A stretch of DNA of 64,000 nt, from positions 1 through 64,000 of the forward strand of contig JAQVTR010000005.1 in NCBI GenBank assembly GCA_028699915.1, given 5' to 3'. This document shows, piece after piece, positions 1 to 64,000 of the stretch. Made by a program: the position numbers and the translations under genes. The DNA is from Fidelibacterota bacterium (lineage in GTDB: Bacteria; Fidelibacterota; Fidelibacteria; Fidelibacterales; Fidelibacteraceae). Below the pieces are notes generated by a model, which worked only from the letters and a program-made list of their open reading frames with translations, had not been told where the DNA came from and did not search any database. Position 1 is the first letter of the stretch. Each line of letters starts with the position of its first letter.

Positions 1-1017
1 GGCGCCGACGCATTGCGTTTCGGTATGATGCTGATCGCGCCCAAGGGCCACGATATTCTCTTTGACACGGCGCAGATCGAGGTCGGCCGGAATTTTATGA
101 ACAAGCTCTGGAACGCCAGCCGTTTCGTGTTCATGAACATGGAGGAAGCGCCCGCCGGACTGCCGGACAAGACGCGTCTGGAACTCCCGGACCGCTGGAT
201 ACTGTCTCGGCTGAAAGCGACCATCCGCAATGTGGATAAGAAGCTGGAGCACTACCGCTTTAACGATGCGGCAAAGGAGATCTACGAATTTACCTGGAGC
301 GCCTTTTGCGACTGGTACATCGAGCTGATCAAAGGCCGGCTCTACGGCAAGGACCCGGCAAGGAAGACCGCGGCGCTGGGCACGGCCGCCTATGTGCTGC
401 GCAATATCCTGAAACTGCTGCATCCCTTTGCGCCCTTTATCACGGAAGAGATCTGGCAGTCCCTGAAAAGCGCCGGCGAACCCGATATCATGGTCGCGGA
501 ATGGCCCTCGCCGGCAGGATTGCCGCAGGACGCCCTTGCGCTGAAGGAAATGGAACTCCTGATGCGCTCCACCACCGCAATCCGGACCATCCGCGCGGAG
601 ATGAAAGTGCCGCCCTCCAAAAAGGCGGATGTGCTGATCCGCGGCGGCTCGGCGGAAGAACGTGCATTACTGGAAGATCTGCGCCAGGAACTCTCGGCGC
701 TGGCCGGTATTGCGAATCTGGAGATCCGCGAACAGGCGGAAAAACCCCAGCCCTCCTCTTCGGCGGTGGTCGGTGGATTGGAGATCGACGTATTGCTGGC
801 GGGGTTGATCGATATCGATAAGGAACGCGAGCGCCTGCAGAAAGAGATCCGGGCTTACGAGGGACGAATCCGGGCCGGGGAAAGTAAACTCAACAACCCC
901 GATTTTGTCCGCCGCGCCCCGGAAAAAGTCGTGGAACATGAGCGCAGTAAACTGCACAATTACCGCGAAAGCCTTCAGTTGCTGCAGGACAATTTCCTGA
1001 AGCTCGGAAAAATATAA
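1..1017 (+). CDS. valS: Valyl-tRNA synthetase, C-terminal part (5' end off window)
   Basis: The frame is open from base 1, so about 338 C-terminal residues of a roughly 870-900 residue enzyme are visible. It charges tRNA-Val with valine in the cytoplasm. The first residues (GADALRFGMM) match the stretch just after the KMSKS loop of class Ia synthetases, which lies off the window. The anticodon-binding helical domain follows at about residues 60-200. The last 70 residues, rich in Lys, Glu and Arg (DKERERLQKEI...), form the C-terminal coiled-coil arm typical of ValS rather than IleS or LeuS. The stop is TAA at 1015-1017. Apparent start codons near base 13 are internal. Confidence 0.93.
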   Translation, partial: GADALRFGMMLIAPKGHDILFDTAQIEVGRNFMNKLWNASRFVFMNMEEAPAGLPDKTRLELPDRWILSRLKATIRNVDKKLEHYRFNDAAKEIYEFTWSAFCDWYIELIKGRLYGKDPARKTAALGTAAYVLRNILKLLHPFAPFITEEIWQSLKSAGEPDIMVAEWPSPAGLPQDALALKEMELLMRSTTAIRTIRAEMKVPPSKKADVLIRGGSAEERALLEDLRQELSALAGIANLEIREQAEKPQPSSSAVVGGLEIDVLLAGLIDIDKERERLQKEIRAYEGRIRAGESKLNNPDFVRRAPEKVVEHERSKLHNYRESLQLLQDNFLKLGKI

Positions 1018-1108
1018 GCTTGAATCAAATACGAACAAGAAGTACGAGACGGAAAAGCCCGCAGAAAACGCTGTCTGCGCCACATCGCAGTATTGATGAA
1101 AGGAAAAA

Positions 1109-2053
1109 ATGACCAAGACCAAACGTGAAATCATTATCAAGGGATTCGATCCCATTGCTTTGTTGGGCGTTCAGGACGAGAACCTGAAAGTTCTGCGGGA
1201 ACATTTTAACGCGCAGATCAGCGCCCGGGGCGAGCGCCTGATCATTGAGGGACCCTTTGAGGTCGTAGAACAGATCCAGCACGTGCTTAATGAATTGATC
1301 CACCTTATCCCAAAAAGGGAACAGCTGGGTCCTACCGATGTGCGAACCGTGATCAACATGGAAAGCGAAGTGAACGAAAAAATTTATTCCGGTCCCGACG
1401 ACGCCATTATTCTGTTTACTCACAAAGGCATTATCAAACCGCGGACGGCAGGCCAGGAGGCTTATTACCGCGCTTCATTGGAGAACGACATCACCTTTGT
1501 CACCGGTCCCGCGGGCACGGGCAAGACCTATCAGGCGGTTGCGGTGGCCGTTGCAGCCTTAAAGAATCACGAAATCTCGCGTATCGTGCTGACCCGTCCC
1601 GCTGTGGAGGCAGGCGAGCGCCTGGGTTTTCTGCCCGGGGATATGAAAGAAAAGATCGATCCCTACCTGGCGCCGCTTTATGATGCCATGCGCAGCATGG
1701 TAGCTCCGGAAAAATTCAAAGCCTACCTGGAACAGCATGTGGTAGAGATCGTTCCTCTGGCCTTTATGCGCGGCCGCACGCTGGACAACGCCTATCTGAT
1801 CCTGGACGAGGCGCAGAATACCACCGATCTGCAGATGAAGATGTTCCTGACGCGGATCGGCGTCAATTCCAAAGCCATCATTACCGGCGATATCACGCAG
1901 ATCGATCTGCCCAACAATCAGCGATCCGGTCTCTGTACGGCTATTACTATCCTTAAAGACATCGAAGGCATCGCTATTTGCACCCTGGATACCGCCGATG
2001 TGGTCCGGCATCCGCTGGTGAAAAAGATCATCGATGCCTACAGCGGCAGGTAA
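1109..2053 (+). CDS. phoH: PhoH family ATPase
   Basis: A 314-residue PhoH-like protein (PhoL/YbeZ type), a cytoplasmic P-loop ATPase linked in many bacteria to RNA metabolism together with YbeY. Residues 1-110 form a KH-like N-terminal region. Walker A is GPAGTGKT at about residues 133-140, and the Walker B region LILDEAQN lies near residue 230, followed by the PhoH-typical TRIGVNSK and TGDITQIDLP segments. Length is normal for the family. GAAAGGAA lies a few bases upstream of the ATG. In many bacteria phoH is followed by ybeY; here an AT-rich gap follows instead. Confidence 0.92.
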   Translation: MTKTKREIIIKGFDPIALLGVQDENLKVLREHFNAQISARGERLIIEGPFEVVEQIQHVLNELIHLIPKREQLGPTDVRTVINMESEVNEKIYSGPDDAIILFTHKGIIKPRTAGQEAYYRASLENDITFVTGPAGTGKTYQAVAVAVAALKNHEISRIVLTRPAVEAGERLGFLPGDMKEKIDPYLAPLYDAMRSMVAPEKFKAYLEQHVVEIVPLAFMRGRTLDNAYLILDEAQNTTDLQMKMFLTRIGVNSKAIITGDITQIDLPNNQRSGLCTAITILKDIEGIAICTLDTADVVRHPLVKKIIDAYSGR

Positions 2054-2057
2054 CCGG

Positions 2058-2563
2058 CCACGAATTCCACAAAGAAAACAGTCCGCAAATTTCACGAATA
2101 CTCCGTCCACGAATTTTCACGAACTATTTTTTATGGCTGTGGATCTTGTTGTTAAAGTAAATATGTACTTTAAATTACTGGTTTATTCCGAAAAGATGCA
2201 CTGTGGGTCGTAAACCGTAAAAAGCCGGCCTTTCATTATCCATGTTTGCATATATCTGCACTTCGTAGTCTTTCGGTTCCAGAAGAGTCTTTACTGGACT
2301 TATGGTTAAAGGAAAGGATTGACTTATAAATATTTTATGGTTGTGGATACAGACGCTATTATAAAATAGTTTTTCAGATATTGGGGCTTGTCAAAACATT
2401 TTTATACATAAAAAAACAAAATGTTTAAAATAAATTTCATCAGACAACCTCAAGTCCACAACCTTAAAGATTATTCGTGTGTTTTTAATTCGTGAAAATT
2501 CGTGAAATTCCCCGATAGCTATCGGGACAGGCTGTGGACCGATTATTGGTAAAAATTCGTGGA
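2058..2563. repeat. AT-rich intergenic region with inverted sets of CACGAA/TTCGTG repeats
   Basis: The 611 bases between phoH and the NifU-like gene hold no convincing gene. CACGAA-containing units occur on the left (2058-2070, 2089-2097, 2107-2123), and the same units in reverse orientation (TTCGTG) occur on the right (about 2472-2509 and 2553-2560). The left set continues into ATGGCTGTGGAT (near 2135), the right set, read on the minus strand, into AAGGTTGTGGACT, so the flanks form a degenerate long inverted repeat. A further TATTTTATGGTTGTGGAT copy lies near 2331. GTCCGCAAATTT at 2081-2092 recurs at 4172-4183. It could be a decayed MITE-like element or a dispersed extragenic repeat. Confidence 0.5.
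2511..2526. repeat. 16-bp perfect palindrome CCCGATAGCTATCGGG
   Basis: A perfect 16-base self-complementary sequence at the right flank of the CACGAA/TTCGTG repeat region. It has no loop and no T-tract, so it is not a classical terminator. It may be a protein-binding site or a short dispersed palindrome; I see only one copy in the window. Confidence 0.45.
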
Positions 2564-2664
2564 AAATACGCAATTGTTCTTGTCCGCTGACATTTGCTTT
2601 GATTCAGGTTTAAATATGCTTATAATTTATCCTTGAAAAAGCGAAACCAAAGAAAGGAACAAGC

Positions 2665-2892
2665 ATGCTCGATAAAACAAAAGTCCAGGAAGTTTTAAAT
2701 AAGGTCCGCCCTTCACTGCAGATGGACGGCGGCGACGTGGAACTCGTGAATGTTCGGGAAGACAACGTTGTTGAAGTCAAGCTGAAGGGCAGCTGCCACG
2801 GTTGTCCTATGGCGACCATGACCCTGAAAGCCGGTATTGAACGTGTGCTGAAAAGTGAGATCCCGGATATTGCCGAAGTTGTTTCCGTGTAA
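2665..2892 (+). CDS. NifU C-terminal domain (Nfu-type) Fe-S scaffold protein
   Basis: A 75-residue stand-alone NifU-C domain protein that would carry or transfer iron-sulfur clusters in the cytoplasm. The signature CxxC is CHGCPM (Cys44 and Cys47), preceded by the family-typical LQMDGGDVELV segment. Length fits single-domain Nfu proteins. AAAGAAAGGAAC upstream serves as ribosome-binding site. The next gene starts 3 bases after the stop, so the two are probably co-transcribed. Its clusters could serve the many Fe-S enzymes of the genome, but nothing ties it specifically to the purine cluster. Confidence 0.9.
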   Translation: MLDKTKVQEVLNKVRPSLQMDGGDVELVNVREDNVVEVKLKGSCHGCPMATMTLKAGIERVLKSEIPDIAEVVSV

Positions 2893-2895
2893 ATA

Positions 2896-4125
2896 ATGTC
2901 CGATTTTTACAATCGTTTTGATACCGAAACGCTGGGAGAACGGCATGCGGATCCTTACCGCAGTGTTTTCCAGGTAGATCGCGACCGTGTTCTTTACAGC
3001 GCGGCCTTCCGTCGTCTGCAGAATAAAACCCAGGTATTCAAATCCGGTGCGCACGACTTTTACCGCACCCGCCTGACGCACTCATTGGAAGTGGCGCAGA
3101 TTGGCCGTTCCATTGTGAATTATATCAATAAAACCCGGTTCGCTTACGCCGCGGTCGACAGCGATCTCGTCGAAGGCATCTGCCTTGCCCATGATTTGGG
3201 CAATCCTCCTTACGGACATGCGGGCGAAGCCATGCTGAACGATTTGATGAAAGATGCCGGCGGTTTTGAGGGCAATGCCCAGACCTTGAAGATCATCAGC
3301 GAACAGCTGCATGAGGATCCGGAGGGCAACAGCGGCATGAAACCCAGCCGTGCCTTTCTGGACGGTATTCTGAAATACAAGATCCTCTGGTCGGACAGCA
3401 ACAAAAAAGGCAAGTTCCTTTACGACAATCAGCGCATTTACTTGGATTATGTAAATGGCGGCAGAGGGCAATTCGGGGACCGAAGTCTGGAATGCCAGAT
3501 CATGAACTGGGCGGACGATGTGGCGTATTCTCTGCATGACCTTTCGAATGGCTATCTGGCGGGTTTTATCACGCGGCGCGATGTAGAAAAATGGGCAGCT
3601 GCGCAAATTTTGGGCCCCGCCGAACAGCAAGATCTTGAAACGGTCCTAAAAAAACTGGGGCACCGCGAGGATTTCGATCGCTTTCTGGCTTCCCGCGCCG
3701 GGAAATTCATTGAAGGCCTGCAGGTCCGCGATCGCGAGCATCCGCTGGCCGCACTGAGCAACCGCTACCGCTACGAGATCGTCGTTGATGAAGAGGTCCG
3801 GCGCGAAAATGCGCTTTATAAACGCCTGGCTGTGGATATCATCTTCCGCTCGCCCCAGCTCGAACAGCTGGAATTCAAGGGCCGTTATATCCTGAAGCGG
3901 CTTTTTGAGACCTATCTGCAGGGCGGACCTAAAGATTTCTCTTTGAATGCCAGCATTTTGCCGGCTGCGCTGCGCGAAAAGATCCGTCAAAACGCGGAGG
4001 ACGATTACGTTGCGATTGCCCGCAGGATCTGCGACCATATTGCCGAGCAGACGGATATTTCACTGCCGAGAATTTATAAGCGGCTTTTTGACCCGGATTA
4101 CGGGAGTTTTTACGATCTGGTATAA
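2896..4125 (+). CDS. dgt: dGTP triphosphohydrolase-like HD-domain protein
   Basis: A 409-residue HD-superfamily dNTP triphosphohydrolase, expected to hydrolyse dGTP (or other dNTPs) to deoxynucleoside and triphosphate. The N-terminus has the family signature RRLQNKTQVF and RTRLTHSLEVAQIGR (His62); the metal-binding HD pair is LAHDLGNPPYGH (His99-Asp100), and a further Asp lies in NWADDVAYS. Length is typical of the shorter Dgt type 2 proteins. It starts 3 bases after the Nfu gene. Real substrate preference within the dNTPs cannot be read from sequence. Confidence 0.88.
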   Translation: MSDFYNRFDTETLGERHADPYRSVFQVDRDRVLYSAAFRRLQNKTQVFKSGAHDFYRTRLTHSLEVAQIGRSIVNYINKTRFAYAAVDSDLVEGICLAHDLGNPPYGHAGEAMLNDLMKDAGGFEGNAQTLKIISEQLHEDPEGNSGMKPSRAFLDGILKYKILWSDSNKKGKFLYDNQRIYLDYVNGGRGQFGDRSLECQIMNWADDVAYSLHDLSNGYLAGFITRRDVEKWAAAQILGPAEQQDLETVLKKLGHREDFDRFLASRAGKFIEGLQVRDREHPLAALSNRYRYEIVVDEEVRRENALYKRLAVDIIFRSPQLEQLEFKGRYILKRLFETYLQGGPKDFSLNASILPAALREKIRQNAEDDYVAIARRICDHIAEQTDISLPRIYKRLFDPDYGSFYDLV

Positions 4126-4149
4126 GAATGAACAACCCGAAAAAAGCAT

Positions 4150-4290
4150 TCAAAAATTTCACGAATAAGCTGTCCGCAAATTTTTACGAATTAGCGCCAA
4201 AATTTATTTTAGCTCGCGGATTCTCAACCCTAAAATAAAATTCGTGTAATCTATGTAATTCGTGAACGCTTAATGTAATTTGTAGAATAA
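4150..4290. repeat. Second intergenic copy of the CACGAA/TTCGTG inverted repeat
   Basis: The gap before the next gene repeats the architecture seen near 2.1-2.5 kb: TTTCACGAAT and TTTTTACGAATT on the left, ATTCGTGTAAT and AATTCGTGAAC on the right. The inner arms AAATTTATTTTAG and CTAAAATAAAATT are near-perfect complements around a short centre. GTCCGCAAATTT (4172-4183) is shared exactly with 2081-2092. Confidence 0.5.
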
Positions 4291-4308
4291 TCGGAAAAGG
4301 AAGGGAAT

Positions 4309-6021
4309 ATGAAACGTTTTGCCAGTGTGGATTTTATGCGCGGGCTGGCGATCCTGCTGATGCTGGTTCTGCACATGATCATGCATACCCTGAATGTCGA
4401 CGCAATGACGGCCGATATGTCAAAGGTTCGTCTGATCGAATTTGTCATGATGGTCATTCTGCCTTTTGGCGGCGGAATGGCGGGGTTCTTTCTGATGGTG
4501 TCCGCGATGGGGAATACCATCAGCATGGAGAATGAACTCCGTAGCGGAGCAAGTGTAAAAGCGATCGCCGGCCGGCAGGTCACTGGCGGATTGATCCTGC
4601 TTTTCTTTGCCATGCTCGTGGAAGGCCTGATCGGCTACCACGGCGACCTGGGGCTTTTTGTTCACCGCTCCCTGATGGCCGCCTCGGATCCCGCCCTGGG
4701 ACCGGTGCACTGGGAATGGGATCACGCGCTGTTCCGTTTCAACCATTTCGAGACGATCCACACCATTGCCTGGTGTATCATTGTGAACGGGATCATCCAC
4801 AGCGTACTCAGCGCAAGGGAAAAATTTCGCGATAAGAATAAATTGATCCTGTGTTATATCAAGCTTGCCGTTCTGGTACTTATGCTTACACCCCTTGCCT
4901 GGGCTTTTGCCGGACTCCTTATTCCGGGCTTTCCTTTCAGCAGCGGAGATTTTATTACATCTTACCCCCGGATCGGCGAAGATACGCCGGGCCGTTTTAT
5001 TCTGGTCTTTTTCCTCGAAGCGCTGGCCGGGCATCCCGAACCGCTTTTCCCCTACCTCGCAGCATCCTTTGTGGGCACGATCTTCGGGTTGTTCCTGACC
5101 ATGCCGAAGGAAGAGCGAAAAACAAAGCCGTTTGTCTCCGCCACCCTGCGCAGCGGCGTTATTATGTATCTGATCGGACTTGCCGGGCTGCTCTTTAATA
5201 TCCTGTGGATTATCAACAAACAGGGACTTGACGCAGGGTTGAACCTGTATCTGAACATCTGGGATCACCGCGGGTGGACGCAAGAGATCTTCGGAACGCC
5301 GTTTATCGGCTGGTATTTCCAATTTATGATCCTGAACGGTTTCGGGATCCTGGTGATCATGTCCATGATCCGTTTGGTTGAATTGCGGGGCAAAGCAAAT
5401 GCTTTCGGAAAACGTACGCGCTTTGTCCGCCGTTTCGGATTTGTGGCCTTTACCAACTATTCCATGCAGTTCCTTTATTTTATTGCCATGTTCATCGCCT
5501 TTGACTGGGTGCTCGGCACGCCTTATGCGCGCTATTCCGGATTCTGGGGTCATGCGGCCTTAACGATCTTGATCGGGATCGGGCTTTATGCCATCCTCTT
5601 ATACCTTTGGGAAAAGATCCGTTTTGCCGGAACACTGGAATGGGCGATCAGGGAGATCAATTATTTCCTGAACCGCGAACGCCGGAAAAAATTGAAAGAG
5701 AGAGGCATCAAATGGTATAATGCCGGACTGCTGAATGTCAAAGGCGTTCTGTATTCCGCAGACTGGGCGGATCTTGTCACAGAAAGCGAGATTGATCATG
5801 CCGCCGCGGAAGAGTCGCGGCTGGCCAAAAAGCTGGCCCTGGCCGGACTGGTATTCCCGCCCTATTCCATTGTGGGATTTTCAATTGCGCTCCGGGCCCG
5901 CAAAGCGGAAGGCAGTCATCCGGAAAACCGCAAAGCCCTGATCGTCAGCACGGCGTCCCTGCTCTTTTTTCTGATATGGCTGACGGCCTTTTTTATTCTG
6001 ACACCGGCGATGCTGGGCTGA
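4309..6021 (+). CDS. Multi-spanning membrane protein, HGSNAT/YeiB-like (DUF1624/DUF418-type)
   Basis: A 570-residue integral membrane protein with about ten hydrophobic segments. The N-terminus (ASVDFMRGLAILLMLVLH) matches the RxxxDxxRGxA...H start of the heparan-alpha-glucosaminide N-acetyltransferase-like and YeiB families, which are thought to move acyl groups across the membrane. A segment near residue 385 (FTNYSMQF) recalls the TNY motif of DUF418. The C-terminal 100 residues add a charged stretch and two further hydrophobic segments. Start supported by AAAAGGAAGGGA just upstream. Substrate unknown; the family call is moderately sure. Confidence 0.65.
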   Translation: MKRFASVDFMRGLAILLMLVLHMIMHTLNVDAMTADMSKVRLIEFVMMVILPFGGGMAGFFLMVSAMGNTISMENELRSGASVKAIAGRQVTGGLILLFFAMLVEGLIGYHGDLGLFVHRSLMAASDPALGPVHWEWDHALFRFNHFETIHTIAWCIIVNGIIHSVLSAREKFRDKNKLILCYIKLAVLVLMLTPLAWAFAGLLIPGFPFSSGDFITSYPRIGEDTPGRFILVFFLEALAGHPEPLFPYLAASFVGTIFGLFLTMPKEERKTKPFVSATLRSGVIMYLIGLAGLLFNILWIINKQGLDAGLNLYLNIWDHRGWTQEIFGTPFIGWYFQFMILNGFGILVIMSMIRLVELRGKANAFGKRTRFVRRFGFVAFTNYSMQFLYFIAMFIAFDWVLGTPYARYSGFWGHAALTILIGIGLYAILLYLWEKIRFAGTLEWAIREINYFLNRERRKKLKERGIKWYNAGLLNVKGVLYSADWADLVTESEIDHAAAEESRLAKKLALAGLVFPPYSIVGFSIALRARKAEGSHPENRKALIVSTASLLFFLIWLTAFFILTPAMLG

Positions 6022-6037
6022 TCAAAAAAAGCAAAAT

Positions 6038-6066
6038 AAAAACCGGACATTTCTGCCCGGTTTTTT
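6038..6066. terminator. Bidirectional intrinsic terminator
   Basis: AAAAACCGG (6038-6046) pairs with CCGGTTTTT (6057-6065) around a ten-base loop, with A-rich and T-rich flanks. It lies between two convergent genes and can serve both. Confidence 0.8.
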
Positions 6067-6101
6067 GGTTACTATAAAACACTTAGAACGAGACTGCTTA
6101 T

Positions 6102-7100
6102 TCAATCGGACGATTCATAGAACCACAGGCGCATTTCCCCGTCGATGCAAAGTTCGTTCATCGTCTCGAAAATGTAAGGCTGATTTCTGACGGCGCCCAA
6201 CATAATAATGCTCCCTCTGGTTTCATCATAGGTATCGTCAAAGAACGTTTCGCCACGCACAAACCCGCTGACATCAACTTCCGCTCCCGGTTGAATGATC
6301 GTATCGATTATCGTGCTGCCGTCAAAGGCATCGTAGCGGTAGGGATTGACAACCCGCATGCGAAGAGGAACATTCCCATTGTTATGAACGGCCATAGTGT
6401 CCATTTTTGAGGAAGAAAGGTTAATCGATAAGACGGTCCCCATTATGGCCAGATCGTAAAATTCAGGCGTATTCAGAGCAGCATTCAGAATGTTCTCACC
6501 GGAAGCGAGGATATCAATGACCGCCCCCATTTTTTCACCTGCCACCGAATATTCGTCCACCACATCAAAGCTTTCAGCGCCGGCTGAATCTTCCAGGGTA
6601 TAGTTGTAGGAAAGCGAGAGCGCATCGGTGAAACTGCCGATGCTCATCTCCATGAGCGCTCCCACGCCGCTGATCGGTATCACGTGTTCCTTGATGAAGC
6701 TGACAATGGGCAGTGCAACGATCTCTCCACCTTCTCCCGCAGCCGGGATCACGCCGATGAATTCCGGGGAGATCAATAGGTCACCGGCAGAAAAGGTTAC
6801 GTCGTACACGTCCCGGTTCCCGACATTCATCAGCACATATTGCAAGGTTTTTGTCGCCGGCACCTCACCAAAATCGATATCCGCACCCGTTGCGGGTTTT
6901 GCCGCCAGTTGCGGTATTTCCGATGCCGGAAGCCAGCGGCCGCCGTTCTCGTCGCTGTACACTTTGGCCAGTTCCGTCTGGCTGAGCGGAACCAGGCGCA
7001 GTTCCCAGACTGCGTCCGAATCCGGATCGCAGCCATCGCAGCCCGTCATCAGCGCGATCACGGCCAGGGCCGTCAATGCATAATGCAGCACTTTTCTCAT
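6102..7100 (-). CDS. Hypothetical lipoprotein
   Basis: A 332-residue exported protein. I choose the ATG at 7100 because GAGGTG sits five bases upstream; the ATG at 7112 has no such site. A signal peptide ends in a lipobox (ALMTG-Cys21), so it is probably a lipid-anchored envelope protein. The rest is beta-rich and acidic. Residues around 70-100 (VPATKTLQYVLMNVGNRDV) look like an Ig-fold of the type found in choice-of-anchor or HYDIN-like domains, which is tentative. I do not recognise a function. It is divergent from the next gene and convergent with the membrane protein at its 3' side. Confidence 0.7.
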   Translation of the reverse strand: MRKVLHYALTALAVIALMTGCDGCDPDSDAVWELRLVPLSQTELAKVYSDENGGRWLPASEIPQLAAKPATGADIDFGEVPATKTLQYVLMNVGNRDVYDVTFSAGDLLISPEFIGVIPAAGEGGEIVALPIVSFIKEHVIPISGVGALMEMSIGSFTDALSLSYNYTLEDSAGAESFDVVDEYSVAGEKMGAVIDILASGENILNAALNTPEFYDLAIMGTVLSINLSSSKMDTMAVHNNGNVPLRMRVVNPYRYDAFDGSTIIDTIIQPGAEVDVSGFVRGETFFDDTYDETRGSIIMLGAVRNQPYIFETMNELCIDGEMRLWFYESSD

Positions 7101-7308
7101 ACTACACCTCATTTTTCAATGGATTCCACACATAAATGCATGATTCATATTTTCGCAAACCTGCCTTTGAATAATGATGATAAATAATATTACAACGTGT
7201 TTTAAATATAAACAAGAAATTTTATAATTGAGCGTTTACAAGAATTATCAATATGTCCTGAAAACGTTTTTCCTGCAACATTCCGTAAAAATTTGTGTAT
7301 TTTAGGAC

Positions 7309-8889
7309 ATGGACCGTTTTTTACGATTTTATTTACCGCTTCTTCTCTGTGTGAGTTTCTGTTTCCGCTGTGCATCCGAAGGCCTTCCCGGCGGCGGTCC
7401 GCCGGATAAAGAGCCGCCTCGGCTCATTTTGGCGGTCCCGGTTTCCGGCACAGTGGGCGTGGACTCGCTTCAGACCCTGGAATTTATATTTTCCGAAACC
7501 CTGAATGCTTCGGTTGCGGAAAAGAACATCACCCTGTTCCCCCTGGGAGCCACGGAAACCCGAATCCGTGTCCGCGGACGCAGTATTCAAATCCAGCCGC
7601 TGGAACCCTGGAAGAAAAACACGGTTTATACGCTGATCCTTGGAAAGAACATTGCGGATCTCCGGAACAATGCCATTCCCGCCCCGATCCAGATCAGTTT
7701 TACACGTGAGTTGCAGATCCCGGAAAACAGCATCCGGGGAAAAGTCGTCGCTTTACAGGAAGGGTTGGTCGCCGGTATTTACATTAGCCGCCGGCACAGT
7801 CATCCGGACTCCATACTGGCCTATCCGGAATACTATACCCAGGCGGCTGCCAACGGCAGTTTTGCTTTCCGCTATTTACCGCAGGAAAAATTTTACATTG
7901 CAGGTTACGTGGATCTGGACAAAAGCAATACCTACCAGCCGCGGTCCGACGGAAGACTGATCCCGCAGCATCCCTATGCCCTTCCGGACACGCTGGAAAG
8001 TACTTCCTTTTCGCTGCTGGCGGTTCACGACAACTTTCTTCCTCCCCGTTTACTGAAAGCACAAAACCTGCATTCCGCTGCCACAAAACTGGAGTTCAGC
8101 AAAAAACCCGATCCCCACGGCAAGGCCGATGCCTTCCGGATCACGGGAACGGAAATTGATACGGTCATTTATGCGGATAAGTCCTGCACGCTTTACCACG
8201 GAAAAACCGAAAGCGACACCCTGCTCTTACATATTCGGGGACTAAAAGATTATCTGCAGTGTTCGATGCGGGACAGCAGCCTGAAGATCCCGCAAAAGGC
8301 GCCGGAAGATACCCTCTACCGTTTTGAACAGTCCGAAAAGCTGCTTATAATTGCACCGCCGCCGGAAAGCCCCCGGCTTGCGGGAAAATTTGAATCCGTA
8401 AAGGACACACTGCCCTTAACGCTTGTGCGGCTTGTCCACGGGATTTACCGCATTCCGGAACATACGGAAAACAGGCAGGGGCATTTCCGGATTGATATGC
8501 CTCTGCCGCCGGATTATCCGGAATTTGCCGTGGATACGCTGTATCGGGTACCGATGAACTTGTCCGGGCGCGAAGATGGCGGCACGGTATCCGGCAAGAT
8601 CGGAACCGGCAGCGCGGAGCCTTGGCGGATGGTGCTTGAAAATGCCAGCCGCCGCTATGAGACAAGCTGCAATGATGGTGCATTTATGTTCTCGGATGTG
8701 CTTCCCGGGAGTTACCTTTTGTCTGTTTATTCCGACCGCAACGGCAATGGGCGCCTTGATCCGGGCAGCCCCCGTCCCTTTATGCGGCCGGAGATCCCCG
8801 TGGCGCTTGAAAGCGGGATTGACGTGCGTGGCCGCTGGGATACGGTATTAAGCGGCACCTATGAAATCGAAGTTGAAAAATCGTTTTGA
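7309..8889 (+). CDS. Lipoprotein with N-terminal bacterial Ig-like (Big_5) domain
   Basis: A 526-residue predicted lipoprotein: hydrophobic signal, then FCFR-Cys21, followed by a Gly/Pro-rich linker (GLPGGGPPDKEPP). The next 100 residues (AVPVSGTVGVDSLQTLEFIFSE) match the SbsA-type Big_5 Ig-like fold seen in a lipoprotein family common in Bacteroidetes and other FCB bacteria. The remainder looks like beta-sandwich repeats, and the segment SVYSDRNGNGRLDPGSP near residue 480 resembles a carboxypeptidase-regulatory-like or Ca-binding loop. The role is unknown, probably structural at the cell surface. The 208-base gap to the divergent lipoprotein gene must hold promoters for both. Confidence 0.75.
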   Translation: MDRFLRFYLPLLLCVSFCFRCASEGLPGGGPPDKEPPRLILAVPVSGTVGVDSLQTLEFIFSETLNASVAEKNITLFPLGATETRIRVRGRSIQIQPLEPWKKNTVYTLILGKNIADLRNNAIPAPIQISFTRELQIPENSIRGKVVALQEGLVAGIYISRRHSHPDSILAYPEYYTQAAANGSFAFRYLPQEKFYIAGYVDLDKSNTYQPRSDGRLIPQHPYALPDTLESTSFSLLAVHDNFLPPRLLKAQNLHSAATKLEFSKKPDPHGKADAFRITGTEIDTVIYADKSCTLYHGKTESDTLLLHIRGLKDYLQCSMRDSSLKIPQKAPEDTLYRFEQSEKLLIIAPPPESPRLAGKFESVKDTLPLTLVRLVHGIYRIPEHTENRQGHFRIDMPLPPDYPEFAVDTLYRVPMNLSGREDGGTVSGKIGTGSAEPWRMVLENASRRYETSCNDGAFMFSDVLPGSYLLSVYSDRNGNGRLDPGSPRPFMRPEIPVALESGIDVRGRWDTVLSGTYEIEVEKSF

Positions 8890-8931
8890 AACGTCTATAT
8901 TAGGTCGAAAATACAAGAGCGAGGTATATGA

Positions 8932-10008
8932 ATGGAACATTATTACAGTGTCATACTGGCAGGCGGTGTCGGTAAGCGTTTTTGGCCTCTGAGCCGGAAA
9001 AAACATCCCAAGCAGCTGCTCGATATCGTCGGCAGTAAAAGCATGATAAATCTTACTATTGAACGCCTCAGCCGTTTGAGTCCGCTGGACCATATTTACA
9101 TTATGACCAACCGTGAACAGGCGGACCTGATCATGGCACAGAACAGTTCGCTCCGCCCGGAAAATTTCATTATAGAGCCGTCGGGCAGGAACACCGCGCC
9201 GGCGATCGGTCTGGCTGCTATGCATCTGCTCCGCCGTGATCCCCAGGCGGTCATGGGTGTATTCCCGGCGGATCACCTGATTCAGAATACCAAACATTTT
9301 TCGGCGGACATGCGTGCGGCGATCGATTCCGCCTGCCGGCACCGCGCCCTGTTCACCTTTGGCATCCAGCCGGATTATCCCGCCACCGGTTATGGCTATA
9401 TCCAGGTCGAAAAAGACGAGCTTCCCGGAGAAAACAATATTTACCGCGTAAAGACCTTTGCCGAAAAACCGGACCCGGAAACGGCCAAAATGTTTTTAAA
9501 ATCGGGGGAATTTCTCTGGAACAGCGGAATGTTCGTATGGCAGGCTCAGCTGATCATCGATAAGATCAACCGTTATTTGCCCGACACGGGGCATATCTTG
9601 AGCGAGATCGGGAAAAGCATCGGAAATGACACGTACAAACGTAATATAGCCCGCCTTTGGAAGACCATTCAGCCAATTTCGATCGATTACGGCATTCTGG
9701 AACAATCTACGCGCATCAACGTGATCAAGGCAAGTTTTGACTGGAGTGATGTGGGAAGCTGGGACACCATCTACAAGATCGAGAACAAGGACAAAAACCG
9801 GAATGTGATCCGTGCCAAAGGGTTGCTGTTACACTCCAGCGGAAATTATGTCTACACCAAGGGACTCAAGGTCTTTGGTCTCGGTATCAAAAACCTGGTC
9901 ATTGTGGAAAACGAGGGAGTCCTGCTGATCCTTCCCCGTTCCGAATCGGAAAAAATCAAAGAGCTGGTTGACTCGTTGCCCCTTGTCGGGGAAGAGGATC
10001 TTTTATAA
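8932..10008 (+). CDS. manC: Mannose-1-phosphate guanylyltransferase
   Basis: A 358-residue nucleotidyltransferase making GDP-mannose from mannose-1-phosphate and GTP for glycan synthesis. The N-terminal signature ILAGGVGKRFWPLSR and KHPKQLL is diagnostic; FAEKPDPE near residue 165 is the sugar-phosphate site, and FLWNSGMFVW follows. The length equals the transferase domain alone, so there is no fused phosphomannose isomerase domain. GAGCGAGG precedes the ATG at 8932. The following small gene starts 4 bases after the stop. Confidence 0.93.
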   Translation: MEHYYSVILAGGVGKRFWPLSRKKHPKQLLDIVGSKSMINLTIERLSRLSPLDHIYIMTNREQADLIMAQNSSLRPENFIIEPSGRNTAPAIGLAAMHLLRRDPQAVMGVFPADHLIQNTKHFSADMRAAIDSACRHRALFTFGIQPDYPATGYGYIQVEKDELPGENNIYRVKTFAEKPDPETAKMFLKSGEFLWNSGMFVWQAQLIIDKINRYLPDTGHILSEIGKSIGNDTYKRNIARLWKTIQPISIDYGILEQSTRINVIKASFDWSDVGSWDTIYKIENKDKNRNVIRAKGLLLHSSGNYVYTKGLKVFGLGIKNLVIVENEGVLLILPRSESEKIKELVDSLPLVGEEDLL

Positions 10009-10011
10009 CTT

Positions 10012-10266
10012 ATGAAACCGAAACGTCTTCTGGAAATCATCGGCGCTTTTCTTGAAAAACAGAATATTGATATTATTTACGGAACCGGTGCTTTTACGGG
10101 AGGTTTTTGTATTATCAATGAAAATCCGGTCGTTGTCATTAACCGGCGTTCACCGCTTGAGGAACAGCTGCGTATCTGTATTTCGGTGGTGCTGGAACAA
10201 GGCTTTGATTATTCCGGTCTGAGGAATGAGGTCCGCCAATACATCAAACGCTTTGCCGGCGCCTGA
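10012..10266 (+). CDS. Small conserved-looking hypothetical protein
   Basis: An 84-residue soluble protein starting 4 bases after manC, so probably translated from the same transcript. Features: an amphipathic N-terminal helix (KRLLEIIGAFLEK), a Gly-rich centre (YGTGAFTGGFCIINE), a beta strand PVVVINRRSP, and a helical C-terminus. The pattern GGxC...VVINxRxPLEEQLR resembles a short uncharacterised family of similar size that I recall from FCB genomes, but I cannot name it. It lacks an HExxH metal-binding motif. Function unknown. Confidence 0.6.
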   Translation: MKPKRLLEIIGAFLEKQNIDIIYGTGAFTGGFCIINENPVVVINRRSPLEEQLRICISVVLEQGFDYSGLRNEVRQYIKRFAGA

Positions 10267-10272
10267 AAGGCA

Positions 10273-10965
10273 CTATTTGATCAGCTTGTCCGGATAATTG
10301 CTGAAAAAACCGTCTACGCCCATTGCACGCAAACGGGCTGCCTCCGGTGCGTTGTCTACCGTCCATACGTAGACCTTTAATCCCCCCTTGTGAACGCGCT
10401 TTACCCATTCGGGACGGATATGTTCCGCGCTGAGGTTTGCGGCAAAGGGTTTAAGCAGCCGTATCTTCCGTTTCATTCCCCGTGGTTTTTTTGCAAATAG
10501 CAGAGCAATGGGTATTTCAGGCATGATCTCGTGAAAGCGCCGCAGTTCGCGAAAACGGAATGCGGACACAAAAAAATCCTCCAGCTTCCAGCTGCCGGTA
10601 CGGATACTGTTGCGGAGGATCGAAGCAACCGGCAGCGCCATCTTTCGTCCTTTCAGCTCAATGTTGACGGCACAGCGTGCGTCAAGCAGATCCAGGACCT
10701 CTTTCAAAGTAGGGATTACTTCGCCGTTTCCGGCATCCAGTTTGCGCAGTTCCGCGAGTTTTTTTCTGCGGAGTATTCCGTTCTGACCGGTAATGCGTTT
10801 CAAACGGCGGTCATGAAAAACCAGGACCTCGCGGCTGCGGCAGAGCTGAACATCGCATTCAACGGCGTCGACTTTCAGATCCAAGGCTTTACGGAAGGCG
10901 GCAAGGGTGTTTTCCGGGGCGTATCCGGAAACGCCGCGGTGTGCGATGACGGTAAATTTACGCAT
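10273..10965 (-). CDS. Glycerophosphodiester phosphodiesterase
   Basis: A 230-residue GDPD-family enzyme that would hydrolyse glycerophosphodiesters to glycerol-3-phosphate and an alcohol. The N-terminus has the catalytic HRG (His9-Arg10) and PENT, then the metal-binding AVECDVQLC and [11 protein letters not shown], with later NIELKG and VWTVDN segments normal for the family. The start at 10965 is chosen because CCGGAGGG lies directly upstream and the HRG is then at its usual distance. No signal peptide is seen, so it is probably cytoplasmic. It overlaps the galE 3' end by 8 bases. Confidence 0.9.
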
Positions 10966-11974
10966 ATCCCTCCGGATTGTTTTTCTGCCAGTTCCAGGCA
11001 TCCCGGGCCATATCCTCAAGCGTCCGGAAGGCTTTCCAGCCGAGCTGTTTTTCCGCCTTATGCACATCCGCATAGGAGGCGGCAATATCTCCGGGGCGGT
11101 GCCCGACAATGGTATAGGGGATCTTGATCCCATTGACCTTTTCAAATGCACGGATCAGCTCCAGCACGCTGTATCCGCGTCCGGTTCCCAAATTATAGAT
11201 CGCGGTGCCTTTTTGCTGAACGGCGGCTTCCAGCGCCCGCACATGACCCTCGGCCAAATCCATGACATGGATATAATCACGTACGCCGGTGCCGTCCCTT
11301 GTCGGATAATCGTTTCCAAAAACGCGGAGTTCGTTCAGGCGACCTACCGCCACCTGGGAAACATAGGGCATCAGATTGTTGGGAATCCCGCGGGGATCTT
11401 CTCCGATCCGGCCGCTGGGATGGGCTCCCGCAGGATTGAAATAACGCAGCAGGGTTACCTGCCAGGAGGAATCTGCAAGGCAGAGATCACGCAAAATTTG
11501 CTCGATAAACAATTTTGTATGGCCGTAGGGATTGGTTGCAGAAGTCGGTGCATCCTCGGTAAAGGGCACTCTGTTCGTCATGCCGTATACGGTCGCGGAG
11601 GAGCTGAACACCAGGGTCCTAACCGCAGCTTCCCGCATCACCTCAGCCAGGACGATGCTTCCGTAGACATTATTGTGATAATAATCCAGCGGTTTTTCAA
11701 CGGATTCGCCGACCGCCTTATAACCCGCAAAATGGATCACAGCGGAAATATCGTGTCCGCCAAAGATCTTCAGCAAGGCTTTCCGGTCGCAGATGTCGGT
11801 CTGATAGAAAAGCACTTTTTTCCCGGTCAGAATCTCAACGCGGTTCAGTGCCTCGCGCTTACTGTTACAGAGATTATCAACCACGATGACCGGATATCCG
11901 GCTTCAAGCAGGGCAAGGCAGGTATGGCTTCCGATGTATCCCGCGCCCCCTGTGACCAAAATACTTTTTTTCAT
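10958..11974 (-). CDS. galE: UDP-glucose 4-epimerase
   Basis: A 338-residue short-chain dehydrogenase-fold epimerase interconverting UDP-glucose and UDP-galactose. The NAD-binding motif TGGAGYIGS is at residues 8-16; the catalytic Ser region is FSSSATVYG and the YxxxK pair is YGHTK. The segments [13 protein letters not shown] and [10 protein letters not shown] are typical of GalE. AAGGA lies about ten bases upstream of the ATG. Together with manC it suggests a local set for nucleotide-sugar supply. Confidence 0.94.
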
Positions 11975-12046
11975 GAAGATGAATCCTTCTAAACTCCAAA
12001 GTTAGGGTTTTCGGCAAATAAAAGCAACCCCTTTGTTCGGGCCTGG

Positions 12047-12062
12047 CCGGGCGCTTGCCCGG
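12047..12062. other. GC-rich hairpin in galE/P-loop gene intergenic region
   Basis: CCGGGC pairs with GCCCGG around a GCTT loop. No T-tract follows, so a terminator is doubtful. The surrounding 211-base gap between divergent genes shows no other clear signal apart from the AAGGAGA ribosome-binding site before 12186. Confidence 0.35.
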
Positions 12063-12185
12063 GAAGTTGCGGATTCTGCAGTTTCAGGATCGGTTTATTC
12101 GGCTGCGAAACCGAATTTTGTGTTTTCATTTTCCCGTAAAAATGTTATTTTAAGCAATGAAATAAATGCAATCAAGGAGACGTGT

Positions 12186-12908
12186 ATGAAAGAACATTTT
12201 GAGATCATTATTCTCATGGGACGCCCCGCTGCAGGAAAATCGGAGGTCATCGATTATTTAAAAAAAACACCGGTCAAAGAGCGCCTGCAGCGTTTTCACA
12301 TCAATCATTTTGAGGAGATCGATGATTTTCCGATGTTGTGGACCTGGTTTGAAGAGGATGCGATTTTGGAAAAGATCCTCAACAAACCGCGCATTCATAC
12401 GGACAGGGAAGGATATTTTCTCTATCAGTATCAATGGGATCTGCTGATCGAGCGCATTTCTATGGAATACCAGAAAAAGCTGCGCGATGAAGGTTATGCG
12501 GAGAACACCACCACCATCCTTGAATTCAGCCGCGGCGCCGAGCATGGGGGCTATGCCTCATCTTTCCGCCATTTGTCCGAAGATATTCTGAAAAAAGCCT
12601 GTGTGCTGTACATTGACGTGCCCTATGAGGAATCTCTGCGCAAGAACCGCCGCCGTTACAATCCCAAACGTCCGGATTCCATTCTGGAACACGGTTTGCC
12701 GGATCACAAACTTGAACGGATGTACAAAGAGATCGACTGGGAAACGTTCCGCGGCGAGGACCCGGAATTCATCCTTTTCGACGGGCACAAAATCCCCTAT
12801 ACGGTACTGCACAATATGCCGGAAATCACCAATGATTTTGCCAAACTCGGACCCGCTCTGGACACCTGTTTCGGCAAGCTTTGGCAGATCCGGAAAAAAG
12901 CGAAATAA
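12186..12908 (+). CDS. P-loop NTPase/kinase-like protein of unknown function
   Basis: A 240-residue soluble protein with a perfect Walker A (GRPAAGKS, residues 12-19) close to the N-terminus, as in nucleotide or small-molecule kinases. Later motifs include HTDREGYFLYQYQWD, TTILEFSRGAEHGG and VLYIDVPYEESLRKNRRR; the last resembles the lid region of zeta-toxin/AAA_33-like kinases. The start at 12186 is supported by CAAGGAGA and by the position of Walker A; the frame is open further upstream without support. It lies 15 bases before a membrane protein gene and is probably co-expressed with it. Substrate unknown. Confidence 0.7.
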   Translation: MKEHFEIIILMGRPAAGKSEVIDYLKKTPVKERLQRFHINHFEEIDDFPMLWTWFEEDAILEKILNKPRIHTDREGYFLYQYQWDLLIERISMEYQKKLRDEGYAENTTTILEFSRGAEHGGYASSFRHLSEDILKKACVLYIDVPYEESLRKNRRRYNPKRPDSILEHGLPDHKLERMYKEIDWETFRGEDPEFILFDGHKIPYTVLHNMPEITNDFAKLGPALDTCFGKLWQIRKKAK

Positions 12909-12923
12909 AAAAAAGAGGTAATT

Positions 12924-13958
12924 TTGAAAAAACGAACATTCAAACAATTTCTTGCCGATTACAGCATTTGGGGCTTCGCCTTCGGCTATTTTGCCGCATA
13001 TATTCCCTACAGTCTGATGACCAAGATCATGAGCAAGGGACTGCTTCCCTCGCTGGATGGCAAGGGCATGGACGGTTTCAGCATTCTGCCTGTAACCGCC
13101 ATGGCAACACTGGCGACAATGATCATCCTGATCAGCATTCTTGGATGGTGGAAATACGCCAAACACAGCAATGTTTTCGGGTTCAGCGTTCCACATCCCA
13201 CCAAATGGACCATCATGTCGGGTATTTTCACATCGTTGATCATCGGTACCACCACCCTGGCTTATACCTTTGAAGGATTGAGCATCGTCATGGCCATGCT
13301 GCTGATGCGGGGCGGCGTGCTGGTCATCGGACCCATTGTGGATGCGATTACCAAACGCAAGGTCCGCTGGTTTTCCTGGGCCGGCCTGGTAGGCGCCATG
13401 CTGGCGCTTCTGATCAACATTTTTGACGCCAACAATTTCAATATTCCGCTTATGGCCGGACTGGTGATTTTGATTTATCTGTTCAGCTATTTCATGCGCT
13501 TCCAGTTCATGAGCCGAAACGCAAAGTCTGACAGCAAAGAGGTCAATCTTCGGTATTTTGTTGAAGAAACCATGGTTTCCACACCAACCCTGGTGATCAT
13601 CCTGGCCATTTTTGCCCTGTTCAAAGGCAATGTCGGCGACGAGATCCGCATAGGCTGGACCATGCACTGGAATCAGCCCTATCTTTGGGCTCTGATCCTG
13701 ATCGGCGTCATGTCACAGGGAACCGGATTTTTCGGCACGCTGGTCTTTCTGGATAAGAACGAGAACACCTATTGTATTCCGGTCAACCGTTCTTCCAGTA
13801 TTCTGGCTGGTGTAATTGCTTCCTTTTTGCTGGCGCTGTTCCCGGGACAACACCTGCCCGCGACCAGCCAGCTGATTGGCGCGGGGATCATAATCGTATC
13901 GATCCTTTTTCTCAGTATTCCGCCGCTGCTGGATAAAAAGAAAAAACTGGAAGGCTAA
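12924..13958 (+). CDS. DMT-superfamily-like multi-spanning membrane protein
   Basis: A 344-residue integral membrane protein with about ten hydrophobic helices, in the size range of drug/metabolite transporter (EamA-like) permeases. The segment TFEGLSIVMAMLLMRGGVLVIGP resembles the end of the first EamA repeat. A charged cytoplasmic-looking loop (SRNAKSDSKEV) separates the two halves. Its gene follows the P-loop protein gene by 15 bases and ends in a strong terminator, so the two make a two-gene unit. Transported substrate unknown. Confidence 0.65.
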   Translation: MKKRTFKQFLADYSIWGFAFGYFAAYIPYSLMTKIMSKGLLPSLDGKGMDGFSILPVTAMATLATMIILISILGWWKYAKHSNVFGFSVPHPTKWTIMSGIFTSLIIGTTTLAYTFEGLSIVMAMLLMRGGVLVIGPIVDAITKRKVRWFSWAGLVGAMLALLINIFDANNFNIPLMAGLVILIYLFSYFMRFQFMSRNAKSDSKEVNLRYFVEETMVSTPTLVIILAIFALFKGNVGDEIRIGWTMHWNQPYLWALILIGVMSQGTGFFGTLVFLDKNENTYCIPVNRSSSILAGVIASFLLALFPGQHLPATSQLIGAGIIIVSILFLSIPPLLDKKKKLEG

Positions 13959-13964
13959 AATCTC

Positions 13965-13990
13965 AAAGGCAGGTTTTCCTGCCTTTTTTT
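13965..13990 (+). terminator. Intrinsic terminator
   Basis: AAAGGCAGG (13965-13973) pairs with CCTGCCTTT (13978-13986) around TTTT and runs into a T-tract. It ends the P-loop/DMT unit. Confidence 0.9.
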
Positions 13991-14056
13991 ATGAAACATC
14001 TTTTATTTTCTCGTCATTTATTCGAGGAGAACGAAGCCGAGAAAGGGGATTATTCC

Positions 14057-14914
14057 ATGAACCTGCAGCAAGGGATCCATCGAATGAAACGCGGCAGAAT
14101 TGGACTGGCGCTGGGCGGTGGCGGTGCGCTGGGTCTTGCGCATGTCGGTGTTTTGAAAGCGCTGGAGGAATTCGGCATTCACCCCGCGGTTATCAGCGGG
14201 AACAGCGCGGGAGCACTGGTGGGCGGTCTTTATGCATCCGGGATGTCCGTGGAAACGATCATCGAACTTTCCCAGGAACTGGGGGATAATATGTTCGATC
14301 ATTTTAAGATGTCCCTGCGCAGCGGGCTGGTAAGCGCCAAGCATATTCATCACCTTTTACTGGAAATTTTGGGAGATAAACGCATTGAGGACTGTGAGAT
14401 CCCCTTTTACGCCGCAGCTGTCGACCTGAACAGCGGGCGCAATTATTACATCTACCGCGGGCGCATTGCCGACGCCATACGCGCAAGTGTTTCCGTGCCG
14501 GGCATATTTCGGCCTTTTGCCGCAAACGGATTGCTCCTGGTCGATGGCGGAACCCGGGATTCCGTGCCCCTGCGGGCGCTTGAAATGCACCGGCTTTCCC
14601 TGCGAATCGCTGTCGGGCTGCTCAAGACTTCTCTTAACAAAGACTTCCCTGAGCGGCTGGATATCCTTCCCGATACGGAAAAGGAGGAAGGTGAAAAAAA
14701 CGCGACGCCGGGACTGACAAGGATCCTTTCGCGCGCCATGGCAATCAGTTCTACGGAATCAACCTTTAAAAGCATTAAACTCAATCCTCCGGACCTTGCC
14801 CTTTATATCGACATTGCCGACAAGATGAAGATCTGGGATTTCAAACGGCACGAAATGGCCATCGAGGAGGGATACCGGCAGGCCTGCGAGCAGCTAAAGA
14901 AGTATTTTGGTTGA
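14057..14914 (+). CDS. Patatin-like phospholipase
   Basis: A 285-residue patatin-family lipase/esterase (RssA/YlbK type). The oxyanion loop is LALGGGGALGLAHVG, the nucleophile elbow is SGNSAGAL (GxSxG), and the catalytic Asp lies in LLVDGGTRDSVP (DGG), so the Ser-Asp dyad is intact. I choose the ATG at 14057 because GAAAGGGG precedes it; an in-frame ATG at 13991 lies in the T-tract of the upstream terminator. No signal peptide is seen, so it is likely cytoplasmic. Substrate lipid unknown; the phospholipid gene plsY follows. Confidence 0.88.
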   Translation: MNLQQGIHRMKRGRIGLALGGGGALGLAHVGVLKALEEFGIHPAVISGNSAGALVGGLYASGMSVETIIELSQELGDNMFDHFKMSLRSGLVSAKHIHHLLLEILGDKRIEDCEIPFYAAAVDLNSGRNYYIYRGRIADAIRASVSVPGIFRPFAANGLLLVDGGTRDSVPLRALEMHRLSLRIAVGLLKTSLNKDFPERLDILPDTEKEEGEKNATPGLTRILSRAMAISSTESTFKSIKLNPPDLALYIDIADKMKIWDFKRHEMAIEEGYRQACEQLKKYFG

Positions 14915-15013
14915 TAAAAAGCATTGTTTAATTATCTTTCCGGCACTATATTTTTTTAGGTTCCGGCAATGACGGGGGTTAAGCCGGAAACGCAATAAAC
15001 ACAGGAGTGCAGC

Positions 15014-15637
15014 ATGAATTTGTTAAGCATTACCGTTATGATTGCAGCATATTTTATCGGTTCCGTTCCCACGGCCTGGATTATGGGAAAGATCCTGAAA
15101 GGGCGGGAATATGATATCCGCGATTATGGAAGCGGGAACGTCGGAACCACCAATGTGATCCGGAATCTGGGCTGGCCGGCCGGACTGATCACCTTCCTTT
15201 TTGACTCTTTAAAAGGATTTGTCGTCATTTACTGGATCCCGCAACTGATTACACCGCCCTTTGCTCTTGAAACCGCGCAGGTGCTCCTTGGTGCAATAGC
15301 GCTAATCGGTCACACCTTTCCGGTCTATATCGGCTTCCGGGGAGGTAAGGCCGTGGCAACAAGCGTGGGAATTATTTTCGCGTTCAGCTGGCAGATCGGG
15401 CTGATATGCATGGCGGCTTTTATCATCACACTGCTGATATCGCGGCAATCCGGCGTTGCCTCCATGTGCGCCGCGTTTTTCTTTCCCCTCTCAAATCTGG
15501 CATTCCATTTTTTTACGGATTTCAGCATTCCGCCGCAAATGTTGTATTTCAGTATTGCAATTCCCTTCTATATTCTGTTTACTCACCGGGAAAATATCCG
15601 TAAAATACAGACGGGTAAAAATAAAAAGGATTTCTGA
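15014..15637 (+). CDS. plsY: Glycerol-3-phosphate acyltransferase (acyl-phosphate type)
   Basis: A 207-residue membrane protein that acylates glycerol-3-phosphate using acyl-phosphate, the first step of phospholipid synthesis. It shows the PlsY motifs GSVPTAW, RDYGSGNVGTTNVIRNLG, and GHTFPVYIGFRGGKAVATS, with several membrane helices; length is normal. ACAGGAG precedes the ATG. Its TGA shares one base with the ATG of the following NUDIX gene, so translation is probably coupled. Confidence 0.95.
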   Translation: MNLLSITVMIAAYFIGSVPTAWIMGKILKGREYDIRDYGSGNVGTTNVIRNLGWPAGLITFLFDSLKGFVVIYWIPQLITPPFALETAQVLLGAIALIGHTFPVYIGFRGGKAVATSVGIIFAFSWQIGLICMAAFIITLLISRQSGVASMCAAFFFPLSNLAFHFFTDFSIPPQMLYFSIAIPFYILFTHRENIRKIQTGKNKKDF

Positions 15638-16038
15638 TGTTGCAGGTGGTTGCGGGAATCATCGGGATCGGCGACTATTATCTGATCTGTCGCCGGCATG
15701 CGCGTTCAGCACGCTTTCCCTTAAAGTGGGAATTTCCCGGCGGAAAGGTGGAACGCGGCGAGCTTCCTTCCGATGCCCTTGACCGCGAGTTACAGGAAGA
15801 ACTTGGAATTCGTGTCACCCGCAGAGAACCTTTTCTGAGCTACCCTTATCAATATGCCGGAGAGGAACCGTTTGAACTGCTCTTTTACCGCGTCCTGGAA
15901 TACGAGAATACGGTACAGAATCTCCAGTTCAGCAAAATCGCCTGGCTGCGCCTTGAACAGATCCGCAATTACGACCTGCTGGAGGGCGATTTGGCGCTTC
16001 TGGAGAAACTCGAAGCCGATAATCCATTATTGAATTAA
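15637..16038 (+). CDS. NUDIX hydrolase, MutT-like
   Basis: A 133-residue NUDIX pyrophosphohydrolase of MutT size. The full NUDIX box is present: GGKVERGE then RELQEELGI (Gx5Ex7REUxEExGU). The N-terminus VVAGIIGIGDYYLICRR and the end fit (d)CTP/8-oxo-dGTP-cleaning MutT proteins, but the substrate cannot be fixed from sequence. It starts at the plsY stop. Its last 12 bases overlap the 3' end of the convergent gene. Confidence 0.88.
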   Translation: MLQVVAGIIGIGDYYLICRRHARSARFPLKWEFPGGKVERGELPSDALDRELQEELGIRVTRREPFLSYPYQYAGEEPFELLFYRVLEYENTVQNLQFSKIAWLRLEQIRNYDLLEGDLALLEKLEADNPLLN

Positions 16039-18399
16039 ACTGATTTTGCCTTTGTAAAAACGGATAAGCCGTACGCCGGAGCTGCTGCGGGGTTTTTCGG
16101 GTTTAAAGGTAATTTTTCGAATAATGCCATGCTGATCTTCAAGATTCAATAACTGATCCTGAATGTCTTTGGCCGCCGGGCTTCCTTTTTCGATCAGGGT
16201 CATCAGCAGATCCATGCTTTCATAACCGTATATATGGATACGGTTTGGCTGAAGGCCGGTCTTGTCCGTAAAGTTCTTGGCAAAACGGCGCAGCTGAAGA
16301 TCCCGGGAATCCCAGTAATAGTCACTGGCGATGATCATGCTGTCGATATTGGATTTATAGCGTTCCAACAGACTGGTGTTATACCAGTTGCCATCGCCGA
16401 GCAGCTGGGTTTTAAAACGGTTTTTTGCCCATTGCGGCGCAAGGTACTGGATATGATTTTGCGGGATGGGCATATACACCGCATCGATCCCGTATTTTTC
16501 AAAAGGGAACAGATAAGGAAAGAGGACGGTGTCTGTTTTTGCCAGCAGCCAAAGCGCAGATATGGAATCCATATTGGTCAGCTCGATTTTTAGCGAATCC
16601 ACGAATTTCAGATCGATGTAGGGCACGTTCAGGGGAATGTCCTCCCTGAGCGGAGCAAAGGAGTACTGGCCCAGAAAAGATTCGGGGATCGGAACGGGCC
16701 GGTATTCTTCAAGCGCCTCCCAAATCCAGGAGGGCAGGGTGTCGCGCTCAACGGCATCCAGCAGAATACAGATGCTGTCGCTGATCAGGGTGCGGTATTT
16801 TTCCTCAAGCGTGATTTCAGGGGACAGCCAGTGCGCCGAATGGCGGATAAAGACCCGGATCAGAGAATCGGGATTTTCTTGTGCGTTTTCTTCTCGGCTT
16901 CGCAGGATCACGCCATAGATGCCGGGATCGTCGGGCCACAGGGTTTCCAGTAAAAAGGTGGTGTCGGGTTCGTCCGCCCGTTCTTCGTGGATGGCATAAA
17001 CGGAGTCGGTTGTTACATCCGAATAGGAGACCGTGTCCGTAAAGATGCTGTCCAAGGCACTGGTATAGGCGCTGTCGATTGCGCTTTCATCCTGCGGATT
17101 GAAAAATCCGGCTGCCCGGGCCTTATAGAAACCGTTAAGATAGGAAAAATATGCAGGAAGGTATTCGGCTTCATTTTTCAGCGCAGCCAGTTTGTCATTG
17201 ATATCCGTGGGAGTGCCGTTGTACCAAACCTGCTGAACGATCTGTCCGCCGTTGCGTTCCACCCTTTGCGAAAAAGCGCCTGAAATTTCCATTCCGTAAT
17301 CATCCGCCGGTGCCACAATTGCAAAACGCCGGTATTTGAGCGAGTCGGTGCTGTAATCAGCCAGGCTCTCCGCCCGCTGTTTTTGTTCGGGATTCAGCTG
17401 AAAGATCGAATTGCCCATGCGGGTCAGATCGTCAGCGGTAGCGGCCGGCGTGATAAGGGGAACACCCGCATATTCGCAGATCGGCGCCATTGAAACGGCA
17501 ACATCGCTGTTCAGTGGGCCTAAAACGGCGGAGATCCGCTGAATGGCAAGCAACTCCCTCAGATTAACCAGTGCGCGCCGGACATCGCTTTCCGTATCGA
17601 CAATGATCATGTTATAACGTTTCTTGCTGTTTTTTCGGTGCATCTCATATGCCAGCTTGATCCCGTCCAGAAGCTCATTCCCCGTATCGGAAAAACGCCC
17701 GCTCAGCGGCAGCGCGACCGCAATATTGATCTCGGGTCCCCCGGTTTCGTCGCTGCTGATTTTTACCAGGGCTTTTTCCAATTCCTGCAGCTTCAGCCCT
17801 CCCGGCGATGCGGGCGGAAGTGCCTCCAGCGATTGTAGTATGGTCTCTGCCCCCCGGGGATCATCCTGCATCAGGGCCTGTTCGGCGCGCAGCAATGTAA
17901 ACCATTCCATGGCTTCGCCGGCGGGGACCAGCGCCTCGATCATGGCAAGCTCACCGGCATTCATATAATAGCGCGAAAGATCGTTACAGAAAGAACGAAC
18001 ATCATTTTTCAGGGCTTCATCGGCCACAGAAGACAGGACGGAGATTGCAGAGAGCAGGGCGGGAAGGTACTGCTGTTCCCGGGTCAGCGCCTTTGCCCGT
18101 TCAAAGCGCACATCCGGCAGATAGCGGCTGGAAGGAAATTGCTTTTCAAAGCGCCGGCTTTCACTGACAACGCGCTGATTATTTCCAAGCTCGTTTTCGG
18201 AGCGGATGATCATGAAAAGCGATATTGCCGCAAAAACATTGGTCTCGGGCGATTCAGAATCGTAAATATCCCGGAAGACCTGCAGGGATCTGTCGTAAGC
18301 GCCGCGCTTGAAGTGCCGGATACCCTGATCCACCGCGGCACGATCGGCAGCCTGCAGCAGGATTCCCGTCAGCAGCAAAAGCAGCCCGAGTTTCCGCAA
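16027..18399 (-). CDS. Exported TPR plus type-1 periplasmic-binding (LivK/LpoA-like) protein
   Basis: A 790-residue exported protein. A signal peptide (LGLLLLLTGILLQA) is followed by a TPR-like helical region (about residues 25-210: HFKRGAYDRSLQVF, RRFEKQFPSSRYLPDVRFE). From about residue 222 a type-1 periplasmic-binding fold starts (IAVALPLSGRFSDTGNELLDGI...) with GPLNSDVAVSMAPICEYAGVPLITPAAT. A 130-residue Asp/Glu-rich insertion (about 440-570) splits this fold, which resumes near residue 620. TPR followed by a PBP1 fold recalls LpoA, the activator of peptidoglycan synthases, but also plain amino-acid-binding proteins. It follows surE after 16 bases in the porX operon. Confidence 0.75.
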   Translation of the reverse strand: MRKLGLLLLLTGILLQAADRAAVDQGIRHFKRGAYDRSLQVFRDIYDSESPETNVFAAISLFMIIRSENELGNNQRVVSESRRFEKQFPSSRYLPDVRFERAKALTREQQYLPALLSAISVLSSVADEALKNDVRSFCNDLSRYYMNAGELAMIEALVPAGEAMEWFTLLRAEQALMQDDPRGAETILQSLEALPPASPGGLKLQELEKALVKISSDETGGPEINIAVALPLSGRFSDTGNELLDGIKLAYEMHRKNSKKRYNMIIVDTESDVRRALVNLRELLAIQRISAVLGPLNSDVAVSMAPICEYAGVPLITPAATADDLTRMGNSIFQLNPEQKQRAESLADYSTDSLKYRRFAIVAPADDYGMEISGAFSQRVERNGGQIVQQVWYNGTPTDINDKLAALKNEAEYLPAYFSYLNGFYKARAAGFFNPQDESAIDSAYTSALDSIFTDTVSYSDVTTDSVYAIHEERADEPDTTFLLETLWPDDPGIYGVILRSREENAQENPDSLIRVFIRHSAHWLSPEITLEEKYRTLISDSICILLDAVERDTLPSWIWEALEEYRPVPIPESFLGQYSFAPLREDIPLNVPYIDLKFVDSLKIELTNMDSISALWLLAKTDTVLFPYLFPFEKYGIDAVYMPIPQNHIQYLAPQWAKNRFKTQLLGDGNWYNTSLLERYKSNIDSMIIASDYYWDSRDLQLRRFAKNFTDKTGLQPNRIHIYGYESMDLLMTLIEKGSPAAKDIQDQLLNLEDQHGIIRKITFKPEKPRSSSGVRLIRFYKGKISLIQ

Positions 18400-18415
18400 T
18401 GTCCCGGTAATAGCG

Positions 18416-19177
18416 TTAATATTCCAGCTCCAGCATTTGAATTTTCTTCATCTCCGCATATGCCGTTAAATTAAACTGCAGCGGTGTCACGGAAATATAG
18501 TTATTTTTTATGGCAGTATCATCGATTGTTTCATTTCCCGGCGTTTCTTTTTTTGATCCGGACATCCAGTAATAAGTGCGGCCTTTGGGATCCGTGCGTT
18601 TATAAAAAGCCTCCTGCCATTGCGCCATGCCCTGTTCGGTAATGCGGATACCGGCAATTTCGGCACTCTCCCGCACATTGGGAACATTCACATTCAGCAG
18701 CACACCGGCGGGAATTCCCCGTTCTGCTATGCGCTGTACCAGTTTACGAGCAAATGCCTGCGCGGGTTCCCAGTTTGGATCCTGATAGGTTGTCAAGCTG
18801 ATCGCAATTCCCGGAATACCGTTAAAAACGGCTTCTGCAGCTCCGCCCACGGTTCCGGAGTAGATCACGTTCAAACCCGAGTTGCAGCCAAGATTAATGC
18901 CCGAAAGCACTAGGTCCGGCCGTCGATCCAGCAATTCGTTCAGCGCAAGTTTCACACAATCCGCCGGCGAACCGCTCACCGCAATGCCTTCAAATAAGCC
19001 GTCGCGCAGATATTTCCGGACAGAAATGGGTTTGTCGAGCGTAATGCCGTGGCTGACCGCCGAACGTTCGCCGTCCGGGGCAATTACATGAACGGCGGCA
19101 AAGTCGCACAGCGCCGAATAGAGGGCCGCTATTCCGGGTGCGGCAATGCCGTCGTCGTTTACCAGTAAAATATTCAA
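18416..19177 (-). CDS. surE: 5'/3'-nucleotidase SurE
   Basis: A 253-residue SurE phosphatase acting on nucleoside monophosphates. The N-terminus NILLVNDDGIAAPGI contains the metal-binding Asp pair, followed by APDGERSAVSH and SGINLGCNSG and YSGTVGGAAEA, all diagnostic. The start codon is TTG at 19177, which places the canonical N-terminus correctly, shares TTGA with the rimI stop, and has CTGGAG upstream. Length is standard. Confidence 0.94.
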   Translation of the reverse strand: MNILLVNDDGIAAPGIAALYSALCDFAAVHVIAPDGERSAVSHGITLDKPISVRKYLRDGLFEGIAVSGSPADCVKLALNELLDRRPDLVLSGINLGCNSGLNVIYSGTVGGAAEAVFNGIPGIAISLTTYQDPNWEPAQAFARKLVQRIAERGIPAGVLLNVNVPNVRESAEIAGIRITEQGMAQWQEAFYKRTDPKGRTYYWMSGSKKETPGNETIDDTAIKNNYISVTPLQFNLTAYAEMKKIQMLELEY

Positions 19178-19620
19178 TATTTCTCCAGTTTTCTTATCAA
19201 GTGCAGTGCGGCCGAAGTTTCACCGCTATAATATCCCTCTTCGCGGCCGCAAATTTCAAATCCCTGCTTTGCATAAAAAATAGCTGCGGCCGTATTATTT
19301 TCGCTGACTTCAAGGGTAAGTGCAGATGCGGCATAACGCCGGGCATAGCGCAGCATTTTATCAAAAAGCTTTCCACCTATTCCATGCCGCCGCCGCACTT
19401 CAATAACCGCAATGTTGTGAATGTGCAGATCCGCTTCCCCAATTTGAAAGATCAGGTAGGCACAGACCCTTCGTTTTTCTATCGCAACCCAGCTTCGAAC
19501 ATCCGGATACAGGAGTTCGGCATAAAAGTCCAGTTCGTTCCAAGGATCGCTGAAGGCGGCTTTTTCGATCTCGATGACGGTCGGGATATCTTTGGGAAGC
19601 ATCGTGCGTATACGGATCAT
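19174..19620 (-). CDS. rimI: Ribosomal-protein-alanine N-acetyltransferase-like GNAT
   Basis: A 148-residue GNAT acetyltransferase. The acetyl-CoA loop is RRHGIGGKLF, and the C-terminal NTAAAIFYAKQGFEICG is the typical RimI beta-alpha end; the N-terminus has FSDPW, which is characteristic of RimI. It is expected to acetylate ribosomal protein S18. The start at 19620 overlaps the tsaB stop (ATGA). Its position between tsaB and surE fits the common tsaB-rimI neighbourhood. Confidence 0.9.
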   Translation of the reverse strand: MIRIRTMLPKDIPTVIEIEKAAFSDPWNELDFYAELLYPDVRSWVAIEKRRVCAYLIFQIGEADLHIHNIAVIEVRRRHGIGGKLFDKMLRYARRYAASALTLEVSENNTAAAIFYAKQGFEICGREEGYYSGETSAALHLIRKLEKY

Positions 19621-20273
19621 CGCAATGTCCCGTTCTCCCATTCCTTCGGTTTGTAGGCCATTCCGTATTCCAGGACCAGGCTGTCATAATCCGTTCCGGC
19701 AGAGCCGGGAAAATACGCCTGATAATAATTGCCGATCAACGAAGGCAGAAGCGAACGCCGCGTTATACGGAATTCCGGTCCAAGATCCGACAAGGCAGTA
19801 TTGCTGATGATATGCCGGCATTGCGGATAACGGGAAGCAATGTCACCGGTTTTGCAGTAGTGAATATCAAGCTGTGGAAATTCCGAAGCGTAACCGGCGG
19901 AATAGACATAATCGCGATGCGAACGGAGAAGCCAAAGGGGGTGTTCGTCCGGATCGATCAGATCGCGGCAGCCCGCAATGTAAGCATGCATGCTGTTTAC
20001 AGCCGCCAGCGGAATGCGATGCGGATACACGAGTCCCTTGGCAAAGCTCATTCCGATGCGCAGGCCGGTAAAAGAGCCGGGGCCGGCGGAAACCACCACG
20101 GTTTCCAGCGCAGGGATGCGGATGCTGTTTTCTTCGAGGATCTCTGCAGTGAGCGTAACCAGCTTTTCGGCATGCACGCGTTCTTCTTCAAGATAGCGTT
20201 CCGCCACGCAGCCGGTGTCATCGTGCAGGGAAATGCCGCAGACTTTCGAAGAGGTTTCAATGGCCAGGATCAT
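19617..20273 (-). CDS. tsaB: tRNA t6A-modification protein TsaB
   Basis: A 218-residue TsaB (YeaZ), partner of TsaD in making threonylcarbamoyl-adenosine at tRNA position 37. The N-terminus ILAIETSSKVCGISL and the segment VVSAGPGSFTGLRIGMSFAKGL are diagnostic. It lacks the metal-binding HxxxH of TsaD, as expected. Both ends overlap neighbours by 4 bases (tsaE upstream, rimI downstream). Confidence 0.94.
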   Translation of the reverse strand: MILAIETSSKVCGISLHDDTGCVAERYLEEERVHAEKLVTLTAEILEENSIRIPALETVVVSAGPGSFTGLRIGMSFAKGLVYPHRIPLAAVNSMHAYIAGCRDLIDPDEHPLWLLRSHRDYVYSAGYASEFPQLDIHYCKTGDIASRYPQCRHIISNTALSDLGPEFRITRRSLLPSLIGNYYQAYFPGSAGTDYDSLVLEYGMAYKPKEWENGTLR

Positions 20274-20716
20274 AGAAGCTCCAGTTCAACGGGGGACAAG
20301 ATCTCGATATCCCGCGTATGTTCATTCACGACCCGCATGAAAATATCGATACTGTCGGCAGGCAGATGTTGCGCTATCCGCTCCGGCCATTCGATCAGAA
20401 CGATGCCGCGGGCTTCAAGATATTCCTCAAATCCCAGCAAAAGGATCTCGTCCGGATGCTTGATGCGATAACAGTCGAAATGAAAGACCGGCAGGTCGCC
20501 GCGGTATTCGTTGATCAGAGTAAAGGTTGGGGAGGTTGCCGGTTGGTCTGCGTTCAGATAGCTGCAGATCCCTTTGCTTAACGTTGTTTTTCCCGCTGCA
20601 AGATCGCCGTAGAGCGCCAGCACCCGGTCCGGCTCCAGCTGCGCGGCAAGGCGCTCTCCCAGTGCAACGGTTTCCCGGGGAGAACGGGTACGTAAGCGAT
20701 AGCGGAACGGCTTCAT
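20270..20716 (-). CDS. tsaE: tRNA t6A-modification ATPase TsaE
   Basis: A 148-residue TsaE (YjeE) P-loop ATPase of the t6A complex. Walker A is GDLAAGKTT near residue 41, followed by PTFTLINEYRG and HFDCYRI, which are diagnostic. Its ATG overlaps the porX stop (ATGA) and its TGA overlaps the tsaB start. Length is normal. Confidence 0.93.
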   Translation of the reverse strand: MKPFRYRLRTRSPRETVALGERLAAQLEPDRVLALYGDLAAGKTTLSKGICSYLNADQPATSPTFTLINEYRGDLPVFHFDCYRIKHPDEILLLGFEEYLEARGIVLIEWPERIAQHLPADSIDIFMRVVNEHTRDIEILSPVELELL

Positions 20717-22284
20717 CGCTTCGGCCTCAGAACCGCAACCGGCAAGATCATCTCATCACGGGAAACACCGCCGTGCTGGAAGGTGCCGGGATAGATTTTT
20801 TCGTATTTTTTCGCATTGTTCGGATACAGAAAATAATAATCGTCACGTGCAAAAATGTAGGTGGCGGCCAGGGTGGTTTGCGGCAGGCGGAACTGTGCGG
20901 AGTCTTTAATATACAGTGCGGATTTTCCCGAGACCACCAGGTTCCTGCCGGTTTTATAGCGAAGGCTGTCGGTGGAATCACGATCCGCCTTGACAAGGGA
21001 CCCGCGGTTCACACGCAGGCTGCCGTGGTCGGAGCTGATCACAACATGAAAGCCGGCCTCGCCCGCCATTTCGATCATGCGCCGCAGATAGGAGCCTTCC
21101 ACCCAGTTGCGAACGACATTGCGATAACCCGCTTCGTCTGGAACGATCTCAAGCAGAACTTCCGAAACAGAACGTTTGTGGGCAAGAATATCGACAAAGT
21201 TTGCCACCAGCACAATGAGATCGTTGTTGCGGATATCCGAAAAACGATTAGCCAGATTGTCGCCGTATTTCGAATCGCTGACCTTATGAAAGGAATGGCC
21301 GTTCCGGAGGAAGAGCCCGGATTTTTTCAAATAATCCGCCAGAAGCTGTTCCTCGTAACGGTTCATACTTTCTTCGCTGTCGGGATTGGCATAAATGTCG
21401 GGATACTTTACATTGATTGCATCGGGGAACATGCCGGCAAAAATTGCATTGCGGCTGTAGGGGGTTGCAGTCGGAAGAATACTCAAATGGGATGCCAGGC
21501 GGATGTCGAACTGATCATAAAACAAGGGCGTCACGGCCAGCCAGTGGTCAAAACGCATGCAATCCACCACGATGAAAAAGGTCTTTTTGTTTTCTTTTAA
21601 CAAAGGTGCTACAAAGGTATCCATCAATTGCGGGGACATCGGGATATCCGGGGCTTCATGCCGCACCCAGGCCACATATTTATCCGCGACCAGCCGATCG
21701 AATTCCCGGTTCGCCGTGACGGTCAGTTCTTCCAGAAAATGTTCCAGATCGTACTGAATATTCTTTGCGAATTCAATCTGCCAAAAAGCGAGCCGTTCAT
21801 GAAGACGGGCCCATTCCTGCAACGATGTAATGCCGCCGAACAGTGCTTCGCTGCTTTGCTGATAAAAACTCATAAATTCCCGTGCGCGTGCCTCGCGGGC
21901 GATATCCGCACGGTCAAGGATCTTTTTAAGGCTCATCAGGACCTGAGAGGGATTAATGGGCTTGGTCAGATAGTCGGAGATCTCCTTGCCGATAGCGTCT
22001 TCCATGAGCGATTCTTCTTCGTTCTTGGTGATCATGACCACCGGCATTCCGGGACGCAGGTGCCGGATCTGCTCCAACACCGCCAGACCGTCAAGACCGT
22101 CCATCATCTCGTCAAGCAGGGCGGCGCTGACATATTCATGCCGAATGATCTCGAGCGCATCCACGCCATTGGTGGCGGTTTTAACCTCGTAGCCTCTTTC
22201 TTCGAGAAATAAAATATGCGGACGCAGAAGATGGATTTCGTCATCAACCCACAGAATCACGGCTTTATTTGCATTTTCACTCAT
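20713..22284 (-). CDS. porX: PorX-type response regulator with PglZ/alkaline-phosphatase-like domain
   Basis: A 523-residue protein: receiver domain at about residues 8-128, with acidic pocket VDDE, phospho-acceptor Asp58 (ALLDEMM) and MITK, then a helical linker, then a PglZ-type alkaline-phosphatase-fold domain (about 200-520) with VVDCMRFDHW and SSDHGSLRVNRG as likely metal-binding segments. This layout is that of PorX, the response regulator controlling type IX secretion in Bacteroidetes, where the PglZ domain is reported to act on nucleotides. It is the first gene of the tsaE-tsaB-rimI-surE operon. A cognate PorY kinase is not in the window. That it controls T9SS here is inference. Confidence 0.85.
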   Translation of the reverse strand: MSENANKAVILWVDDEIHLLRPHILFLEERGYEVKTATNGVDALEIIRHEYVSAALLDEMMDGLDGLAVLEQIRHLRPGMPVVMITKNEEESLMEDAIGKEISDYLTKPINPSQVLMSLKKILDRADIAREARAREFMSFYQQSSEALFGGITSLQEWARLHERLAFWQIEFAKNIQYDLEHFLEELTVTANREFDRLVADKYVAWVRHEAPDIPMSPQLMDTFVAPLLKENKKTFFIVVDCMRFDHWLAVTPLFYDQFDIRLASHLSILPTATPYSRNAIFAGMFPDAINVKYPDIYANPDSEESMNRYEEQLLADYLKKSGLFLRNGHSFHKVSDSKYGDNLANRFSDIRNNDLIVLVANFVDILAHKRSVSEVLLEIVPDEAGYRNVVRNWVEGSYLRRMIEMAGEAGFHVVISSDHGSLRVNRGSLVKADRDSTDSLRYKTGRNLVVSGKSALYIKDSAQFRLPQTTLAATYIFARDDYYFLYPNNAKKYEKIYPGTFQHGGVSRDEMILPVAVLRPKR

Positions 22285-22400
22285 GGCAGTAATTTAATCC
22301 CAATTTCATTTGATACAAAAGGATTTACACCAGACCTGCATGTATTTATTGCCGCTGAACGGGAATTGTTACAGAAAAAACCTTCCCGCCCAGGATAAAT

Positions 22401-23744
22401 TCAGGTCTGCATTGCCAGCTTGAACAACAATCCGGAGGAATTGATCAGAATACTGCAGCGCAAAGGTCCCCATTCGCGGACACAGACCAGGTCGATATAG
22501 ATCGTTTCCACTGCCGGCATGCGCTGAATGGCATAGCTGCTGCCGTCCAGAGGGCGCAGGAGATATAAAATGGTTTCCGCGCTGGCTCCCTGCGTTAACT
22601 GCAGACGCAAAAGATGCCCCTTTTTGCGGTAGCTCAGGCGCAGGAACCCCGCTCCCGCGCGCAAGGTTTTGCAATCCGTCAGGATTTGAAAATCGAGCTG
22701 CAGTGCAGGATTGACGGTAAATTTCAGACGTGCCTTAAAAATAATATCACCCCGGTATGCGCGGCAGCGGGAAAAGGGAAAATTTTCCGCATCGGCGATG
22801 TGCTCCCCGTATTTTACTTGCAGGCCCAGTCCGGCCTCCATGGATTTCTGACGGTATTGCAGGTCCAGATAAAACCGCTGATTTAGTTCCCGGGAATGTT
22901 CAACGCGAAACCCGCTTCCCTTGATTTTCCATGCTCCGGCTGAGAATGCGATCCCGCCGCAAAGCCCGCGACTTGCGGGTTGCAGCGTTCCCCAGGCAGC
23001 ATCGGTCATAAAACCGCGAAAAGAAGGGGCGGTATAGAGTCCGCCCGCATGGAAGCTTAGCCGGCCCCGTGGAATAAACAGGTCGGTACCGATATGATTT
23101 AATCCTTTCTCCGTTAGGGAAAGGTCTGCACTTCCCCTCCAGAAAGCGGCACGGTATTCTGTCCAGGTCTCCAGAATAGCCGGCTGCGTCAGGAATAACT
23201 CGAGACCTGTCGAGAAGGTTTTGCGCTCCAGCCGGCTTATTATAACAGGCACGGCGCTCATCAGCATCGCCGTCAGCGAGACGCCGCCGTATTCACCGCC
23301 AAGGTAGATCAGGGAGGGATAGTAATCGTAATTTCGAATGCGGATATTTCCACGCCCGATACGGTAATTGTTCCGGGGATCCGCGCTAAAGCCCATCATG
23401 GTATTGCCCAGAATGCGCCCCCTTGCGATGTGCGGCCGTCCACGTCCGATGCCCGCCTGCCAGTGTTTCGAAGCAAAGGAAAGCCCCGCGCTTGTTCGCA
23501 GGGTGCCTTGTTCTTCGCTGCTTCGCAGATAAAACGAAAAAGGCCCGTGATCGATATGGCAAATACTTTTACAGGCATAATCGTTTCGCAGGCGGAACTG
23601 TAAAATAAAACGGGCAGTTCCTTCAAGTTCTTCGAAATAATGCGGAGACAGTAATTCGGGAAAGCTCAGGGAATCTTCGGGAAGGCCGGCAAGCGCCAGT
23701 GCGGTACAAACTGACAAGCAGAGTAATGCTTGTTTAAAACGCAT
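22401..23744 (-). CDS. Exported, probably outer-membrane beta-rich protein of unknown function
   Basis: A 447-residue protein with a clear signal peptide (ALLCLSVCTALALA). The mature part is made of short alternating strands rich in aromatic residues and Arg/Lys (FILQFRLRNDY, GPFSFYLRSS, FYLDLQYRQKSMEAGLGLQVKYG), typical of an outer-membrane beta-barrel. No enzyme motif is recognised. Its 5' end overlaps the 3' end of the next exported protein gene by 11 bases, so they form a two-gene unit. Confidence 0.6.
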   Translation of the reverse strand: MRFKQALLCLSVCTALALAGLPEDSLSFPELLSPHYFEELEGTARFILQFRLRNDYACKSICHIDHGPFSFYLRSSEEQGTLRTSAGLSFASKHWQAGIGRGRPHIARGRILGNTMMGFSADPRNNYRIGRGNIRIRNYDYYPSLIYLGGEYGGVSLTAMLMSAVPVIISRLERKTFSTGLELFLTQPAILETWTEYRAAFWRGSADLSLTEKGLNHIGTDLFIPRGRLSFHAGGLYTAPSFRGFMTDAAWGTLQPASRGLCGGIAFSAGAWKIKGSGFRVEHSRELNQRFYLDLQYRQKSMEAGLGLQVKYGEHIADAENFPFSRCRAYRGDIIFKARLKFTVNPALQLDFQILTDCKTLRAGAGFLRLSYRKKGHLLRLQLTQGASAETILYLLRPLDGSSYAIQRMPAVETIYIDLVCVREWGPLRCSILINSSGLLFKLAMQT

Positions 23745-24519
23745 AGGCCAGTCCGCTCATATAGGATACTCCGAGCAAAGGGTGCATGTGCAGAAATCCG
23801 CAAACTTCCCAGCGGCGGACCTGAAGGCTCAGGATCACGCGCAGCGAGGACTGGGGATAGTCATATTGCAATCCTAGCTGTAGTACGGAAAAGGGCATGC
23901 AGGACAGCCCGCCGTATATCTGCCATCCGTAGTCCGCGCGTTTTCGCAGTCCGCCGTTGAACTGAAAGACACAGCCCGGACTATAGGAAAGTCCCGCATG
24001 CAGCAGCGGTTCAAGGAAAGGCGGCTGATCTTCCGTGGAAAGATCCATAAAATGCCGGTTGAACAGAAAGATTCGCCAGTCCGAATGCGGAATGATCTGC
24101 AGTCCGCCAGAACAGGAGACGCTGTGCCGGGTATCATAACCCGGAATTTGCGAAAGGGCGTAATGGATCTGCAGTCCGGCCTGGATCTGCGATTCGCGCA
24201 GGAGGGGAAAAGCACCCGTTACACGATAATTTCCGATCAGCGGATGGTACTGTGCGTTAAGTGTAAAAGAAAGCCGCGGAAAGGCCAGACAAAGAAGGCC
24301 TTCCCGAACCGCAAAAGCGCTGTAAGCGGGGGAGACGGTGCAACAGAGCGCAAAGCTATCCGGGAAGGCGGAGGGATCGACCGCATACTGCAGAGCGGAA
24401 CCTTTATCAGCCAAAAAAGCGGCTTGCGAAAGTTCAAGCAAATCGTCGATATGCCATAGCGCCGCATGGCAAACAGGAAGCAGACAGACGCATAAGAAAA
24501 TCTTTCTCGATCCGGACAT
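23734..24519 (-). CDS. Exported beta-barrel-like protein of unknown function
   Basis: A 261-residue exported protein. I choose the ATG at 24519 because AGCGGGGG lies just upstream; an in-frame start at 24549 lacks such a site. The signal peptide is KIFLCVCLLPVCHA. The mature part has repeated amphipathic strands (LSFTLNAQYHPLIGNYRVTG, LQLGLQYDYPQSSLRVILSL) and ends in an aromatic residue (LAYAF), which is typical of outer-membrane barrels. First gene of a pair with the gene at 22401-23744. Confidence 0.6.
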   Translation of the reverse strand: MSGSRKIFLCVCLLPVCHAALWHIDDLLELSQAAFLADKGSALQYAVDPSAFPDSFALCCTVSPAYSAFAVREGLLCLAFPRLSFTLNAQYHPLIGNYRVTGAFPLLRESQIQAGLQIHYALSQIPGYDTRHSVSCSGGLQIIPHSDWRIFLFNRHFMDLSTEDQPPFLEPLLHAGLSYSPGCVFQFNGGLRKRADYGWQIYGGLSCMPFSVLQLGLQYDYPQSSLRVILSLQVRRWEVCGFLHMHPLLGVSYMSGLAYAF

Positions 24520-24654
24520 GAACCCCCGCTCTTTTGCCAAAAATAACAAAACGGGACAGCTTGAACAAACGGGTGCACACAGATTGTGACGTTGCGCACG
24601 ATTCAGTGTGAAAAAAGCGGGATGCTATCTGCGCCGGCGGCCGCAAGAATTCTG

Positions 24655-24683
24655 TTGACTATAATCCGGGTATATGCTACATT
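24655..24683 (+). promoter_or_regulatory. Candidate sigma-70-type promoter for the lipoprotein gene
   Basis: TTGACT (24655-24660) and TACATT (24678-24683) are separated by 17 bases, about 110 bases before the start codon of the lipoprotein gene. Only one mismatch is seen in the -35 box. The rest of the 276-base gap shows nothing else I can name. Confidence 0.45.
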
Positions 24684-24795
24684 GTTTCATCCAGCGAAAC
24701 CAAGGCGGCAAATACCCGAGAGCGTTTAGTTACATCAACGTTTTTCAGCAGTTAGCGGAACGGCGGCATTCCCGTTCACGGAAAGGCGGCGAAAG

Positions 24796-26079
24796 ATGAA
24801 AAAGAAATATATTTTTATGATCTTCCTTTTGTCAATGTCAATAATGTTGACGCGATGTGATCTGTTTGGGCCCATTATCGGAGGGAGTGTCCGGATACAC
24901 GGCAATATTCCCCCTGCGCCCACGGCAAAAACAAGCTTGCATGCGGAAGCCCCTGAAGGCCTTGAAACCGCGAAACACGTACTGCTGTTCGGTGGAAACG
25001 AATATACGCTCGGCAATATTCAAAACGGGAGCTTCAGTATTTCCACACCTGCCGGCGGCGCCGTGGTGCTGGCCTTTCTGGACAGCGCTTACAACTATAT
25101 CGGCAATCTGTTCTGCGGCGGCCTGAATGTGCTCCCCCTGGTGGGACTTTCGGACGGAATAAACACTCAGATCGACCTTGGGGACCTGAGCCTGAATGAG
25201 TATGCCGTCATTCCCGCACATGATCCCTTCGGGAACGAGATCATTCTGGGTAACAAAGAGACTGCATTTCTTCAGCAACTGGGTCGCTATTATGCATCGA
25301 TCGCCGCGAACATCGACAGCGATCACGACAGCATCCCGGATATTCTCAGCGAGAAGCATATTCTTTTATCCGGCCAGTTCTTTTTGCGGAGCGGGTTTTA
25401 CGGAACGGACCTTCGGTCAGCCCTTGTTTTTAACAATACCGCTGCTGACCTCCGATATTCGCTGCGTGCCGAAGGCGGGAGGAATATCAGCCCGGAACAG
25501 GAAGATATCCTGCTCAGCGGACCCCGGGAAGACCCCTATGCACAAATAACAACCTGGCATCAGCTTTATCTGGACGGCGGTGATTTTATCGCATGTTTCA
25601 AAATTGAGATCCCCAATGATACCCATATGTTTGCCGGCACCAGCTCTCCTGCTCCGTTCAAAATGGGAACATACCTGCTGAGCGTCGGGAATCAGCCCGG
25701 CCGCAGTCTTGAATATTCCAATGAAGGTGTGCTGCCCTACCTGATCATACCCGTACCGACCATTCATACGAACAATGAGGGAAATTTAAGTTCCGTTAGC
25801 CTGACTTACCGCTTTCCGGACGGCACGGAGGCGGACCCCGGGCTCTTATTCAATGATCTTTCACTGCAATTTGACGGCAGCAATGGTGATCAGGAAGAAG
25901 GCGGACGCATGTTCACGATCGGAAATCTTTTTGATGAATCGATGCGGGATATCGATTTTTACGAGATCTCCGTTTCACCGCCCCGTGACATCAGCGGCCT
26001 TTTACGGGTCTCGACATGCTGTACCGACCTGCTTGGGAATTCATACGAATTTACCTGGTTCAAAGAAATCGGCTCCTGA
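24796..26079 (+). CDS. Hypothetical lipoprotein
   Basis: A 427-residue predicted lipoprotein: MKKKYIFMIFLLSMSI signal, then MLTR-Cys22; Arg before the lipid Cys is unusual but tolerated. The mature part is beta-rich. Residues near 40-110 (HVLLFGGNEYTLGNIQNGSFSISTP) resemble a carboxypeptidase-regulatory-like domain. NIDSDHDSIPDIL near residue 175 looks like a calcium-binding thrombospondin type-3 repeat. Function unknown; probably surface or periplasmic. Confidence 0.65.
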   Translation: MKKKYIFMIFLLSMSIMLTRCDLFGPIIGGSVRIHGNIPPAPTAKTSLHAEAPEGLETAKHVLLFGGNEYTLGNIQNGSFSISTPAGGAVVLAFLDSAYNYIGNLFCGGLNVLPLVGLSDGINTQIDLGDLSLNEYAVIPAHDPFGNEIILGNKETAFLQQLGRYYASIAANIDSDHDSIPDILSEKHILLSGQFFLRSGFYGTDLRSALVFNNTAADLRYSLRAEGGRNISPEQEDILLSGPREDPYAQITTWHQLYLDGGDFIACFKIEIPNDTHMFAGTSSPAPFKMGTYLLSVGNQPGRSLEYSNEGVLPYLIIPVPTIHTNNEGNLSSVSLTYRFPDGTEADPGLLFNDLSLQFDGSNGDQEEGGRMFTIGNLFDESMRDIDFYEISVSPPRDISGLLRVSTCCTDLLGNSYEFTWFKEIGS

Positions 26080-26300
26080 GGAACGATTCTGCGGAACAAC
26101 TGTCCTGAATTTGAGCTTCCGGACTTCCGGATGAGTGCGCTTTGCCGATTTTCAATACGATAATAAGGTTGCCTTTGTTGCCGCTTAAAATGGGGGATTG
26201 GCAGCGGAATAAGCAGCAAATTTACTCCCGGAAAACAGAAGGGGAACAACAACACCCCAGATCAAGAGCCTTAATACCGATCGATAATTCACGCAGGAGT

Positions 26301-27836
26301 TTAAAGCAGGTCCCGCCGCCGGTCCAGATTGCGGTAATGAATGGCTTCGCTGAGGTGAGCGGCCGTAATATTCACCGCATCGTCCAGGTCCGCAATCGTG
26401 CGCGCGACCTTCAGAATCCGGGTATAAGCCCGGGCGCTCAGGCCCAGCCGCATCAGCGCGATCTTCAGAAGCTGACGGCATTCTTCGTTCAGCATGCAAT
26501 AGCGCTTGATCTCCCGGGGACCCATGTGCGCATTGCAGTGAATGCGCGGGTAATCCGCAAAACGCCGGGTCTGAATGCCGCGTGCGGCTTCAACACGTTT
26601 TCGGATGCTTCCGGATGACTCGCTGTCCTCACGGCCGCTGAGTTCCTCGTAGCTGACAGTGGGCACATCGATGTGAATATCGATGCGGTCCAGCAGCGGA
26701 CCGGATATCCTGCTGAGGTAATGCTGGATTTGTCCCATGCTACAGCTGCATTCGTGCTGGGGATCACCCGAATAGCCGCAGGGACAGGGGTTCATAGCGG
26801 CGATGAGCATGAATTTTGCCGGGTAGGTCAGCGAGGTCAGGGCCCGGCTGATTGTCACCTGGCCATCCTCCAGCGGCTGACGCAGAACCTCCAGCACATT
26901 CTTTTTGAATTCCGGAAATTCGTCCAGAAAGAGTACACCGTTATGGGCGAGACTAACCTCGCCCGGGCGCGGGATGCGTCCGCCGCCGACCAGAGCGCTG
27001 TCGCTGACCGTGTGATGCGGGGAACGGAAAGGCCGGCGGGTGATCAGGCCCTGTTCAGAAATATCCTCATAGATCGAATAAATGGCGGTGGTCTCCATTG
27101 CCTCCTCAAGGGTCAGGTCCGGCAGTATTGTGGGAAAGCGTTTTGCCAGCATGGATTTTCCCGAGCCGGGCGGACCGATCATAACAATGTTGTGTCCGCC
27201 GGATGCCGCGACCTCCAGCGCGCGCTTGACATGCGCCTGTCCCTTGACCTCCGAAAAATCATGCCCGCCGCTTTCACGGCAGCTGAAGTATTGCCGGATG
27301 TCAATACTGGCGGGCGGCACGGATTCCGGATCGTTGACAATTTGAACGGCGTCTGTCAGCCTGTCAACGCCCCAGACCTTGCAGTATCCCGGCATGGCGG
27401 CTTCTTCGGCATTGGCACTGGGGACGATCAGCTGCTTCTGGCGGAAGTGCTTCATGCCGATGGCAATGGGCAGAATACCCCGCGAAGGACGCAGGGTGCC
27501 GTCCAGGGCAAGCTCGCCGATCAATACCGTATTCTCGAGTTTTTCTCCATCAACCATCCCGGAAACCGCCAGCAGGCCCATGGCAAGGGAAAGATCAAAA
27601 CCGCTGCCTTCTTTGGGAATATCGGCCGGTGCCAGATTCTGAATGATCTTGCCGCCCGGCATATGAAAACCGCAGGATTTGATTGCCGAAAGCAGGCGCG
27701 AAAAGCTCTCCTTGACCGCTTTTTCCGGCAGTCCGACAATAAAATACTTGGGCGTGCTGGCATCCATACGGGTCTCGACAATGACCTCGTAGGCATGGAT
27801 CCCGTGCAGTCCGGCGGAGTAACAGCGTGAAATCAT
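26301..27836 (-). CDS. comM: Mg-chelatase-family AAA ATPase ComM/YifB
   Basis: A 511-residue ComM-type protein. The N-terminal ribosomal-S5-like domain ([25 protein letters not shown]) is followed by the AAA domain with Walker A GPPGSGKS near residue 222 and Walker [13 protein letters not shown], then the C-terminal Mg_chelatase_C region ending with [21 protein letters not shown] is the usual Cys-containing loop. In gammaproteobacteria ComM helps branch migration during natural transformation; here the role is assumed similar. It is transcribed away from the purine cluster and shares its upstream region. Confidence 0.93.
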
Positions 27837-27886
27837 AGCGAAAAAATACGGAATAATTCATGAGAAAACAGCGGGCATTTTCAGCT

Positions 27887-27902
27887 TGTGACACAGATCA
27901 CA
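27887..27902. promoter_or_regulatory. CRP/FNR-family type binding site
   Basis: TGTGACACAGATCACA is a perfect TGTGA-N6-TCACA palindrome matching the E. coli CRP consensus half sites. Its centre lies about 60 bases before the transcription start predicted from the promoter at 27920-27948, the usual class I activator distance, and about 58 bases upstream of the comM start codon, so it could act on either gene. Confidence 0.6.
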
Positions 27903-27919
27903 GAAAAGGATCAGTGTGA

Positions 27920-27948
27920 TTGACCCAAATAAATTGACTCAATTTAAA
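27920..27948 (+). promoter_or_regulatory. Candidate promoter of the purine cluster
   Basis: TTGACC (27920-27925) and TTTAAA (27943-27948) are 17 bases apart. The boxes match consensus at five and four positions. The leader to the first gene would be about 140 bases long. An alternative TTGACA at 28060-28065 has no convincing -10 at normal spacing. Confidence 0.4.
27931..27945. promoter_or_regulatory. 15-bp palindrome, candidate operator
   Basis: AAATTGA-C-TCAATTT is a perfect inverted repeat overlapping the spacer and -10 box of the candidate promoter, a place where a repressor would block RNA polymerase. The regulator is not encoded nearby. Confidence 0.45.
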
Positions 27949-28095
27949 AGTATCCCCCTTTTTTCACTTTCAGTAAGCAGCCACTGGCAGCGCTTTAAAA
28001 TTCACTGATATGCGATCCGGGTATCATCTGCGGCAGCACCCAGCGGTCATATTAAATTCTTGACATTTTGACGATATTAACGGAAATTAAACACT

Positions 28096-28911
28096 ATGAC
28101 TAAAATTAATTGGTATTACCCAAAAACGCTCAGTGAAGCGAGCAACCTGGTTTCAAAATCCGGCGTCATCCCGATAGGCGGCGGTACGGATCTGGTCAAA
28201 AGGCCACTGAGAGGGATCAGCGGCATTGTGAGTTTACGGGATCTGGATCTCGGTCGAATCGGGCTTGGCAAAGAAAACTGGTTTTTCGGCAGCATGTGCA
28301 GCTACGCGGATGTTCTGAATGCGTTGCGCCCGGAACAGCGGGAACACGTACTTTTCAGATCACTTGAATATGCCGCCAATACGCCCTGCCGCAACCGCAT
28401 CACGCTGGGCGGCAGCACGGCCTTTGTGCCGGGCTGGTCCGATCTGGCCGGTCCGCTGCTGGCGCTGGATGCTTTCGTGCATCTGGCGGCCGACCCGGAA
28501 GAGCGCTATTCTTTTACTGACTATCTGCAGCAGCCGGATCTGCGCAAGGGCAAATTGATCACAGGGATCAGCTTCCGGAACAGCGCGCATCGCGCGGCGC
28601 ATTACCGGGAAGTCCGTACACACAACGATATGCCGCAGTTCACGGTGACCGTCCTTTTACGAATGCGGGATTCCCGGATCGATGAAGCGCGCCTGATCCT
28701 TGTCGGCAGCCGGGAACGCTTTTTGCGTCTGCAGAAAACGGAAGCTGCACTTATCGGAAAAAACGCGGAAGAAATAAAGCATTTAAATGTACAGGAACTT
28801 GAAGATATTCGTTTTCATGAAAAGCCCGGCACAGATGCGGAATATCTCCGCGAAAGGGCAGCAAGGGAGATCCTGCGCAGCGTACTCAAAGCTCTGGGGG
28901 ACAAGGTATGA
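28096..28911 (+). CDS. Molybdenum hydroxylase I, FAD-binding medium subunit
   Basis: A 271-residue CoxM/XdhB-type subunit carrying FAD and passing electrons from the Fe-S subunit to an acceptor. The N-terminal FAD motif is PIGGGTDLVKR; the second motif region is TPCRNRITLGGSTAF, where most relatives have TxGGN. The C-terminal CO-dehydrogenase-flavoprotein domain ends with REILRSVLKALG. First gene of the cluster; its stop overlaps the next start (ATGA). Subunit order is FAD, Fe-S, Mo. Confidence 0.88.
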   Translation: MTKINWYYPKTLSEASNLVSKSGVIPIGGGTDLVKRPLRGISGIVSLRDLDLGRIGLGKENWFFGSMCSYADVLNALRPEQREHVLFRSLEYAANTPCRNRITLGGSTAFVPGWSDLAGPLLALDAFVHLAADPEERYSFTDYLQQPDLRKGKLITGISFRNSAHRAAHYREVRTHNDMPQFTVTVLLRMRDSRIDEARLILVGSRERFLRLQKTEAALIGKNAEEIKHLNVQELEDIRFHEKPGTDAEYLRERAAREILRSVLKALGDKV

Positions 28912-29378
28912 AAACGCTTGTAACAATTAACGGGAAAAGCATTGAGCTCCGTTTCGATCCCGATGAAACCCTGCTGCACACCCTGCGCAATCACGGCTAT
29001 ACCGAAGTGAAAAGCGGCTGTGAGGAAGGCGAGTGCGGCGCTTGTCTGATCTTGCTGAACGGCAAGGCCGTCAATTCCTGCCTGATATTCACGGCAACGT
29101 TAAAAAATGACAATATTCTGACAGCCGCCGGCATCGGAACATTGCATGAACCGCATATCATCCAGCAGGCATTCGTTGATTGCGGAGCCGTGCAGTGCGG
29201 TTTCTGCACGCCGGGCATGGTGATCGCCGGCTATGCGCTTCTGCAGGACAATCCCGATCCTTCCGAGACTGAGATTAGAAAAGCGCTCAGCGGCAACCTC
29301 TGCCGCTGCACGGGCTATGTGAAGATCGTAGAGGCCGTACAGGAGGCGTCTAAACGCCTGAGAGGTGAAGGATCATGA
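28908..29378 (+). CDS. Molybdenum hydroxylase I, [2Fe-2S] small subunit
   Basis: A 156-residue CoxS/XdhC-type subunit with two [2Fe-2S] clusters. The plant-type ferredoxin cysteines are in SGCEEGECGACLILLNG and the following NSC; the C-terminal helical domain has QCGFCTPGM and GNLCRCTGY. All eight expected cysteines are seen. It relays electrons from the molybdenum site to FAD. It overlaps both neighbours by 4 bases. Confidence 0.94.
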   Translation: MKTLVTINGKSIELRFDPDETLLHTLRNHGYTEVKSGCEEGECGACLILLNGKAVNSCLIFTATLKNDNILTAAGIGTLHEPHIIQQAFVDCGAVQCGFCTPGMVIAGYALLQDNPDPSETEIRKALSGNLCRCTGYVKIVEAVQEASKRLRGEGS

Positions 29379-31705
29379 GCAAAACCTATACAAGCATCGG
29401 AAAGGCCGAAAAAAAGATCGACGCCCTGGCGCTTGCGACCGGCAGCCGGCGTTTTGTGGACGATTTTGAACTGAAGGACTGCCTGCACTGTAAGCTGATC
29501 TATTCCCCGCATGCCTTTGCCGATATTATCAAAATTGATGAAAGCCCAGCCCTCGCCATGGATGGTGTCGTGGACGTGCTGTCGTACAAAAATACTCCGC
29601 AGATCCTGCACACCAGTGCGGGTCAGGGATTCCCGGAACCCTCGCCTTACGATCAGTATCTTTTTGACAAGGTGGTCCGTTTTGCCGGAGACCGCGTTGC
29701 CATGGTCGTAGCCGAGAGCCCCGCCATTGCGGAAACCGCGGCAAAAAAAGTGAAGATCGCTTACAAGCTCCGGAAAGCGCTTTTTGATCCGGAGCGCGCC
29801 ATGGATGCGGATGCGCCAAAGCTGCACGGAAAAGAATGTTATACGCCCATCGGCGCCGCCTATGATCCGCAGCGGAATCTGGCGGCGGAGGTGGACCTGG
29901 GTTTCGGCGATCTCAAAGAAGGCGAGGAAGCGGCGGATATTGTTATTGACGAAACCTACAAAGCGCATTACGGCTCGCATTGCGCCATTGAACCGCATTC
30001 CGTTAAAACCTATTTTGATGATGAAGGCCGTCTGGTCATATTGGCGTCCACGCAGGTGCCCTTCCACGTCCGGCGCATCGTTGCGCGGGTCTGTGAATTT
30101 CCCCTGGCGAAGATCCGCGTGATCAAGCCGCGTATCGGCGGCGGTTTCGGCGGCAAGCAGGAAGTCCTGCTGGAGCCGCTGGCGGCGCTGGTGAGTATTC
30201 GGCACAAGCGTCCCGCCAGACTGGTATTGAGCCGCGAGGAGGTTTTCCGGAACAGCCGGACACGGCATCCGGTTCGCGTGCGGCTGCGCAGCGGCGTAAA
30301 AAAAGACGGCACGATCACTTTTCTGGAAATGGACTCCCTGCTCAACTCAGGCGCCTACGGCTCCCACGCACTGACAGTGCTGTCGAACTGCGGCTCCAAG
30401 GTGCTGCCCCTGCTGAACAAGATCGAGAACATGCACTTTCTTGGCCGCTCGGTCTATACCAATCTGCCGGTCGGCGGCGCTTACCGGGGATACGGTGCCA
30501 CACAGGGCTATTTTGCGCTGAATCAGCATCTGGATATTCTCTGCCGGCGCCTGGATATCGATCTGCCGGAATATATCAAGAAACACCACATCCGTGAAGG
30601 GGAGACCTCTAAAATCTTTGAAGCGCTGGGCGAAGGCAAGACCGGCGTTCAGCAGTTTGTCAATTCCTGCAAACTGGACGAATGCATTGATATCTGCACA
30701 CGCGAGATCGGCTGGTACGGTAAGCGAGATAAAAAAATTCGCAGTGGCGATAAGGTGCGCGGCGTGGGACTGGCGGTTGCCATGCAGGGTTCCGGCATTC
30801 CGCTGGTGGATATGGCTGCAGCATCCATGAAAATGAACGAGGACGGTTCCTTCAATCTGGATATCGGCGCCACGGATATCGGCACCGGATCCGATACCGT
30901 GCTGGCGCAGATCGCCGCAGAGGTCCTGAATGTCGATCTGGATGCCATGATCGTCCTGTCTTCCGACACAGACCGGACTCCTTTTGATGTCGGGGCTTAT
31001 GCCTCTTCCACGACCTACATATCCGGCCGCGCGGTGCGCAAGTGCGCCGAAAAGATCCTGGAACAGATCATCGGCGTTGCCGCTGAAATGCTGGAAACAT
31101 CATCCGATAAACTGAAACTCTCTCACGCCGGAGTAAAAGATCCCGCAAGCGGTAAGCGCATCGGCTATCCGGAAATCTGTCAGTATGCGATGTACAGTGC
31201 CAATCAGTTCCAGATCCAGGCGGTGGCTTCGGAGTTCGTCGAGGAATCCCCGCCGCCCTTCATTGCACAGGCAGTGGAAGTGGAGGTGGATACGGTGACC
31301 GGCGCGGTGCAGGTGCTGAAACTGGTCTCGGCGGTGGACTGCGGCCAGGCCATCAATCCGAAACTGGCCGAAGGACAGATCGAAGGCGCGGCCGTCAACG
31401 GAATATCTTACGCCATGACGGAAGAATACATTTTTTCCGGTAACGGCAGAATGATCAACAGCAGCTTTAAGAATTATAAGATCCCCACAGCGGCGGATCT
31501 TCCAGAAATGAAAACCGTTGTAGTCCCCTCGCATGAACCCAGCGGTCCCTTCGGAGCAAAATCCGTCGGCGAGATCGGAATCAACTGCCCTATGCCGGCA
31601 ATAGCGAACGCCATTTACGATGCAGTCGGCGTCCGCCTGTACGAAGCACCGTTTACTCCGGAGAAGGTATACAGGGCGATCCGAAAACAGCAAGAAGTCC
31701 AATGA
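29375..31705 (+). CDS. Molybdenum hydroxylase I, molybdopterin-binding large subunit
   Basis: A 776-residue catalytic subunit of the xanthine dehydrogenase/aldehyde oxidase family (closest in feel to XdhD/XdhA of the E. coli ygf region). The MoCo loop GGGFGGKQE is near residue 255, RGYGATQGYF near 370, and the catalytic Glu is in GAKSVGEIGI near 730. The N-terminal IGKAEKKIDALALATG domain is standard. It would hydroxylate a purine or related N-heterocycle. Whether it uses a labile selenium ligand cannot be seen. It overlaps the amidohydrolase gene by 4 bases. Confidence 0.9.
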   Translation: MSKTYTSIGKAEKKIDALALATGSRRFVDDFELKDCLHCKLIYSPHAFADIIKIDESPALAMDGVVDVLSYKNTPQILHTSAGQGFPEPSPYDQYLFDKVVRFAGDRVAMVVAESPAIAETAAKKVKIAYKLRKALFDPERAMDADAPKLHGKECYTPIGAAYDPQRNLAAEVDLGFGDLKEGEEAADIVIDETYKAHYGSHCAIEPHSVKTYFDDEGRLVILASTQVPFHVRRIVARVCEFPLAKIRVIKPRIGGGFGGKQEVLLEPLAALVSIRHKRPARLVLSREEVFRNSRTRHPVRVRLRSGVKKDGTITFLEMDSLLNSGAYGSHALTVLSNCGSKVLPLLNKIENMHFLGRSVYTNLPVGGAYRGYGATQGYFALNQHLDILCRRLDIDLPEYIKKHHIREGETSKIFEALGEGKTGVQQFVNSCKLDECIDICTREIGWYGKRDKKIRSGDKVRGVGLAVAMQGSGIPLVDMAAASMKMNEDGSFNLDIGATDIGTGSDTVLAQIAAEVLNVDLDAMIVLSSDTDRTPFDVGAYASSTTYISGRAVRKCAEKILEQIIGVAAEMLETSSDKLKLSHAGVKDPASGKRIGYPEICQYAMYSANQFQIQAVASEFVEESPPPFIAQAVEVEVDTVTGAVQVLKLVSAVDCGQAINPKLAEGQIEGAAVNGISYAMTEEYIFSGNGRMINSSFKNYKIPTAADLPEMKTVVVPSHEPSGPFGAKSVGEIGINCPMPAIANAIYDAVGVRLYEAPFTPEKVYRAIRKQQEVQ

Positions 31706-33048
31706 TTATAAAAAATGCCAACATTGCATTGCCGGGGCGCAATGACTTTGTCCCTCTTGATATAGAAATTCAGGAAGGAAAGATCCTGCGTACCGGAGCG
31801 GATCTGTCCGGAGATGAGATACTGGATGCCGCCGGTTTACAGGTCTTTCCCGGAGCTGTCGATTCACATGTGCATTTTAACGAACCGGGCTATACGGAAC
31901 GCGAAGATTTCTATCACGGCAGCGCTGCTGCCGCCTCGGGCGGCGTGACAACGCTTATCGATATGCCCTGCACCTCACTTCCGCCCCTGATCGATAAAAA
32001 AGCGCTGGATTCGAAACTCGATATTGTAAAAAAACATGCCCTGATCGATTTCGGGTTTTTCGGAGGCGTTTCGGCAAAAAGCTTTTTCGGCGACTGGAAA
32101 AACAACATGAAAGATATGGCGGCGGACGTGATGGGATTCAAAACTTATTTTCTGTCCGGCATGGAGAGTTTTCCGCAATTAAGTCCGCTGCAGTTTGAAC
32201 AGGTCCTGCGGGTAGCGCAAAGTCTGGGCCGTCCGGTACTGCTGCATGCCGAAGACCCCGCGCTGGTTGAAAAATTCACAAAGCGCGAACAGGCAAAAGG
32301 CGACAGCTGGCTGCATTATTACCGTTCCAGACCGGAAAAAGCGGAATTTCGTGCCGTAAAAAAAGCGATCAAAGCAGCGCGAAGGAACAGTGCGGATTTG
32401 CACATCGTGCATGTGGGAACGGGAAAGGCGGCTAAAATACTAAGGCGGTACGCGCATGTCAGCGGCGAAACGGCGCCGCACTATCTGGCCTTTGATATTC
32501 GCGATCTGGAAAGGATCGGCGCTGCGCTTAAGACCAACCCGGTCGTTAAAAAACCGGCAAACAAAAATATTTTATGGCGCTGTCTGCAGAACGGCACTCT
32601 GGACTTTGTCGCTTCCGATCACGCCCCGGCTCCTGATGAAATGAAGAATACGGGCTCGGTCTGGACCGATTATGCAGGTATTCCGGGCAGCGGAACAATG
32701 TTTCCCTTTCTATATTCCGAAGCGCTGATCCGGCGGAAAATGCCGTTTACCCGCTTTCTGCAGATCACGGCGGAAAATGCCGCTAAACGTTACGGTTTTT
32801 TCGACAGAAAAGGGTCCATTGAGATCGGCAAAGATGCGGATCTTGTCCTGGTCGATCCGAAGGCCGTGCTGCAGATCAGGGGAGCGGATTTCCTTTCAAA
32901 AGGAAAGATAACACCTTTTGAGGGACAAGTGTTTCAGGGCAAAGTGATAAAAACCATTGTGCGCGGAAAAACCGTGTACGATGCGGACAAGGGTGTCGTT
33001 ACGGATCCCGGATACGGCTGCTTTATTCGTCCGGCGGAAAGGAGCTAA
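31702..33048 (+). CDS. Cyclic amidohydrolase, allantoinase/hydantoinase type
   Basis: A 448-residue metal-dependent amidohydrolase opening cyclic ureides. Metal ligands: DSHVHFNEPG (HxH), the carbamylated Lys in VMGFKTYF, LLHAEDP, LHIVHVGT, and ASDHAPAPDE. The pattern fits allantoinase/dihydroorotase-like enzymes rather than D-hydantoinase. In E. coli the matching place is held by the hydantoinase HyuA (YgeZ). No zinc ligand is missing. Substrate is probably a purine-derived ring, inferred from neighbours. Confidence 0.85.
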   Translation: MIIKNANIALPGRNDFVPLDIEIQEGKILRTGADLSGDEILDAAGLQVFPGAVDSHVHFNEPGYTEREDFYHGSAAAASGGVTTLIDMPCTSLPPLIDKKALDSKLDIVKKHALIDFGFFGGVSAKSFFGDWKNNMKDMAADVMGFKTYFLSGMESFPQLSPLQFEQVLRVAQSLGRPVLLHAEDPALVEKFTKREQAKGDSWLHYYRSRPEKAEFRAVKKAIKAARRNSADLHIVHVGTGKAAKILRRYAHVSGETAPHYLAFDIRDLERIGAALKTNPVVKKPANKNILWRCLQNGTLDFVASDHAPAPDEMKNTGSVWTDYAGIPGSGTMFPFLYSEALIRRKMPFTRFLQITAENAAKRYGFFDRKGSIEIGKDADLVLVDPKAVLQIRGADFLSKGKITPFEGQVFQGKVIKTIVRGKTVYDADKGVVTDPGYGCFIRPAERS

Positions 33049-33049
33049 C

Positions 33050-34333
33050 ATGTCAGATCATTATATTCTCAGCAATGCCGTTCTCAGCGACGGCGTTTCC
33101 TTCGTTCTTCACGATGCCGCCATCGAGATCAAAAACGGCAGCATCCTGAAGATCGGAAAAAATGCGGATATGCAAAAAACGGGCATCAAAAGCATCGATC
33201 TCGGGGGCCGGCTTGTGCTGCCCGGTCTGCTGAACGCGCATCACCATCTGTATTCCGCCCTGGCAACGGGACTGGCGCCTGCGGGTCCGACCGACACCTT
33301 CGGGCGGATCCTGGAGAATCTCTGGTGGCGGCTGGACCGCAGTCTGGATGAAGAGAGCATTTATTATTCCGCCGTCAGCGGGCTGATGCAGTGCATCCGT
33401 TACGGCGTGACCACCGTAATCGATCATCACGCATCCATGCACAGCGTAAAGGGCAGTCTGGATATCATTGAAAGCGCATTCCGGGAGACGGGCCTGAAAG
33501 GTCTGCTGTGCTATGAGGTATCCGACCGCGAAGGCGAAAAGGCCCTGGACGCCCAGATCGATGAAAATGTAAACTTCTGGAACAAACACAGGGAAGACCC
33601 AAAGATCCGCGGACTTTTCGGACTGCACGCAAATTTTACGCTGAGCGAAAAAAGCATGCGGCGCATTGCGGAAGTCCGGCCCCGGGAAATGCCGGTGCAT
33701 ATCCACTGCGGGGAATCGGCGGGCGATCTTGCCTTCTGCCGCGGACAGGGCTATGCCGGACCCGTGGACCGTCTGCATGCTTTCGGCCTTCTGTCCCGCA
33801 GCAGTCTGCTCGCGCACTGCATTCATCTTTCGGACCGCGATTACGATATCCTTTATGAACTGCAGCCGGTGGTGGTCTCCAATCCGGAATCCAATGCCAA
33901 TAACAATGCCGGTATGATGGATCTGACGAAGATCCGCCGCTATGTGCTGGGTACGGACGGCATGACGGGCAATATGCTGGGCACTTTCCGCTCCCATTTC
34001 CTGCTGCGGAACGGAGACCTGCAAAACCCCTCCGGCATGCTTTTTGCCTATCCGGCGGAGATCATGGGCAGCTATTTTCCGGGCTGGGGAAAGCTCGAAG
34101 CCGGCGCTGCTGCGGATATCGCCGTTACCAATTACCGTCCCCTTACTCCGCTGAACATGGATAATCTGTTCTTCCACCTGATCTTCGGCGTGCAGGGCAA
34201 AGAAATGTTTATGACCATCGCGGACGGGAAAATCCTTTTCAGCAACAACAAGCTGCATTCGCCGGACGAAGAAGCAATGAATGCGGCCATCAAAGAAACG
34301 GTAATGAAACTTCATGAACGCTTTAAACAGTGA
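33050..34333 (+). CDS. ssnA: Putative aminohydrolase SsnA
   Basis: A 427-residue amidohydrolase of the SsnA type, named in E. coli for a stationary-phase gene of the selenium-linked hydroxylase region. Zinc ligands are LNAHHHLYSAL, MPVHIHCGES, LAHCIHLSDRD and VLGTDGMTGN. The start at 33050 is supported by GAAAGGAGC and follows the previous stop by one base; the frame is open further upstream. SsnA always travels with YgfK/XdhD-like genes and is required for anaerobic urate use in gut bacteria as I recall it. It is expected to open or deaminate a purine ring intermediate. Confidence 0.9.
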   Translation: MSDHYILSNAVLSDGVSFVLHDAAIEIKNGSILKIGKNADMQKTGIKSIDLGGRLVLPGLLNAHHHLYSALATGLAPAGPTDTFGRILENLWWRLDRSLDEESIYYSAVSGLMQCIRYGVTTVIDHHASMHSVKGSLDIIESAFRETGLKGLLCYEVSDREGEKALDAQIDENVNFWNKHREDPKIRGLFGLHANFTLSEKSMRRIAEVRPREMPVHIHCGESAGDLAFCRGQGYAGPVDRLHAFGLLSRSSLLAHCIHLSDRDYDILYELQPVVVSNPESNANNNAGMMDLTKIRRYVLGTDGMTGNMLGTFRSHFLLRNGDLQNPSGMLFAYPAEIMGSYFPGWGKLEAGAAADIAVTNYRPLTPLNMDNLFFHLIFGVQGKEMFMTIADGKILFSNNKLHSPDEEAMNAAIKETVMKLHERFKQ

Positions 34334-37300
34334 CATTATGTACCCTCTGCCCATCGGACGCCTGACGGCGACGCTGCTGCAGGGACTAAAAAACGGCAGC
34401 ATCTTCGGCATATACCGCAGCACCTTTGCGGATCCTGCGGATTATCCCGAACTGCAGTCCGCCCTGTTCGGCCGGACACTGGATACACCCCTGGGTCCCG
34501 CCGCGGGTCCGCATACGCAGATGGCACAGAACATCATATCTGCCTGGCTCTGCGGCGCACGCTATATCGAGCTGAAGACCGTGCAAACCCTTGATGAGAT
34601 CGAGGTGTCCAAACCCTGTATCGATATGCAGGACGAGGGCTATAACTGCGAGTGGTCACAGGAGCTGACCCTGCAGCAGTCTTACGAAGAATATCTCAAG
34701 GCCTGGATCCTGATCCGTATTCTGCAGAAAGAGCTGGGCTATGCGGATTTCGGCACGATCTTCAATATGAGTGTCGGTTATGATATGAAAGGTATCCTCA
34801 AGCCCAATGTTCAGAAATTCTTCAGCAAAATGGCCGATTGCTCAAAAGAAAAAGAGAACATGCTGGAAGCGGTCCGGCCGCTTTATCCCGGCATTGACGA
34901 TATCGATATTCCCTGCTGTATTTCCGATAATATCACGCTGTCCACCATGCACGGCTGTCCGGCGGACGAGATCGGTCAGATCGGCCGCTACCTTTTGGAA
35001 GAACGGGGACTCCATACTTTTATCAAGCTCAATCCCACGCTGCTGGGAGCGGATGCGATCCGTGAAATACTGCAGGGGCTCGCTTACGACACCGTTGTGC
35101 CGGACACGGCCTTTGAACATGACATCAGCTTTGATGCCGCCTGCGCGATCATTGAAGAACTGCAGGCAGTCGCAAAAAAAGAAGGACGTTTTTTCGGCAT
35201 CAAGCTGACGAACACACTGGAAGCGCGTAATCACAGGGACATTTTCAGTGAAGAAAACATGTACATGAGCGGCAAGGCCCTGCATCCCGTCAGCATCAAC
35301 GTGGCGGCAAAACTGCGCCGGCGCTTTCCGGAACTTCCGCTGTCCTTCTGCGGCGGCCTGCATGCTTACAACGCGGCCGATGCCGCCGCCTGCGGACTCT
35401 TTCCCCTGACCGTCAGTTCGGATCTGCTGCGTCCAGGCGGCTATACGCGCCTGCGCCAGTATCTGGAAAATCTCAAAAAACAGCAAAAAAACGTGGAACC
35501 GCTCAAATATCTGGCCGCGTATGCAGAGCAGGTTCGCCGTGATCCGCAGTACAGGCATAGTGAGCGCAGCATCAAAAGCAGGCGCAGGCTGGACTATTTT
35601 GACTGTATTGCGGCGCCCTGCGTTGAAGCATGTCCCGCACATCAGAATATTCCGGCATATCTTGCTTTTATTAACCGCGGCGACAATGCCAAAGCGCTTG
35701 AAACGATCCTGCAGACCAATCCTTTCCCCTTGTCGACGGGAATGATCTGCAATCACGCCTGCCAGACGGTCTGTACCCGGGTCCATTACGACAGCGCCAT
35801 TCGTATCAGGGATATCAAACGCTATATTGCCGAAAATACCGAACGTTTGCAGCAACATCTGTCCGGGGTCGGGAAAGAACTGCGCATTGCCGTGATCGGT
35901 GCCGGGCCTGCGGGCCTGAGCTGTGCCTGGTATCTGGCGCTTTCGGGCTGTACTGTGGACGTTTACGAAGCGTCCGATCGTCCGGGCGGCATGCTGGATG
36001 CCACGCTGCCCGCATTTCGCCTGCAGGAAGAAGCGCTGAACGGCGATATCGCCGCTATTCTGAAAACGGGTGTCCGTCTTCACAGCGCTTCGCCGGTAAA
36101 TAAAGAAATATTCCGGAATTTACAGAAAAACGCCGATTACATTTTTATTGCCGCCGGCGCACAAAGATCCCTTGAAGCCGGTATTCCCGGAGCGGGGGAT
36201 ATGCTGACGGATGCGCTGGCATTTTTAAAGGATGTGCGAAAAGGCGAAACGCCGGATTTAGGCAGTGATATCCTGGTGCTGGGCGGCGGCAATACCGCCG
36301 TAGACGCCGCAAGAGCCGCAAAATATCTTGCCGCGGCCGATGCGAAAGTCCGTATCGTTTACCGCCGCAGCCGCAGTGAAATGCCCGCTGACGAGAGTGA
36401 GATTGAAGCGGCACTGGAAGAGGGGATCGAGCTTATCGAGCTGGCAGCACCGGCCAGAGTGATCAGCAGCAGGGGAAAGATCAGCGCGCTGGAATGCCAC
36501 AAAATGAAACTCGTTCCCGGCAAAAAGGGCGAGCGTCCAAAACCGGTGGCCATACCCGGTAAAAATTTCAGTATACCGGCCTCCCTTATCATTTCCGCTT
36601 TCGGACAAAAGCCGGAGCTGGCGTTTATTGAGGATAAGGATCTGAAAGGAAAGAAAGAACTCGAGACTGCGATCCCCAATGTTTTTATCGGCGGGGATGC
36701 GCGTTTGGGAGCGTCTTTTCTGATCAATGCGATCGCGGACGGTAAAGACGCAGCGAAAAAGATCCTGGAAGCCGCCGGGGCAGATGCTCTTTTTGAGAAG
36801 GAGCTTCGCAGCGAAAAAAGCAGCCGCGAGGAACATCATCAGAAACTGTCACGTGTATTTCCGGGCGTTAAAACACGTTTTTTGCCGCTTGCAGATCGGG
36901 ATCTGCACAGCACGGTGGAATTGCCGATGCGCGAAGCGGAAGTCCGCGCCGAGTCCGGCCGCTGCCTGAACTGTGACGAGATCTGCGACCTCTGCGTAAG
37001 CGTCTGTCCCAACCGCGCCAATGCCGGCTATCACGTCCGCCCTTTTCGAATGCCGTTAAGCAGCATTACCCTGGAAAACGGTGAGTATTTTACAAGTCCG
37101 GATGATGAAATGGTCATTGAACAGCAATATCAGACCCTGAATATCGCCGATCTCTGCAATGAATGCGGCAACTGCACGACCTTTTGTCCCAGCGGCGGAC
37201 GGCCCTTTGCCGATAAGCCGCGCATCGCTCTTTGCAGGGACAGCTACCGTTCTCTGGAAAAAGGGTTTTATATCAGCGGCGAGCGCGTCTTCTATAAGGA

Positions 37301-37502
37301 AAAAGACAGTGAATATATTCTGGATATCCGGGATGAGGGTTACGGCCTGCAGACGGAACATGCCGACATTTTGCTGGATAAGAAATTCGGCATCAGGGAT
37401 GTGAAGGTGCTGGACAAGGCATCGGCGGAGATCTCCCTGCGTCCGGCCGTACAAATGCTTATAATAAAAAACGCAATGGATGAAATTTTTCCGGATGCCT
37501 AA
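34314..37502 (+). CDS. ygfK: YgfK: multidomain flavin/Fe-S oxidoreductase
   Basis: A 1062-residue protein matching E. coli YgfK (old name: putative selenate reductase). Domains: residues 1-400 a dihydroorotate-dehydrogenase-like barrel (PLGPAAGPHTQMAQN, IELKTVQTL); about 430-500 an Fe-S segment (PCVEACPAHQNIP); about 520-830 a glutamate-synthase-small-subunit-like FAD/NADPH domain (VIGAGPAGLSCAWYLALSG, VLGGGNTAVDAARAAK); C-terminal ferredoxin clusters at about 885 and 948 (CDLCVSVCP, CNECGNCTTFCP). It is believed to drive a reductive step in anaerobic purine breakdown. The start at 34314 keeps the NSDIMYPLP segment shared with E. coli; it overlaps ssnA by 20 bases without a clear ribosome-binding site. 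Confidence 0.92.
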   Translation: MNALNSDIMYPLPIGRLTATLLQGLKNGSIFGIYRSTFADPADYPELQSALFGRTLDTPLGPAAGPHTQMAQNIISAWLCGARYIELKTVQTLDEIEVSKPCIDMQDEGYNCEWSQELTLQQSYEEYLKAWILIRILQKELGYADFGTIFNMSVGYDMKGILKPNVQKFFSKMADCSKEKENMLEAVRPLYPGIDDIDIPCCISDNITLSTMHGCPADEIGQIGRYLLEERGLHTFIKLNPTLLGADAIREILQGLAYDTVVPDTAFEHDISFDAACAIIEELQAVAKKEGRFFGIKLTNTLEARNHRDIFSEENMYMSGKALHPVSINVAAKLRRRFPELPLSFCGGLHAYNAADAAACGLFPLTVSSDLLRPGGYTRLRQYLENLKKQQKNVEPLKYLAAYAEQVRRDPQYRHSERSIKSRRRLDYFDCIAAPCVEACPAHQNIPAYLAFINRGDNAKALETILQTNPFPLSTGMICNHACQTVCTRVHYDSAIRIRDIKRYIAENTERLQQHLSGVGKELRIAVIGAGPAGLSCAWYLALSGCTVDVYEASDRPGGMLDATLPAFRLQEEALNGDIAAILKTGVRLHSASPVNKEIFRNLQKNADYIFIAAGAQRSLEAGIPGAGDMLTDALAFLKDVRKGETPDLGSDILVLGGGNTAVDAARAAKYLAAADAKVRIVYRRSRSEMPADESEIEAALEEGIELIELAAPARVISSRGKISALECHKMKLVPGKKGERPKPVAIPGKNFSIPASLIISAFGQKPELAFIEDKDLKGKKELETAIPNVFIGGDARLGASFLINAIADGKDAAKKILEAAGADALFEKELRSEKSSREEHHQKLSRVFPGVKTRFLPLADRDLHSTVELPMREAEVRAESGRCLNCDEICDLCVSVCPNRANAGYHVRPFRMPLSSITLENGEYFTSPDDEMVIEQQYQTLNIADLCNECGNCTTFCPSGGRPFADKPRIALCRDSYRSLEKGFYISGERVFYKEKDSEYILDIRDEGYGLQTEHADILLDKKFGIRDVKVLDKASAEISLRPAVQMLIIKNAMDEIFPDA

Positions 37503-37529
37503 AACCGCAAAAATAAGGAATTGAAAAGT

Positions 37530-38747
37530 ATGAATACAGTGAAAGCCATTAAAGAAAAAAGCGCGGAATACCGCATAAAAACGGCGGAATATCTGTCGGA
37601 AATGGTGCAGATACCTTCCACCAGCGGAGAAGAAAGGGAAGTCATTTTAAAGATCAAATCCCAGCTGGAAAGCGCCGGCATCCGGGACCTGCGTATTGAC
37701 GGACTCGGCAATCTGATCGCGCGGGTCGGAAACGGACCGAAAATTCTGGCGATCGATGCGCATATCGACACCGTAGACACCGGCGATCCGGCACAGTGGG
37801 AATTTCCGCCCTTTTCGGGATTGATCCGGGACGGTTTCGTGCACGGGCGCGGCACGGTCGATCAGGAAGGCGGCGCAGCAGCCATGATCACCGCGGCCCG
37901 CATTTTGAACGAATTGCAGTACAACGGCGAATACAGCGTTTATTTTACGTTTACCGTTATGGAAGAAGACTGCGACGGGCTCTGCTGGCTGTACCTGATC
38001 GAAAAAGAGAAACTCATACCCGATGTGGCCGTGATCACGGAACCCACCAATCTGAACCTGTACCGCGGTCACCGCGGGCGCATGGAGATAGAGATCGATA
38101 TCAAAGGCTTGTCCGCCCACGGATCCGCACCCGAACGCGGAAGGAATGTCATCTATTCCGGTTCCCGCATCGCCCTGGAGATCGAGAAACTGCATTCACG
38201 GCTTCGTGCGGATGATTTTCTCGGAAAGGGCAGCATTGCCGCAACGCAGTTTACAACGGATTCCCCCTCGCTTTGTGCGATCCCGGACAAGGGTTTTATG
38301 CACATTGACCGCAGGCTGACCTGGGGCGAAACAAAGGAAAGCGCCGTCTCGGAGATTATAGCGGTCAGTGGCAAAGACTGTTCAGTTACCGTTCCGGAAT
38401 ACAGGCGTCCGTCCTATACCGGAATGCTCTTTGCCCAGGAAAAGTATTTTCCGACCTGGATGATCCCCGAAAAGCATCCGCTGATCCGGGCCGGCAGAAC
38501 ATGCTTCACATCGCTTTTTGAACAGGAGCCTTATATTGATAAATGGACTTTTTCCACGAACGGCGTTGCGATCTGCGGACGCTACGGCATTCCCTGCATC
38601 GGTTTCGGACCGGGCAACGAGATCTATGCACACGCTCCGAACGAAAAAGTGCCTGTCAGCGATCTTGAAAAGGCCGCGGCATTTTACGCCCTGCTGCCCT
38701 ATGTTCTGGAAAGCAACAACCCCGCAGATTTCAACGGAAAAGCATAA
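37530..38747 (+). CDS. ygeY: YgeY-type metallopeptidase (M20 family)
   Basis: A 405-residue M20/ArgE/DapE-family hydrolase of the YgeY selenium-linked type. Metal ligands: AIDAHIDTVD, GRGTVDQEGG, MEEDCDGLCW and VITEPTNLNLYRGHRG; a C-terminal His is in IYAHAPNEK. The start at 37530 has AAGGA about ten bases upstream; a TTG at 37521 is too close to it. Expected to remove a carbamoyl or acyl group from a purine-derived amino acid. Neighbours YgfK, YgeW and the PLP enzyme support this. Confidence 0.93.
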   Translation: MNTVKAIKEKSAEYRIKTAEYLSEMVQIPSTSGEEREVILKIKSQLESAGIRDLRIDGLGNLIARVGNGPKILAIDAHIDTVDTGDPAQWEFPPFSGLIRDGFVHGRGTVDQEGGAAAMITAARILNELQYNGEYSVYFTFTVMEEDCDGLCWLYLIEKEKLIPDVAVITEPTNLNLYRGHRGRMEIEIDIKGLSAHGSAPERGRNVIYSGSRIALEIEKLHSRLRADDFLGKGSIAATQFTTDSPSLCAIPDKGFMHIDRRLTWGETKESAVSEIIAVSGKDCSVTVPEYRRPSYTGMLFAQEKYFPTWMIPEKHPLIRAGRTCFTSLFEQEPYIDKWTFSTNGVAICGRYGIPCIGFGPGNEIYAHAPNEKVPVSDLEKAAAFYALLPYVLESNNPADFNGKA

Positions 38748-38758
38748 AGGAAAGAAAC

Positions 38759-39781
38759 ATGAGCGCTACACTACTTCGCGGAAAAGACCTGATCACTTTT
38801 CAGGAATGGAGCAAACAGGAAATCAATATGGTGCTGGAAAGCGCTGCGGACCTGAAACGCCGTTTTGCCATGAACGAGGCGCACAGGCTGCTGCAGGATA
38901 AGACCCTGTTCATGATGTTCTTTGAACAATCGACGCGTACCCGGAATTCCATGGAAGCGGGCATGACCCAGCTGGGCGGCCATGCACACGACCTGACGCC
39001 GGACAAGATGCAGCTTTCGCACGGCGAATCCGCCAGGGATACGGCTATGGTGTTGTCCAGGATGGGACACGCCATCGCCTGCCGCAATTGTTTTTACGGC
39101 ACCGGCAACGTCTATCTGCGCGAACTGGCCGAACATGCGGCCATTCCGGTGCTGTCCCTGCAGGACGATCTGTATCACCCCATGCAGGTGATCGCGGATC
39201 TGATGACTATCCGGGAGTATTTCGGCAGCGATCTGAAAGGCCTCAAAGTCACCATATCCTGGGCTTACGCTACCTCCCACGCAAAACCGCTGTCCGTACC
39301 GCTGTCCCAGCTGCTGCTCTTCCCGCGTTTCGGCATGGACGTCACCATCGCCGCGCCGAAAGAATTTCCCCTGTACAAAGACCTTGTTTCCGTTGCAGAG
39401 AAGAATGCTGCGGACAACGGCGGCAAGCTGCGCTTTACCGATGATATGGATGCCGCTTTCGAGGGCGCGCAGATCGTGATCCCCAAGAACTGGGGCGGCT
39501 TCGGCAATTACAGCTTTGAAGAATACAATGCCAATGAGGAAGAATGCCGGAAGGAAATGAAGACGAATCTGGAAAAACATAAGGACTGGATCTGTGACGA
39601 GCGGCGCATGAAACTGGCGCACAGGGATGTCAGATACATGCACGCCCTGCCGGCAGACCGCGGGAACGAGGTCACGCCCGGCGTCATCGACAGTCCGGCT
39701 TCCATAATTTACGACGAGGCCGAGAACCGTCTGCATACGGCAAAGGCCGTCATGGCGTTGACAATGGGAGGAAGGCCCTAG
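38759..39781 (+). CDS. ygeW: Knotted carbamoyltransferase YgeW
   Basis: A 340-residue aspartate/ornithine carbamoyltransferase-fold protein of the YgeW type. Carbamoyl-phosphate motif: FFEQSTRTRNSMEAG; HPxQ motif: YHPMQVIADLMTIRE; late motif: HALPADRGNEV. It is shorter than E. coli YgeW (about 396 residues), mainly at the N-terminus. Expected to phosphorolyse a ureido amino acid to carbamoyl phosphate, which would yield ATP by carbamate kinase; no carbamate kinase gene is in the window. GGAAAGAAAC precedes the ATG. Confidence 0.92.
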   Translation: MSATLLRGKDLITFQEWSKQEINMVLESAADLKRRFAMNEAHRLLQDKTLFMMFFEQSTRTRNSMEAGMTQLGGHAHDLTPDKMQLSHGESARDTAMVLSRMGHAIACRNCFYGTGNVYLRELAEHAAIPVLSLQDDLYHPMQVIADLMTIREYFGSDLKGLKVTISWAYATSHAKPLSVPLSQLLLFPRFGMDVTIAAPKEFPLYKDLVSVAEKNAADNGGKLRFTDDMDAAFEGAQIVIPKNWGGFGNYSFEEYNANEEECRKEMKTNLEKHKDWICDERRMKLAHRDVRYMHALPADRGNEVTPGVIDSPASIIYDEAENRLHTAKAVMALTMGGRP

Positions 39782-39784
39782 ATC

Positions 39785-40957
39785 ATGAAAGCGGAATTCA
39801 GCTGCAAATGTTCGGAATGCGGAAAGATCCTTGATATCGGTCCCGGTATCATGCTTTGTCCCGTATGTGCGAAAAAACAACGCAGCGACGAACCCTTGCG
39901 CGGTATTCCGGAATTTGAATACACGCCGCGGCCGGGTCTGAAGGCGGAGGACTATTATCCGGTGGAAAAAGTATTTTTTCCGGAGCTTCCCGTCGGCAAT
40001 ACGCCGCTGTGGAAGGCCTCCCTGCCGGATGCGCACCGGGAGCTGTATCTGAAAGACGATACCGGGAATCTCAGTGCATCCTTTAAGGACCGCGCCTCAT
40101 TGCTGGTGGCGGCATTTGCGCTGAAATACGGCTATGAGGAGATCGCCGTCGCTTCGACCGGGAATGCGGGATCTTCCATGGCGGCGATCGCGGCTGCGGC
40201 CGGTTTAAAGAGCACCATATTCCTGCCGGAAAAGGCACCGCGTGCCAAAATGATACAGGCCCTGCAGTACGGCGCAAGGCTAATAAGCGTAGACGGCAAT
40301 TACGACAAGGCCTTTGATCTTTCTCTGCAGTATTCAGAAAAATATGCCGTTCTTAATCGCAACACCGCTTATAATCCGCTGACCATCGAAGGCAAGAAAA
40401 GCGCAGCCATTGAAATATTCCGCCAGATGAGAACAGTGCCCGATTACGTCTTTGTCCCCTGCGGAGACGGCGTGATCCTCGGCGGCATGTACAAGGGCTT
40501 CCGTGACCTGCTGCACTGCGGCTTTACGGACAGCATCCCCGTTCTGATCGCCGTTCAGGCTGAAGGCAGTCCGGCCATCCACCATGCGCTGCAAAGCGGA
40601 AAGTTCCGTCCATGTAAAAGCCGCACCATCGCGGATTCCATTGCCGTGGATATTCCGCGCGGCGGCTATTATGCTCTGCGGCAACTGCAGGCTTACGGCG
40701 GGAAATCCATACTGGTCAGCGATAAGGAGATCCTGGAGGCACAGCTGCGGCTTTCGCGGAAAGCGGGACTGTTTGCCGAACCGGCCGCTGCGGCTTCCTA
40801 TGCGGGATATGAAAAAATGAAAGGTAAGTTGCCGGAAAATGCACGTGTTGTTCTCATGATTACCGGCAGCGGACTTAAGGATGTCGATGCCGCCGTGAAA
40901 AAACTGTCTTTCCCGGAAAAAAGCATTTCCCGAATTGAGGATCTGTATGAAGATTGA
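39785..40957 (+). CDS. Fold-type-II PLP enzyme, threonine-synthase-like, with zinc-ribbon N-terminus
   Basis: A 390-residue PLP-dependent lyase. Residues 1-35 hold two CxxC pairs (CKCSECGK, LCPVCAKK), a zinc ribbon common in ThrC-type proteins. The PLP Lys is in SASFKDRAS, the phosphate loop is STGNAGSS, and SAAIEIFRQM plus LMITGSGLKD follow, all ThrC-like. In E. coli the gene at this spot is ygeX (diaminopropionate ammonia-lyase), whose LNAFKMLGG motif is absent here. It may be a ThrC-like replacement acting on 2,3-diaminopropionate or a related amino acid; simple threonine synthase is the other option. The mocA start lies inside its 3' end. Confidence 0.8.
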   Translation: MKAEFSCKCSECGKILDIGPGIMLCPVCAKKQRSDEPLRGIPEFEYTPRPGLKAEDYYPVEKVFFPELPVGNTPLWKASLPDAHRELYLKDDTGNLSASFKDRASLLVAAFALKYGYEEIAVASTGNAGSSMAAIAAAAGLKSTIFLPEKAPRAKMIQALQYGARLISVDGNYDKAFDLSLQYSEKYAVLNRNTAYNPLTIEGKKSAAIEIFRQMRTVPDYVFVPCGDGVILGGMYKGFRDLLHCGFTDSIPVLIAVQAEGSPAIHHALQSGKFRPCKSRTIADSIAVDIPRGGYYALRQLQAYGGKSILVSDKEILEAQLRLSRKAGLFAEPAAAASYAGYEKMKGKLPENARVVLMITGSGLKDVDAAVKKLSFPEKSISRIEDLYED

Positions 40958-41534
40958 CGCTATCGTTCTGGCAGCGGGCCGCTCGGAAAGGGCCGGACTC
41001 TTTAAGGCGGCCGCCGATCTTGGCGGCAAGCCGCTGCTTTGGCGGAGTATCGAAAGTTTTGCCGGTATCTGCGAACGCATCATCGTTGTCGGCGGATACC
41101 GCTTCGGCGACATTCAGGAGCTTCTTGAAAATATGCCCGGACTTGTGATCCGGGAAAATAAAAATTATGAAAAGGGCATGTTCTCTTCTGTGCAAACCGG
41201 ACTGCATGCACTGCAATCCGATGCGTTTTTTCTGCTTCCCGGCGATCAGCCGCTGATCGCAGCCCGCACTTACCGGCGCATGGCACAGCAGGACGCCGAC
41301 ATTGTTGTTCCACGCTATCAGGGGAAAAAAGGACATCCGGTATTTTTCCGGGCATCCTGCATTCCGGAGATCCTGGCCATGCCGGAGACCGCTGTTCTGC
41401 GCGACTATATTCATGCCCACGGCAAAGTCTGCATTCTGGATGTCGATGACCCCGCCATTCTGATGGATGCGGATACGCCCGGGGATCTGGAGCGGATCAG
41501 AGATTATTATTTCAAACAAAGGAAGGGGCAGTGA
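40947..41534 (+). CDS. mocA: Molybdenum cofactor nucleotidyltransferase MocA-like
   Basis: A 195-residue nucleotidyltransferase of the MocA (YgfJ) family, which adds CMP to molybdopterin for xanthine-dehydrogenase-type enzymes. The signature LAAGRSERAG is followed by LPGDQPLIAA and GHPVFFR and DVDDPAILMDADTPGDL. The start at 40947 is preceded by TTGAGG and overlaps the PLP gene by 11 bases. Its stop overlaps the next gene (GTGA). Located between the hydroxylase sets it is expected to serve. Confidence 0.92.
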   Translation: MKIDAIVLAAGRSERAGLFKAAADLGGKPLLWRSIESFAGICERIIVVGGYRFGDIQELLENMPGLVIRENKNYEKGMFSSVQTGLHALQSDAFFLLPGDQPLIAARTYRRMAQQDADIVVPRYQGKKGHPVFFRASCIPEILAMPETAVLRDYIHAHGKVCILDVDDPAILMDADTPGDLERIRDYYFKQRKGQ

Positions 41535-43627
41535 AGACCGGGATCAGTAAAGCTGTGGAGAGAACGGACGCACGGAAAAAGATCCGCGGCGAAGCCGAAT
41601 ATATTGCCGACCGGCATTTCGAGGAACAGCTGTATGCAAAGACCATCCGCAGCAGCAAGGCCAAAGCGCGAATTCTGGAAATTCGCCTGCCGGAAATGCC
41701 GGCGGATTATTTTGCGGTAGGCCGCAATGACGTTCCGGGACTCAACCGCATGCGAACCGTGGTTTCCGATCACCCCATTTTTGCCGAAGAGCAGGTGGAG
41801 TACATCGGCCAGCCGCTTTTTCTTCTGGTAGGTCCCGACCGTGAAAAACTCTGCGATTTGGCGGACATGGTCAATATTCGCTATGAAGAAGAAGCGGGGG
41901 TCTTTACACTGGAAGAGGCAGAAAAGCAGGACACGGTCTTTACGGATTATCAGTACCGGAAAGGAGACCCCGCAGCGGCCTTCCGGGATGCGGCGCAGAT
42001 CATTGAGGAGGAATTCCGGACGGGCTATCAGGAACACGCGTATCTGGAACCGCAGGGTATTGCCGCGGAATACCGTAACGGCATTTTGTACGTTTACGGT
42101 TCCATGCAGTGTCCCTACTACGTGCGAAACGCCTTGCTGGAAACCATGGCAATACCGGATAAACAAATACGCATTATTCAAACCGTGACCGGCGGTGCTT
42201 TTGGCGGCAAAGAGGAATTCCCTTCGCTAACGGCCTGCCAGGTAGCGGTTGCGGCTAAAAAGACCGAAAAACCCGTAATGATGATCTATGACCGTGACGA
42301 GGACATCCGCTGCTCGACCAAGCGGCATCCCTCGCTGATACGTTGCCGGGCGGCGTTGGATAAGAATAATGCCGTGACGGGACTGGAAATGGACGTACTG
42401 CTGAATGCCGGCGCCTATAACGGCCTGTCACCCGTAGTGCTGCAACGCGCGCTGTTTTCGGCCACGGGCGTCTATGACATTCCGCACCTTCGGGTCCGCG
42501 GCCGGAATTACCGGACCAATATGACGCCTTCCGGCGCATTTCGGGGTTTTGGCGCCCCGCAGAGTATTTTTGCCATCGAAATGCTAATGCTGCAAATTGC
42601 GGTCCGGCTGGGGGAAGATCCGCTGGAATACAAAATGCGGCATGCTCTCAAGCAGGGAAGTCAAACCTGCACGGGGGGCAAGGTGCGCGAAGAGGTCAAG
42701 CTACCGGAGATTGTTGGAAAAATCAGAAAAATGAGCGCCTACGTTAAAAAACAAAAAAATAAAAAACCGTTCAGCGGCATTGGAGCGTCGCTCTTTCTGC
42801 ACGGCTGCGGCTTTACCGGTCGCGGGGAATCGGATATTCGCGGAAAGGTGATTTTGTCGAAGGATAAAGATAGCGTAACCCTGCGCGTCTCCAGCGTTGA
42901 AATGGGACAGGGAGCCGAAACGGTGCTGCGCAAGATCGTTGCACAGAGTCTGGACATTCCCATAGAAAAAGTAAACTATGCGCAGGTTGATACGGGAGCT
43001 GTGCCGGATTCCGGCCCCACGGTGGCATCGCGCACGACCATGATCGTCGGCGGACTGCTGCAGGAATGCGCCAAGGAAATGAAGGCGCGCTGGCGGGAGT
43101 GTGATCGGCTGGAAATTGAAAAGGTTTATCAGCATCCTTCCTGGTTGCACTGGGACGACAGCACTTTTCAGGGGGATGCCTACCCGGTTTATTCCTGGGG
43201 CGCAAATATCGCGGAAGTGGAAGTCGATCCTATCAGTTACGAGATCTCCGTAAAAAAAATATACGCCGTCTATGACGTGGGTGTGCCGGTAGACCTTCGC
43301 ACCCTGGACGGCCAGATGCAGGGCGGTATTGCCCAGGGCATCGGATGGGCGACCATCGAGCTTATGGAAGGCGAGGCCGGACGCCTGAAACAGTCGAACC
43401 TGACCGACTATAAGGTGCCGACCAGCATGGATACTCCCGAAATGGAGATCGCCTATGTGAACAATCCCTACCCGTACGGCCCTTTCGGCGCCAAATGCGC
43501 CGGGGAACTGCCTTTTGTAGGATCACCGCCGGCAGTGGCCGCTGCCGTTTCCGATGCACTGGGGCGGAAGATCAATTATATTCCGCTGACACCCGAAAGT
43601 CTGATGGAGTCCGATAATGAAGATTGA
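41531..43627 (+). CDS. Molybdenum hydroxylase II, molybdopterin-binding large subunit
   Basis: A 698-residue large subunit of a second xanthine-dehydrogenase-family enzyme. The MoCo loop is GGAFGGKEEFP near residue 223, RGFGAPQSIF near 338, the QG motif in VEMGQGAETVLRK near 460, and catalytic Glu in GAKCAGELP near 660. It starts with GTG at 41531, sharing GTGA with mocA, with GGAAGGGG upstream. It differs clearly from large subunit I in length and loop sequences, so a different substrate is likely. Purine hydroxylation is inferred from context. Confidence 0.9.
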   Translation: MKTGISKAVERTDARKKIRGEAEYIADRHFEEQLYAKTIRSSKAKARILEIRLPEMPADYFAVGRNDVPGLNRMRTVVSDHPIFAEEQVEYIGQPLFLLVGPDREKLCDLADMVNIRYEEEAGVFTLEEAEKQDTVFTDYQYRKGDPAAAFRDAAQIIEEEFRTGYQEHAYLEPQGIAAEYRNGILYVYGSMQCPYYVRNALLETMAIPDKQIRIIQTVTGGAFGGKEEFPSLTACQVAVAAKKTEKPVMMIYDRDEDIRCSTKRHPSLIRCRAALDKNNAVTGLEMDVLLNAGAYNGLSPVVLQRALFSATGVYDIPHLRVRGRNYRTNMTPSGAFRGFGAPQSIFAIEMLMLQIAVRLGEDPLEYKMRHALKQGSQTCTGGKVREEVKLPEIVGKIRKMSAYVKKQKNKKPFSGIGASLFLHGCGFTGRGESDIRGKVILSKDKDSVTLRVSSVEMGQGAETVLRKIVAQSLDIPIEKVNYAQVDTGAVPDSGPTVASRTTMIVGGLLQECAKEMKARWRECDRLEIEKVYQHPSWLHWDDSTFQGDAYPVYSWGANIAEVEVDPISYEISVKKIYAVYDVGVPVDLRTLDGQMQGGIAQGIGWATIELMEGEAGRLKQSNLTDYKVPTSMDTPEMEIAYVNNPYPYGPFGAKCAGELPFVGSPPAVAAAVSDALGRKINYIPLTPESLMESDNED

Positions 43628-44087
43628 ATTTACACTCAACGGCGAAAAAAAACATCTTGATGTGCATGCCGCAACACGGCTGCTGGATGTGTTGCGGGGA
43701 CATTTTGGGCTCATTGGAGTCAAGGAGGGCTGTGGTGAGGGCGAATGCGGCGCTTGCATGGTGCTGATCAATGGCCGGGCCATGAACAGCTGTATGATAC
43801 CGATGGGAAATTTGGAAGGGAAAAACGTCATAACGCCCGAAGCCTTCTGCCAAAGCGAACGCGGGAGGATCATTGAGGATGCTTTTATGGAAGCGGGCGC
43901 CGTACAGTGCGGATTTTGCACGCCGGGTTTTATTATGGCAACGGCTTCCCTGCTGAACGCCAATCCGGATCCGGACGAGGCGCAAATCCGGGAAGCGCTT
44001 TCGGGGAATCTCTGCCGCTGCACGGGCTATACCGCCATTGTGCGGGCGGTACGGATCGCCGCGGGAAAAGGAGCGGGAGCATGCTAG
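43617..44087 (+). CDS. Molybdenum hydroxylase II, [2Fe-2S] small subunit
   Basis: A 156-residue small subunit with KEGCGEGECGACMVLINGRAMNSC and QCGFCTPGF plus GNLCRCTGY, giving all eight cluster cysteines. It overlaps the large subunit gene by 11 bases and the FAD subunit gene by 7. The order Mo, Fe-S, FAD is the reverse of set I. It is similar in length to small subunit I but has different linker sequence. Confidence 0.94.
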   Translation: MKIEFTLNGEKKHLDVHAATRLLDVLRGHFGLIGVKEGCGEGECGACMVLINGRAMNSCMIPMGNLEGKNVITPEAFCQSERGRIIEDAFMEAGAVQCGFCTPGFIMATASLLNANPDPDEAQIREALSGNLCRCTGYTAIVRAVRIAAGKGAGAC

Positions 44088-44938
44088 ACGGATACCTGCC
44101 GGCAAAACTGTCCGAAGCGCTGGATATGATGGCGGAATGTGACTGCATTCCCTTCGCGGGCGGCACCGACCTGATGGTGCAACACGCGCGGGGCAGCGGT
44201 GTGCGTCCGTGTTTTGATAAAACTTTGCTGTTCGTTTCTGCGCTGAAAGAACTGAAGACCTTTGATCTGATGGGAAAAACCCTGCGGATCGGAGCGGCGG
44301 TAACGCTCAGCGAACTTTTGGAAAATGCTGCAACACCACAGATATTTAAAGAGATACTGCGGCAGATGGCCGCTGCACCCACACGCCACATGGCTACACT
44401 GGCGGGGAATATTTGTAACGCCTCCCCTGCAGGGGATACTCTGCCCTATCTTTATGCTATGGATGCGGAAGTCATCCTGCAGTCCCGAAACGAAACACGC
44501 GTTTTGCCCGTTGCGGATTTTATCACCGCACCGAAACGGACACAGCGCAAGAACGATGAACTGTTAACGGGAATTCGTATTCCCGCAGCCGAATTCAATG
44601 TGGAAAGTTACCGCAAACTGGGTCAGCGAAAAGGAATGAGCCTGACGAAAGCCTCTTTTCTGGGACTGGCCTCGACGGCAAACGGCAGGATCGAGGACAT
44701 TCGTATCGCATTGGGTTCCGTAGCGCCGCACATAGTGCGATCGCGAAAAATCGAGAGCAAATTAACGGGGAAAAATATCAAGGATATTCCCGGAATACTG
44801 CAGGAATTACAAAAGGATTACAGCGCGCTGATAAGGCCTATCGATGATGCGCGTTCAACCGCTGCCTACCGGAAACAGGTAAGCCTGCGCCTGATCCGTG
44901 ATTTCCTGATTAATTGCATGCTCAAAAAAATACCGTAA
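44081..44938 (+). CDS. Molybdenum hydroxylase II, FAD-binding medium subunit
   Basis: A 285-residue FAD subunit. FAD motif FAGGTDLMVQ near residue 25, and the second motif ATLAGNICNASPAGDTLPYL near 106, both canonical. C-terminal flavoprotein domain follows (YRKLGQRKGMSLTKAS). The start at 44081 is preceded by AAAAGGAGCGGGAGC; the frame is open further upstream inside the Fe-S gene but without such support. Completes the second hydroxylase. Confidence 0.92.
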   Translation: MLDGYLPAKLSEALDMMAECDCIPFAGGTDLMVQHARGSGVRPCFDKTLLFVSALKELKTFDLMGKTLRIGAAVTLSELLENAATPQIFKEILRQMAAAPTRHMATLAGNICNASPAGDTLPYLYAMDAEVILQSRNETRVLPVADFITAPKRTQRKNDELLTGIRIPAAEFNVESYRKLGQRKGMSLTKASFLGLASTANGRIEDIRIALGSVAPHIVRSRKIESKLTGKNIKDIPGILQELQKDYSALIRPIDDARSTAAYRKQVSLRLIRDFLINCMLKKIP

Positions 44939-44953
44939 TAAGGAGAGATACGT

Positions 44954-45574
44954 ATGAATGAAAACAAAAGATTCTTGTCAAGCGTTTTGCTCTTTGGAGC
45001 GCTATGGGGTTTAGCGGAAGCCACACTGGGCTATCTGCTTCATTTTTTACCCTGCGGTTTTGCAGGACTGGTTATGTTCCCCATCGGATTTTATATGATG
45101 TACAACGCTTACCGCCTTAGCGGCAGACACAGTGCAATGCTGGCGGTTGCGCTGATTGCGGCTCTGATCAAGACCATTGATCTTGCCCTACCTTTAACGA
45201 ATATCATGAGCGTGCTGAATCCCGCGAGTTCTATCCTCATAGAGGGGCTGGTTGTCTTTGGGGCGGCAAGGTTCTTTGAAGGAAGGCGTGCGCTGCCGGC
45301 CGTGTTGCTGGTAAGCGCAGGCTGGATCCTGCTTTTTGTGCTGACGCAAAGCCTTCTGCTTCGTCCTGCAAGCGGCCTGTATCTTTACCCCTTGAAAACG
45401 ATGCTGTTCTACATTCTGCTTAACGTTATTGTCAATAGCGCGGCGATTCTGCTTTATCTGAAAAATAAAACCCGCCTGTCCCTGCGACTGCAGCAGGAAG
45501 CGACCGCTTTGGTGGCACCGTTGATGTTGTTGTTTGCAATCGCAATGGAGATCGGCAATAATCTGCTGTCCTGA
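44954..45574 (+). CDS. Small six-helix membrane protein of unknown function
   Basis: A 206-residue, very hydrophobic protein with about six predicted membrane segments. The first helix (SSVLLFGALWGLAEATLGYLLHF) carries a conserved-looking Glu. Size and helix number are like the substrate-binding S-components of ECF transporters, but no known S-component signature is seen. GGAGAG precedes the ATG. It sits between the second hydroxylase and the DUF364-type gene, so a link to purine, molybdate or selenium handling is possible. No other transporter is found in the cluster. Confidence 0.55.
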   Translation: MNENKRFLSSVLLFGALWGLAEATLGYLLHFLPCGFAGLVMFPIGFYMMYNAYRLSGRHSAMLAVALIAALIKTIDLALPLTNIMSVLNPASSILIEGLVVFGAARFFEGRRALPAVLLVSAGWILLFVLTQSLLLRPASGLYLYPLKTMLFYILLNVIVNSAAILLYLKNKTRLSLRLQQEATALVAPLMLLFAIAMEIGNNLLS

Positions 45575-45575
45575 C

Positions 45576-46301
45576 ATGCAAATACTGGTGCAGCTGATCT
45601 CAGACATTCCGGAACTGGCTGTCGATGAAGTGATCATCGGTGTGCATTCTGTTCTGGTAAAAAGCGGAGCGCTCGCGGGTATTGCCAGTACCATCAAATA
45701 CTGCGGTCCCCATACGCAGCTCCGCAATGCGGGCGAACTGGAAAAACACACGCTCCGGAAACTGGCGAGCTATGCCCTTTCGGATAATTTGCTGGAGGCT
45801 TCTGTAGGCATGGCTGCGATCAACTGTGCCCTTTCCGCAAATGCGGAAAAATATCGCGAGATTAATGCAAAAGAGGTGCTTCTTGAAAAAGGTCGCGCCA
45901 AAACGGTCGGTATCATCGGACATTTCCCCTTTTTGGAGTCGCAGCGCATGGAATATGAACATTGTTTTATTTTTGAAAAACAACCGCAGAAAGGGGATCT
46001 GAAGGAAAGCGATATTCCCGCTTACCTGCCCCGGGTGGATGTGGTTGCTATCAGCGGGACAACCCTGACCAATCACAGCTTTTACGATGTGATGCATAAT
46101 GTATCCCCGTCTGCTTTTTGCCTCTTATTGGGACCTTCCACACCGCTGAGCCCAAAGCTTTTCGATGTGGGGATCGATGTGCTTTCCGGCACGGGAATAA
46201 GGGACTATGATCGTGCTAAAAGTTGTGTATTGCAGGCCGTGCCGACCCGTTATCTGAAAGGCGTGGCGATGCTGAGCATGTTTAAAGAGGATTATCAATG
46301 A
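45576..46301 (+). CDS. DUF364/DUF4213-type putative metal-chelation protein
   Basis: A 241-residue protein whose layout fits the DUF4213 (N-terminal) plus DUF364 (C-terminal, putative heavy-metal chelation) pair. Typical segments are AVDEVIIGVHSVLVKS, GHFPFL, and VVAISGTTLTNHSFYDVM and LLGPSTPLSP. Family members often sit next to metal-cofactor genes; biochemical function is unproven. The start at 45576 follows the previous stop by one base, and the end overlaps xdhC (ATGA). A role in delivering molybdenum or another metal to the hydroxylases is inferred from position only. Confidence 0.7.
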   Translation: MQILVQLISDIPELAVDEVIIGVHSVLVKSGALAGIASTIKYCGPHTQLRNAGELEKHTLRKLASYALSDNLLEASVGMAAINCALSANAEKYREINAKEVLLEKGRAKTVGIIGHFPFLESQRMEYEHCFIFEKQPQKGDLKESDIPAYLPRVDVVAISGTTLTNHSFYDVMHNVSPSAFCLLLGPSTPLSPKLFDVGIDVLSGTGIRDYDRAKSCVLQAVPTRYLKGVAMLSMFKEDYQ

Positions 46302-47101
46302 AAAGTATCTACAGCGAATTGCTGGAACTGGCCGAAGGTTCCGCTGCCGGTGTGCTTGTTACGGTTGTCGATAAACAGGGATCGGGACCTGCAGCCGCCG
46401 GCGCGAAAATGATCGTCTATCCGGACGGCCGCAGTTCCGGAACGGTCGGCGGAGGAAATCTTGAATCGCTTGCCATCCGCAAAGCCCTGACGCTGATCGA
46501 AACAAAAGAAAATGCGCTGGAAACCTTTTCGATGGACGAAGAAAAAAGGGGAACTCAAACCGGCATGATCTGCGGTGGAACAGCAACACTGTTCTTTGAA
46601 TATTTCGCCCCGCAAAAACAAGTCTTTATTTTCGGAGCGGGACATATCGGCCGCGCACTGGCTTACCATTTAAAGCCCCTGCCCTGGCGTGTTACGATCA
46701 TCGACGATCGCCCCGAAGCATTGTCGCAGATCGCCGATGCCGACGAAAAGATCCTGACGCATTTTGACGATGCGCTGAAGGGTCGCATTTTCCCGAAAGG
46801 CGCTTTTTATGTTATTGCCACCTACGGACACCGGCACGACGGAACCGTTCTGAATGCTATCTACAAAGCGAATATCAAACCGGCCTACGTGGGTATGGTG
46901 GCTTCCGCAAAAAAGAAAGCTCTTCTGACGGAAGATCTGAAAAAAGCGGAACCGAAGGCAGATCTGTCGGTCTTTTATATACCGGTCGGTCTGAATATCG
47001 GAGGAACCCTGCCGCAGGAGATCGCCATTTCCATTATCGCAGAAATGCAAGCGGTTTCCAACGGAAAAACCAGCGCACACTTACGGCAGCTTCATGATTA
47101 A
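46298..47101 (+). CDS. xdhC: XdhC/CoxI-family molybdenum hydroxylase maturation factor
   Basis: A 267-residue XdhC-type chaperone that inserts the sulfurated molybdenum cofactor into xanthine-dehydrogenase-like enzymes. The N-terminal XdhC_CoxI motif is DKQGSGPAAAGAKM and SSGTVGGGNLE; MICGGTATLFFE follows; the C-terminal Rossmann domain has VFIFGAGHIGRALA and TYGHRHDGTVL. The YqeB family of selenium-dependent systems has a different N-terminus, so XdhC is the better name. It overlaps both neighbours by a few bases. Confidence 0.9.
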   Translation: MKSIYSELLELAEGSAAGVLVTVVDKQGSGPAAAGAKMIVYPDGRSSGTVGGGNLESLAIRKALTLIETKENALETFSMDEEKRGTQTGMICGGTATLFFEYFAPQKQVFIFGAGHIGRALAYHLKPLPWRVTIIDDRPEALSQIADADEKILTHFDDALKGRIFPKGAFYVIATYGHRHDGTVLNAIYKANIKPAYVGMVASAKKKALLTEDLKKAEPKADLSVFYIPVGLNIGGTLPQEIAISIIAEMQAVSNGKTSAHLRQLHD

Positions 47102-47591
47102 TATTGTCAGCGGAATTCAGAATGCAGGAAAGACACGCTTTATGCGGGATCACGCCAAGGGCAGCGGCGGGGACGGGATCTTAAGTGTAAAATATTTCGA
47201 GGATGGACGGCATGCGGGCTACGATCTTCTGCATTTGCGCAGAGGACGCAGCCTGCCCTTTATTCGCCGCCGGGATAACTTGCCCCCCGACTGGGACGGC
47301 GTGGCCGAAACCGGACCCTGGGTCTTTTCAGCGGCCGCTTTCCGCTTTGCAGAAAAAATATTTAAAAACAATCGTTCAGAACCCCTTTATCTCGATGAGA
47401 TCGGTCCGCTGGAGATCCGTGAAAAATCAGGGTTCTATCGGCTTGCAGCGGGACTTATCTCCGGCGGCGACAGGGAATTGTTCCTGAGCGTGCGCGAAAG
47501 CCTTCTAGGATCCTTTATACAAACGTTTTCACTGACACGGAGTCAGTTGGTCATTATTCGCTTAACACCAAAACGAGGCAGTTATGATTGA
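47094..47591 (+). CDS. THEP1-like P-loop NTPase
   Basis: A 165-residue P-loop protein. Walker A is GIQNAGKTRF near residue 7 and the Walker B region is LYLDEIGPLEIREKSGF, very like the NTPase_1/THEP1 nucleoside-triphosphatase family (DEIGxxE). An alternative is a MobB- or YqeC-like accessory protein for molybdenum or selenium cofactors. It overlaps xdhC by 8 bases and the next PLP gene by 8 bases, so it is part of the operon. Function in the pathway is unknown. Confidence 0.65.
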   Translation: MINIVSGIQNAGKTRFMRDHAKGSGGDGILSVKYFEDGRHAGYDLLHLRRGRSLPFIRRRDNLPPDWDGVAETGPWVFSAAAFRFAEKIFKNNRSEPLYLDEIGPLEIREKSGFYRLAAGLISGGDRELFLSVRESLLGSFIQTFSLTRSQLVIIRLTPKRGSYD

Positions 47592-49047
47592 TCTGAGCAT
47601 TCACAAAGAACAATTGAAGAAAACCGTTCAGCGCTGTAAGGAACGCAATATTATATTACCGACCTTTGAACAGATGAAGCATCCCGAAGGTATTCCCGAA
47701 AACATCAAAAAGGAACTGAGCGGCATCGGGCTCTGGGACATCCACCCGCGGAATCTGTTCCGTATTACCTGGAAAAATGAGCCCGTGCAGGAAGGCGGAA
47801 AATTCAGCGGCGTGAACCTTATGGAAATTCCTCCCGAAATCAGCGGAGTGAAAGCCCGGATTTTTGCACTGGTGGGCAAATGGTTCCCCACGGGCGCACA
47901 CAAGGTCGGAGCCACTTACGGCTGTATTGTACCGCGGCTGATCACGGGACAGTTTGATCCCACAAAGCAAAAAGCCGTATGGCCGTCAACCGGTAACTAC
48001 TGCCGGGGCGGGGCCTATAACGCCGCCCTGCTGGCCTGCGAATCCATTGCCATTCTGCCCGAAGAAATGTCGCAGGAACGCTTTGAATGGCTGTCAAGAA
48101 TTGCCGGCGAAGTAATCCCAACGCCAGGCTGCGAAAGCAATGTTAAAGAGATCTTTGACAAGTGCCGGGAATTGCGCAATACCCGCGGCGATGATATCAT
48201 GATCTTTAATCAGTTTGATGAGTTCGGCAATCATCTCTGGCATTATGATGTCACCGGAAACGCCATATTGGAGGTCATGCGGAAAAAAATGCAGAAAAAA
48301 GATCATTTTGCCGGTGTTGTACTGAGTTCCGGATCGGCCGGAACCCTGGGCTGCGGAGATTTTCTGAAAGAACATTTCCCGCAGCTGAAAGTAACCGCGG
48401 CCGAAGCACTGCAGTGCCCCACCCTGCTGGAAAATGGTTTTGGCGGTCACCGTATTGAGGGCATCGGCGACAAGCATGTGCCCTGGATCCACAACCTGCG
48501 CAACACGGATATGGTTGTTGCCGTAGACGATGAAGTGACAATCCGTGTAATGCGTTTGTTCAATGAACCGGAGGGGCGTGAATATCTCAACGAACAGGGT
48601 GCTGATGCGGACCGGGTAAACGATCTTGATCTGCTCGGTATTTCCTCGATCGGCAATCTGATCGGTGCAATCAAATTTGCAAAATATTATGAGTTGACGG
48701 AAGATGATATTGTCATGACCATCTTTACGGATTCCATGGAGCTTTACGATTCCCGAATCCGCCAACAGCGTAAAATACACGGCGAATATACGCGTGAACA
48801 GGCCATTCGCGATTATGAGATGCTGCTGAATGTAAATACCGACAATATGCAGGAGCTTGGTTACCGCGACAGAAAACGCATTCATAACCTGAAATATTAT
48901 ACCTGGATCGAACAGCAGGCAAAAGACCTGGATGAGCTGAACGCGCAATGGTATGATCATGAAAATTACTGGGGAAATATCCATGCCATGGTGCCGAAGA
49001 TCGATGCATTGATCCGAGAATTCAATGAGCGGGTAAAAAACTTATAA
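47584..49047 (+). CDS. Fold-type-II PLP enzyme, TrpB/cysteine-synthase-like
   Basis: A 487-residue PLP-dependent enzyme. The PLP Lys is in FPTGAHKVGATYG, the same motif as TrpB (TGAHK), with the phosphate loop in SSGSAGTLGCG. It is longer than TrpB and has no TrpA neighbour. Similar proteins are annotated only as pyridoxal-phosphate-dependent beta-subunit-like in clostridial genomes. Being in this operon it may act on a diamino acid from purine breakdown (elimination of ammonia). GAGGCAGTT precedes the ATG. Function inferred. Confidence 0.75.
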   Translation: MIDLSIHKEQLKKTVQRCKERNIILPTFEQMKHPEGIPENIKKELSGIGLWDIHPRNLFRITWKNEPVQEGGKFSGVNLMEIPPEISGVKARIFALVGKWFPTGAHKVGATYGCIVPRLITGQFDPTKQKAVWPSTGNYCRGGAYNAALLACESIAILPEEMSQERFEWLSRIAGEVIPTPGCESNVKEIFDKCRELRNTRGDDIMIFNQFDEFGNHLWHYDVTGNAILEVMRKKMQKKDHFAGVVLSSGSAGTLGCGDFLKEHFPQLKVTAAEALQCPTLLENGFGGHRIEGIGDKHVPWIHNLRNTDMVVAVDDEVTIRVMRLFNEPEGREYLNEQGADADRVNDLDLLGISSIGNLIGAIKFAKYYELTEDDIVMTIFTDSMELYDSRIRQQRKIHGEYTREQAIRDYEMLLNVNTDNMQELGYRDRKRIHNLKYYTWIEQQAKDLDELNAQWYDHENYWGNIHAMVPKIDALIREFNERVKNL

Positions 49048-49060
49048 ATACGGTGATGCA

Positions 49061-50479
49061 ATGAAACAATCCATTTTGATCAAAGACCCCCTTCTGTGCT
49101 GCAGGATCAGCGATCATGTCGGCGATAAGGAGCCGCTGGATGCTTTTTCCGGCGGGCACGTCTTTCTGGAAGCGGGAAAAATCCTTTCTGCGGGGCCCGA
49201 ACCTTTCCGGGGTTCCGCAGATATAAGCATCGATGCAAGCCGAATGCTGGTGCTGCCGGGTTTTGTAAATACCCACCACCATTTTTTTCAGACACTGACA
49301 CGCAATATTTTGGCAACACAGCGATCGGAGCTCTTTGACTGGCTCAAGATCAACTACGAGATCTGGCGCGGCATTAGCGGAGAGGCGTTTTATATCAGCG
49401 CAAAAACCGCAATGGCGGAGCTGATGAAGACCGGCTGCAGCACTAGCTCCGATCACCTTTATCTTTTTCCGAAAAATGCGGAAGGGACGCTGATCGACCG
49501 TGAGATTACGGCGGCGCAGGAGCTGGGTATGCGCTTTCATCCCACCCGCGGATCTATGAGTCTTAGCGTTAAGGATGGCGGTCTTCCGCCCGAAGACGTG
49601 GTGCAGGAAGAAGCGCGGATCTTTGCCGATATCGAGCGACTGGTGGAGCGCTACCACGATCCCCGCGAAGCCGCCATGCTCAGGATCGCCCTGGCACCCT
49701 GTTCGCCGTTCTCCGTAACGCCTTCGTCAATGCGCAAAACCGTGGAGGTGGCGGAAAAATACGGCTTGCAGATCCATACGCATCTGGCGGAAACCAAAGA
49801 CGAAGAATTGTTCTGTCTGGAAAAGTTCGGAAAACGCCCCTTTAAATTTATGCGGGATCTGGGTTGGATCCGAAGCAACGCCTGGTTTGCGCACAGCATT
49901 TATCTTAATGACGCGGAAATTCGTGCAATGGGGGAAGCCGGCGCAGGCGTAGTCCACTGCCCGTCCTCCAATATGCGCCTGGGTTCGGGTATTGCAAAAG
50001 TTAAGGAAATGCTGGACGCCGGCGTAAATGTAGGAATCGGCGTGGACGGTTCCGCATCCAATGACGCCTCCAATATGCTGCTGGAGATCCGCAATGCAAT
50101 GCTGATCTCCCGCCTTCGCGCTCCGCAATACTGGCTCAATACGGAAGAGGTTCTCTGGATGGCGACCCGGGGCGGCGCAAAAGCGCTGGGACGTAACGAT
50201 ATCGGTCAAATACTTCCGGGCAAATGCGCAGACATCTGCATGATCTCCATGGACAGGCTGGAATATGCGGGCGCGGCGCACGACCCGGCGGCGGCAGTCG
50301 TGTTCAATGCCGCACTGGAACCCGTAGACGCGTTAATCGTGAACGGAGAGATCGTGGTCAAAAAAGGAAAGATCGCCGGACTGGATGAACCCGGACTGAT
50401 CCGCCGCCAGCAGGAAAGCTCCTCTGCCCTTATTGCCGCGGCGGAAAAACGCTTGCCCCGGACATTGCGGCGGGTATAG
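49061..50479 (+). CDS. 8-oxoguanine deaminase-like amidohydrolase
   Basis: A 472-residue amidohydrolase matching the 8-oxoguanine deaminase/hydroxyatrazine-hydrolase group. Ligands: NTHHHFFQT, IHTHLAETK, FAHSIYL and GVDGSASND; the signature CSTSSDHLYLFP is typical of 8-oxoguanine deaminase. The product from 8-oxoguanine is urate, which links it to the rest of the cluster. It starts 13 bases after the PLP gene. Last gene of the cluster before degP; no strong terminator is visible in the 140-base gap that follows. Confidence 0.85.
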   Translation: MKQSILIKDPLLCCRISDHVGDKEPLDAFSGGHVFLEAGKILSAGPEPFRGSADISIDASRMLVLPGFVNTHHHFFQTLTRNILATQRSELFDWLKINYEIWRGISGEAFYISAKTAMAELMKTGCSTSSDHLYLFPKNAEGTLIDREITAAQELGMRFHPTRGSMSLSVKDGGLPPEDVVQEEARIFADIERLVERYHDPREAAMLRIALAPCSPFSVTPSSMRKTVEVAEKYGLQIHTHLAETKDEELFCLEKFGKRPFKFMRDLGWIRSNAWFAHSIYLNDAEIRAMGEAGAGVVHCPSSNMRLGSGIAKVKEMLDAGVNVGIGVDGSASNDASNMLLEIRNAMLISRLRAPQYWLNTEEVLWMATRGGAKALGRNDIGQILPGKCADICMISMDRLEYAGAAHDPAAAVVFNAALEPVDALIVNGEIVVKKGKIAGLDEPGLIRRQQESSSALIAAAEKRLPRTLRRV

Positions 50480-50620
50480 ACCGGATACATTCTTCTGTCG
50501 CATCGCAGAACCCCCGTTAATACCCTCCCCGCCCCGCATTGCCGAAGCCGGAAAAAATGAGCGTGGAACTTTTAATGCCACTTTTTCATATACGATAACG
50601 ACTCAACAAGGAGACCGATA

Positions 50621-51994
50621 ATGAAAAAAGCATTGTTTTTGGTACTGATTCTCGGACTGATGCTCCCGCTTGCGGGACAGGATCTGAAAGCTTTCAGCAA
50701 TCAATTTGCCGATATCGCGGAGTCTGTTACTCCCTCTGTCGTGACCATTACGGCCCAAAAAGTAACGAAAATCCAGAATCCCTTTGGAGATTTTAATTTC
50801 CCCTTTGAATTTTTCGGTTTCAATATGCCGCAAAAAGAACGGGAGTTCCGGAGTTCTGCCCTGGGTTCCGGTGTGATTGTCGGTGAGGGCTATGTGATTA
50901 CCAACAACCACGTCATTGAGAATGCCGAAGAGATCAAGATCGTTCTGAACGATAAACGCGAATTCAAGGCTACCGTGGTTGGCGCGGATTCCAAAACGGA
51001 TATTGCAGTACTGCAAATTGATGAAAAAAAATTACCGGCGGCGAAACTTGGAAATTCCGATAAGCTGCGCGTCGGCGAATGGGTTCTTGCCATCGGCAGT
51101 CCCTTCAGTACGCGCCTGGGGAATACGGTGACCCACGGCATTATTTCGGGATTGGGCCGTTCCGGCATGCAGCTGAATACCTACGAGAGTTACATCCAAA
51201 CCGACGCATCCATCAATCCCGGCAATTCCGGAGGTGCGCTGGTTAACCTGGACGCCGAAGTGATCGGCATAAATTCCGCAATTCTCAGCCGCTCGGGCGG
51301 CTCCAATGGCATTGGTTTTGCCATTCCCATCAACCTTGCGAAAAAGGTGATGGATGATATTTTAACCAAAGGCCGTGTGGTCCGCGCGTGGCTGGGAGTG
51401 ACGATCCAGGAACTGAACAGCGAGTTGTCCGAGTCCCTGGGCCTGAAAGATGTTAAGGGCGTGCTGATCTCCGATGTGATGAACGGCAGTCCCGCCGAGA
51501 GCGCAAAGCTGCAGTCCGGTGATGTCGTGATCATGGTCAACGATCAGACGGTTTCCGATCCCGGTGAGTTGCAGCTGAACATTGCTTCCCGCAATCCCGG
51601 CGAAACGGTAAGTTTGGAAATCATACGCGATGGAAAAACGCGCAAAATCAACATCAAGCTGGGAGAAATGCCGGAAGAAGCGCCGATGATCGCAACAAAC
51701 AATGCAGGACGTGTCGATTTGGGCTTTGCCGTGTCGGAGAATTCTAAAGAACTTGCCGAAAAATACAAGCTAAGCAGTGAAAATGGCGTTGTGATCAGTT
51801 CCGTCAACGCGGGCTCCGAAGCACAGCAAAAAGGACTTAAGGCCGGAGACCGCATTGTCGAGATCGACCGCAAAGGCATCGGGAATATGAGCGATTTTAA
51901 TAAGGCGCTGGAAAATGTCAAAAAAGATCAGGTAATCCTCATGCTGGTGGAAGTTGCCGGCGGGAAACGCTTTGTAACCCTGCACGCAAAATAG
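50621..51994 (+). CDS. degP: Periplasmic serine protease DegP/HtrA
   Basis: A 457-residue HtrA protease/chaperone of the periplasm. Signal peptide ends near LMLPLAGQ. Catalytic triad: His97 (TNNHVIE), Asp127 (SKTDIAV), Ser203 (GNSGGALV). Two PDZ domains follow (about 255-345 and 370-455; the first with LGVTIQELNSEL). The length is normal. AACAAGGAGACC precedes the ATG. It is followed by a strong terminator. Confidence 0.95.
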   Translation: MKKALFLVLILGLMLPLAGQDLKAFSNQFADIAESVTPSVVTITAQKVTKIQNPFGDFNFPFEFFGFNMPQKEREFRSSALGSGVIVGEGYVITNNHVIENAEEIKIVLNDKREFKATVVGADSKTDIAVLQIDEKKLPAAKLGNSDKLRVGEWVLAIGSPFSTRLGNTVTHGIISGLGRSGMQLNTYESYIQTDASINPGNSGGALVNLDAEVIGINSAILSRSGGSNGIGFAIPINLAKKVMDDILTKGRVVRAWLGVTIQELNSELSESLGLKDVKGVLISDVMNGSPAESAKLQSGDVVIMVNDQTVSDPGELQLNIASRNPGETVSLEIIRDGKTRKINIKLGEMPEEAPMIATNNAGRVDLGFAVSENSKELAEKYKLSSENGVVISSVNAGSEAQQKGLKAGDRIVEIDRKGIGNMSDFNKALENVKKDQVILMLVEVAGGKRFVTLHAK

Positions 51995-52014
51995 AATTCA
52001 ATTCAAAAAAAAAG

Positions 52015-52048
52015 ACAGGGAACCCTTTTGCAGCTTCCCTGTTTTTTA
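52015..52048 (+). terminator. Intrinsic terminator after degP
   Basis: ACAGGGAA (52015-52022) pairs with TTCCCTGT (52035-52042) around a 12-base loop, followed by a T-tract. Confidence 0.88.
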
Positions 52049-52060
52049 TTATTATAAGAA

Positions 52061-53050
52061 ATGTTCCGTTCTATGCTTTTCTTATTCGTTTTCCTTTCTT
52101 CCTTGGCGGCTGAAACGCTTCCGGGCTTTAAGCAGAATACGCGCTATGGTGAACAGACAAAACATTTCTTCATCCTTGAGGATGTGGAAGTTCTGATCAA
52201 TGCGCCGGGAAGGGATTCACTGCAGCGGGAGAAAGAGACTCTGCTGATCTTTTATGCCTGTCCGGCGGGAAACACAATCGCGCAGACCGCCGGCAAATTA
52301 CTGTCGGAGGGCGATGACTGGCATTACGATATTCAGCACATAGCCGCCCAGACACGTTTCCTGCGGCAGGCGATGAAAAACCGCAACATTGTTACCGTAT
52401 ATCTGCAAAACAGCGATGCTTCCTGGTCCCGCTATGACGATAAGCATCCTCAGGATTACCGGGAACGTATTCAGGGCATGGTCGGGGAAGTTTTGGAAAT
52501 TTTCAACGGCTTTCATTGCCGGATCTGCCTTAACGGTCACAGCGCCGGCGGATCCTGGGTACTGGGGTACCTGTCCGCCGTCGATACCATTCCGGCCAAT
52601 ATCGACAGGATCGTCTTCATTGACAGCAATTACAATTATAAATATAATGCAGACCGTTATGACAGGCTGTTTGCGGAATTTTTAACGAAGCGCGATTCGA
52701 CATATCTTTGCGTTCTTGCATACAATGACAATCTTGCCCTGTATCATGGCAAATCCGTCGTTTCGCCCGAAGGCGGGACCTGGTGGAATACGCAGTTAAT
52801 GAAAGTAAGGCTGGGGAAAACGATGAACTTTACGGCAGAAGAGCGCGAATATTTGACCGCATACCGGGCCCTCAACGGACGGGTTCAGATCTGGCTGAAA
52901 GAAAATCCCTTCCGGGAGATCTTGCATACCACGCAGGTGTACCGCAACGGTTTTATCCACAGCATCCTGTGCGGCACGAAATATGATGAGCTTGCGTACC
53001 AGTATTACGGTCCACCGGTATATGAGGCATATATTTACCCGGGGAAATAA
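52061..53050 (+). CDS. Secreted alpha/beta-hydrolase-like protein
   Basis: A 329-residue exported protein. The signal peptide ends at SSLAA. The nucleophile elbow is NGHSAGGSW (GHSAGG, Ser151), in an alpha/beta-hydrolase layout with strands LLIFYACPAG and IVFIDSNYN. A likely catalytic His is FIHSILCG near residue 305. No lipase or esterase subfamily is recognised; a secreted or periplasmic esterase or peptidase is plausible. It starts within 20 bases of the degP terminator and therefore needs its own promoter. Confidence 0.65.
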   Translation: MFRSMLFLFVFLSSLAAETLPGFKQNTRYGEQTKHFFILEDVEVLINAPGRDSLQREKETLLIFYACPAGNTIAQTAGKLLSEGDDWHYDIQHIAAQTRFLRQAMKNRNIVTVYLQNSDASWSRYDDKHPQDYRERIQGMVGEVLEIFNGFHCRICLNGHSAGGSWVLGYLSAVDTIPANIDRIVFIDSNYNYKYNADRYDRLFAEFLTKRDSTYLCVLAYNDNLALYHGKSVVSPEGGTWWNTQLMKVRLGKTMNFTAEEREYLTAYRALNGRVQIWLKENPFREILHTTQVYRNGFIHSILCGTKYDELAYQYYGPPVYEAYIYPGK

Positions 53051-53082
53051 ATCAGAAGTCAGAAGCCAGAAGCCCCTGCTTC

Positions 53083-53100
53083 GCTCCGAGGCTTCGGAGC
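53083..53100. other. Hairpin in the gene-free gap 53051-53250
   Basis: GCTCCGA pairs with TTCGGAGC around a very short loop. The rest of this 200-base gap is low-complexity (AGAAGTCAGAAGCCAGAAG at its left end, pyrimidine-rich at its right) and shows no gene or other signal I can name. Confidence 0.4.
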
Positions 53101-53250
53101 TGCGCAGGGCAGGCAGCAGTTCCTTACGTGTCGAGCCGTCGAGATGTCTAGTTGCTCCACCTCTCCACTTCTCCCATACTCTATTTCTCCTCTTCGCAGC
53201 GCCCAGTGTCCAGTGCTCTTCCTTTTTCCGCTTCAGGTCAAAGCGGAATA

Positions 53251-54138
53251 TCAGGACTTTCTTTTTACGGATATTTGTAAGATGATTCCCGCCAGGATCA
53301 GCAGCAGACCGATAACGGTTGCCGGCTGAACAGCTTCTTTCAGGACATGGCGGATAAAGACAAGCGACAGGAAGGGGACCGCATAAATAAAATTACTGAT
53401 CAGAGCAGTCGAGCTGCTGAGCCGCAGAGCGTTTAGCCAGAGCAGAAAGGTAATGCTCATTTCAAAGAAGCCCACGTAGACCGCGGCCGCAATACCCGGC
53501 AGGGAAAACGATTCCGGCCGGAAAAAGAGGATCGCCGTCAGTCCAAGGATCAGGGTGGAAATGCCGAAGGGGATCCAAAGACTGATCAGGGCATCGCTTC
53601 TGACGGTCTTACTGATCATCCAGTAAAAAACCCAGAACAGTGTGCTGGAAAAGGCCAGCAGCACACCGCCGGGGTTGATCCCTCCCGGCACCTGTTTTCC
53701 TCCCAGTACCAGGATCACTGCGCCGCCGAAGGAAATGCATAAAGCGGCGATACGCAGGTAACGGAACGCCTCCTGCCGCAGCAGCATTGCAGCCAGGGAG
53801 AGTACCAGCGGCCAGGTGAAATTGATGGCTTGTGCATATTGCGCCGGCAGCAGTTCATATGCCTTGAAAAGGATCAGATAATAGATCAGCGGATTCAGGA
53901 TCCCCGCCAGGATAAGTTTTTTCAGATCATTGCGGGGCAATGTTTTCAGGTCCGGAAACTTTCTCCGTATCAGCATTAAAACGCTCAGGGCAATAAAAGA
54001 TACGGCAGAAGCAAGGAACAGCAACTCAAAGGCAGTCCAGTAACGCAGAGCGATCTTGAAGGCCGTAGCGACGGTGGACCAGAGCAGCAGGACCAGCCCG
54101 GCGAAGACCAAAGCCACGGTGTCGTTTTTTACAGTCAT
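53251..54138 (-). CDS. EamA-family (DMT) transporter
   Basis: A 295-residue membrane protein with ten predicted helices in two EamA repeats, a typical drug/metabolite transporter. N-terminal repeat LLLWSTVATAFKIALRYW and ALLRQEAFRYLRI; second repeat ends with SLVFIRHVLKEAVQPATVIGLLLIL, the EamA signature region. The start is the ATG at 54138 with GACGGGG upstream; a GTG at 54177 would add 13 residues with no support. Substrate unknown. Confidence 0.88.
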   Translation of the reverse strand: MTVKNDTVALVFAGLVLLLWSTVATAFKIALRYWTAFELLFLASAVSFIALSVLMLIRRKFPDLKTLPRNDLKKLILAGILNPLIYYLILFKAYELLPAQYAQAINFTWPLVLSLAAMLLRQEAFRYLRIAALCISFGGAVILVLGGKQVPGGINPGGVLLAFSSTLFWVFYWMISKTVRSDALISLWIPFGISTLILGLTAILFFRPESFSLPGIAAAVYVGFFEMSITFLLWLNALRLSSSTALISNFIYAVPFLSLVFIRHVLKEAVQPATVIGLLLILAGIILQISVKRKS

Positions 54139-54310
54139 TTTGAAAACCCCGTCATTGATATACAGGTAATTTATCACAAATTTAGGAATTAATCGACTAC
54201 AATGACAAAAGAATAGCGGTCTCGCTTCCGGCTTTTATTTATGCAAAAATTGTTATATACTTTTTCTGAAATTGATCTGAACACCGAAACCGGAAGGGGA
54301 TCTATAAAAT

Positions 54311-55519
54311 ATGAAACGATTCTTCATGTTTATTCTGCCCTTGCTTGCCGTCGCTTTACTTTTTGGGAAAGGCCCTATTGAGCTGGTAGAAAGCATTCCC
54401 GTCGAGACTACCCTGGACAATGAAGATATCCGCAATACGCCGGAGGTCTGGCTGGAGATGATCAATGGCGCAAAGCGCACACTGGACTTCGGCGAATTCT
54501 ATATTTCGCACAAAGACGGCGAAGCCCTGACACCCGTACTGGAGGCCGTGACCGCCGCCGCGGACCGCGGCGTGCAGGTACGTTTTGTGATCGATGGCAG
54601 CATGTACAAAACCTATCCGGAAACTGCAGACAAACTGAACGAATATCCGAATATCGAAGTACGGGTTTACGACCTCAACGGAATCACAGGCGGCGTACTG
54701 CATGCAAAATATTTCATCGTCGATGAGCGCGAGATCTTTCTCGGTTCGCAGAATTTCGACTGGCGGGCGCTCAAACATATTCACGAACTGGGATTGAGAA
54801 TTGAAGACAAATCACTGGTAAAATTCTACAAACAATTATTTGATCTTGACTGGGCCCTGTCGGCGGAAGACGCCGATACGGATGCTATCCTTGGGTGCAT
54901 TCGGTCCGATGAAAATTTATACCGGGTTTCCATCACGGACAAGGGATACGGAAAATCCACGCTGCTTCCCACGGCCAGCAATCCGCGCATTATTTACTAT
55001 CCCGCCAACGGGGATGAAATACAATTGCTGAATTTGATCGATCATGCGGAAGAAAGTATCCGGATCCAACTGCTGAGTTATTCGCCGCTTTCCCGGGACG
55101 GATTGTATGAGCAACTGGATTTTGCCCTTCGCCGTGCGGCGGCACGCGGGGTGAACATTGAAATGATCCTTTCCGACTGGAATTTCCATTCCCCGCGTAT
55201 CGAATATATCAAATCCCTGCATGCCGTTCCCAATATCACCGTAAAATTTTCGACCATTCCCGAAGCCTCGGAAGGCTATATCGGCTATACCCGCGTGGAG
55301 CACTGCAAGTTCATGGTTATTGACAACAGTGTCTTCTGGCTGGGAACCTCCAATTGGTCAAAAAGCTATTTCCATCATGGCAGGAATCTGGGAATTGTTG
55401 TGAAGAATAATAAAATGGCCAAACGCGTATCGGATATCTTTTTGAAAAGTTGGGACTCCGGATACTGCAGCCCTGTGGAACTTGGGAAAAACTACGAAGC
55501 AAAGCGCACGGCAGAATAA
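54311..55519 (+). CDS. Secreted phospholipase-D-like protein with two HKD motifs
   Basis: A 402-residue exported PLD-superfamily protein. Signal peptide KRFFMFILPLLAVALLFG. First HKD motif: HAKYFIVDE (His131, Lys133, Asp138) followed by GSQNFD; second: HCKFMVID (His331, Lys333, Asp338) followed by GTSNWS. Both catalytic halves are intact. It could be a periplasmic or secreted nuclease or phospholipase. GGAAGGGGATC precedes the ATG. It is single and has no operon partner. Confidence 0.85.
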   Translation: MKRFFMFILPLLAVALLFGKGPIELVESIPVETTLDNEDIRNTPEVWLEMINGAKRTLDFGEFYISHKDGEALTPVLEAVTAAADRGVQVRFVIDGSMYKTYPETADKLNEYPNIEVRVYDLNGITGGVLHAKYFIVDEREIFLGSQNFDWRALKHIHELGLRIEDKSLVKFYKQLFDLDWALSAEDADTDAILGCIRSDENLYRVSITDKGYGKSTLLPTASNPRIIYYPANGDEIQLLNLIDHAEESIRIQLLSYSPLSRDGLYEQLDFALRRAAARGVNIEMILSDWNFHSPRIEYIKSLHAVPNITVKFSTIPEASEGYIGYTRVEHCKFMVIDNSVFWLGTSNWSKSYFHHGRNLGIVVKNNKMAKRVSDIFLKSWDSGYCSPVELGKNYEAKRTAE

Positions 55520-55570
55520 TCACTGATCAAAAAAATTACCGCAATAGCAGGAAAGGTTTTTTTCTGCAGT

Positions 55571-55801
55571 TTACTTCAGGAAAATAAACGAAAAAGGGCC
55601 GACTTCCGCGGAAGCTGCATTATTTGTCCGGATCATACCCCCGTATGATAATGGGGCGATCTGTACACCGCTGCAGATCAGCTCCGCTGCGAAAGGTCCG
55701 CTCAATTTATAGATAAAGGTAAATTCTCCCGTCAGTTTATTGACGGTCAGAGTGTTGTTCCTGGGAATCCGACAGGAATAAAAATCCTTATTATTCGTTT
55801 T
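55571..55801 (-). pseudogene. Gene remnant: C-terminal piece of an exported beta-rich protein
   Basis: In the 379-base gap between the PLD-like gene and nusB, the minus strand has about 76 sense codons from 55801 down to a TAA at 55571. The translation shows coherent beta-protein composition (LTVNKLTGEFTFIYKLSGP, ending VGPFSFIFLK), but it has no good start codon near the front and a TGA directly upstream. I read it as the tail of a decayed gene. The right part of the gap holds the nusB leader. Confidence 0.35.
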
Positions 55802-55898
55802 TCATTCGGCAGGGAATGATTGTATATTCAATTGCTATGAGAATGCGATTGAAAATGTTTTTTTCCTTTCCCCATCATTATAATAGGATGTGTCATAT

Positions 55899-56354
55899 AT
55901 GAAAAAGTTGCGTCGGAATGCAAGAATGCTCTGCATTCAGCATTTATATGCGTACCTGCAGCAACAGGACGAAGCTCTGGATGATGTGATCACCCGTAGT
56001 ATGGCATTGAATGAGGAAACGGAATTCGATGAGGAATTTTTCCGCACGCTGATCTATAAAACCGTCAGCGAACTTGAGCATCTGGACGAACGCATAAAAA
56101 AACGCTCCCGGAACTGGGATTTTTCGCGCATCACCCTGATGGACAAGATCATTCTCCGGCAATCCATCGCCGAGATGATGTATATCGAGGATGTACCGCC
56201 GCGTGTGACCATTTCTGAGGCCATTGAGCTGGCCAAAGAGTTTTCCACGGACGAAAGCCACGTATTTGTCAACGGAATGCTGGACCGGATCTATAAGGAT
56301 CTTGTTGAGGAAGGCGTCCTGATGCCGGAGATCAAACCCGCCAAAGAAGGATAA
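55899..56354 (+). CDS. nusB: Transcription antitermination factor NusB
   Basis: A 151-residue NusB, an RNA-binding partner of NusE (S10) in rRNA antitermination. N-terminus [15 protein letters not shown] and the C-terminal [12 protein letters not shown]-like segment ([32 protein letters not shown]) are characteristic. The ATG at 55899 has TAGGA about ten bases upstream; a GTG at 55890 is too close to that site. The next gene, secA, starts 7 bases after its stop. Confidence 0.92.
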
Positions 56355-56361
56355 TACCAAG

Positions 56362-59300
56362 ATGATATTCGAGAAAATACTGATAAAATTGTTCGGTAGC
56401 GCATCCGACCGCTATTTAAAAAAGATCCGTTTCCGTGTCGCGGAGATCAATGCCGCCTGTGAAGCGATAAACGATATAAGTGATGACGCGCTTCGGCAGC
56501 GCACGCAGGAAATGATCGCGCTGATCGCCGAACGGCGCGATATTGCACGGCAGGAAGCCGAAAAGAACAAACTGGATTCCGAAGCCGCTGATGCGGCGAT
56601 CTTTGATGCAGAACAAAACACCCTGAACGAGCTTCAGGTGGAAGCTTTTGCGCTGGTCAAGCAGGCCTGCAAACGCCTGATGGGAAAGAAATTCCAGCTG
56701 ATGGGACATGAAGTTGAATGGAATATGGTGCCTTTTGACGTGCAGCTTCTGGGTGCGATGGTCCTGCACAACGGCGATATTGCCGAAATGAAGACCGGCG
56801 AAGGGAAAACGCTGGTCGCCACCATGCCTATTTTTCTCAATGCTCTGACCAAGCGCGGAGTGCACGTTGTGACCGTGAACGACTATCTGGCCGAACGTGA
56901 TGCGGAATGGATGGGGGTGATCTATGATTTTCTGGGTCTCAGCGTTGGCAAGATCCTGAATTCCATGCCGCCAAGCCAGCGAAAACAGCAGTATGCCTGC
57001 GATATTGTTTACGGGACCAACAACGAATTCGGGTTTGATTACCTGCGTGACAATATGGCCACCCATAAGGAGTATATGGTCCAGCGCGGCCATTATTATG
57101 CCATTGTAGATGAGGTGGACTCCGTCCTGATCGACGAAGCCCGGACACCGCTCATTATTTCCGGCCCGGTACAGTCCAATACCCATGAACAGTTCCGTGA
57201 TCTGCGCCCGCAGGTAGAACGACTGGTCCGCGCCCAGAACCGCAAGATCAATGCCCTTCTGGATGAATTTGAAAAAATTCCCGATGACCGGGAGCACGAA
57301 CTGGAACTCGGCACCATCCTTCTGCAGGTCCAGCACGGGGAGCCCAAGAATCCGCGCTTTTTGAAACAAATGCAGTCGGCGGAAATACAGGATAAGATTT
57401 TCCGCAGCGAAAGTTATTACATGCAGGAAAAACGTCTGCACGAGATCGATGACATGCTGCTCTATGCCATTGACGAAAAAACACATACCATCGTGATCAG
57501 CGACGAAGGACGCAAGGTCCTGAATCCCGAAGACCCGGAATATTTTGTCATTCCGGATATCGGCGAGGAGTTTGTCAAGATCGACGAAGATGCGAATCTC
57601 AGTGATGAGGACAAGCAAAAGGCCAAGGCTGAAGTCCAGAAAAAACACAGCCGTAAAAGTGAGATGATCCATAATATCACCCAGCTTCTGCGCGCCTATG
57701 CGCTCTACGAAAAGGATGTGGAATATGTGGTCAAAGACGGCAAGGTATTGATCGTAGATGAGTTCACGGGGCGTATTTTGCCCGGCCGGCGCTACAGCGA
57801 CGGACTGCACCAGGCGATCGAGGCAAAGGAACGGGTGCGCATTGAAGGCGAAAACCAGACACTGGCGACCATTACCCTGCAGAACTATTTCCGCATGTAC
57901 GACAAGCTGGCCGGCATGACCGGTACAGCCGCCACCGAGGCCGGAGAATTCGAACAGATCTATAACCTGGAAGTAGTCTCCATTCCCACAAACCAGCCCG
58001 TGGTCCGCAAGGACTATGATGATCAGATCTATAAAAGCCGGCAGGCGAAACATCAGGCCATCATCAAAGATATCAGCGAAAGCTTTCGCCGCGGACAGCC
58101 GGTTCTGGTGGGTACCATCAGCGTGGAAATTTCCGAAATGCTCAGCAAACAGTTGAAACGGGCGGGTATCCCGCATAATGTTCTGAACGCCAAGCAGCAT
58201 CAGCGTGAAGCGGAGATCGTTACGCTTGCCGGGCAGCGCAGTGCGGTAACCATTGCAACCAACATGGCGGGTCGTGGTACGGATATCAAGATCTCGAATG
58301 AAGTACGGGAACTCGGAGGACTCAAGATCATCGGCACGGAGCGGCATGAATCACGGCGTATCGACAATCAGCTGCGCGGACGTTCCGGCCGCCAGGGCGA
58401 TCCCGGAGAATCTATCTTTTATATTTCTCTCGAAGATGACCTGATGCGCCTTTTCGGCAACTTGAAAGGGAATGCTTTGATGGATGCCATTCCCGATGAC
58501 GAGGTTATCGCAATGCCCATGATGACCCGCATGATCGAGCGCGCGCAAAAACGGGTCGAAGAACGCAACTTCGGTATTCGTAAGCATTTGCTGGAATATG
58601 ACGATGTGATGAACAAACAGCGCGAGGTGATCTACGACCGCCGTTCTTATGCGCTTGAAGGCGGAAATCTTCAGAAAGAGATCGAACAAATGCTGCAGGA
58701 ATTCGTGGAAAACAGCGTCGCGAATTTTACCCAGGACAATAATACGGAAAACTGGCGCTGGGAAGAACTGCGTCAGGAAATGCTCAGCACCGTGATGTGC
58801 GATATCCCCGGCGAACACGACAACATCAGCCGCGAAGAACTGAGTGCATTTTTTCTGGAACAAGCCCGGGAAACCTATCAGCGCAAGCTGTCCCTGTACC
58901 CCGAAGCCCTGATGCGTGACTTTGAGCGCTGGGCCTACCTGAACAGCATAGACGGTCTTTGGAAAGAGCATCTTTATGAGCTTGACCAGATCAAGGAAGG
59001 TGTGGGTCTGCAGGCCTATGCCCAAAAAGATCCCCTCCTGATCTATAAATCCGAAGCCTTTGAATCATTCCGGAATCTGCTGGAACAGATCAACAAAACC
59101 ACACTCCGCCTGCTCTACCGTACGGAGATCCAACTGCGGGACGAACCCCGGCCGCCGCTGCAGCAGCCCGTACAGGTCCGCCATGCACAGTCGCAGAACA
59201 TGGGTTTTGCCTCCGGTACCGGAGAAGCCCAGGCGCCCTCGCAACCCAAAGCGCCGCAGGCCGGTAAGACCGAGCCGGTTCGCCGCGATCATCCCAAGAT

Positions 59301-59367
59301 CGGACGCAACGATCCCTGTCCCTGCGGCAGCGGGAAAAAGTACAAGAATTGCCACGGGCAGGTCTGA
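56362..59367 (+). CDS. secA: Preprotein translocase ATPase SecA
   Basis: A 1001-residue SecA motor that drives export through SecYEG. Walker A is TGEGKTLVA near residue 150; [16 protein letters not shown] is the DEAD-box region; the NBD2 motif includes NMAGRGTDI and [12 protein letters not shown]. The C-terminal zinc tail [14 protein letters not shown] is complete. The final Gln-Val-stop runs straight into IS481-like sequence, so the last residue and the stop codon may come from the inserted element. Length is slightly above the usual 840-900 owing to an insertion near residues 290-430. Confidence 0.95.
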
Positions 59368-60161
59368 TCAAGCCGCGACGCAAACGCTATCCCCCCACGG
59401 GTGCCCGTATGATCACGGAAGTAGAAGTCAAGGCGCCTAATGATCTATGGACCATGGATTTTAAAGGCTGGTGGATGACCAGTGACCGCAAGCGCTTTGA
59501 GCCCTTTACATTGCGGGACAGTTTTAGCCGTTATGTGCTTATGGCCGAAGCGATGCCGGAAAACACGCAGTGTGTAAAAGAGGCTTTAATAAGAGCTTTT
59601 AAGCAGTATGGCATGCCAAAGGTGATACAAAGCGACAACGGATCTCCTTTTGGAGCAAGATCAAATATTTTGGGTTTAAGCCAACTCTCCGCATGGCTGA
59701 TCTCTATGGGTGTGCATATCCACTTGTCGCGTCCGGGTAAACCGCAGGATAACGGGGGACATGAGCGGATGCACAGAGATCTTAAAAGAGAAGTACAGGT
59801 CCGGTTTCAAGGCGATTATCAACTCTATCAGAGCGAGCTGGAAATATGGAGAAAAGAATTCAATGAGCTGCGTCCGCATGAAGCCCTGGATATGATAACA
59901 CCTTCGGAAGTATATGTAAAATCAAAGCGTAAATATGTGGATACTGAAGGTGCGATCGAATATCCGTCTGATTATCAACTTAGAAAAGTGAGCAGTGCCG
60001 GACACATTAAGCTCTTTGACAACATTTATTTTATCACAACAGCGCTGAAAGGATATAATGTGGGTTTAAAAACGATTGACAGCGAAGAACTTGAGGTGTA
60101 CTTCTCCGATTACATGCTGGGCATCATTAATATAAATACAGTGTCCTTTAAGGCTGTTTGA
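59361..60161 (+). pseudogene. IS481-family transposase remnant (catalytic core only)
   Basis: The frame starts with GLIKPRRKR, the linker just before the rve/DDE domain of IS481 transposases; the usual N-terminal helix-turn-helix (about 100 residues) is missing. The core is intact: WTMDFKGWW (first Asp), IQSDNGSPF (second Asp), and NGGHERMHRDLK (catalytic Glu). RPHEALDMITPSE is the usual C-terminal motif. The reading frame has no natural start codon, overlapping the secA stop in another frame. It is probably inactive. Confidence 0.82.
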
Positions 60162-60216
60162 AATAGAAAAAACAGGTGACAACATTGAAAATTATGACTA
60201 CCTTATCTCCGAAAAG

Positions 60217-60237
60217 TGTTACCTATGTCCTGACACA
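60217..60237. repeat. IS481 end repeat, inner copy
   Basis: A 21-base sequence starting TGTTACCTATGT and ending TGACACA. It matches the outer copy at 60242-60262 at 19 of 21 positions and looks like an IS481-family terminal repeat. Confidence 0.6.
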
Positions 60238-60241
60238 AAAC

Positions 60242-60262
60242 TGTTACCTATGTGTTGACACA
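60242..60262. repeat. IS481 end repeat, outer copy
   Basis: The second copy begins TGTTACCTATGT and ends TGACACA, differing from the inner copy at two positions. It probably marks the right end of the element. Confidence 0.6.
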
Positions 60263-60283
60263 TACAACATACAGGACGCAACC

Positions 60284-60317
60284 CATAACTCAAAACTCAA
60301 TACTCATAACTCAATAC
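60284..60317. repeat. Short low-complexity direct repeats
   Basis: CATAACTCAA occurs at 60284-60293 and 60305-60314, and AACTCAATAC at 60294-60303 and 60308-60317. They follow the IS end directly. Confidence 0.5.
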
Positions 60318-60323
60318 CGGCCT

Positions 60324-60860
60324 TTACTGCGGAAAGATCAGTTCGGCCGTATTGAATCCGTATCCGTCGGCAAGGCTTTTCAGCTTTTCCAGAACAGCGG
60401 GATCAAGTTCGGGCTGACGGGTTAGTATCCAGAGGTATTTTGTTGAATTGCCGGCCACCAGCGCCCATTGGTAGTTTTCCCGGTCCAAAGCAATGATGTT
60501 GTAATCGGAATAAAAGGGACCAAAAAAGGAGACTTGGATCCGTGCGGGTTCCTTGGGATCCGGAATGAGTGCTTTTGCCCTTGCCTCCCTGAACTTTCCG
60601 TTCTTGATCCCGGTATTTACCACACGGATGCGGGTCCTGCCCTGTTTATCCGGATCCAGCAGGGAGTAATTCGCTTTTGTTTCGGTCATGCCCTTTTCAA
60701 AGGGGACATCCAGGCGGGCGTATTCATACCAGGATCCGAGATAGCGATCAAGTTTCACATCATTGACAACCGTCATGGAACGGGAAAAATCTGAAAACTG
60801 CATATTGCTGCACCCCAGTGTTAAAATAACCAACAATAAAGTCAACGTTGCTTTTTTCAT
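60324..60860 (-). CDS. blc: Outer-membrane lipocalin Blc
   Basis: A 178-residue bacterial lipocalin lipoprotein that binds lipids at the outer membrane. The lipobox is LTLG-Cys17. The lipocalin signature LDRYLGSWYEYARLD (GxW) is at about residues 37-51, and the C-terminal YLWILTRQPELD matches the family. Length is normal. AAAGGAAA precedes the ATG. Confidence 0.92.
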   Translation of the reverse strand: MKKATLTLLLVILTLGCSNMQFSDFSRSMTVVNDVKLDRYLGSWYEYARLDVPFEKGMTETKANYSLLDPDKQGRTRIRVVNTGIKNGKFREARAKALIPDPKEPARIQVSFFGPFYSDYNIIALDRENYQWALVAGNSTKYLWILTRQPELDPAVLEKLKSLADGYGFNTAELIFPQ

Positions 60861-60937
60861 TTTTTCCTTTCTTTTTTATTGTCCTGAATATAATGAAAAT
60901 ACACGATATTTGAAAAAGTATCTTTTTTTTTACATTC

Positions 60938-63301
60938 TTAGCGGACGATCAGGGTATTGCGCAGTTTCCGGGTCCCGCCCGCCGTGTCGTAAAGGACGGC
61001 AAGCACCAGATAGATGCCGCGAGCCGGGAAGCTACTGTCGGACAGACGTCCGTCCCAAAACAGCATCAGCGAAGGCTGGGAAAAAATTCCCGCTTCCTGC
61101 CGGAAGACGCATTGCCCGGCCATGTTAAAACAGAACAATTCGCAATAATCAAGTCTGCTTTCCGAATCGATATGAAAACAGATCCGATCATCCGTGCCGG
61201 GAGAAAAGACCCGCGGATCGATCAGAAGCTGGTCGCGTCCGGCCGGTAATGCGGTGATGCTGTTGCGGGCTCCGGCTGTCATACCGGTTTCCGCAACCGA
61301 TGCATGCCAGATACCTGCATCGGAGGAGCTCAGACCCTCGTATTGCTTTTCGAGGCTCTTTCCGCTGCTGATCCGGGGATGTTCCCGCAGATCAACCCGG
61401 TCCATGCATCTCCCTGCAGGATCGTAAAGCATACACAAGGCACCAGTATTGGGTAAAGCAGGAAAATTGGCCAGAAGTAAACGGTGTTGAAGCGAGGGAC
61501 AGGGCGGCGGATCGCCCGTACTTCCCAAAAGCAGGAATCCGGAAGAAAAACTGCCGTCCAGTACACAGGAGCGGTTGTTGATATGCAGCGTCCAGTTCTT
61601 CAGGTCCAATACGGGAAGACGGCATTCCATTTCAACGAACTCCGCCTGTCCGTAGCTGTCAAGAGGATCGAAAAATACCTCATTGAAAAAAAGCGGACTT
61701 TCGCGATACGGATAGAAATAACGAAAGACGGCGTTCAGAATAATGCTGTCAGATGCAAATAAACGGCAGTCCTGAGTGCCGGGTAAAAATAAATCGCTTG
61801 TGTCGGGTCGAAGATACAGCGTATCGCCGGGATGGCTTTCGGGTAGATCGTAAAAATGCCGGATACGGGGTGTTTCCAGAGTAATAACCTGTGCCGGCAA
61901 GGGAAAATAGCCATCGTTGATCAGCCGGAATCCGAAAGTGTCGGTCACCGTGAAAAAGCTCCCGGCTTCCGGGCAAGCAAGGTGAAAACCCTGCTTTTGC
62001 GCCCGGTTCATTTCCCCGGGTGAGCCCGTATAGCAAAACTCCCAGAATGCCGGATCCCGGTAATCCAGTGCGGTATCGGCGAGGAGCATGGCGCAGTCGT
62101 TGGGAATGTGCCAGCCGTTGTCATAGTGTAAACTGCAAATGACCGTGCCGGAGGGATTCAGCAGGCTGATCACATCCTCGTTATTGTTCAGACTGCGCCA
62201 TGCAGAGGGACGAAAAGTATTTATACAATCGGGAAAATCATCGTAAAAGGATTCTGATTGCACCAGTACCAGAAAAGAGTCCGGCATTAACAGATAATCA
62301 CCGTCTATCGCCACCGCGCCGTTCTGATCGGCAAAAAGCAGACCCCTGCACTGCAGCGGCAGCGCGGAGCGCGAAAAATATTCCACGTATTCCGAATGAA
62401 AATTCTCTCCTGTTTTACATACGAATTCCGTAATAATGATCTCATTTTCATCCAGAGGGACAAAACAGTCGCATTGCAGGGTATCGGTGGTTGTGTTTTC
62501 TGCCGATACATAAGCGCGGACCGGCAGCAGCCCCTTTGCCGGCAGGGAAAGATCCTGTATGATACTGCAGGAATCTCCGGAATTCAGAACTAGCAGGGTA
62601 TCAAAGGAAAGGGAGACTTCCGTTTCGGGATGTGCGGGGTCCGGTAAAACCCAAAACGTTCCCGACAGAGCCGAAAGGGTTTCAATCCCCCGATTCTGGA
62701 TTCCTGCACGGATACGTATATAGTCCCTGTGCGGCATTGCTTCAAGAGAATACAATTGCAGTTCATAAGAACGCATGGCGGTGGAATTGCGGAAACCGGG
62801 CGTTCCGCCGGGCTGCAAAGAGGGCTGCCACAGACCACCGGCCGGTGAAAAGCGCTCCATGCTGTGACCCGGCGGCGCCCAGACCGGTGTGCCGGTCAGA
62901 TAGGAATCCCGGACATTTTTAGCGGGATCCAGCAGTGCAAAGGGCTTGGCCGTACTGTTGGATATGCCGTACATACCAAAGCGTGCGTCCCCGATCGTAA
63001 AACGCGGGACCGAATCCGGGATCAGATGCTCATATTCGCCAGCATAGTTCGGATCCAGAATTATTCCGTATTGTCCCGGCAAGAGCAGGGAGTCCGGGAA
63101 AGGGAGCACGGCATCGGTATCCTGCGCATCGCAGATATACCAGCCCCGCAGATCCAGGATCGCTGTGCCACAGTTCAGGATCTCGATAAATTCGCCGGTA
63201 TTCTCATCCTCGGCATCGATCAGGAACTCGTTCAGAAGGCATTCCGATCCGATCCCGGTGGCTGCAAGAAATAGAAAAATAAATCCGCATCGAACACGCA
63301 T
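60938..63301 (-). CDS. Secreted lamin-tail-domain protein with T9SS-like C-terminus
   Basis: A 787-residue exported protein. Signal peptide FIFLFLAATGIGS. Residues about 22-120 form a lamin-tail domain (LNEFLIDAEDENTGEFIEILNCG, LDLRGWYICD); a second copy is at about 290-390 (IIITEFVCKTGENFHSEYVEYFS) and a third near 555-650 (LFFNEVFFDPLDSYGQAEFVEM). The last 80 residues (ELFCFNMAGQCVFRQEAG, FWDGRLSDSSFPARGIYLV, ending TLIVR) resemble FlgD-Ig/T9SS type A sorting domains. Function unknown; likely surface or secreted, possibly a nuclease accessory or adhesin. Confidence 0.75.
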   Translation of the reverse strand: MRVRCGFIFLFLAATGIGSECLLNEFLIDAEDENTGEFIEILNCGTAILDLRGWYICDAQDTDAVLPFPDSLLLPGQYGIILDPNYAGEYEHLIPDSVPRFTIGDARFGMYGISNSTAKPFALLDPAKNVRDSYLTGTPVWAPPGHSMERFSPAGGLWQPSLQPGGTPGFRNSTAMRSYELQLYSLEAMPHRDYIRIRAGIQNRGIETLSALSGTFWVLPDPAHPETEVSLSFDTLLVLNSGDSCSIIQDLSLPAKGLLPVRAYVSAENTTTDTLQCDCFVPLDENEIIITEFVCKTGENFHSEYVEYFSRSALPLQCRGLLFADQNGAVAIDGDYLLMPDSFLVLVQSESFYDDFPDCINTFRPSAWRSLNNNEDVISLLNPSGTVICSLHYDNGWHIPNDCAMLLADTALDYRDPAFWEFCYTGSPGEMNRAQKQGFHLACPEAGSFFTVTDTFGFRLINDGYFPLPAQVITLETPRIRHFYDLPESHPGDTLYLRPDTSDLFLPGTQDCRLFASDSIILNAVFRYFYPYRESPLFFNEVFFDPLDSYGQAEFVEMECRLPVLDLKNWTLHINNRSCVLDGSFSSGFLLLGSTGDPPPCPSLQHRLLLANFPALPNTGALCMLYDPAGRCMDRVDLREHPRISSGKSLEKQYEGLSSSDAGIWHASVAETGMTAGARNSITALPAGRDQLLIDPRVFSPGTDDRICFHIDSESRLDYCELFCFNMAGQCVFRQEAGIFSQPSLMLFWDGRLSDSSFPARGIYLVLAVLYDTAGGTRKLRNTLIVR

Positions 63302-63359
63302 GCAATAATATAAGGAAAAGCGAAAAATAATGCAGTGACGCCCGTCACAGAATGGAGGC

Positions 63360-64000
63360 TCAGCGTGAAATTAATTTGCGGAATGCCGCTTCGGCGCCGT
63401 CAATGATGGCGTCTTCGCCGGGAACAATGCGGTTCCGCATCAGGATTCTGCCGTCGCAGATCACCGTATCGATACATTCGGGATCGGCGCTGTATACCAT
63501 ATTGGCGATCAGGTTCCCGGAGGGGATCAGAGAGGAGTGACGCAGATTGATCAGCAGGCAGTCTGCGAGGGCGCCTTCCTCTATCCGGCCGGCATCCAGG
63601 CCCATGGTTTCGGCGGGGAAGCGGGTCGCCATGGCAAAGGCTTCTTCCGCAGGCAGAGTTGTAGGATTCCTGCTAAGCGATTTGGCCCAGAGTGCGGCGA
63701 ATTTCATGGCTTCGAGCATGGATAGATTATTGTTGGATGAAGCACCGTCCGTTGCCACCACCACCGGTATTTCCTTCTGCTTCAATGCGGCATAATCAAA
63801 GGCGCCGGAACTGAGTTTCATATTGGACGCCGGGCAGTGCGCCACGGTTACGCCGTGTTTCTTTAAGATTTCCCGGTCCGCATCATTGAGATGCACGCAG
63901 TGTACAGCGGTTACGTGCGGCCCCAGAAAACCGATGGCGTCCAGGTATTCCACTGGCCGCTTACCGAAATTTTTTAGGGAATCCGCCACTTCGGTTTCGG
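63360..64000 (-). CDS. mtaD: MtaD/SAH-deaminase-type amidohydrolase, C-terminal part (5' end off window)
   Basis: About 213 C-terminal residues; the frame runs off the right edge, so codons for ETE precede the apparent start. The visible part shows GKRPVEYLDAIGFLG, AVHCVHLNDADREIL (His ligand), AHCPASNMKLSSG and VATDGASSNNNLSM (Asp ligand), the signature of 5-methylthioadenosine/S-adenosylhomocysteine deaminases. It would deaminate an adenosine-type nucleoside to an inosine-type product. It is 13 kb from the purine cluster and is transcribed in the opposite direction. Confidence 0.85.
   Translation of the reverse strand, partial: ETEVADSLKNFGKRPVEYLDAIGFLGPHVTAVHCVHLNDADREILKKHGVTVAHCPASNMKLSSGAFDYAALKQKEIPVVVATDGASSNNNLSMLEAMKFAALWAKSLSRNPTTLPAEEAFAMATRFPAETMGLDAGRIEEGALADCLLINLRHSSLIPSGNLIANMVYSADPECIDTVICDGRILMRNRIVPGEDAIIDGAEAAFRKLISR

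Follow-up and report, generated by a model that had tools for sequence, protein, structure and literature searches.

The reactions of the reductive urate pathway have been established for enzymes from E. coli and Clostridioides (Li et al. 2025, PMC12507026). The E. coli cluster has the order ygeW-ygeX-ygeY-hyuA-yqeA ... mocA-ygfK-ssnA-ygfM-xdhD, and the same study singled out residue E606, which is present in XdhD and not in XdhA. No relevant paper on the pathway in Marinimicrobia came up in a literature search. The pathway itself, published only in 2025, is known; what is new here is a variant containing two PLP enzymes, PLP1 and PLP2, encoded in the 64,000-nucleotide stretch analyzed (the window).

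Positions 28096-50479 of the window contain 19 intact, consecutive open reading frames on the + strand, two more than the 17 genes counted in an earlier, sequence-only reading. That reading described the genes as co-directional and mostly overlapping, which is correct: 11 of the 18 junctions overlap and the others are gaps of 1-27 bases. The gene order is retained at five loci from other genera and families, and into Bacteroidota, indicating a conserved operon rather than genes that lie side by side by chance. The host had been judged a likely FCB bacterium, and this is correct: it is an uncultured member of Candidatus Neomarinimicrobiota, which belongs to FCB, and a same-genus genome (G013, contig JAQULT010000016.1) is a Candidatus Neomarinimicrobiota bacterium as well. 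An Rfam scan of the window revealed no riboswitch or other Rfam family, and scans for promoters and terminators yielded hardly more than expected by chance, with no usable signal at either end of the operon. All of the families named from the sequence were recovered, namely two Mo-hydroxylase sets, SsnA, YgfK, YgeY, a YgeW-type protein, MocA, XdhC, a cyclic amidohydrolase, two PALP enzymes and 8-oxoguanine deaminase. Genes that had gone unnamed include a membrane protein with ~6-7 hydrophobic segments by hydropathy (44954..45574), a DUF4213/DUF364 protein annotated as “putative heavy-metal chelation” (45576..46301; PF04016, PF13938) and a small P-loop NTPase (47094..47591), which is THEP1/NTPase_1-like at a sub-threshold score (PF03266, 16 bits, cut-off 23.9). 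The membrane protein has no Pfam or NCBIfam match, and is conserved within the family and in an Aminicenantes locus.

The operon begins with the three subunits of Mo hydroxylase 1. FAD1 (28096..28911; PF00941/PF03450) is the FAD-binding subunit, predicted to have the role of YgfM, its best E. coli match (27%). The separate [2Fe-2S] subunit FeS1 (28908..29378; PF00111/PF01799) retains 8 of 8 Cys ligands, whereas the N-terminal domain of E. coli XdhD has no Cys. The molybdopterin large subunit Mo1 (29375..31705) is of XdhD type, matching E. coli XdhD at 39% and 501 bits, compared to 34% and 398 bits for XdhA. All members of the Mo1 family carry a GEG insert with a Glu equivalent to E606 of E. 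coli XdhD, and this insert is missing from the XdhA and Mo2 types. Mo2 (41531..43627) is a xanthine-dehydrogenase-type large subunit, with TIGR02965/pucD as its best models. It keeps the substrate Glu and Arg, lacks the XdhD insert, and scores below the equivalog cut-offs of all xanthine dehydrogenase models. It is followed by the [2Fe-2S] subunit FeS2 (43617..44087) and the FAD subunit FAD2 (44081..44938, start ATG at 44081). The best matches of the large subunits were XdhA/XdhD and xanthine dehydrogenase models, with CO dehydrogenase far lower; a CO- or nicotinate-dehydrogenase identity was rejected on profile scores.

YgfK, an NAD(P)H-dependent Fe-S flavoenzyme (34314..37502; 36% to E. coli YgfK), exceeds the TIGR03315 cut-off (854.8 versus 835.3 bits). 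The M20 hydrolase YgeY (37530..38747; 48% to E. coli YgeY) passes its equivalog cut-off (489 versus 321 bits), and the 8-oxoguanine deaminase (49061..50479) passes PRK08203 (571 bits, cut-off 532), with 3hpa and 7ww2 as its best PDB matches. Proteins that fall below NCBIfam cut-offs include SsnA (33050..34333; 31% to E. coli SsnA), for which SsnA is nevertheless the best family (PRK07203, 396 bits, cut-off 444); the molybdenum cofactor cytidylyltransferase MocA (40947..41534; TIGR03310, NF045665; PF12804); the maturation factor XdhC (46298..47101; NF045664, TIGR02964; PF13478, PF02625); and the knotted carbamoyltransferase (38759..39781; 37% to E. coli YgeW). The assignment of the last to the YgeW type holds in part: its best PDB match is E. 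coli YgeW (3q98), with which it shares the KPLSVP knot loop (WAYATSHAKPLSVP), but it passes neither the YgeW cut-off (213 bits, cut-off 453) nor that for OTC. The pattern that the earlier reading had named as refuting its proposal, with large subunits of CO or nicotinate hydroxylase type and with YgeY and YgeW grouping with ordinary peptidases and OTC, was looked for and not observed. The HyuA-type cyclic amidohydrolase (31702..33048; allantoinase/dihydroorotase family) is 28% identical to E. coli HyuA, and its best model is AllB at 355.8 bits, just under the cut-off of 357.85.

We infer all enzyme activities in the source organism, as follows. Mo2/FeS2/FAD2 would oxidize hypoxanthine and xanthine to urate, with further urate coming from 8-oxoguanine via the deaminase. 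Mo1/FeS1/FAD1 would then reduce urate at C6 to 2,8-dioxopurine (yanthine), electrons passing from NAD(P)H to FAD, two 2Fe-2S clusters and Mo. Yanthine would be dearomatized by YgfK, and the rings opened by SsnA, acting on dihydro-yanthine, and by the HyuA-type hydrolase, acting on ureidomethyl-hydantoin, to give 2,3-diureidopropionate. The ureido groups would be removed by the YgeW-type enzyme, through phosphorolysis that releases carbamoyl phosphate, and by YgeY, leaving 2,3-diaminopropionate (DAP), which the threonine-synthase-like PLP1 may convert to pyruvate and ammonia. PLP2 would serve the same pathway in most lineages. Maturation of the Mo enzymes is the predicted role of MocA, XdhC, the DUF364 protein, the membrane protein and the NTPase.

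The cluster might instead degrade another heterocycle, such as nicotinate, a pyrimidine or a non-purine hydantoin, since the HyuA/allantoinase and SsnA families are broad and SsnA lies under its cut-off. However, Mo1 with the E606 loop, YgfK above its cut-off, YgeY, the YgeW-type protein, the xanthine-dehydrogenase-type Mo2 and 8-oxoguanine deaminase occur here together, and the joint gene set matches the demonstrated urate pathway step by step; we regard another substrate as very unlikely. The near-threshold AllB score would fit an amidohydrolase that acts as allantoinase in an oxidative, allantoin-type route, but none of the 19 genes encodes a urate oxidase, 5-HIU hydrolase, OHCU decarboxylase or allantoate enzyme, and YgfK and XdhD are reductive enzymes. 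This route, extremely improbable in our judgment, was rejected on the missing genes. Family assignments and comparison with the E. coli cluster agree with the earlier proposal of E. coli-type reductive urate breakdown with a different gene content, and the locus is probably an anaerobic purine catabolic operon, complete or almost so, in which PLP1 stands in for an operon-borne YgeX.

The suggestion that a single operon encodes the full route from purine to short acids was partly supported. A profile search of the 19 genes found no YgeX (diaminopropionate ammonia-lyase), carbamate kinase was not found in the source genome (93% complete), and no transporter family was recognized among the operon genes. 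For the operon to contain the complete route, PLP1 (or PLP2) would have to take over from YgeX, as is proposed here. Presence and absence across genomes were determined by sequence searches. A true YgeX is encoded in the same genome on a separate contig, and elsewhere in G013, so PLP1 is not strictly needed in these two genomes. Of nine other genomes from the same genus, five gave full-length matches to carbamate kinase and one more gave fragments, and three relatives have a YqeA-type carbamate kinase within the cluster.

PLP1 (39785..40957) and PLP2 (47584..49047) are both fold-type-II PLP enzymes. The best PDB matches of PLP1 are 6cgq, 6nmx and 1v7c, which have the threonine synthase fold. 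In 46 of 46 PLP1 orthologues, the equivalent of TtThrS R160, the OPH phosphate-binding Arg, is replaced by Thr, Leu or Met, and an invariant Asp occupies the N188 position. PLP1 scores 27 bits against the YgeX model TIGR01747 (cut-off 274), and shows ~26% local identity to YgeX over 125 residues. PLP2 is a 487-residue, cysteine-synthase-like protein of the cysteine-synthase/CBS fold, extended at both its N and its C terminus. The folds were confirmed by structure prediction, which did not discriminate between substrates.

We surveyed 245 Neomarinimicrobiota genomes, a sample of 247 Bacteroidales genomes and 50 named YgfK genomes of many phyla; Fisher p-values for co-occurrence ignore shared ancestry. 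YgfK is present in 70 of the 245 Neomarinimicrobiota genomes. PLP1 was found in 64 of these 70 and in 8 of the 175 others, and PLP2 in 63 and 9, respectively, while the figures for YgeX were 2 and 8. In the Bacteroidales sample, PLP2 is present in 61 of 68 YgfK genomes versus 2 of 179 others, and YgeX in 5 versus 4. Among the 50 named genomes, 47 have PLP2 and 5 have YgeX. PLP1 and PLP2 therefore track YgfK closely and YgeX does not, an association that is new here. YgeY and YgeW are retained in the clusters of many relatives, so that DAP should still be formed.

In three Bacteroidota genomes (G534, G268, G273), YgeX sits where PLP1 would be in the operon, following PLP2 and/or preceding the 2Fe-2S gene. 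PLP2 persists in the YgeX-bearing genomes G268, G534, G245, G289 and G291, which indicates that PLP1 and PLP2 do not replace YgeX as a pair, and on the same grounds PLP2 was rejected as the sole replacement of YgeX. The reading we favor is that PLP1 is a non-orthologous DAP lyase, which in our view is about as likely as not. It is rather unlikely, though a good deal less so than the other alternatives, that PLP2 rather than PLP1 consumes DAP, or that the two act on different stereoisomers or as a two-enzyme complex. PLP2 tracks YgfK as closely as PLP1 does, adjoins YgeY or YgfK in several phyla, and occurs at two Desulfobacterota loci (L097, L099) with no PLP1 in range; in family f25, where PLP2 is missing, a CysK-like protein adjoins YgeY, so that two PLP enzymes are nearly always present. 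This reading is weakened by the persistence of PLP2 beside YgeX, which takes the place of PLP1 in G268 and G534. A further explanation has PLP1 and PLP2 serving the Mo enzymes, for instance by donating the sulfur (or selenium) of the Mo sulfido ligand, with YgeX or another lyase ending the pathway. This would fit the cysteine-synthase-like character of PLP2 and its position near XdhC and the NTPase in the window, as well as the Desulfobulbaceae genome G289, which has both YgeX and a PLP1-PLP2 pair: the pair is followed by XdhC/yqeB/yqeC-like genes, and a full E. coli-type cluster with YgeX lies on the same contig. However, YgeX is missing from 68 of 70 and 63 of 68 YgfK genomes, which would leave DAP without a known lyase, and YgeX takes the slot of PLP1. 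Mo-cofactor sulfuration, moreover, is known to use fold-type-I NifS-like enzymes. We consider a Mo-service role improbable.

Returning to PLP1 as the substitute for YgeX, the data suggest that the swap of YgeX for another PLP enzyme recurs across many bacterial phyla, so that a different enzyme carries out the last step in a large part of bacterial diversity, and that the pathway is almost always accompanied by a further PLP enzyme. More tentatively, the urate pathway might end without YgeX in the majority of lineages that carry this YgfK subtype, among them Neomarinimicrobiota, Bacteroidota, Desulfobacterota, Acidobacteriota, Riflebacteria and Bipolaricaulota. PLP1 and PLP2 might make up a terminal module not described before, in which one is a new DAP-type lyase and the other acts on DAP, albizziin or their product in an extra step that is likewise undescribed. 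In the published survey (PMC12507026), “YgeX” was identified through the PALP domain PF00291, a criterion that would take in PLP1 and PLP2 too. The present results give two PLP families a concrete, testable function, would improve the genome markers available for urate degraders beyond the gut, and suggest purine fermentation by uncultured sediment, groundwater and marine phyla.

PLP1 resembles threonine synthase in fold and overall sequence, but differs in the lost Arg, the fixed Asp and its placement in a separate clade. PLP1 and YgeX both belong to the PALP superfamily and share an operon slot in the three Bacteroidota genomes, but their identity is low and their clades are well separated. 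At the level of the cluster, the window has in common with E. coli the XdhD-type reductase with the E606 loop, the FAD subunit, YgfK and YgeY, as well as probable counterparts of SsnA, HyuA and YgeW, together with MocA/XdhC-type maturation and a neighboring xanthine dehydrogenase. Unlike the E. coli cluster, the window operon lacks YgeX and carbamate kinase and contains PLP1 and PLP2, its XdhD-type enzyme has separate Mo, FeS and FAD subunits with intact 2Fe-2S ligands, the operon itself includes xanthine dehydrogenase and 8-oxoguanine deaminase, and the carbamoyltransferase is divergent. The C. difficile variant, with UacX and UacY (PMC12507026), shows the same overall chemistry with exchangeable parts. 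As this published cluster also has exchanged parts, the pathway assignment stands even though strict identity of the gene set fails. In contrast to C. difficile, the window operon keeps YgfK and the carbamoyltransferase, and the part exchanged would be the terminal lyase.

The operon (28096-50479, + strand) consists of 19 consecutive genes; neighbours overlap at 11 junctions and are otherwise no more than 27 bases apart. It lies in a genome (1.95 Mb, 115 contigs, 93% complete) of Candidatus Neomarinimicrobiota, a member of the FCB group. A divergent ComM/Mg-chelatase type gene (26301-27836) lies upstream, and a co-directional DegP type gene starts at 50621, 141 bases after the operon. Family searches assigned 16 of the 19 genes to families; in the same searches the membrane protein at 44954 had no family match, the matches of the DUF4213/DUF364 protein were limited to domains of unknown function, and the P-loop NTPase (47094) gave only a sub-threshold match. 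With XdhC, these three form a conserved unit (44954-47591) that may deliver or insert molybdenum; the membrane protein, XdhC and the NTPase also occur in a urate cluster of Aminicenantes (L091). The operon is kept in same-genus and same-family genomes, from Mo1 through DUF364 in the window order (L023), from FAD1 to 8-oxoguanine deaminase (L025 with L122) and from SsnA to 8-oxoguanine deaminase (L149). Elsewhere, the window holds a PglZ domain fused to a response-regulator receiver domain (20713-22284, - strand), an integrase-core (rve) transposase-type ORF immediately following secA (59349-60161, + strand) and, running to the contig end (63360-64000, L126), a partial deaminase-superfamily amidohydrolase with 29% identity to the 8-oxoguanine deaminase of the operon.

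In the reactions demonstrated with enzymes of E. coli and C. difficile, XdhD-YgfM converts urate to yanthine, YgfK and SsnA reduce yanthine and open the ring to give ureidomethyl-hydantoin, HyuA converts this to diureidopropionate, YgeW and YgeY produce diaminopropionate (DAP), and YgeX converts DAP to pyruvate (Li et al. 2025, PMC12507026); the sequence of the ureido removals is under dispute (PMC12990295). Compared directly with the E. coli locus, the window proteins match XdhD (39% identity), YgfK (36%), SsnA (31%), HyuA (28%), YgeY (48%), YgeW (37%) and MocA (29%). The sequence-only reading of an anaerobic urate pathway was right in substance.

The unexpected part of the pathway is its terminal module, with two fold-type-II PLP enzymes: threonine-synthase-like PLP1 (39785-40957) and cysteine-synthase/CBS-like PLP2 (47584-49047), the latter with extensions of about 90 and 100 residues. 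YgeX is not among the operon genes; the one clear YgeX of the source genome (495.5 bits) is encoded amid unrelated genes on a 7.4 kb contig. As a non-orthologous stand-in for YgeX, the leading candidate is PLP1; PLP2 accompanies the pathway almost constantly. PLP1 orthologues (at least 231 bits) separate clearly from housekeeping threonine synthases (at most 156.5 bits). Among 245 Neomarinimicrobiota genomes, 70 of them with YgfK, PLP1 occurs in 64/70 YgfK genomes versus 8/175 without, PLP2 in 63/70 versus 9/175 and YgeX in 2/70 versus 8/175 (Fisher p 1.6e-42, 2.7e-40 and 0.73, all ignoring phylogeny). Across 247 genomes of one Bacteroidales order, PLP2 was found in 61/68 YgfK genomes versus 2/179 others and YgeX in 5/68 versus 4/179 (p 3.3e-47 and 0.12, again ignoring phylogeny). 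PLP2 was present in 47 and YgeX in 5 of 50 named YgfK genomes from many phyla, counts that describe one YgfK subtype only, since the genomes were picked by similarity to the window YgfK. Five of the eight genomes with PLP1 without YgfK (family f25) encode the N-terminal half of YgfK as a protein of its own within the PLP1 cluster, and a CysK-like protein replaces PLP2 in the three f25 genomes inspected. At the f25 loci L135, L136 and L146, the half-YgfK lacks the FAD/pyridine-nucleotide module, and an SsnA-YgeY-YgeW-PLP1 cluster carries the CysK-like protein at the PLP2 position.

Gene order bears on the same question. The usual Bacteroidota order is YgfK-PLP2-PLP1-FeS-Mo-SsnA-HyuA, with PLP1 directly after PLP2 in 22 loci. 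Judged against it, YgeX occupies the usual PLP1 position in three genomes, which read YgfK-PLP2-YgeX (G268, L076/L153), PLP2-YgeX-FeS-Mo (G534, L151) and YgeX-FeS-Mo-SsnA-HyuA (G273, L085/L164). PLP1 and PLP2 may instead be redundant with YgeX or have a different role, such as Mo-cofactor sulfuration, because YgeX is also present in the source genome and in the same-genus genome G013, and G289 has YgeX as well as a PLP1-PLP2 pair. As for PLP1 as a YgeX replacement, we compared 46 orthologues with T. thermophilus threonine synthase, in which R160 and N188 bind the O-phosphohomoserine phosphate. PLP1 retains the PLP lysine and STGN loop; the R160 position is Thr, Leu or Met, and the N188 position an invariant Asp, in 46/46 orthologues. 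The loss of both residues argues against PLP1 being a threonine synthase, with the arginine the stronger marker since N188 also varies in four control threonine synthases from the same phylum. An acidic side chain at the N188 position would be a good match for a positively charged leaving group, for example the beta-amino group of DAP.

No carbamate kinase turned up in the 93% complete source genome. This is likely due to an assembly gap, because five of nine genus mates have a full-length match (a sixth has fragments) and relatives L140, L147 and L150 have a YqeA-type kinase within the cluster. Two different YgeW-like carbamoyltransferases occur per cluster in the Neomarinimicrobiota loci L140, L147, L150 and L039, accompanied in three of the four by the YqeA-type kinase. 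This pairing hints at phosphorolysis as a possible route for removing both ureido groups.

Two Bacteroidales genomes share parts of the operon in the window order: G420 (L167) has the 5' half, FAD1-FeS1-Mo1-HyuA-SsnA-YgfK-YgeY, and G332 (L165) most of the 3' half, Mo2-FeS2-FAD2-DUF364-XdhC-PLP2-8-oxoguanine deaminase. This shared order, at 34-68% identity, suggests that the operon was transferred between phyla.

Mo1, of the predicted urate reductase, scores 501 bits to XdhD versus 398 bits to XdhA of E. coli, and has a GEG insert with a Glu equivalent to EcXdhD E606, which is tied to yanthine formation (Li et al. 2025, PMC12507026). All collected sequences of the Mo1 family have the insert, Bacteroidales L167 and Bipolaricaulota L119 among them, and none of the XdhA-type or Mo2-type sequences does, with one ambiguous alignment (L112) as the exception. 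Mo2 retains the substrate Glu and Arg known from xanthine dehydrogenases. All eight cluster ligands are present in the window FeS1, unlike in E. coli XdhD (L130, 23317-26187), whose N-terminal '2Fe-2S' domain (residues 1-165) is without any cysteine and therefore cannot hold the usual clusters. This difference bears on how electrons may travel through XdhD-YgfM of E. coli.

Follow-up and report, generated by a model that had tools for sequence, protein, structure and literature searches.

A threonine-synthase-like PLP enzyme as putative replacement of YgeX in a reductive uric-acid-type operon of Candidatus Neomarinimicrobiota

Results

The operon and its genes

The window, i.e. the whole 64,000-nucleotide stretch of DNA that was analysed, comes from a Candidatus Neomarinimicrobiota MAG and contains a run of co-directional genes from 28096 to 50479 whose internal gaps are at most 18 nt and which is followed by a gap of 141 nt. 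The run includes a threonine-synthase-like PLP enzyme, called ThrCl here, and is made up as follows:

28096-31705, + strand: first XDH-type molybdenum hydroxylase, start of the operon (FAD subunit 28096-28911, Fe-S subunit 28908-29378, Mo subunit 29375-31705)
31702-33048, + strand: HyuA/allantoinase-type cyclic amidohydrolase (TIGR03178 355.8 bits, just below the cut-off of 357.85)
33050-34333, + strand: SsnA-like aminohydrolase (PRK07203 SsnA 396.7 bits, below the cut-off of 444)
34314-37502, + strand: YgfK (TIGR03315 854.8 bits, above the cut-off of 835.3)
37521-38747, + strand: YgeY M20 hydrolase (TIGR03526 488.5 bits, above the cut-off of 321.5)
38759-39781, + strand: YgeW-like carbamoyltransferase, 340 aa (OTCace_N/OTCace; YgeW model 213 bits, below the cut-off of 453)
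39785-40957, + strand: ThrCl, 390 aa (Cys4 ribbon in the region 39809-39868; PLP lysine Lys101)
40947-41534, + strand: MocA-like nucleotidyltransferase (TIGR03310 134 bits, below the cut-off of 186; 11-nt overlap with the end of ThrCl)
41531-44938, + strand: second XDH-type molybdenum hydroxylase (Mo subunit 41531-43627, Fe-S subunit 43617-44087, FAD subunit 44084-44938)
44954-47591, + strand: membrane protein, DUF364 protein, XdhC-like maturation factor and 165-aa protein, kept in synteny
47584-49047, + strand: PALP2, a CysK/CBS-like PLP enzyme, 487 aa (PF00291 55 bits; cysK 104 bits, below the cut-off of 351)
49061-50479, + strand: 8-oxoguanine deaminase, final gene of the run (PRK08203 571 bits, above the cut-off of 532)

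The XDH, YgfK, SsnA, HyuA, carbamoyltransferase and YgeY types stand together in this one operon, which is the composition of a reductive uric-acid cluster; YgfK and YgeY score above the cut-offs of their models, and the SsnA, HyuA and YgeW types are homologues that fall below equivalog cut-offs. On sequence grounds the operon matches the reductive uric-acid pathway, with uric acid degradation as its putative function. The product of 8-oxoguanine deaminase, encoded by the final gene, is urate.

It was not until 2025 that the reductive pathway, by which bacteria degrade uric acid anaerobically, was solved. Urate is converted to yanthine by XdhD, followed by YgfK, SsnA and HyuA. YgeW and YgeY then strip off the ureido groups, and the 2,3-diaminopropionate (DAP) that is left is cleaved by YgeX (PMC12507026, PMC12990295); albizziin is a proposed intermediate (PMC12507026). 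The clusters of E. coli and C. difficile (PMC12507026) have all six of the above enzyme types in common with the window operon, but the latter has ThrCl and PALP2 in place of YgeX, two XDH sets and an 8-oxoguanine deaminase, and a carbamate kinase was not found in the whole genome of the ThrCl host.

ThrCl starts 3 nt past the stop of the carbamoyltransferase gene. The preliminary description had placed it right after ygeW, and this adjacency holds, although we call the upstream gene only YgeW-like because its matches to the two YgeW-type models are weak (213 and 198 bits against cut-offs of 453 and 500); it is also short, at 340 aa, and closer to ornithine carbamoyltransferase models (247 bits against a cut-off of 281). 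The same description had likened the position to the E. coli slot between ygeW and ygeY. The E. coli order ygeW-ygeX-ygeY was confirmed in NC_000913, but the order in the window is YgeY, YgeW-like, ThrCl, so that ThrCl does not lie between YgeW and YgeY.

ThrCl is distinct from threonine synthases

The open reading frame is real, and the protein is, as had been described from the sequence, a threonine-synthase-like PLP enzyme with a Cys4 ribbon and its PLP lysine in SASFKDRAS. It is a fold-type-II PLP enzyme (PF00291, 240 bits) in which C9, C12, C25 and C28 form an N-terminal zinc-ribbon pattern. These four cysteines and Lys101 are invariant in an alignment of 30 ThrCl orthologues, as is T125-G126-N127 of the STGN loop, which together with K101 is a feature of threonine synthase (ThrC). 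The AlphaFold2 model of ThrCl is confident (pLDDT 91.7, pTM 0.91), and its top PDB fold matches are threonine synthases.

Short ThrC proteins (PDB 1uim/1v7c, 2zsj, 6cgq, 2d1f) are the closest solved sequences and the best fold matches, and have the SFKDR and STGN motifs in common with ThrCl. However, ThrCl falls below every NCBIfam threonine-synthase cut-off (TIGR00260, 155.7 bits against 167.1), and differs from short ThrC in its N-terminal Cys4 ribbon, its catabolic operon and the presence of a separate ThrC in the genome. It also differs at residues which, counted from an alignment with T. thermophilus ThrC, correspond to R160 (T or L in ThrCl), Q164 (K), N188 (D) and T239 (D); these replacements are present in 30/30 aligned orthologues, and Thr at the Arg160 position with Lys at the Gln164 position was found in 75/75 of the named loci whose motif could be read. 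Asn-Ser...Arg and Gly-Asn are retained in bona fide ThrC proteins of both the short and the long type. We take Asn154, Ser155, Arg160 and Asn188 of the T. thermophilus enzyme to be the residues that hold the phosphate of O-phosphohomoserine.

A maximum-likelihood tree of 60 proteins resolved separate clades for the 31 ThrCl sequences (96/93; bootstrap 96), for YgeX (100/100) and for long ThrC, with the short ThrC-like proteins scattered. The separate ThrC is encoded on contig C113 (TIGR00260, 264 bits against 167), and another ThrC-like protein on contig C96. The preliminary description had proposed this tree and a search for a second thrC, and held that its view would fall if there were no other thrC and ThrCl clustered inside the threonine synthases; the second gene exists, and ThrCl has a clade of its own, apart from both ThrC and YgeX.

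ThrCl and YgeX

YgeX (TIGR03528/TIGR01747) resembles ThrCl in being a fold-type-II PLP enzyme (PF00291) with a slot beside YgeY or YgeW, and the substrate that we infer for ThrCl is the same. ThrCl differs from it in having the Cys4 ribbon, other residues around the PLP and usually PALP2 alongside; it scores only 26 bits with the YgeX model TIGR03528 (cut-off 532) and does not group with characterised YgeX in the tree. YgeX was not found within the window, and in this respect the earlier statement that it is missing stands. For the genome the statement is wrong, as a diaminopropionate ammonia-lyase is encoded on contig C68 (L034:5875-7137), away from the operon, and scores 532.8 bits with TIGR03528 (cut-off 532.25) and 536 bits with PRK08206 (cut-off 276). 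Among 61 Neomarinimicrobiota genomes this YgeX is common to the host (G000) and its nearest relative (G001) only. The DNA match between the two barely exceeds the gene and the flanks differ, and the gene therefore looks like a separate acquisition.

ThrCl is widespread and rarely occurs with YgeX

With a threshold of at least 250 bits, a ThrCl orthologue was found in 34/61 Neomarinimicrobiota genomes, only two of which (2/34) have YgeX. It lies in uric-acid-type clusters, with synteny kept in 16 close relatives, and also in more distant ones; in some relatives an AAA_14/DUF4143 ATPase gene stands between the carbamoyltransferase and ThrCl (L043:4098-5453, L046:10370-11725). A scan of named genomes gave 80 ThrCl loci, from Neomarinimicrobiota, WOR-3, SAR324, Spirochaetota, Bacteroidota, Cloacimonadota, Thermodesulfobacteriota, Acidobacteriota and others. 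Many of the contigs are short, and with this limit at least one of YgeY, YgeW, YgfK, SsnA and HyuA was nearby in 59/80 loci and PALP2 in 57/80; ThrCl-PALP2 pairs without uric-acid genes were seen at L097, L098, L132 and L148. YgeX was absent from 46 of the 50 named ThrCl genomes tested and present in four. ThrCl thus occupies a YgeX-like slot and is nearly exclusive with YgeX, the exceptions being G000, G001, G073 and three others.

We also counted both enzymes in genomes that have YgeY, bearing in mind that the MAGs included are incomplete. YgeY was found in 27/149 Spirochaetota (ThrCl only in 6, YgeX only in 19, both in 1, neither in 1; in one of the 27, G122, YgeY is weak and its context unrelated) and in 10/247 Thermodesulfobacteriota (ThrCl only in 4, YgeX only in 5, both in 0, neither in 1), i.e. 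the combined counts are 10, 24, 1 and 2. Fisher tests, which ignore shared ancestry, gave p values of 1.6e-4 for Spirochaetota, 0.048 for Thermodesulfobacteriota and 1.9e-6 combined, and these values overstate independence because 16 of the Spirochaetota genomes counted are close relatives of one another. The gene immediately beside YgeY in Spirochaetota is YgeX in 16 genomes and ThrCl in 4 others.

PALP2 and the genes of the late steps

The best sequence and fold matches of PALP2 are CysK and cystathionine beta-synthase, from which it differs in its score (104 bits against the cysK cut-off of 351), its length of 487 aa, a TrpB-like GAHK motif and its catabolic operon. We considered OrtB of the ornithine pathway and rejected it, as the NCBIfam matches include no OrtB model and PALP2 is not flanked by ornithine genes. 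Of the two proteins, PALP2 shows the higher conservation (mean column identity 70%, against 53% for ThrCl). Two Spirochaetota (G118, G130) have PALP2 together with YgeX but lack ThrCl, so that PALP2 and YgeX exclude each other less strictly than ThrCl and YgeX do; G108 has ThrCl but lacks PALP2. The clusters of a single Neomarinimicrobiota family (L061-L063) contain, in place of PALP2, a CysK that scores at the cut-off of its model.

Late-step-only operons of Thermodesulfobacteriota consist of a TRAP transporter, YgeY, YgeW, ThrCl and PALP2 (L193, L194; similar at L096, L107 and L113, with the transporter seen in four of the five), and the YgeW of operons of the L193 and L194 type is closer to that of E. 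coli. The TRAP-linked arrangement suggests import of a ureido intermediate released by other microbes. Uric-acid-type clusters in which YgeY was not detected have two different carbamoyltransferases (L046, L049, L058, L191), an arrangement that would fit removal of both ureido groups by phosphorolysis; a carbamate kinase, scored where readable, accompanies the two carbamoyltransferases and ThrCl at L046, L058 and L191. The late-step operons and the two-carbamoyltransferase loci together place ThrCl after ureido-group removal, i.e. at DAP.

Discussion

We propose, with a probability of about 0.62, that ThrCl is a PLP enzyme dedicated to catabolism which replaces YgeX at the DAP step, the last of the reductive uric-acid pathway. 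The observations in support are its position, the synteny, the near-exclusion with YgeX, the altered active site and the separate clade; the central argument is that ThrCl occupies the YgeX slot and that genomes across several phyla carry one enzyme or the other, rarely both. The preliminary description had suggested either a non-homologous replacement or a new elimination reaction. Replacement as such is supported by the synteny and by near-exclusion in three phyla, although this genome keeps a YgeX elsewhere. It would not be non-homologous, as both proteins are fold-type-II PLP enzymes of PF00291, and displacement by a paralogous family describes it better; a new elimination reaction by ThrCl is possible.

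For the substrate and product of ThrCl and the role of PALP2 we infer the following scheme. Both ureido groups would be removed, by the YgeW-like enzyme and YgeY or by two carbamoyltransferases, to give DAP, which would bind the PLP at Lys101 of ThrCl. Abstraction of the alpha-proton and elimination of the beta-amino group would give a PLP-aminoacrylate, to be released as pyruvate and ammonia as in YgeX, and PALP2, the usual CysK/CBS-like partner, may act in the same segment. The change of the Arg/Asn phosphate pocket of ThrC to Thr and Asp, i.e. to neutral and acidic residues, fits a cationic beta-ammonium leaving group better than a phosphate. Against replacement, G000, G001 and a few other genomes carry both ThrCl and YgeX, some ThrCl-PALP2 loci are without uric-acid genes, and the lyase could be PALP2 instead of ThrCl.

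The presence of two PLP enzymes where the YgeX route needs one, together with the ThrC-like fold of ThrCl, leaves some room for a beta-replacement, in which ThrCl alone or with PALP2 would add water onto the aminoacrylate, as in threonine synthase, and convert DAP to serine for serine ammonia-lyase or serine hydroxymethyltransferase. Two betaproteobacterial loci have an N-carbamoyl-amino-acid-type amidohydrolase before and an L-serine ammonia-lyase after the ThrCl-PALP2 pair, and in Desulforhopalus GlyA lies between PALP2 and ThrCl; these neighbours hint at serine as the product in some lineages. Most loci, however, lack serine genes, the independent cases are few and a lyase reaction needs one enzyme only, and we regard the beta-replacement as unlikely though plausible. 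Its wider form is equally tentative: ThrCl and PALP2 would be a two-enzyme module across many phyla, and would turn DAP derived from purines, or from ureido amino acids that are imported, into serine along a new PLP beta-replacement route in place of the YgeX lyase. It is also rather doubtful that PALP2 is the enzyme that really replaces YgeX, with ThrCl serving another purpose in the operon: the greater conservation of PALP2, its usual place adjoining ThrCl and its own replacement by CysK in one family would suit this, but PALP2 co-occurs with YgeX in G118 and G130, which lack ThrCl, G108 has ThrCl without PALP2, and the gene beside YgeY/YgeW in the window and close relatives is ThrCl.

A role one step earlier, in which ThrCl would eliminate urea from a mono-ureido intermediate, is in keeping with the proposal of albizziin as such an intermediate and with an active site unlike that of YgeX. 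We consider it improbable, as many loci retain YgeY adjacent to ThrCl and those that lack YgeY have a second carbamoyltransferase, which suggests that ThrCl acts only once both ureido groups are gone. That ThrCl is an ordinary threonine synthase sitting in the operon by chance is highly improbable. Threonine synthases are its nearest relatives of known structure and its best fold matches, and its TIGR00260 score is near the cut-off, but we rejected this reading on the missed cut-offs, the replaced R160, Q164 and N188 equivalents, the tree, the separate ThrC and the conserved operon position.

ThrCl in the YgeX slot is probably a new variant of the reductive uric-acid pathway and a replacement that has so far gone unrecognised. 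A 2025 survey of the clusters noted substitutes for YgfK (UacX, a putative F420 enzyme) and for YgeW (UacY) and documented none for YgeX, which it scored by PF00291, a model that also matches ThrCl and PALP2; the literature that we searched yielded no description of a ThrC-like enzyme in uric-acid clusters or in the YgeX slot. If the replacement is real, it fills in a variant of the last step that had been missing for many environmental anaerobes (Neomarinimicrobiota, Cloacimonadota, Bacteroidota, Spirochaetota and Thermodesulfobacteriota), counting PF00291 as YgeX hides this variant, and a likely misannotation of ThrCl as threonine synthase is corrected.

The slot can also hold a third kind of PALP. 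In G361, which has neither ThrCl nor YgeX by score, it is occupied by a 525-aa protein that has a CxxC motif close to the N-terminus, and at L196:4698-6272 (- strand) a 525-aa PALP unlike ThrCl or YgeX adjoins a divergent PALP2, YgeY and YgeW; the 525-aa CxxC protein may represent a third way of carrying out this step.
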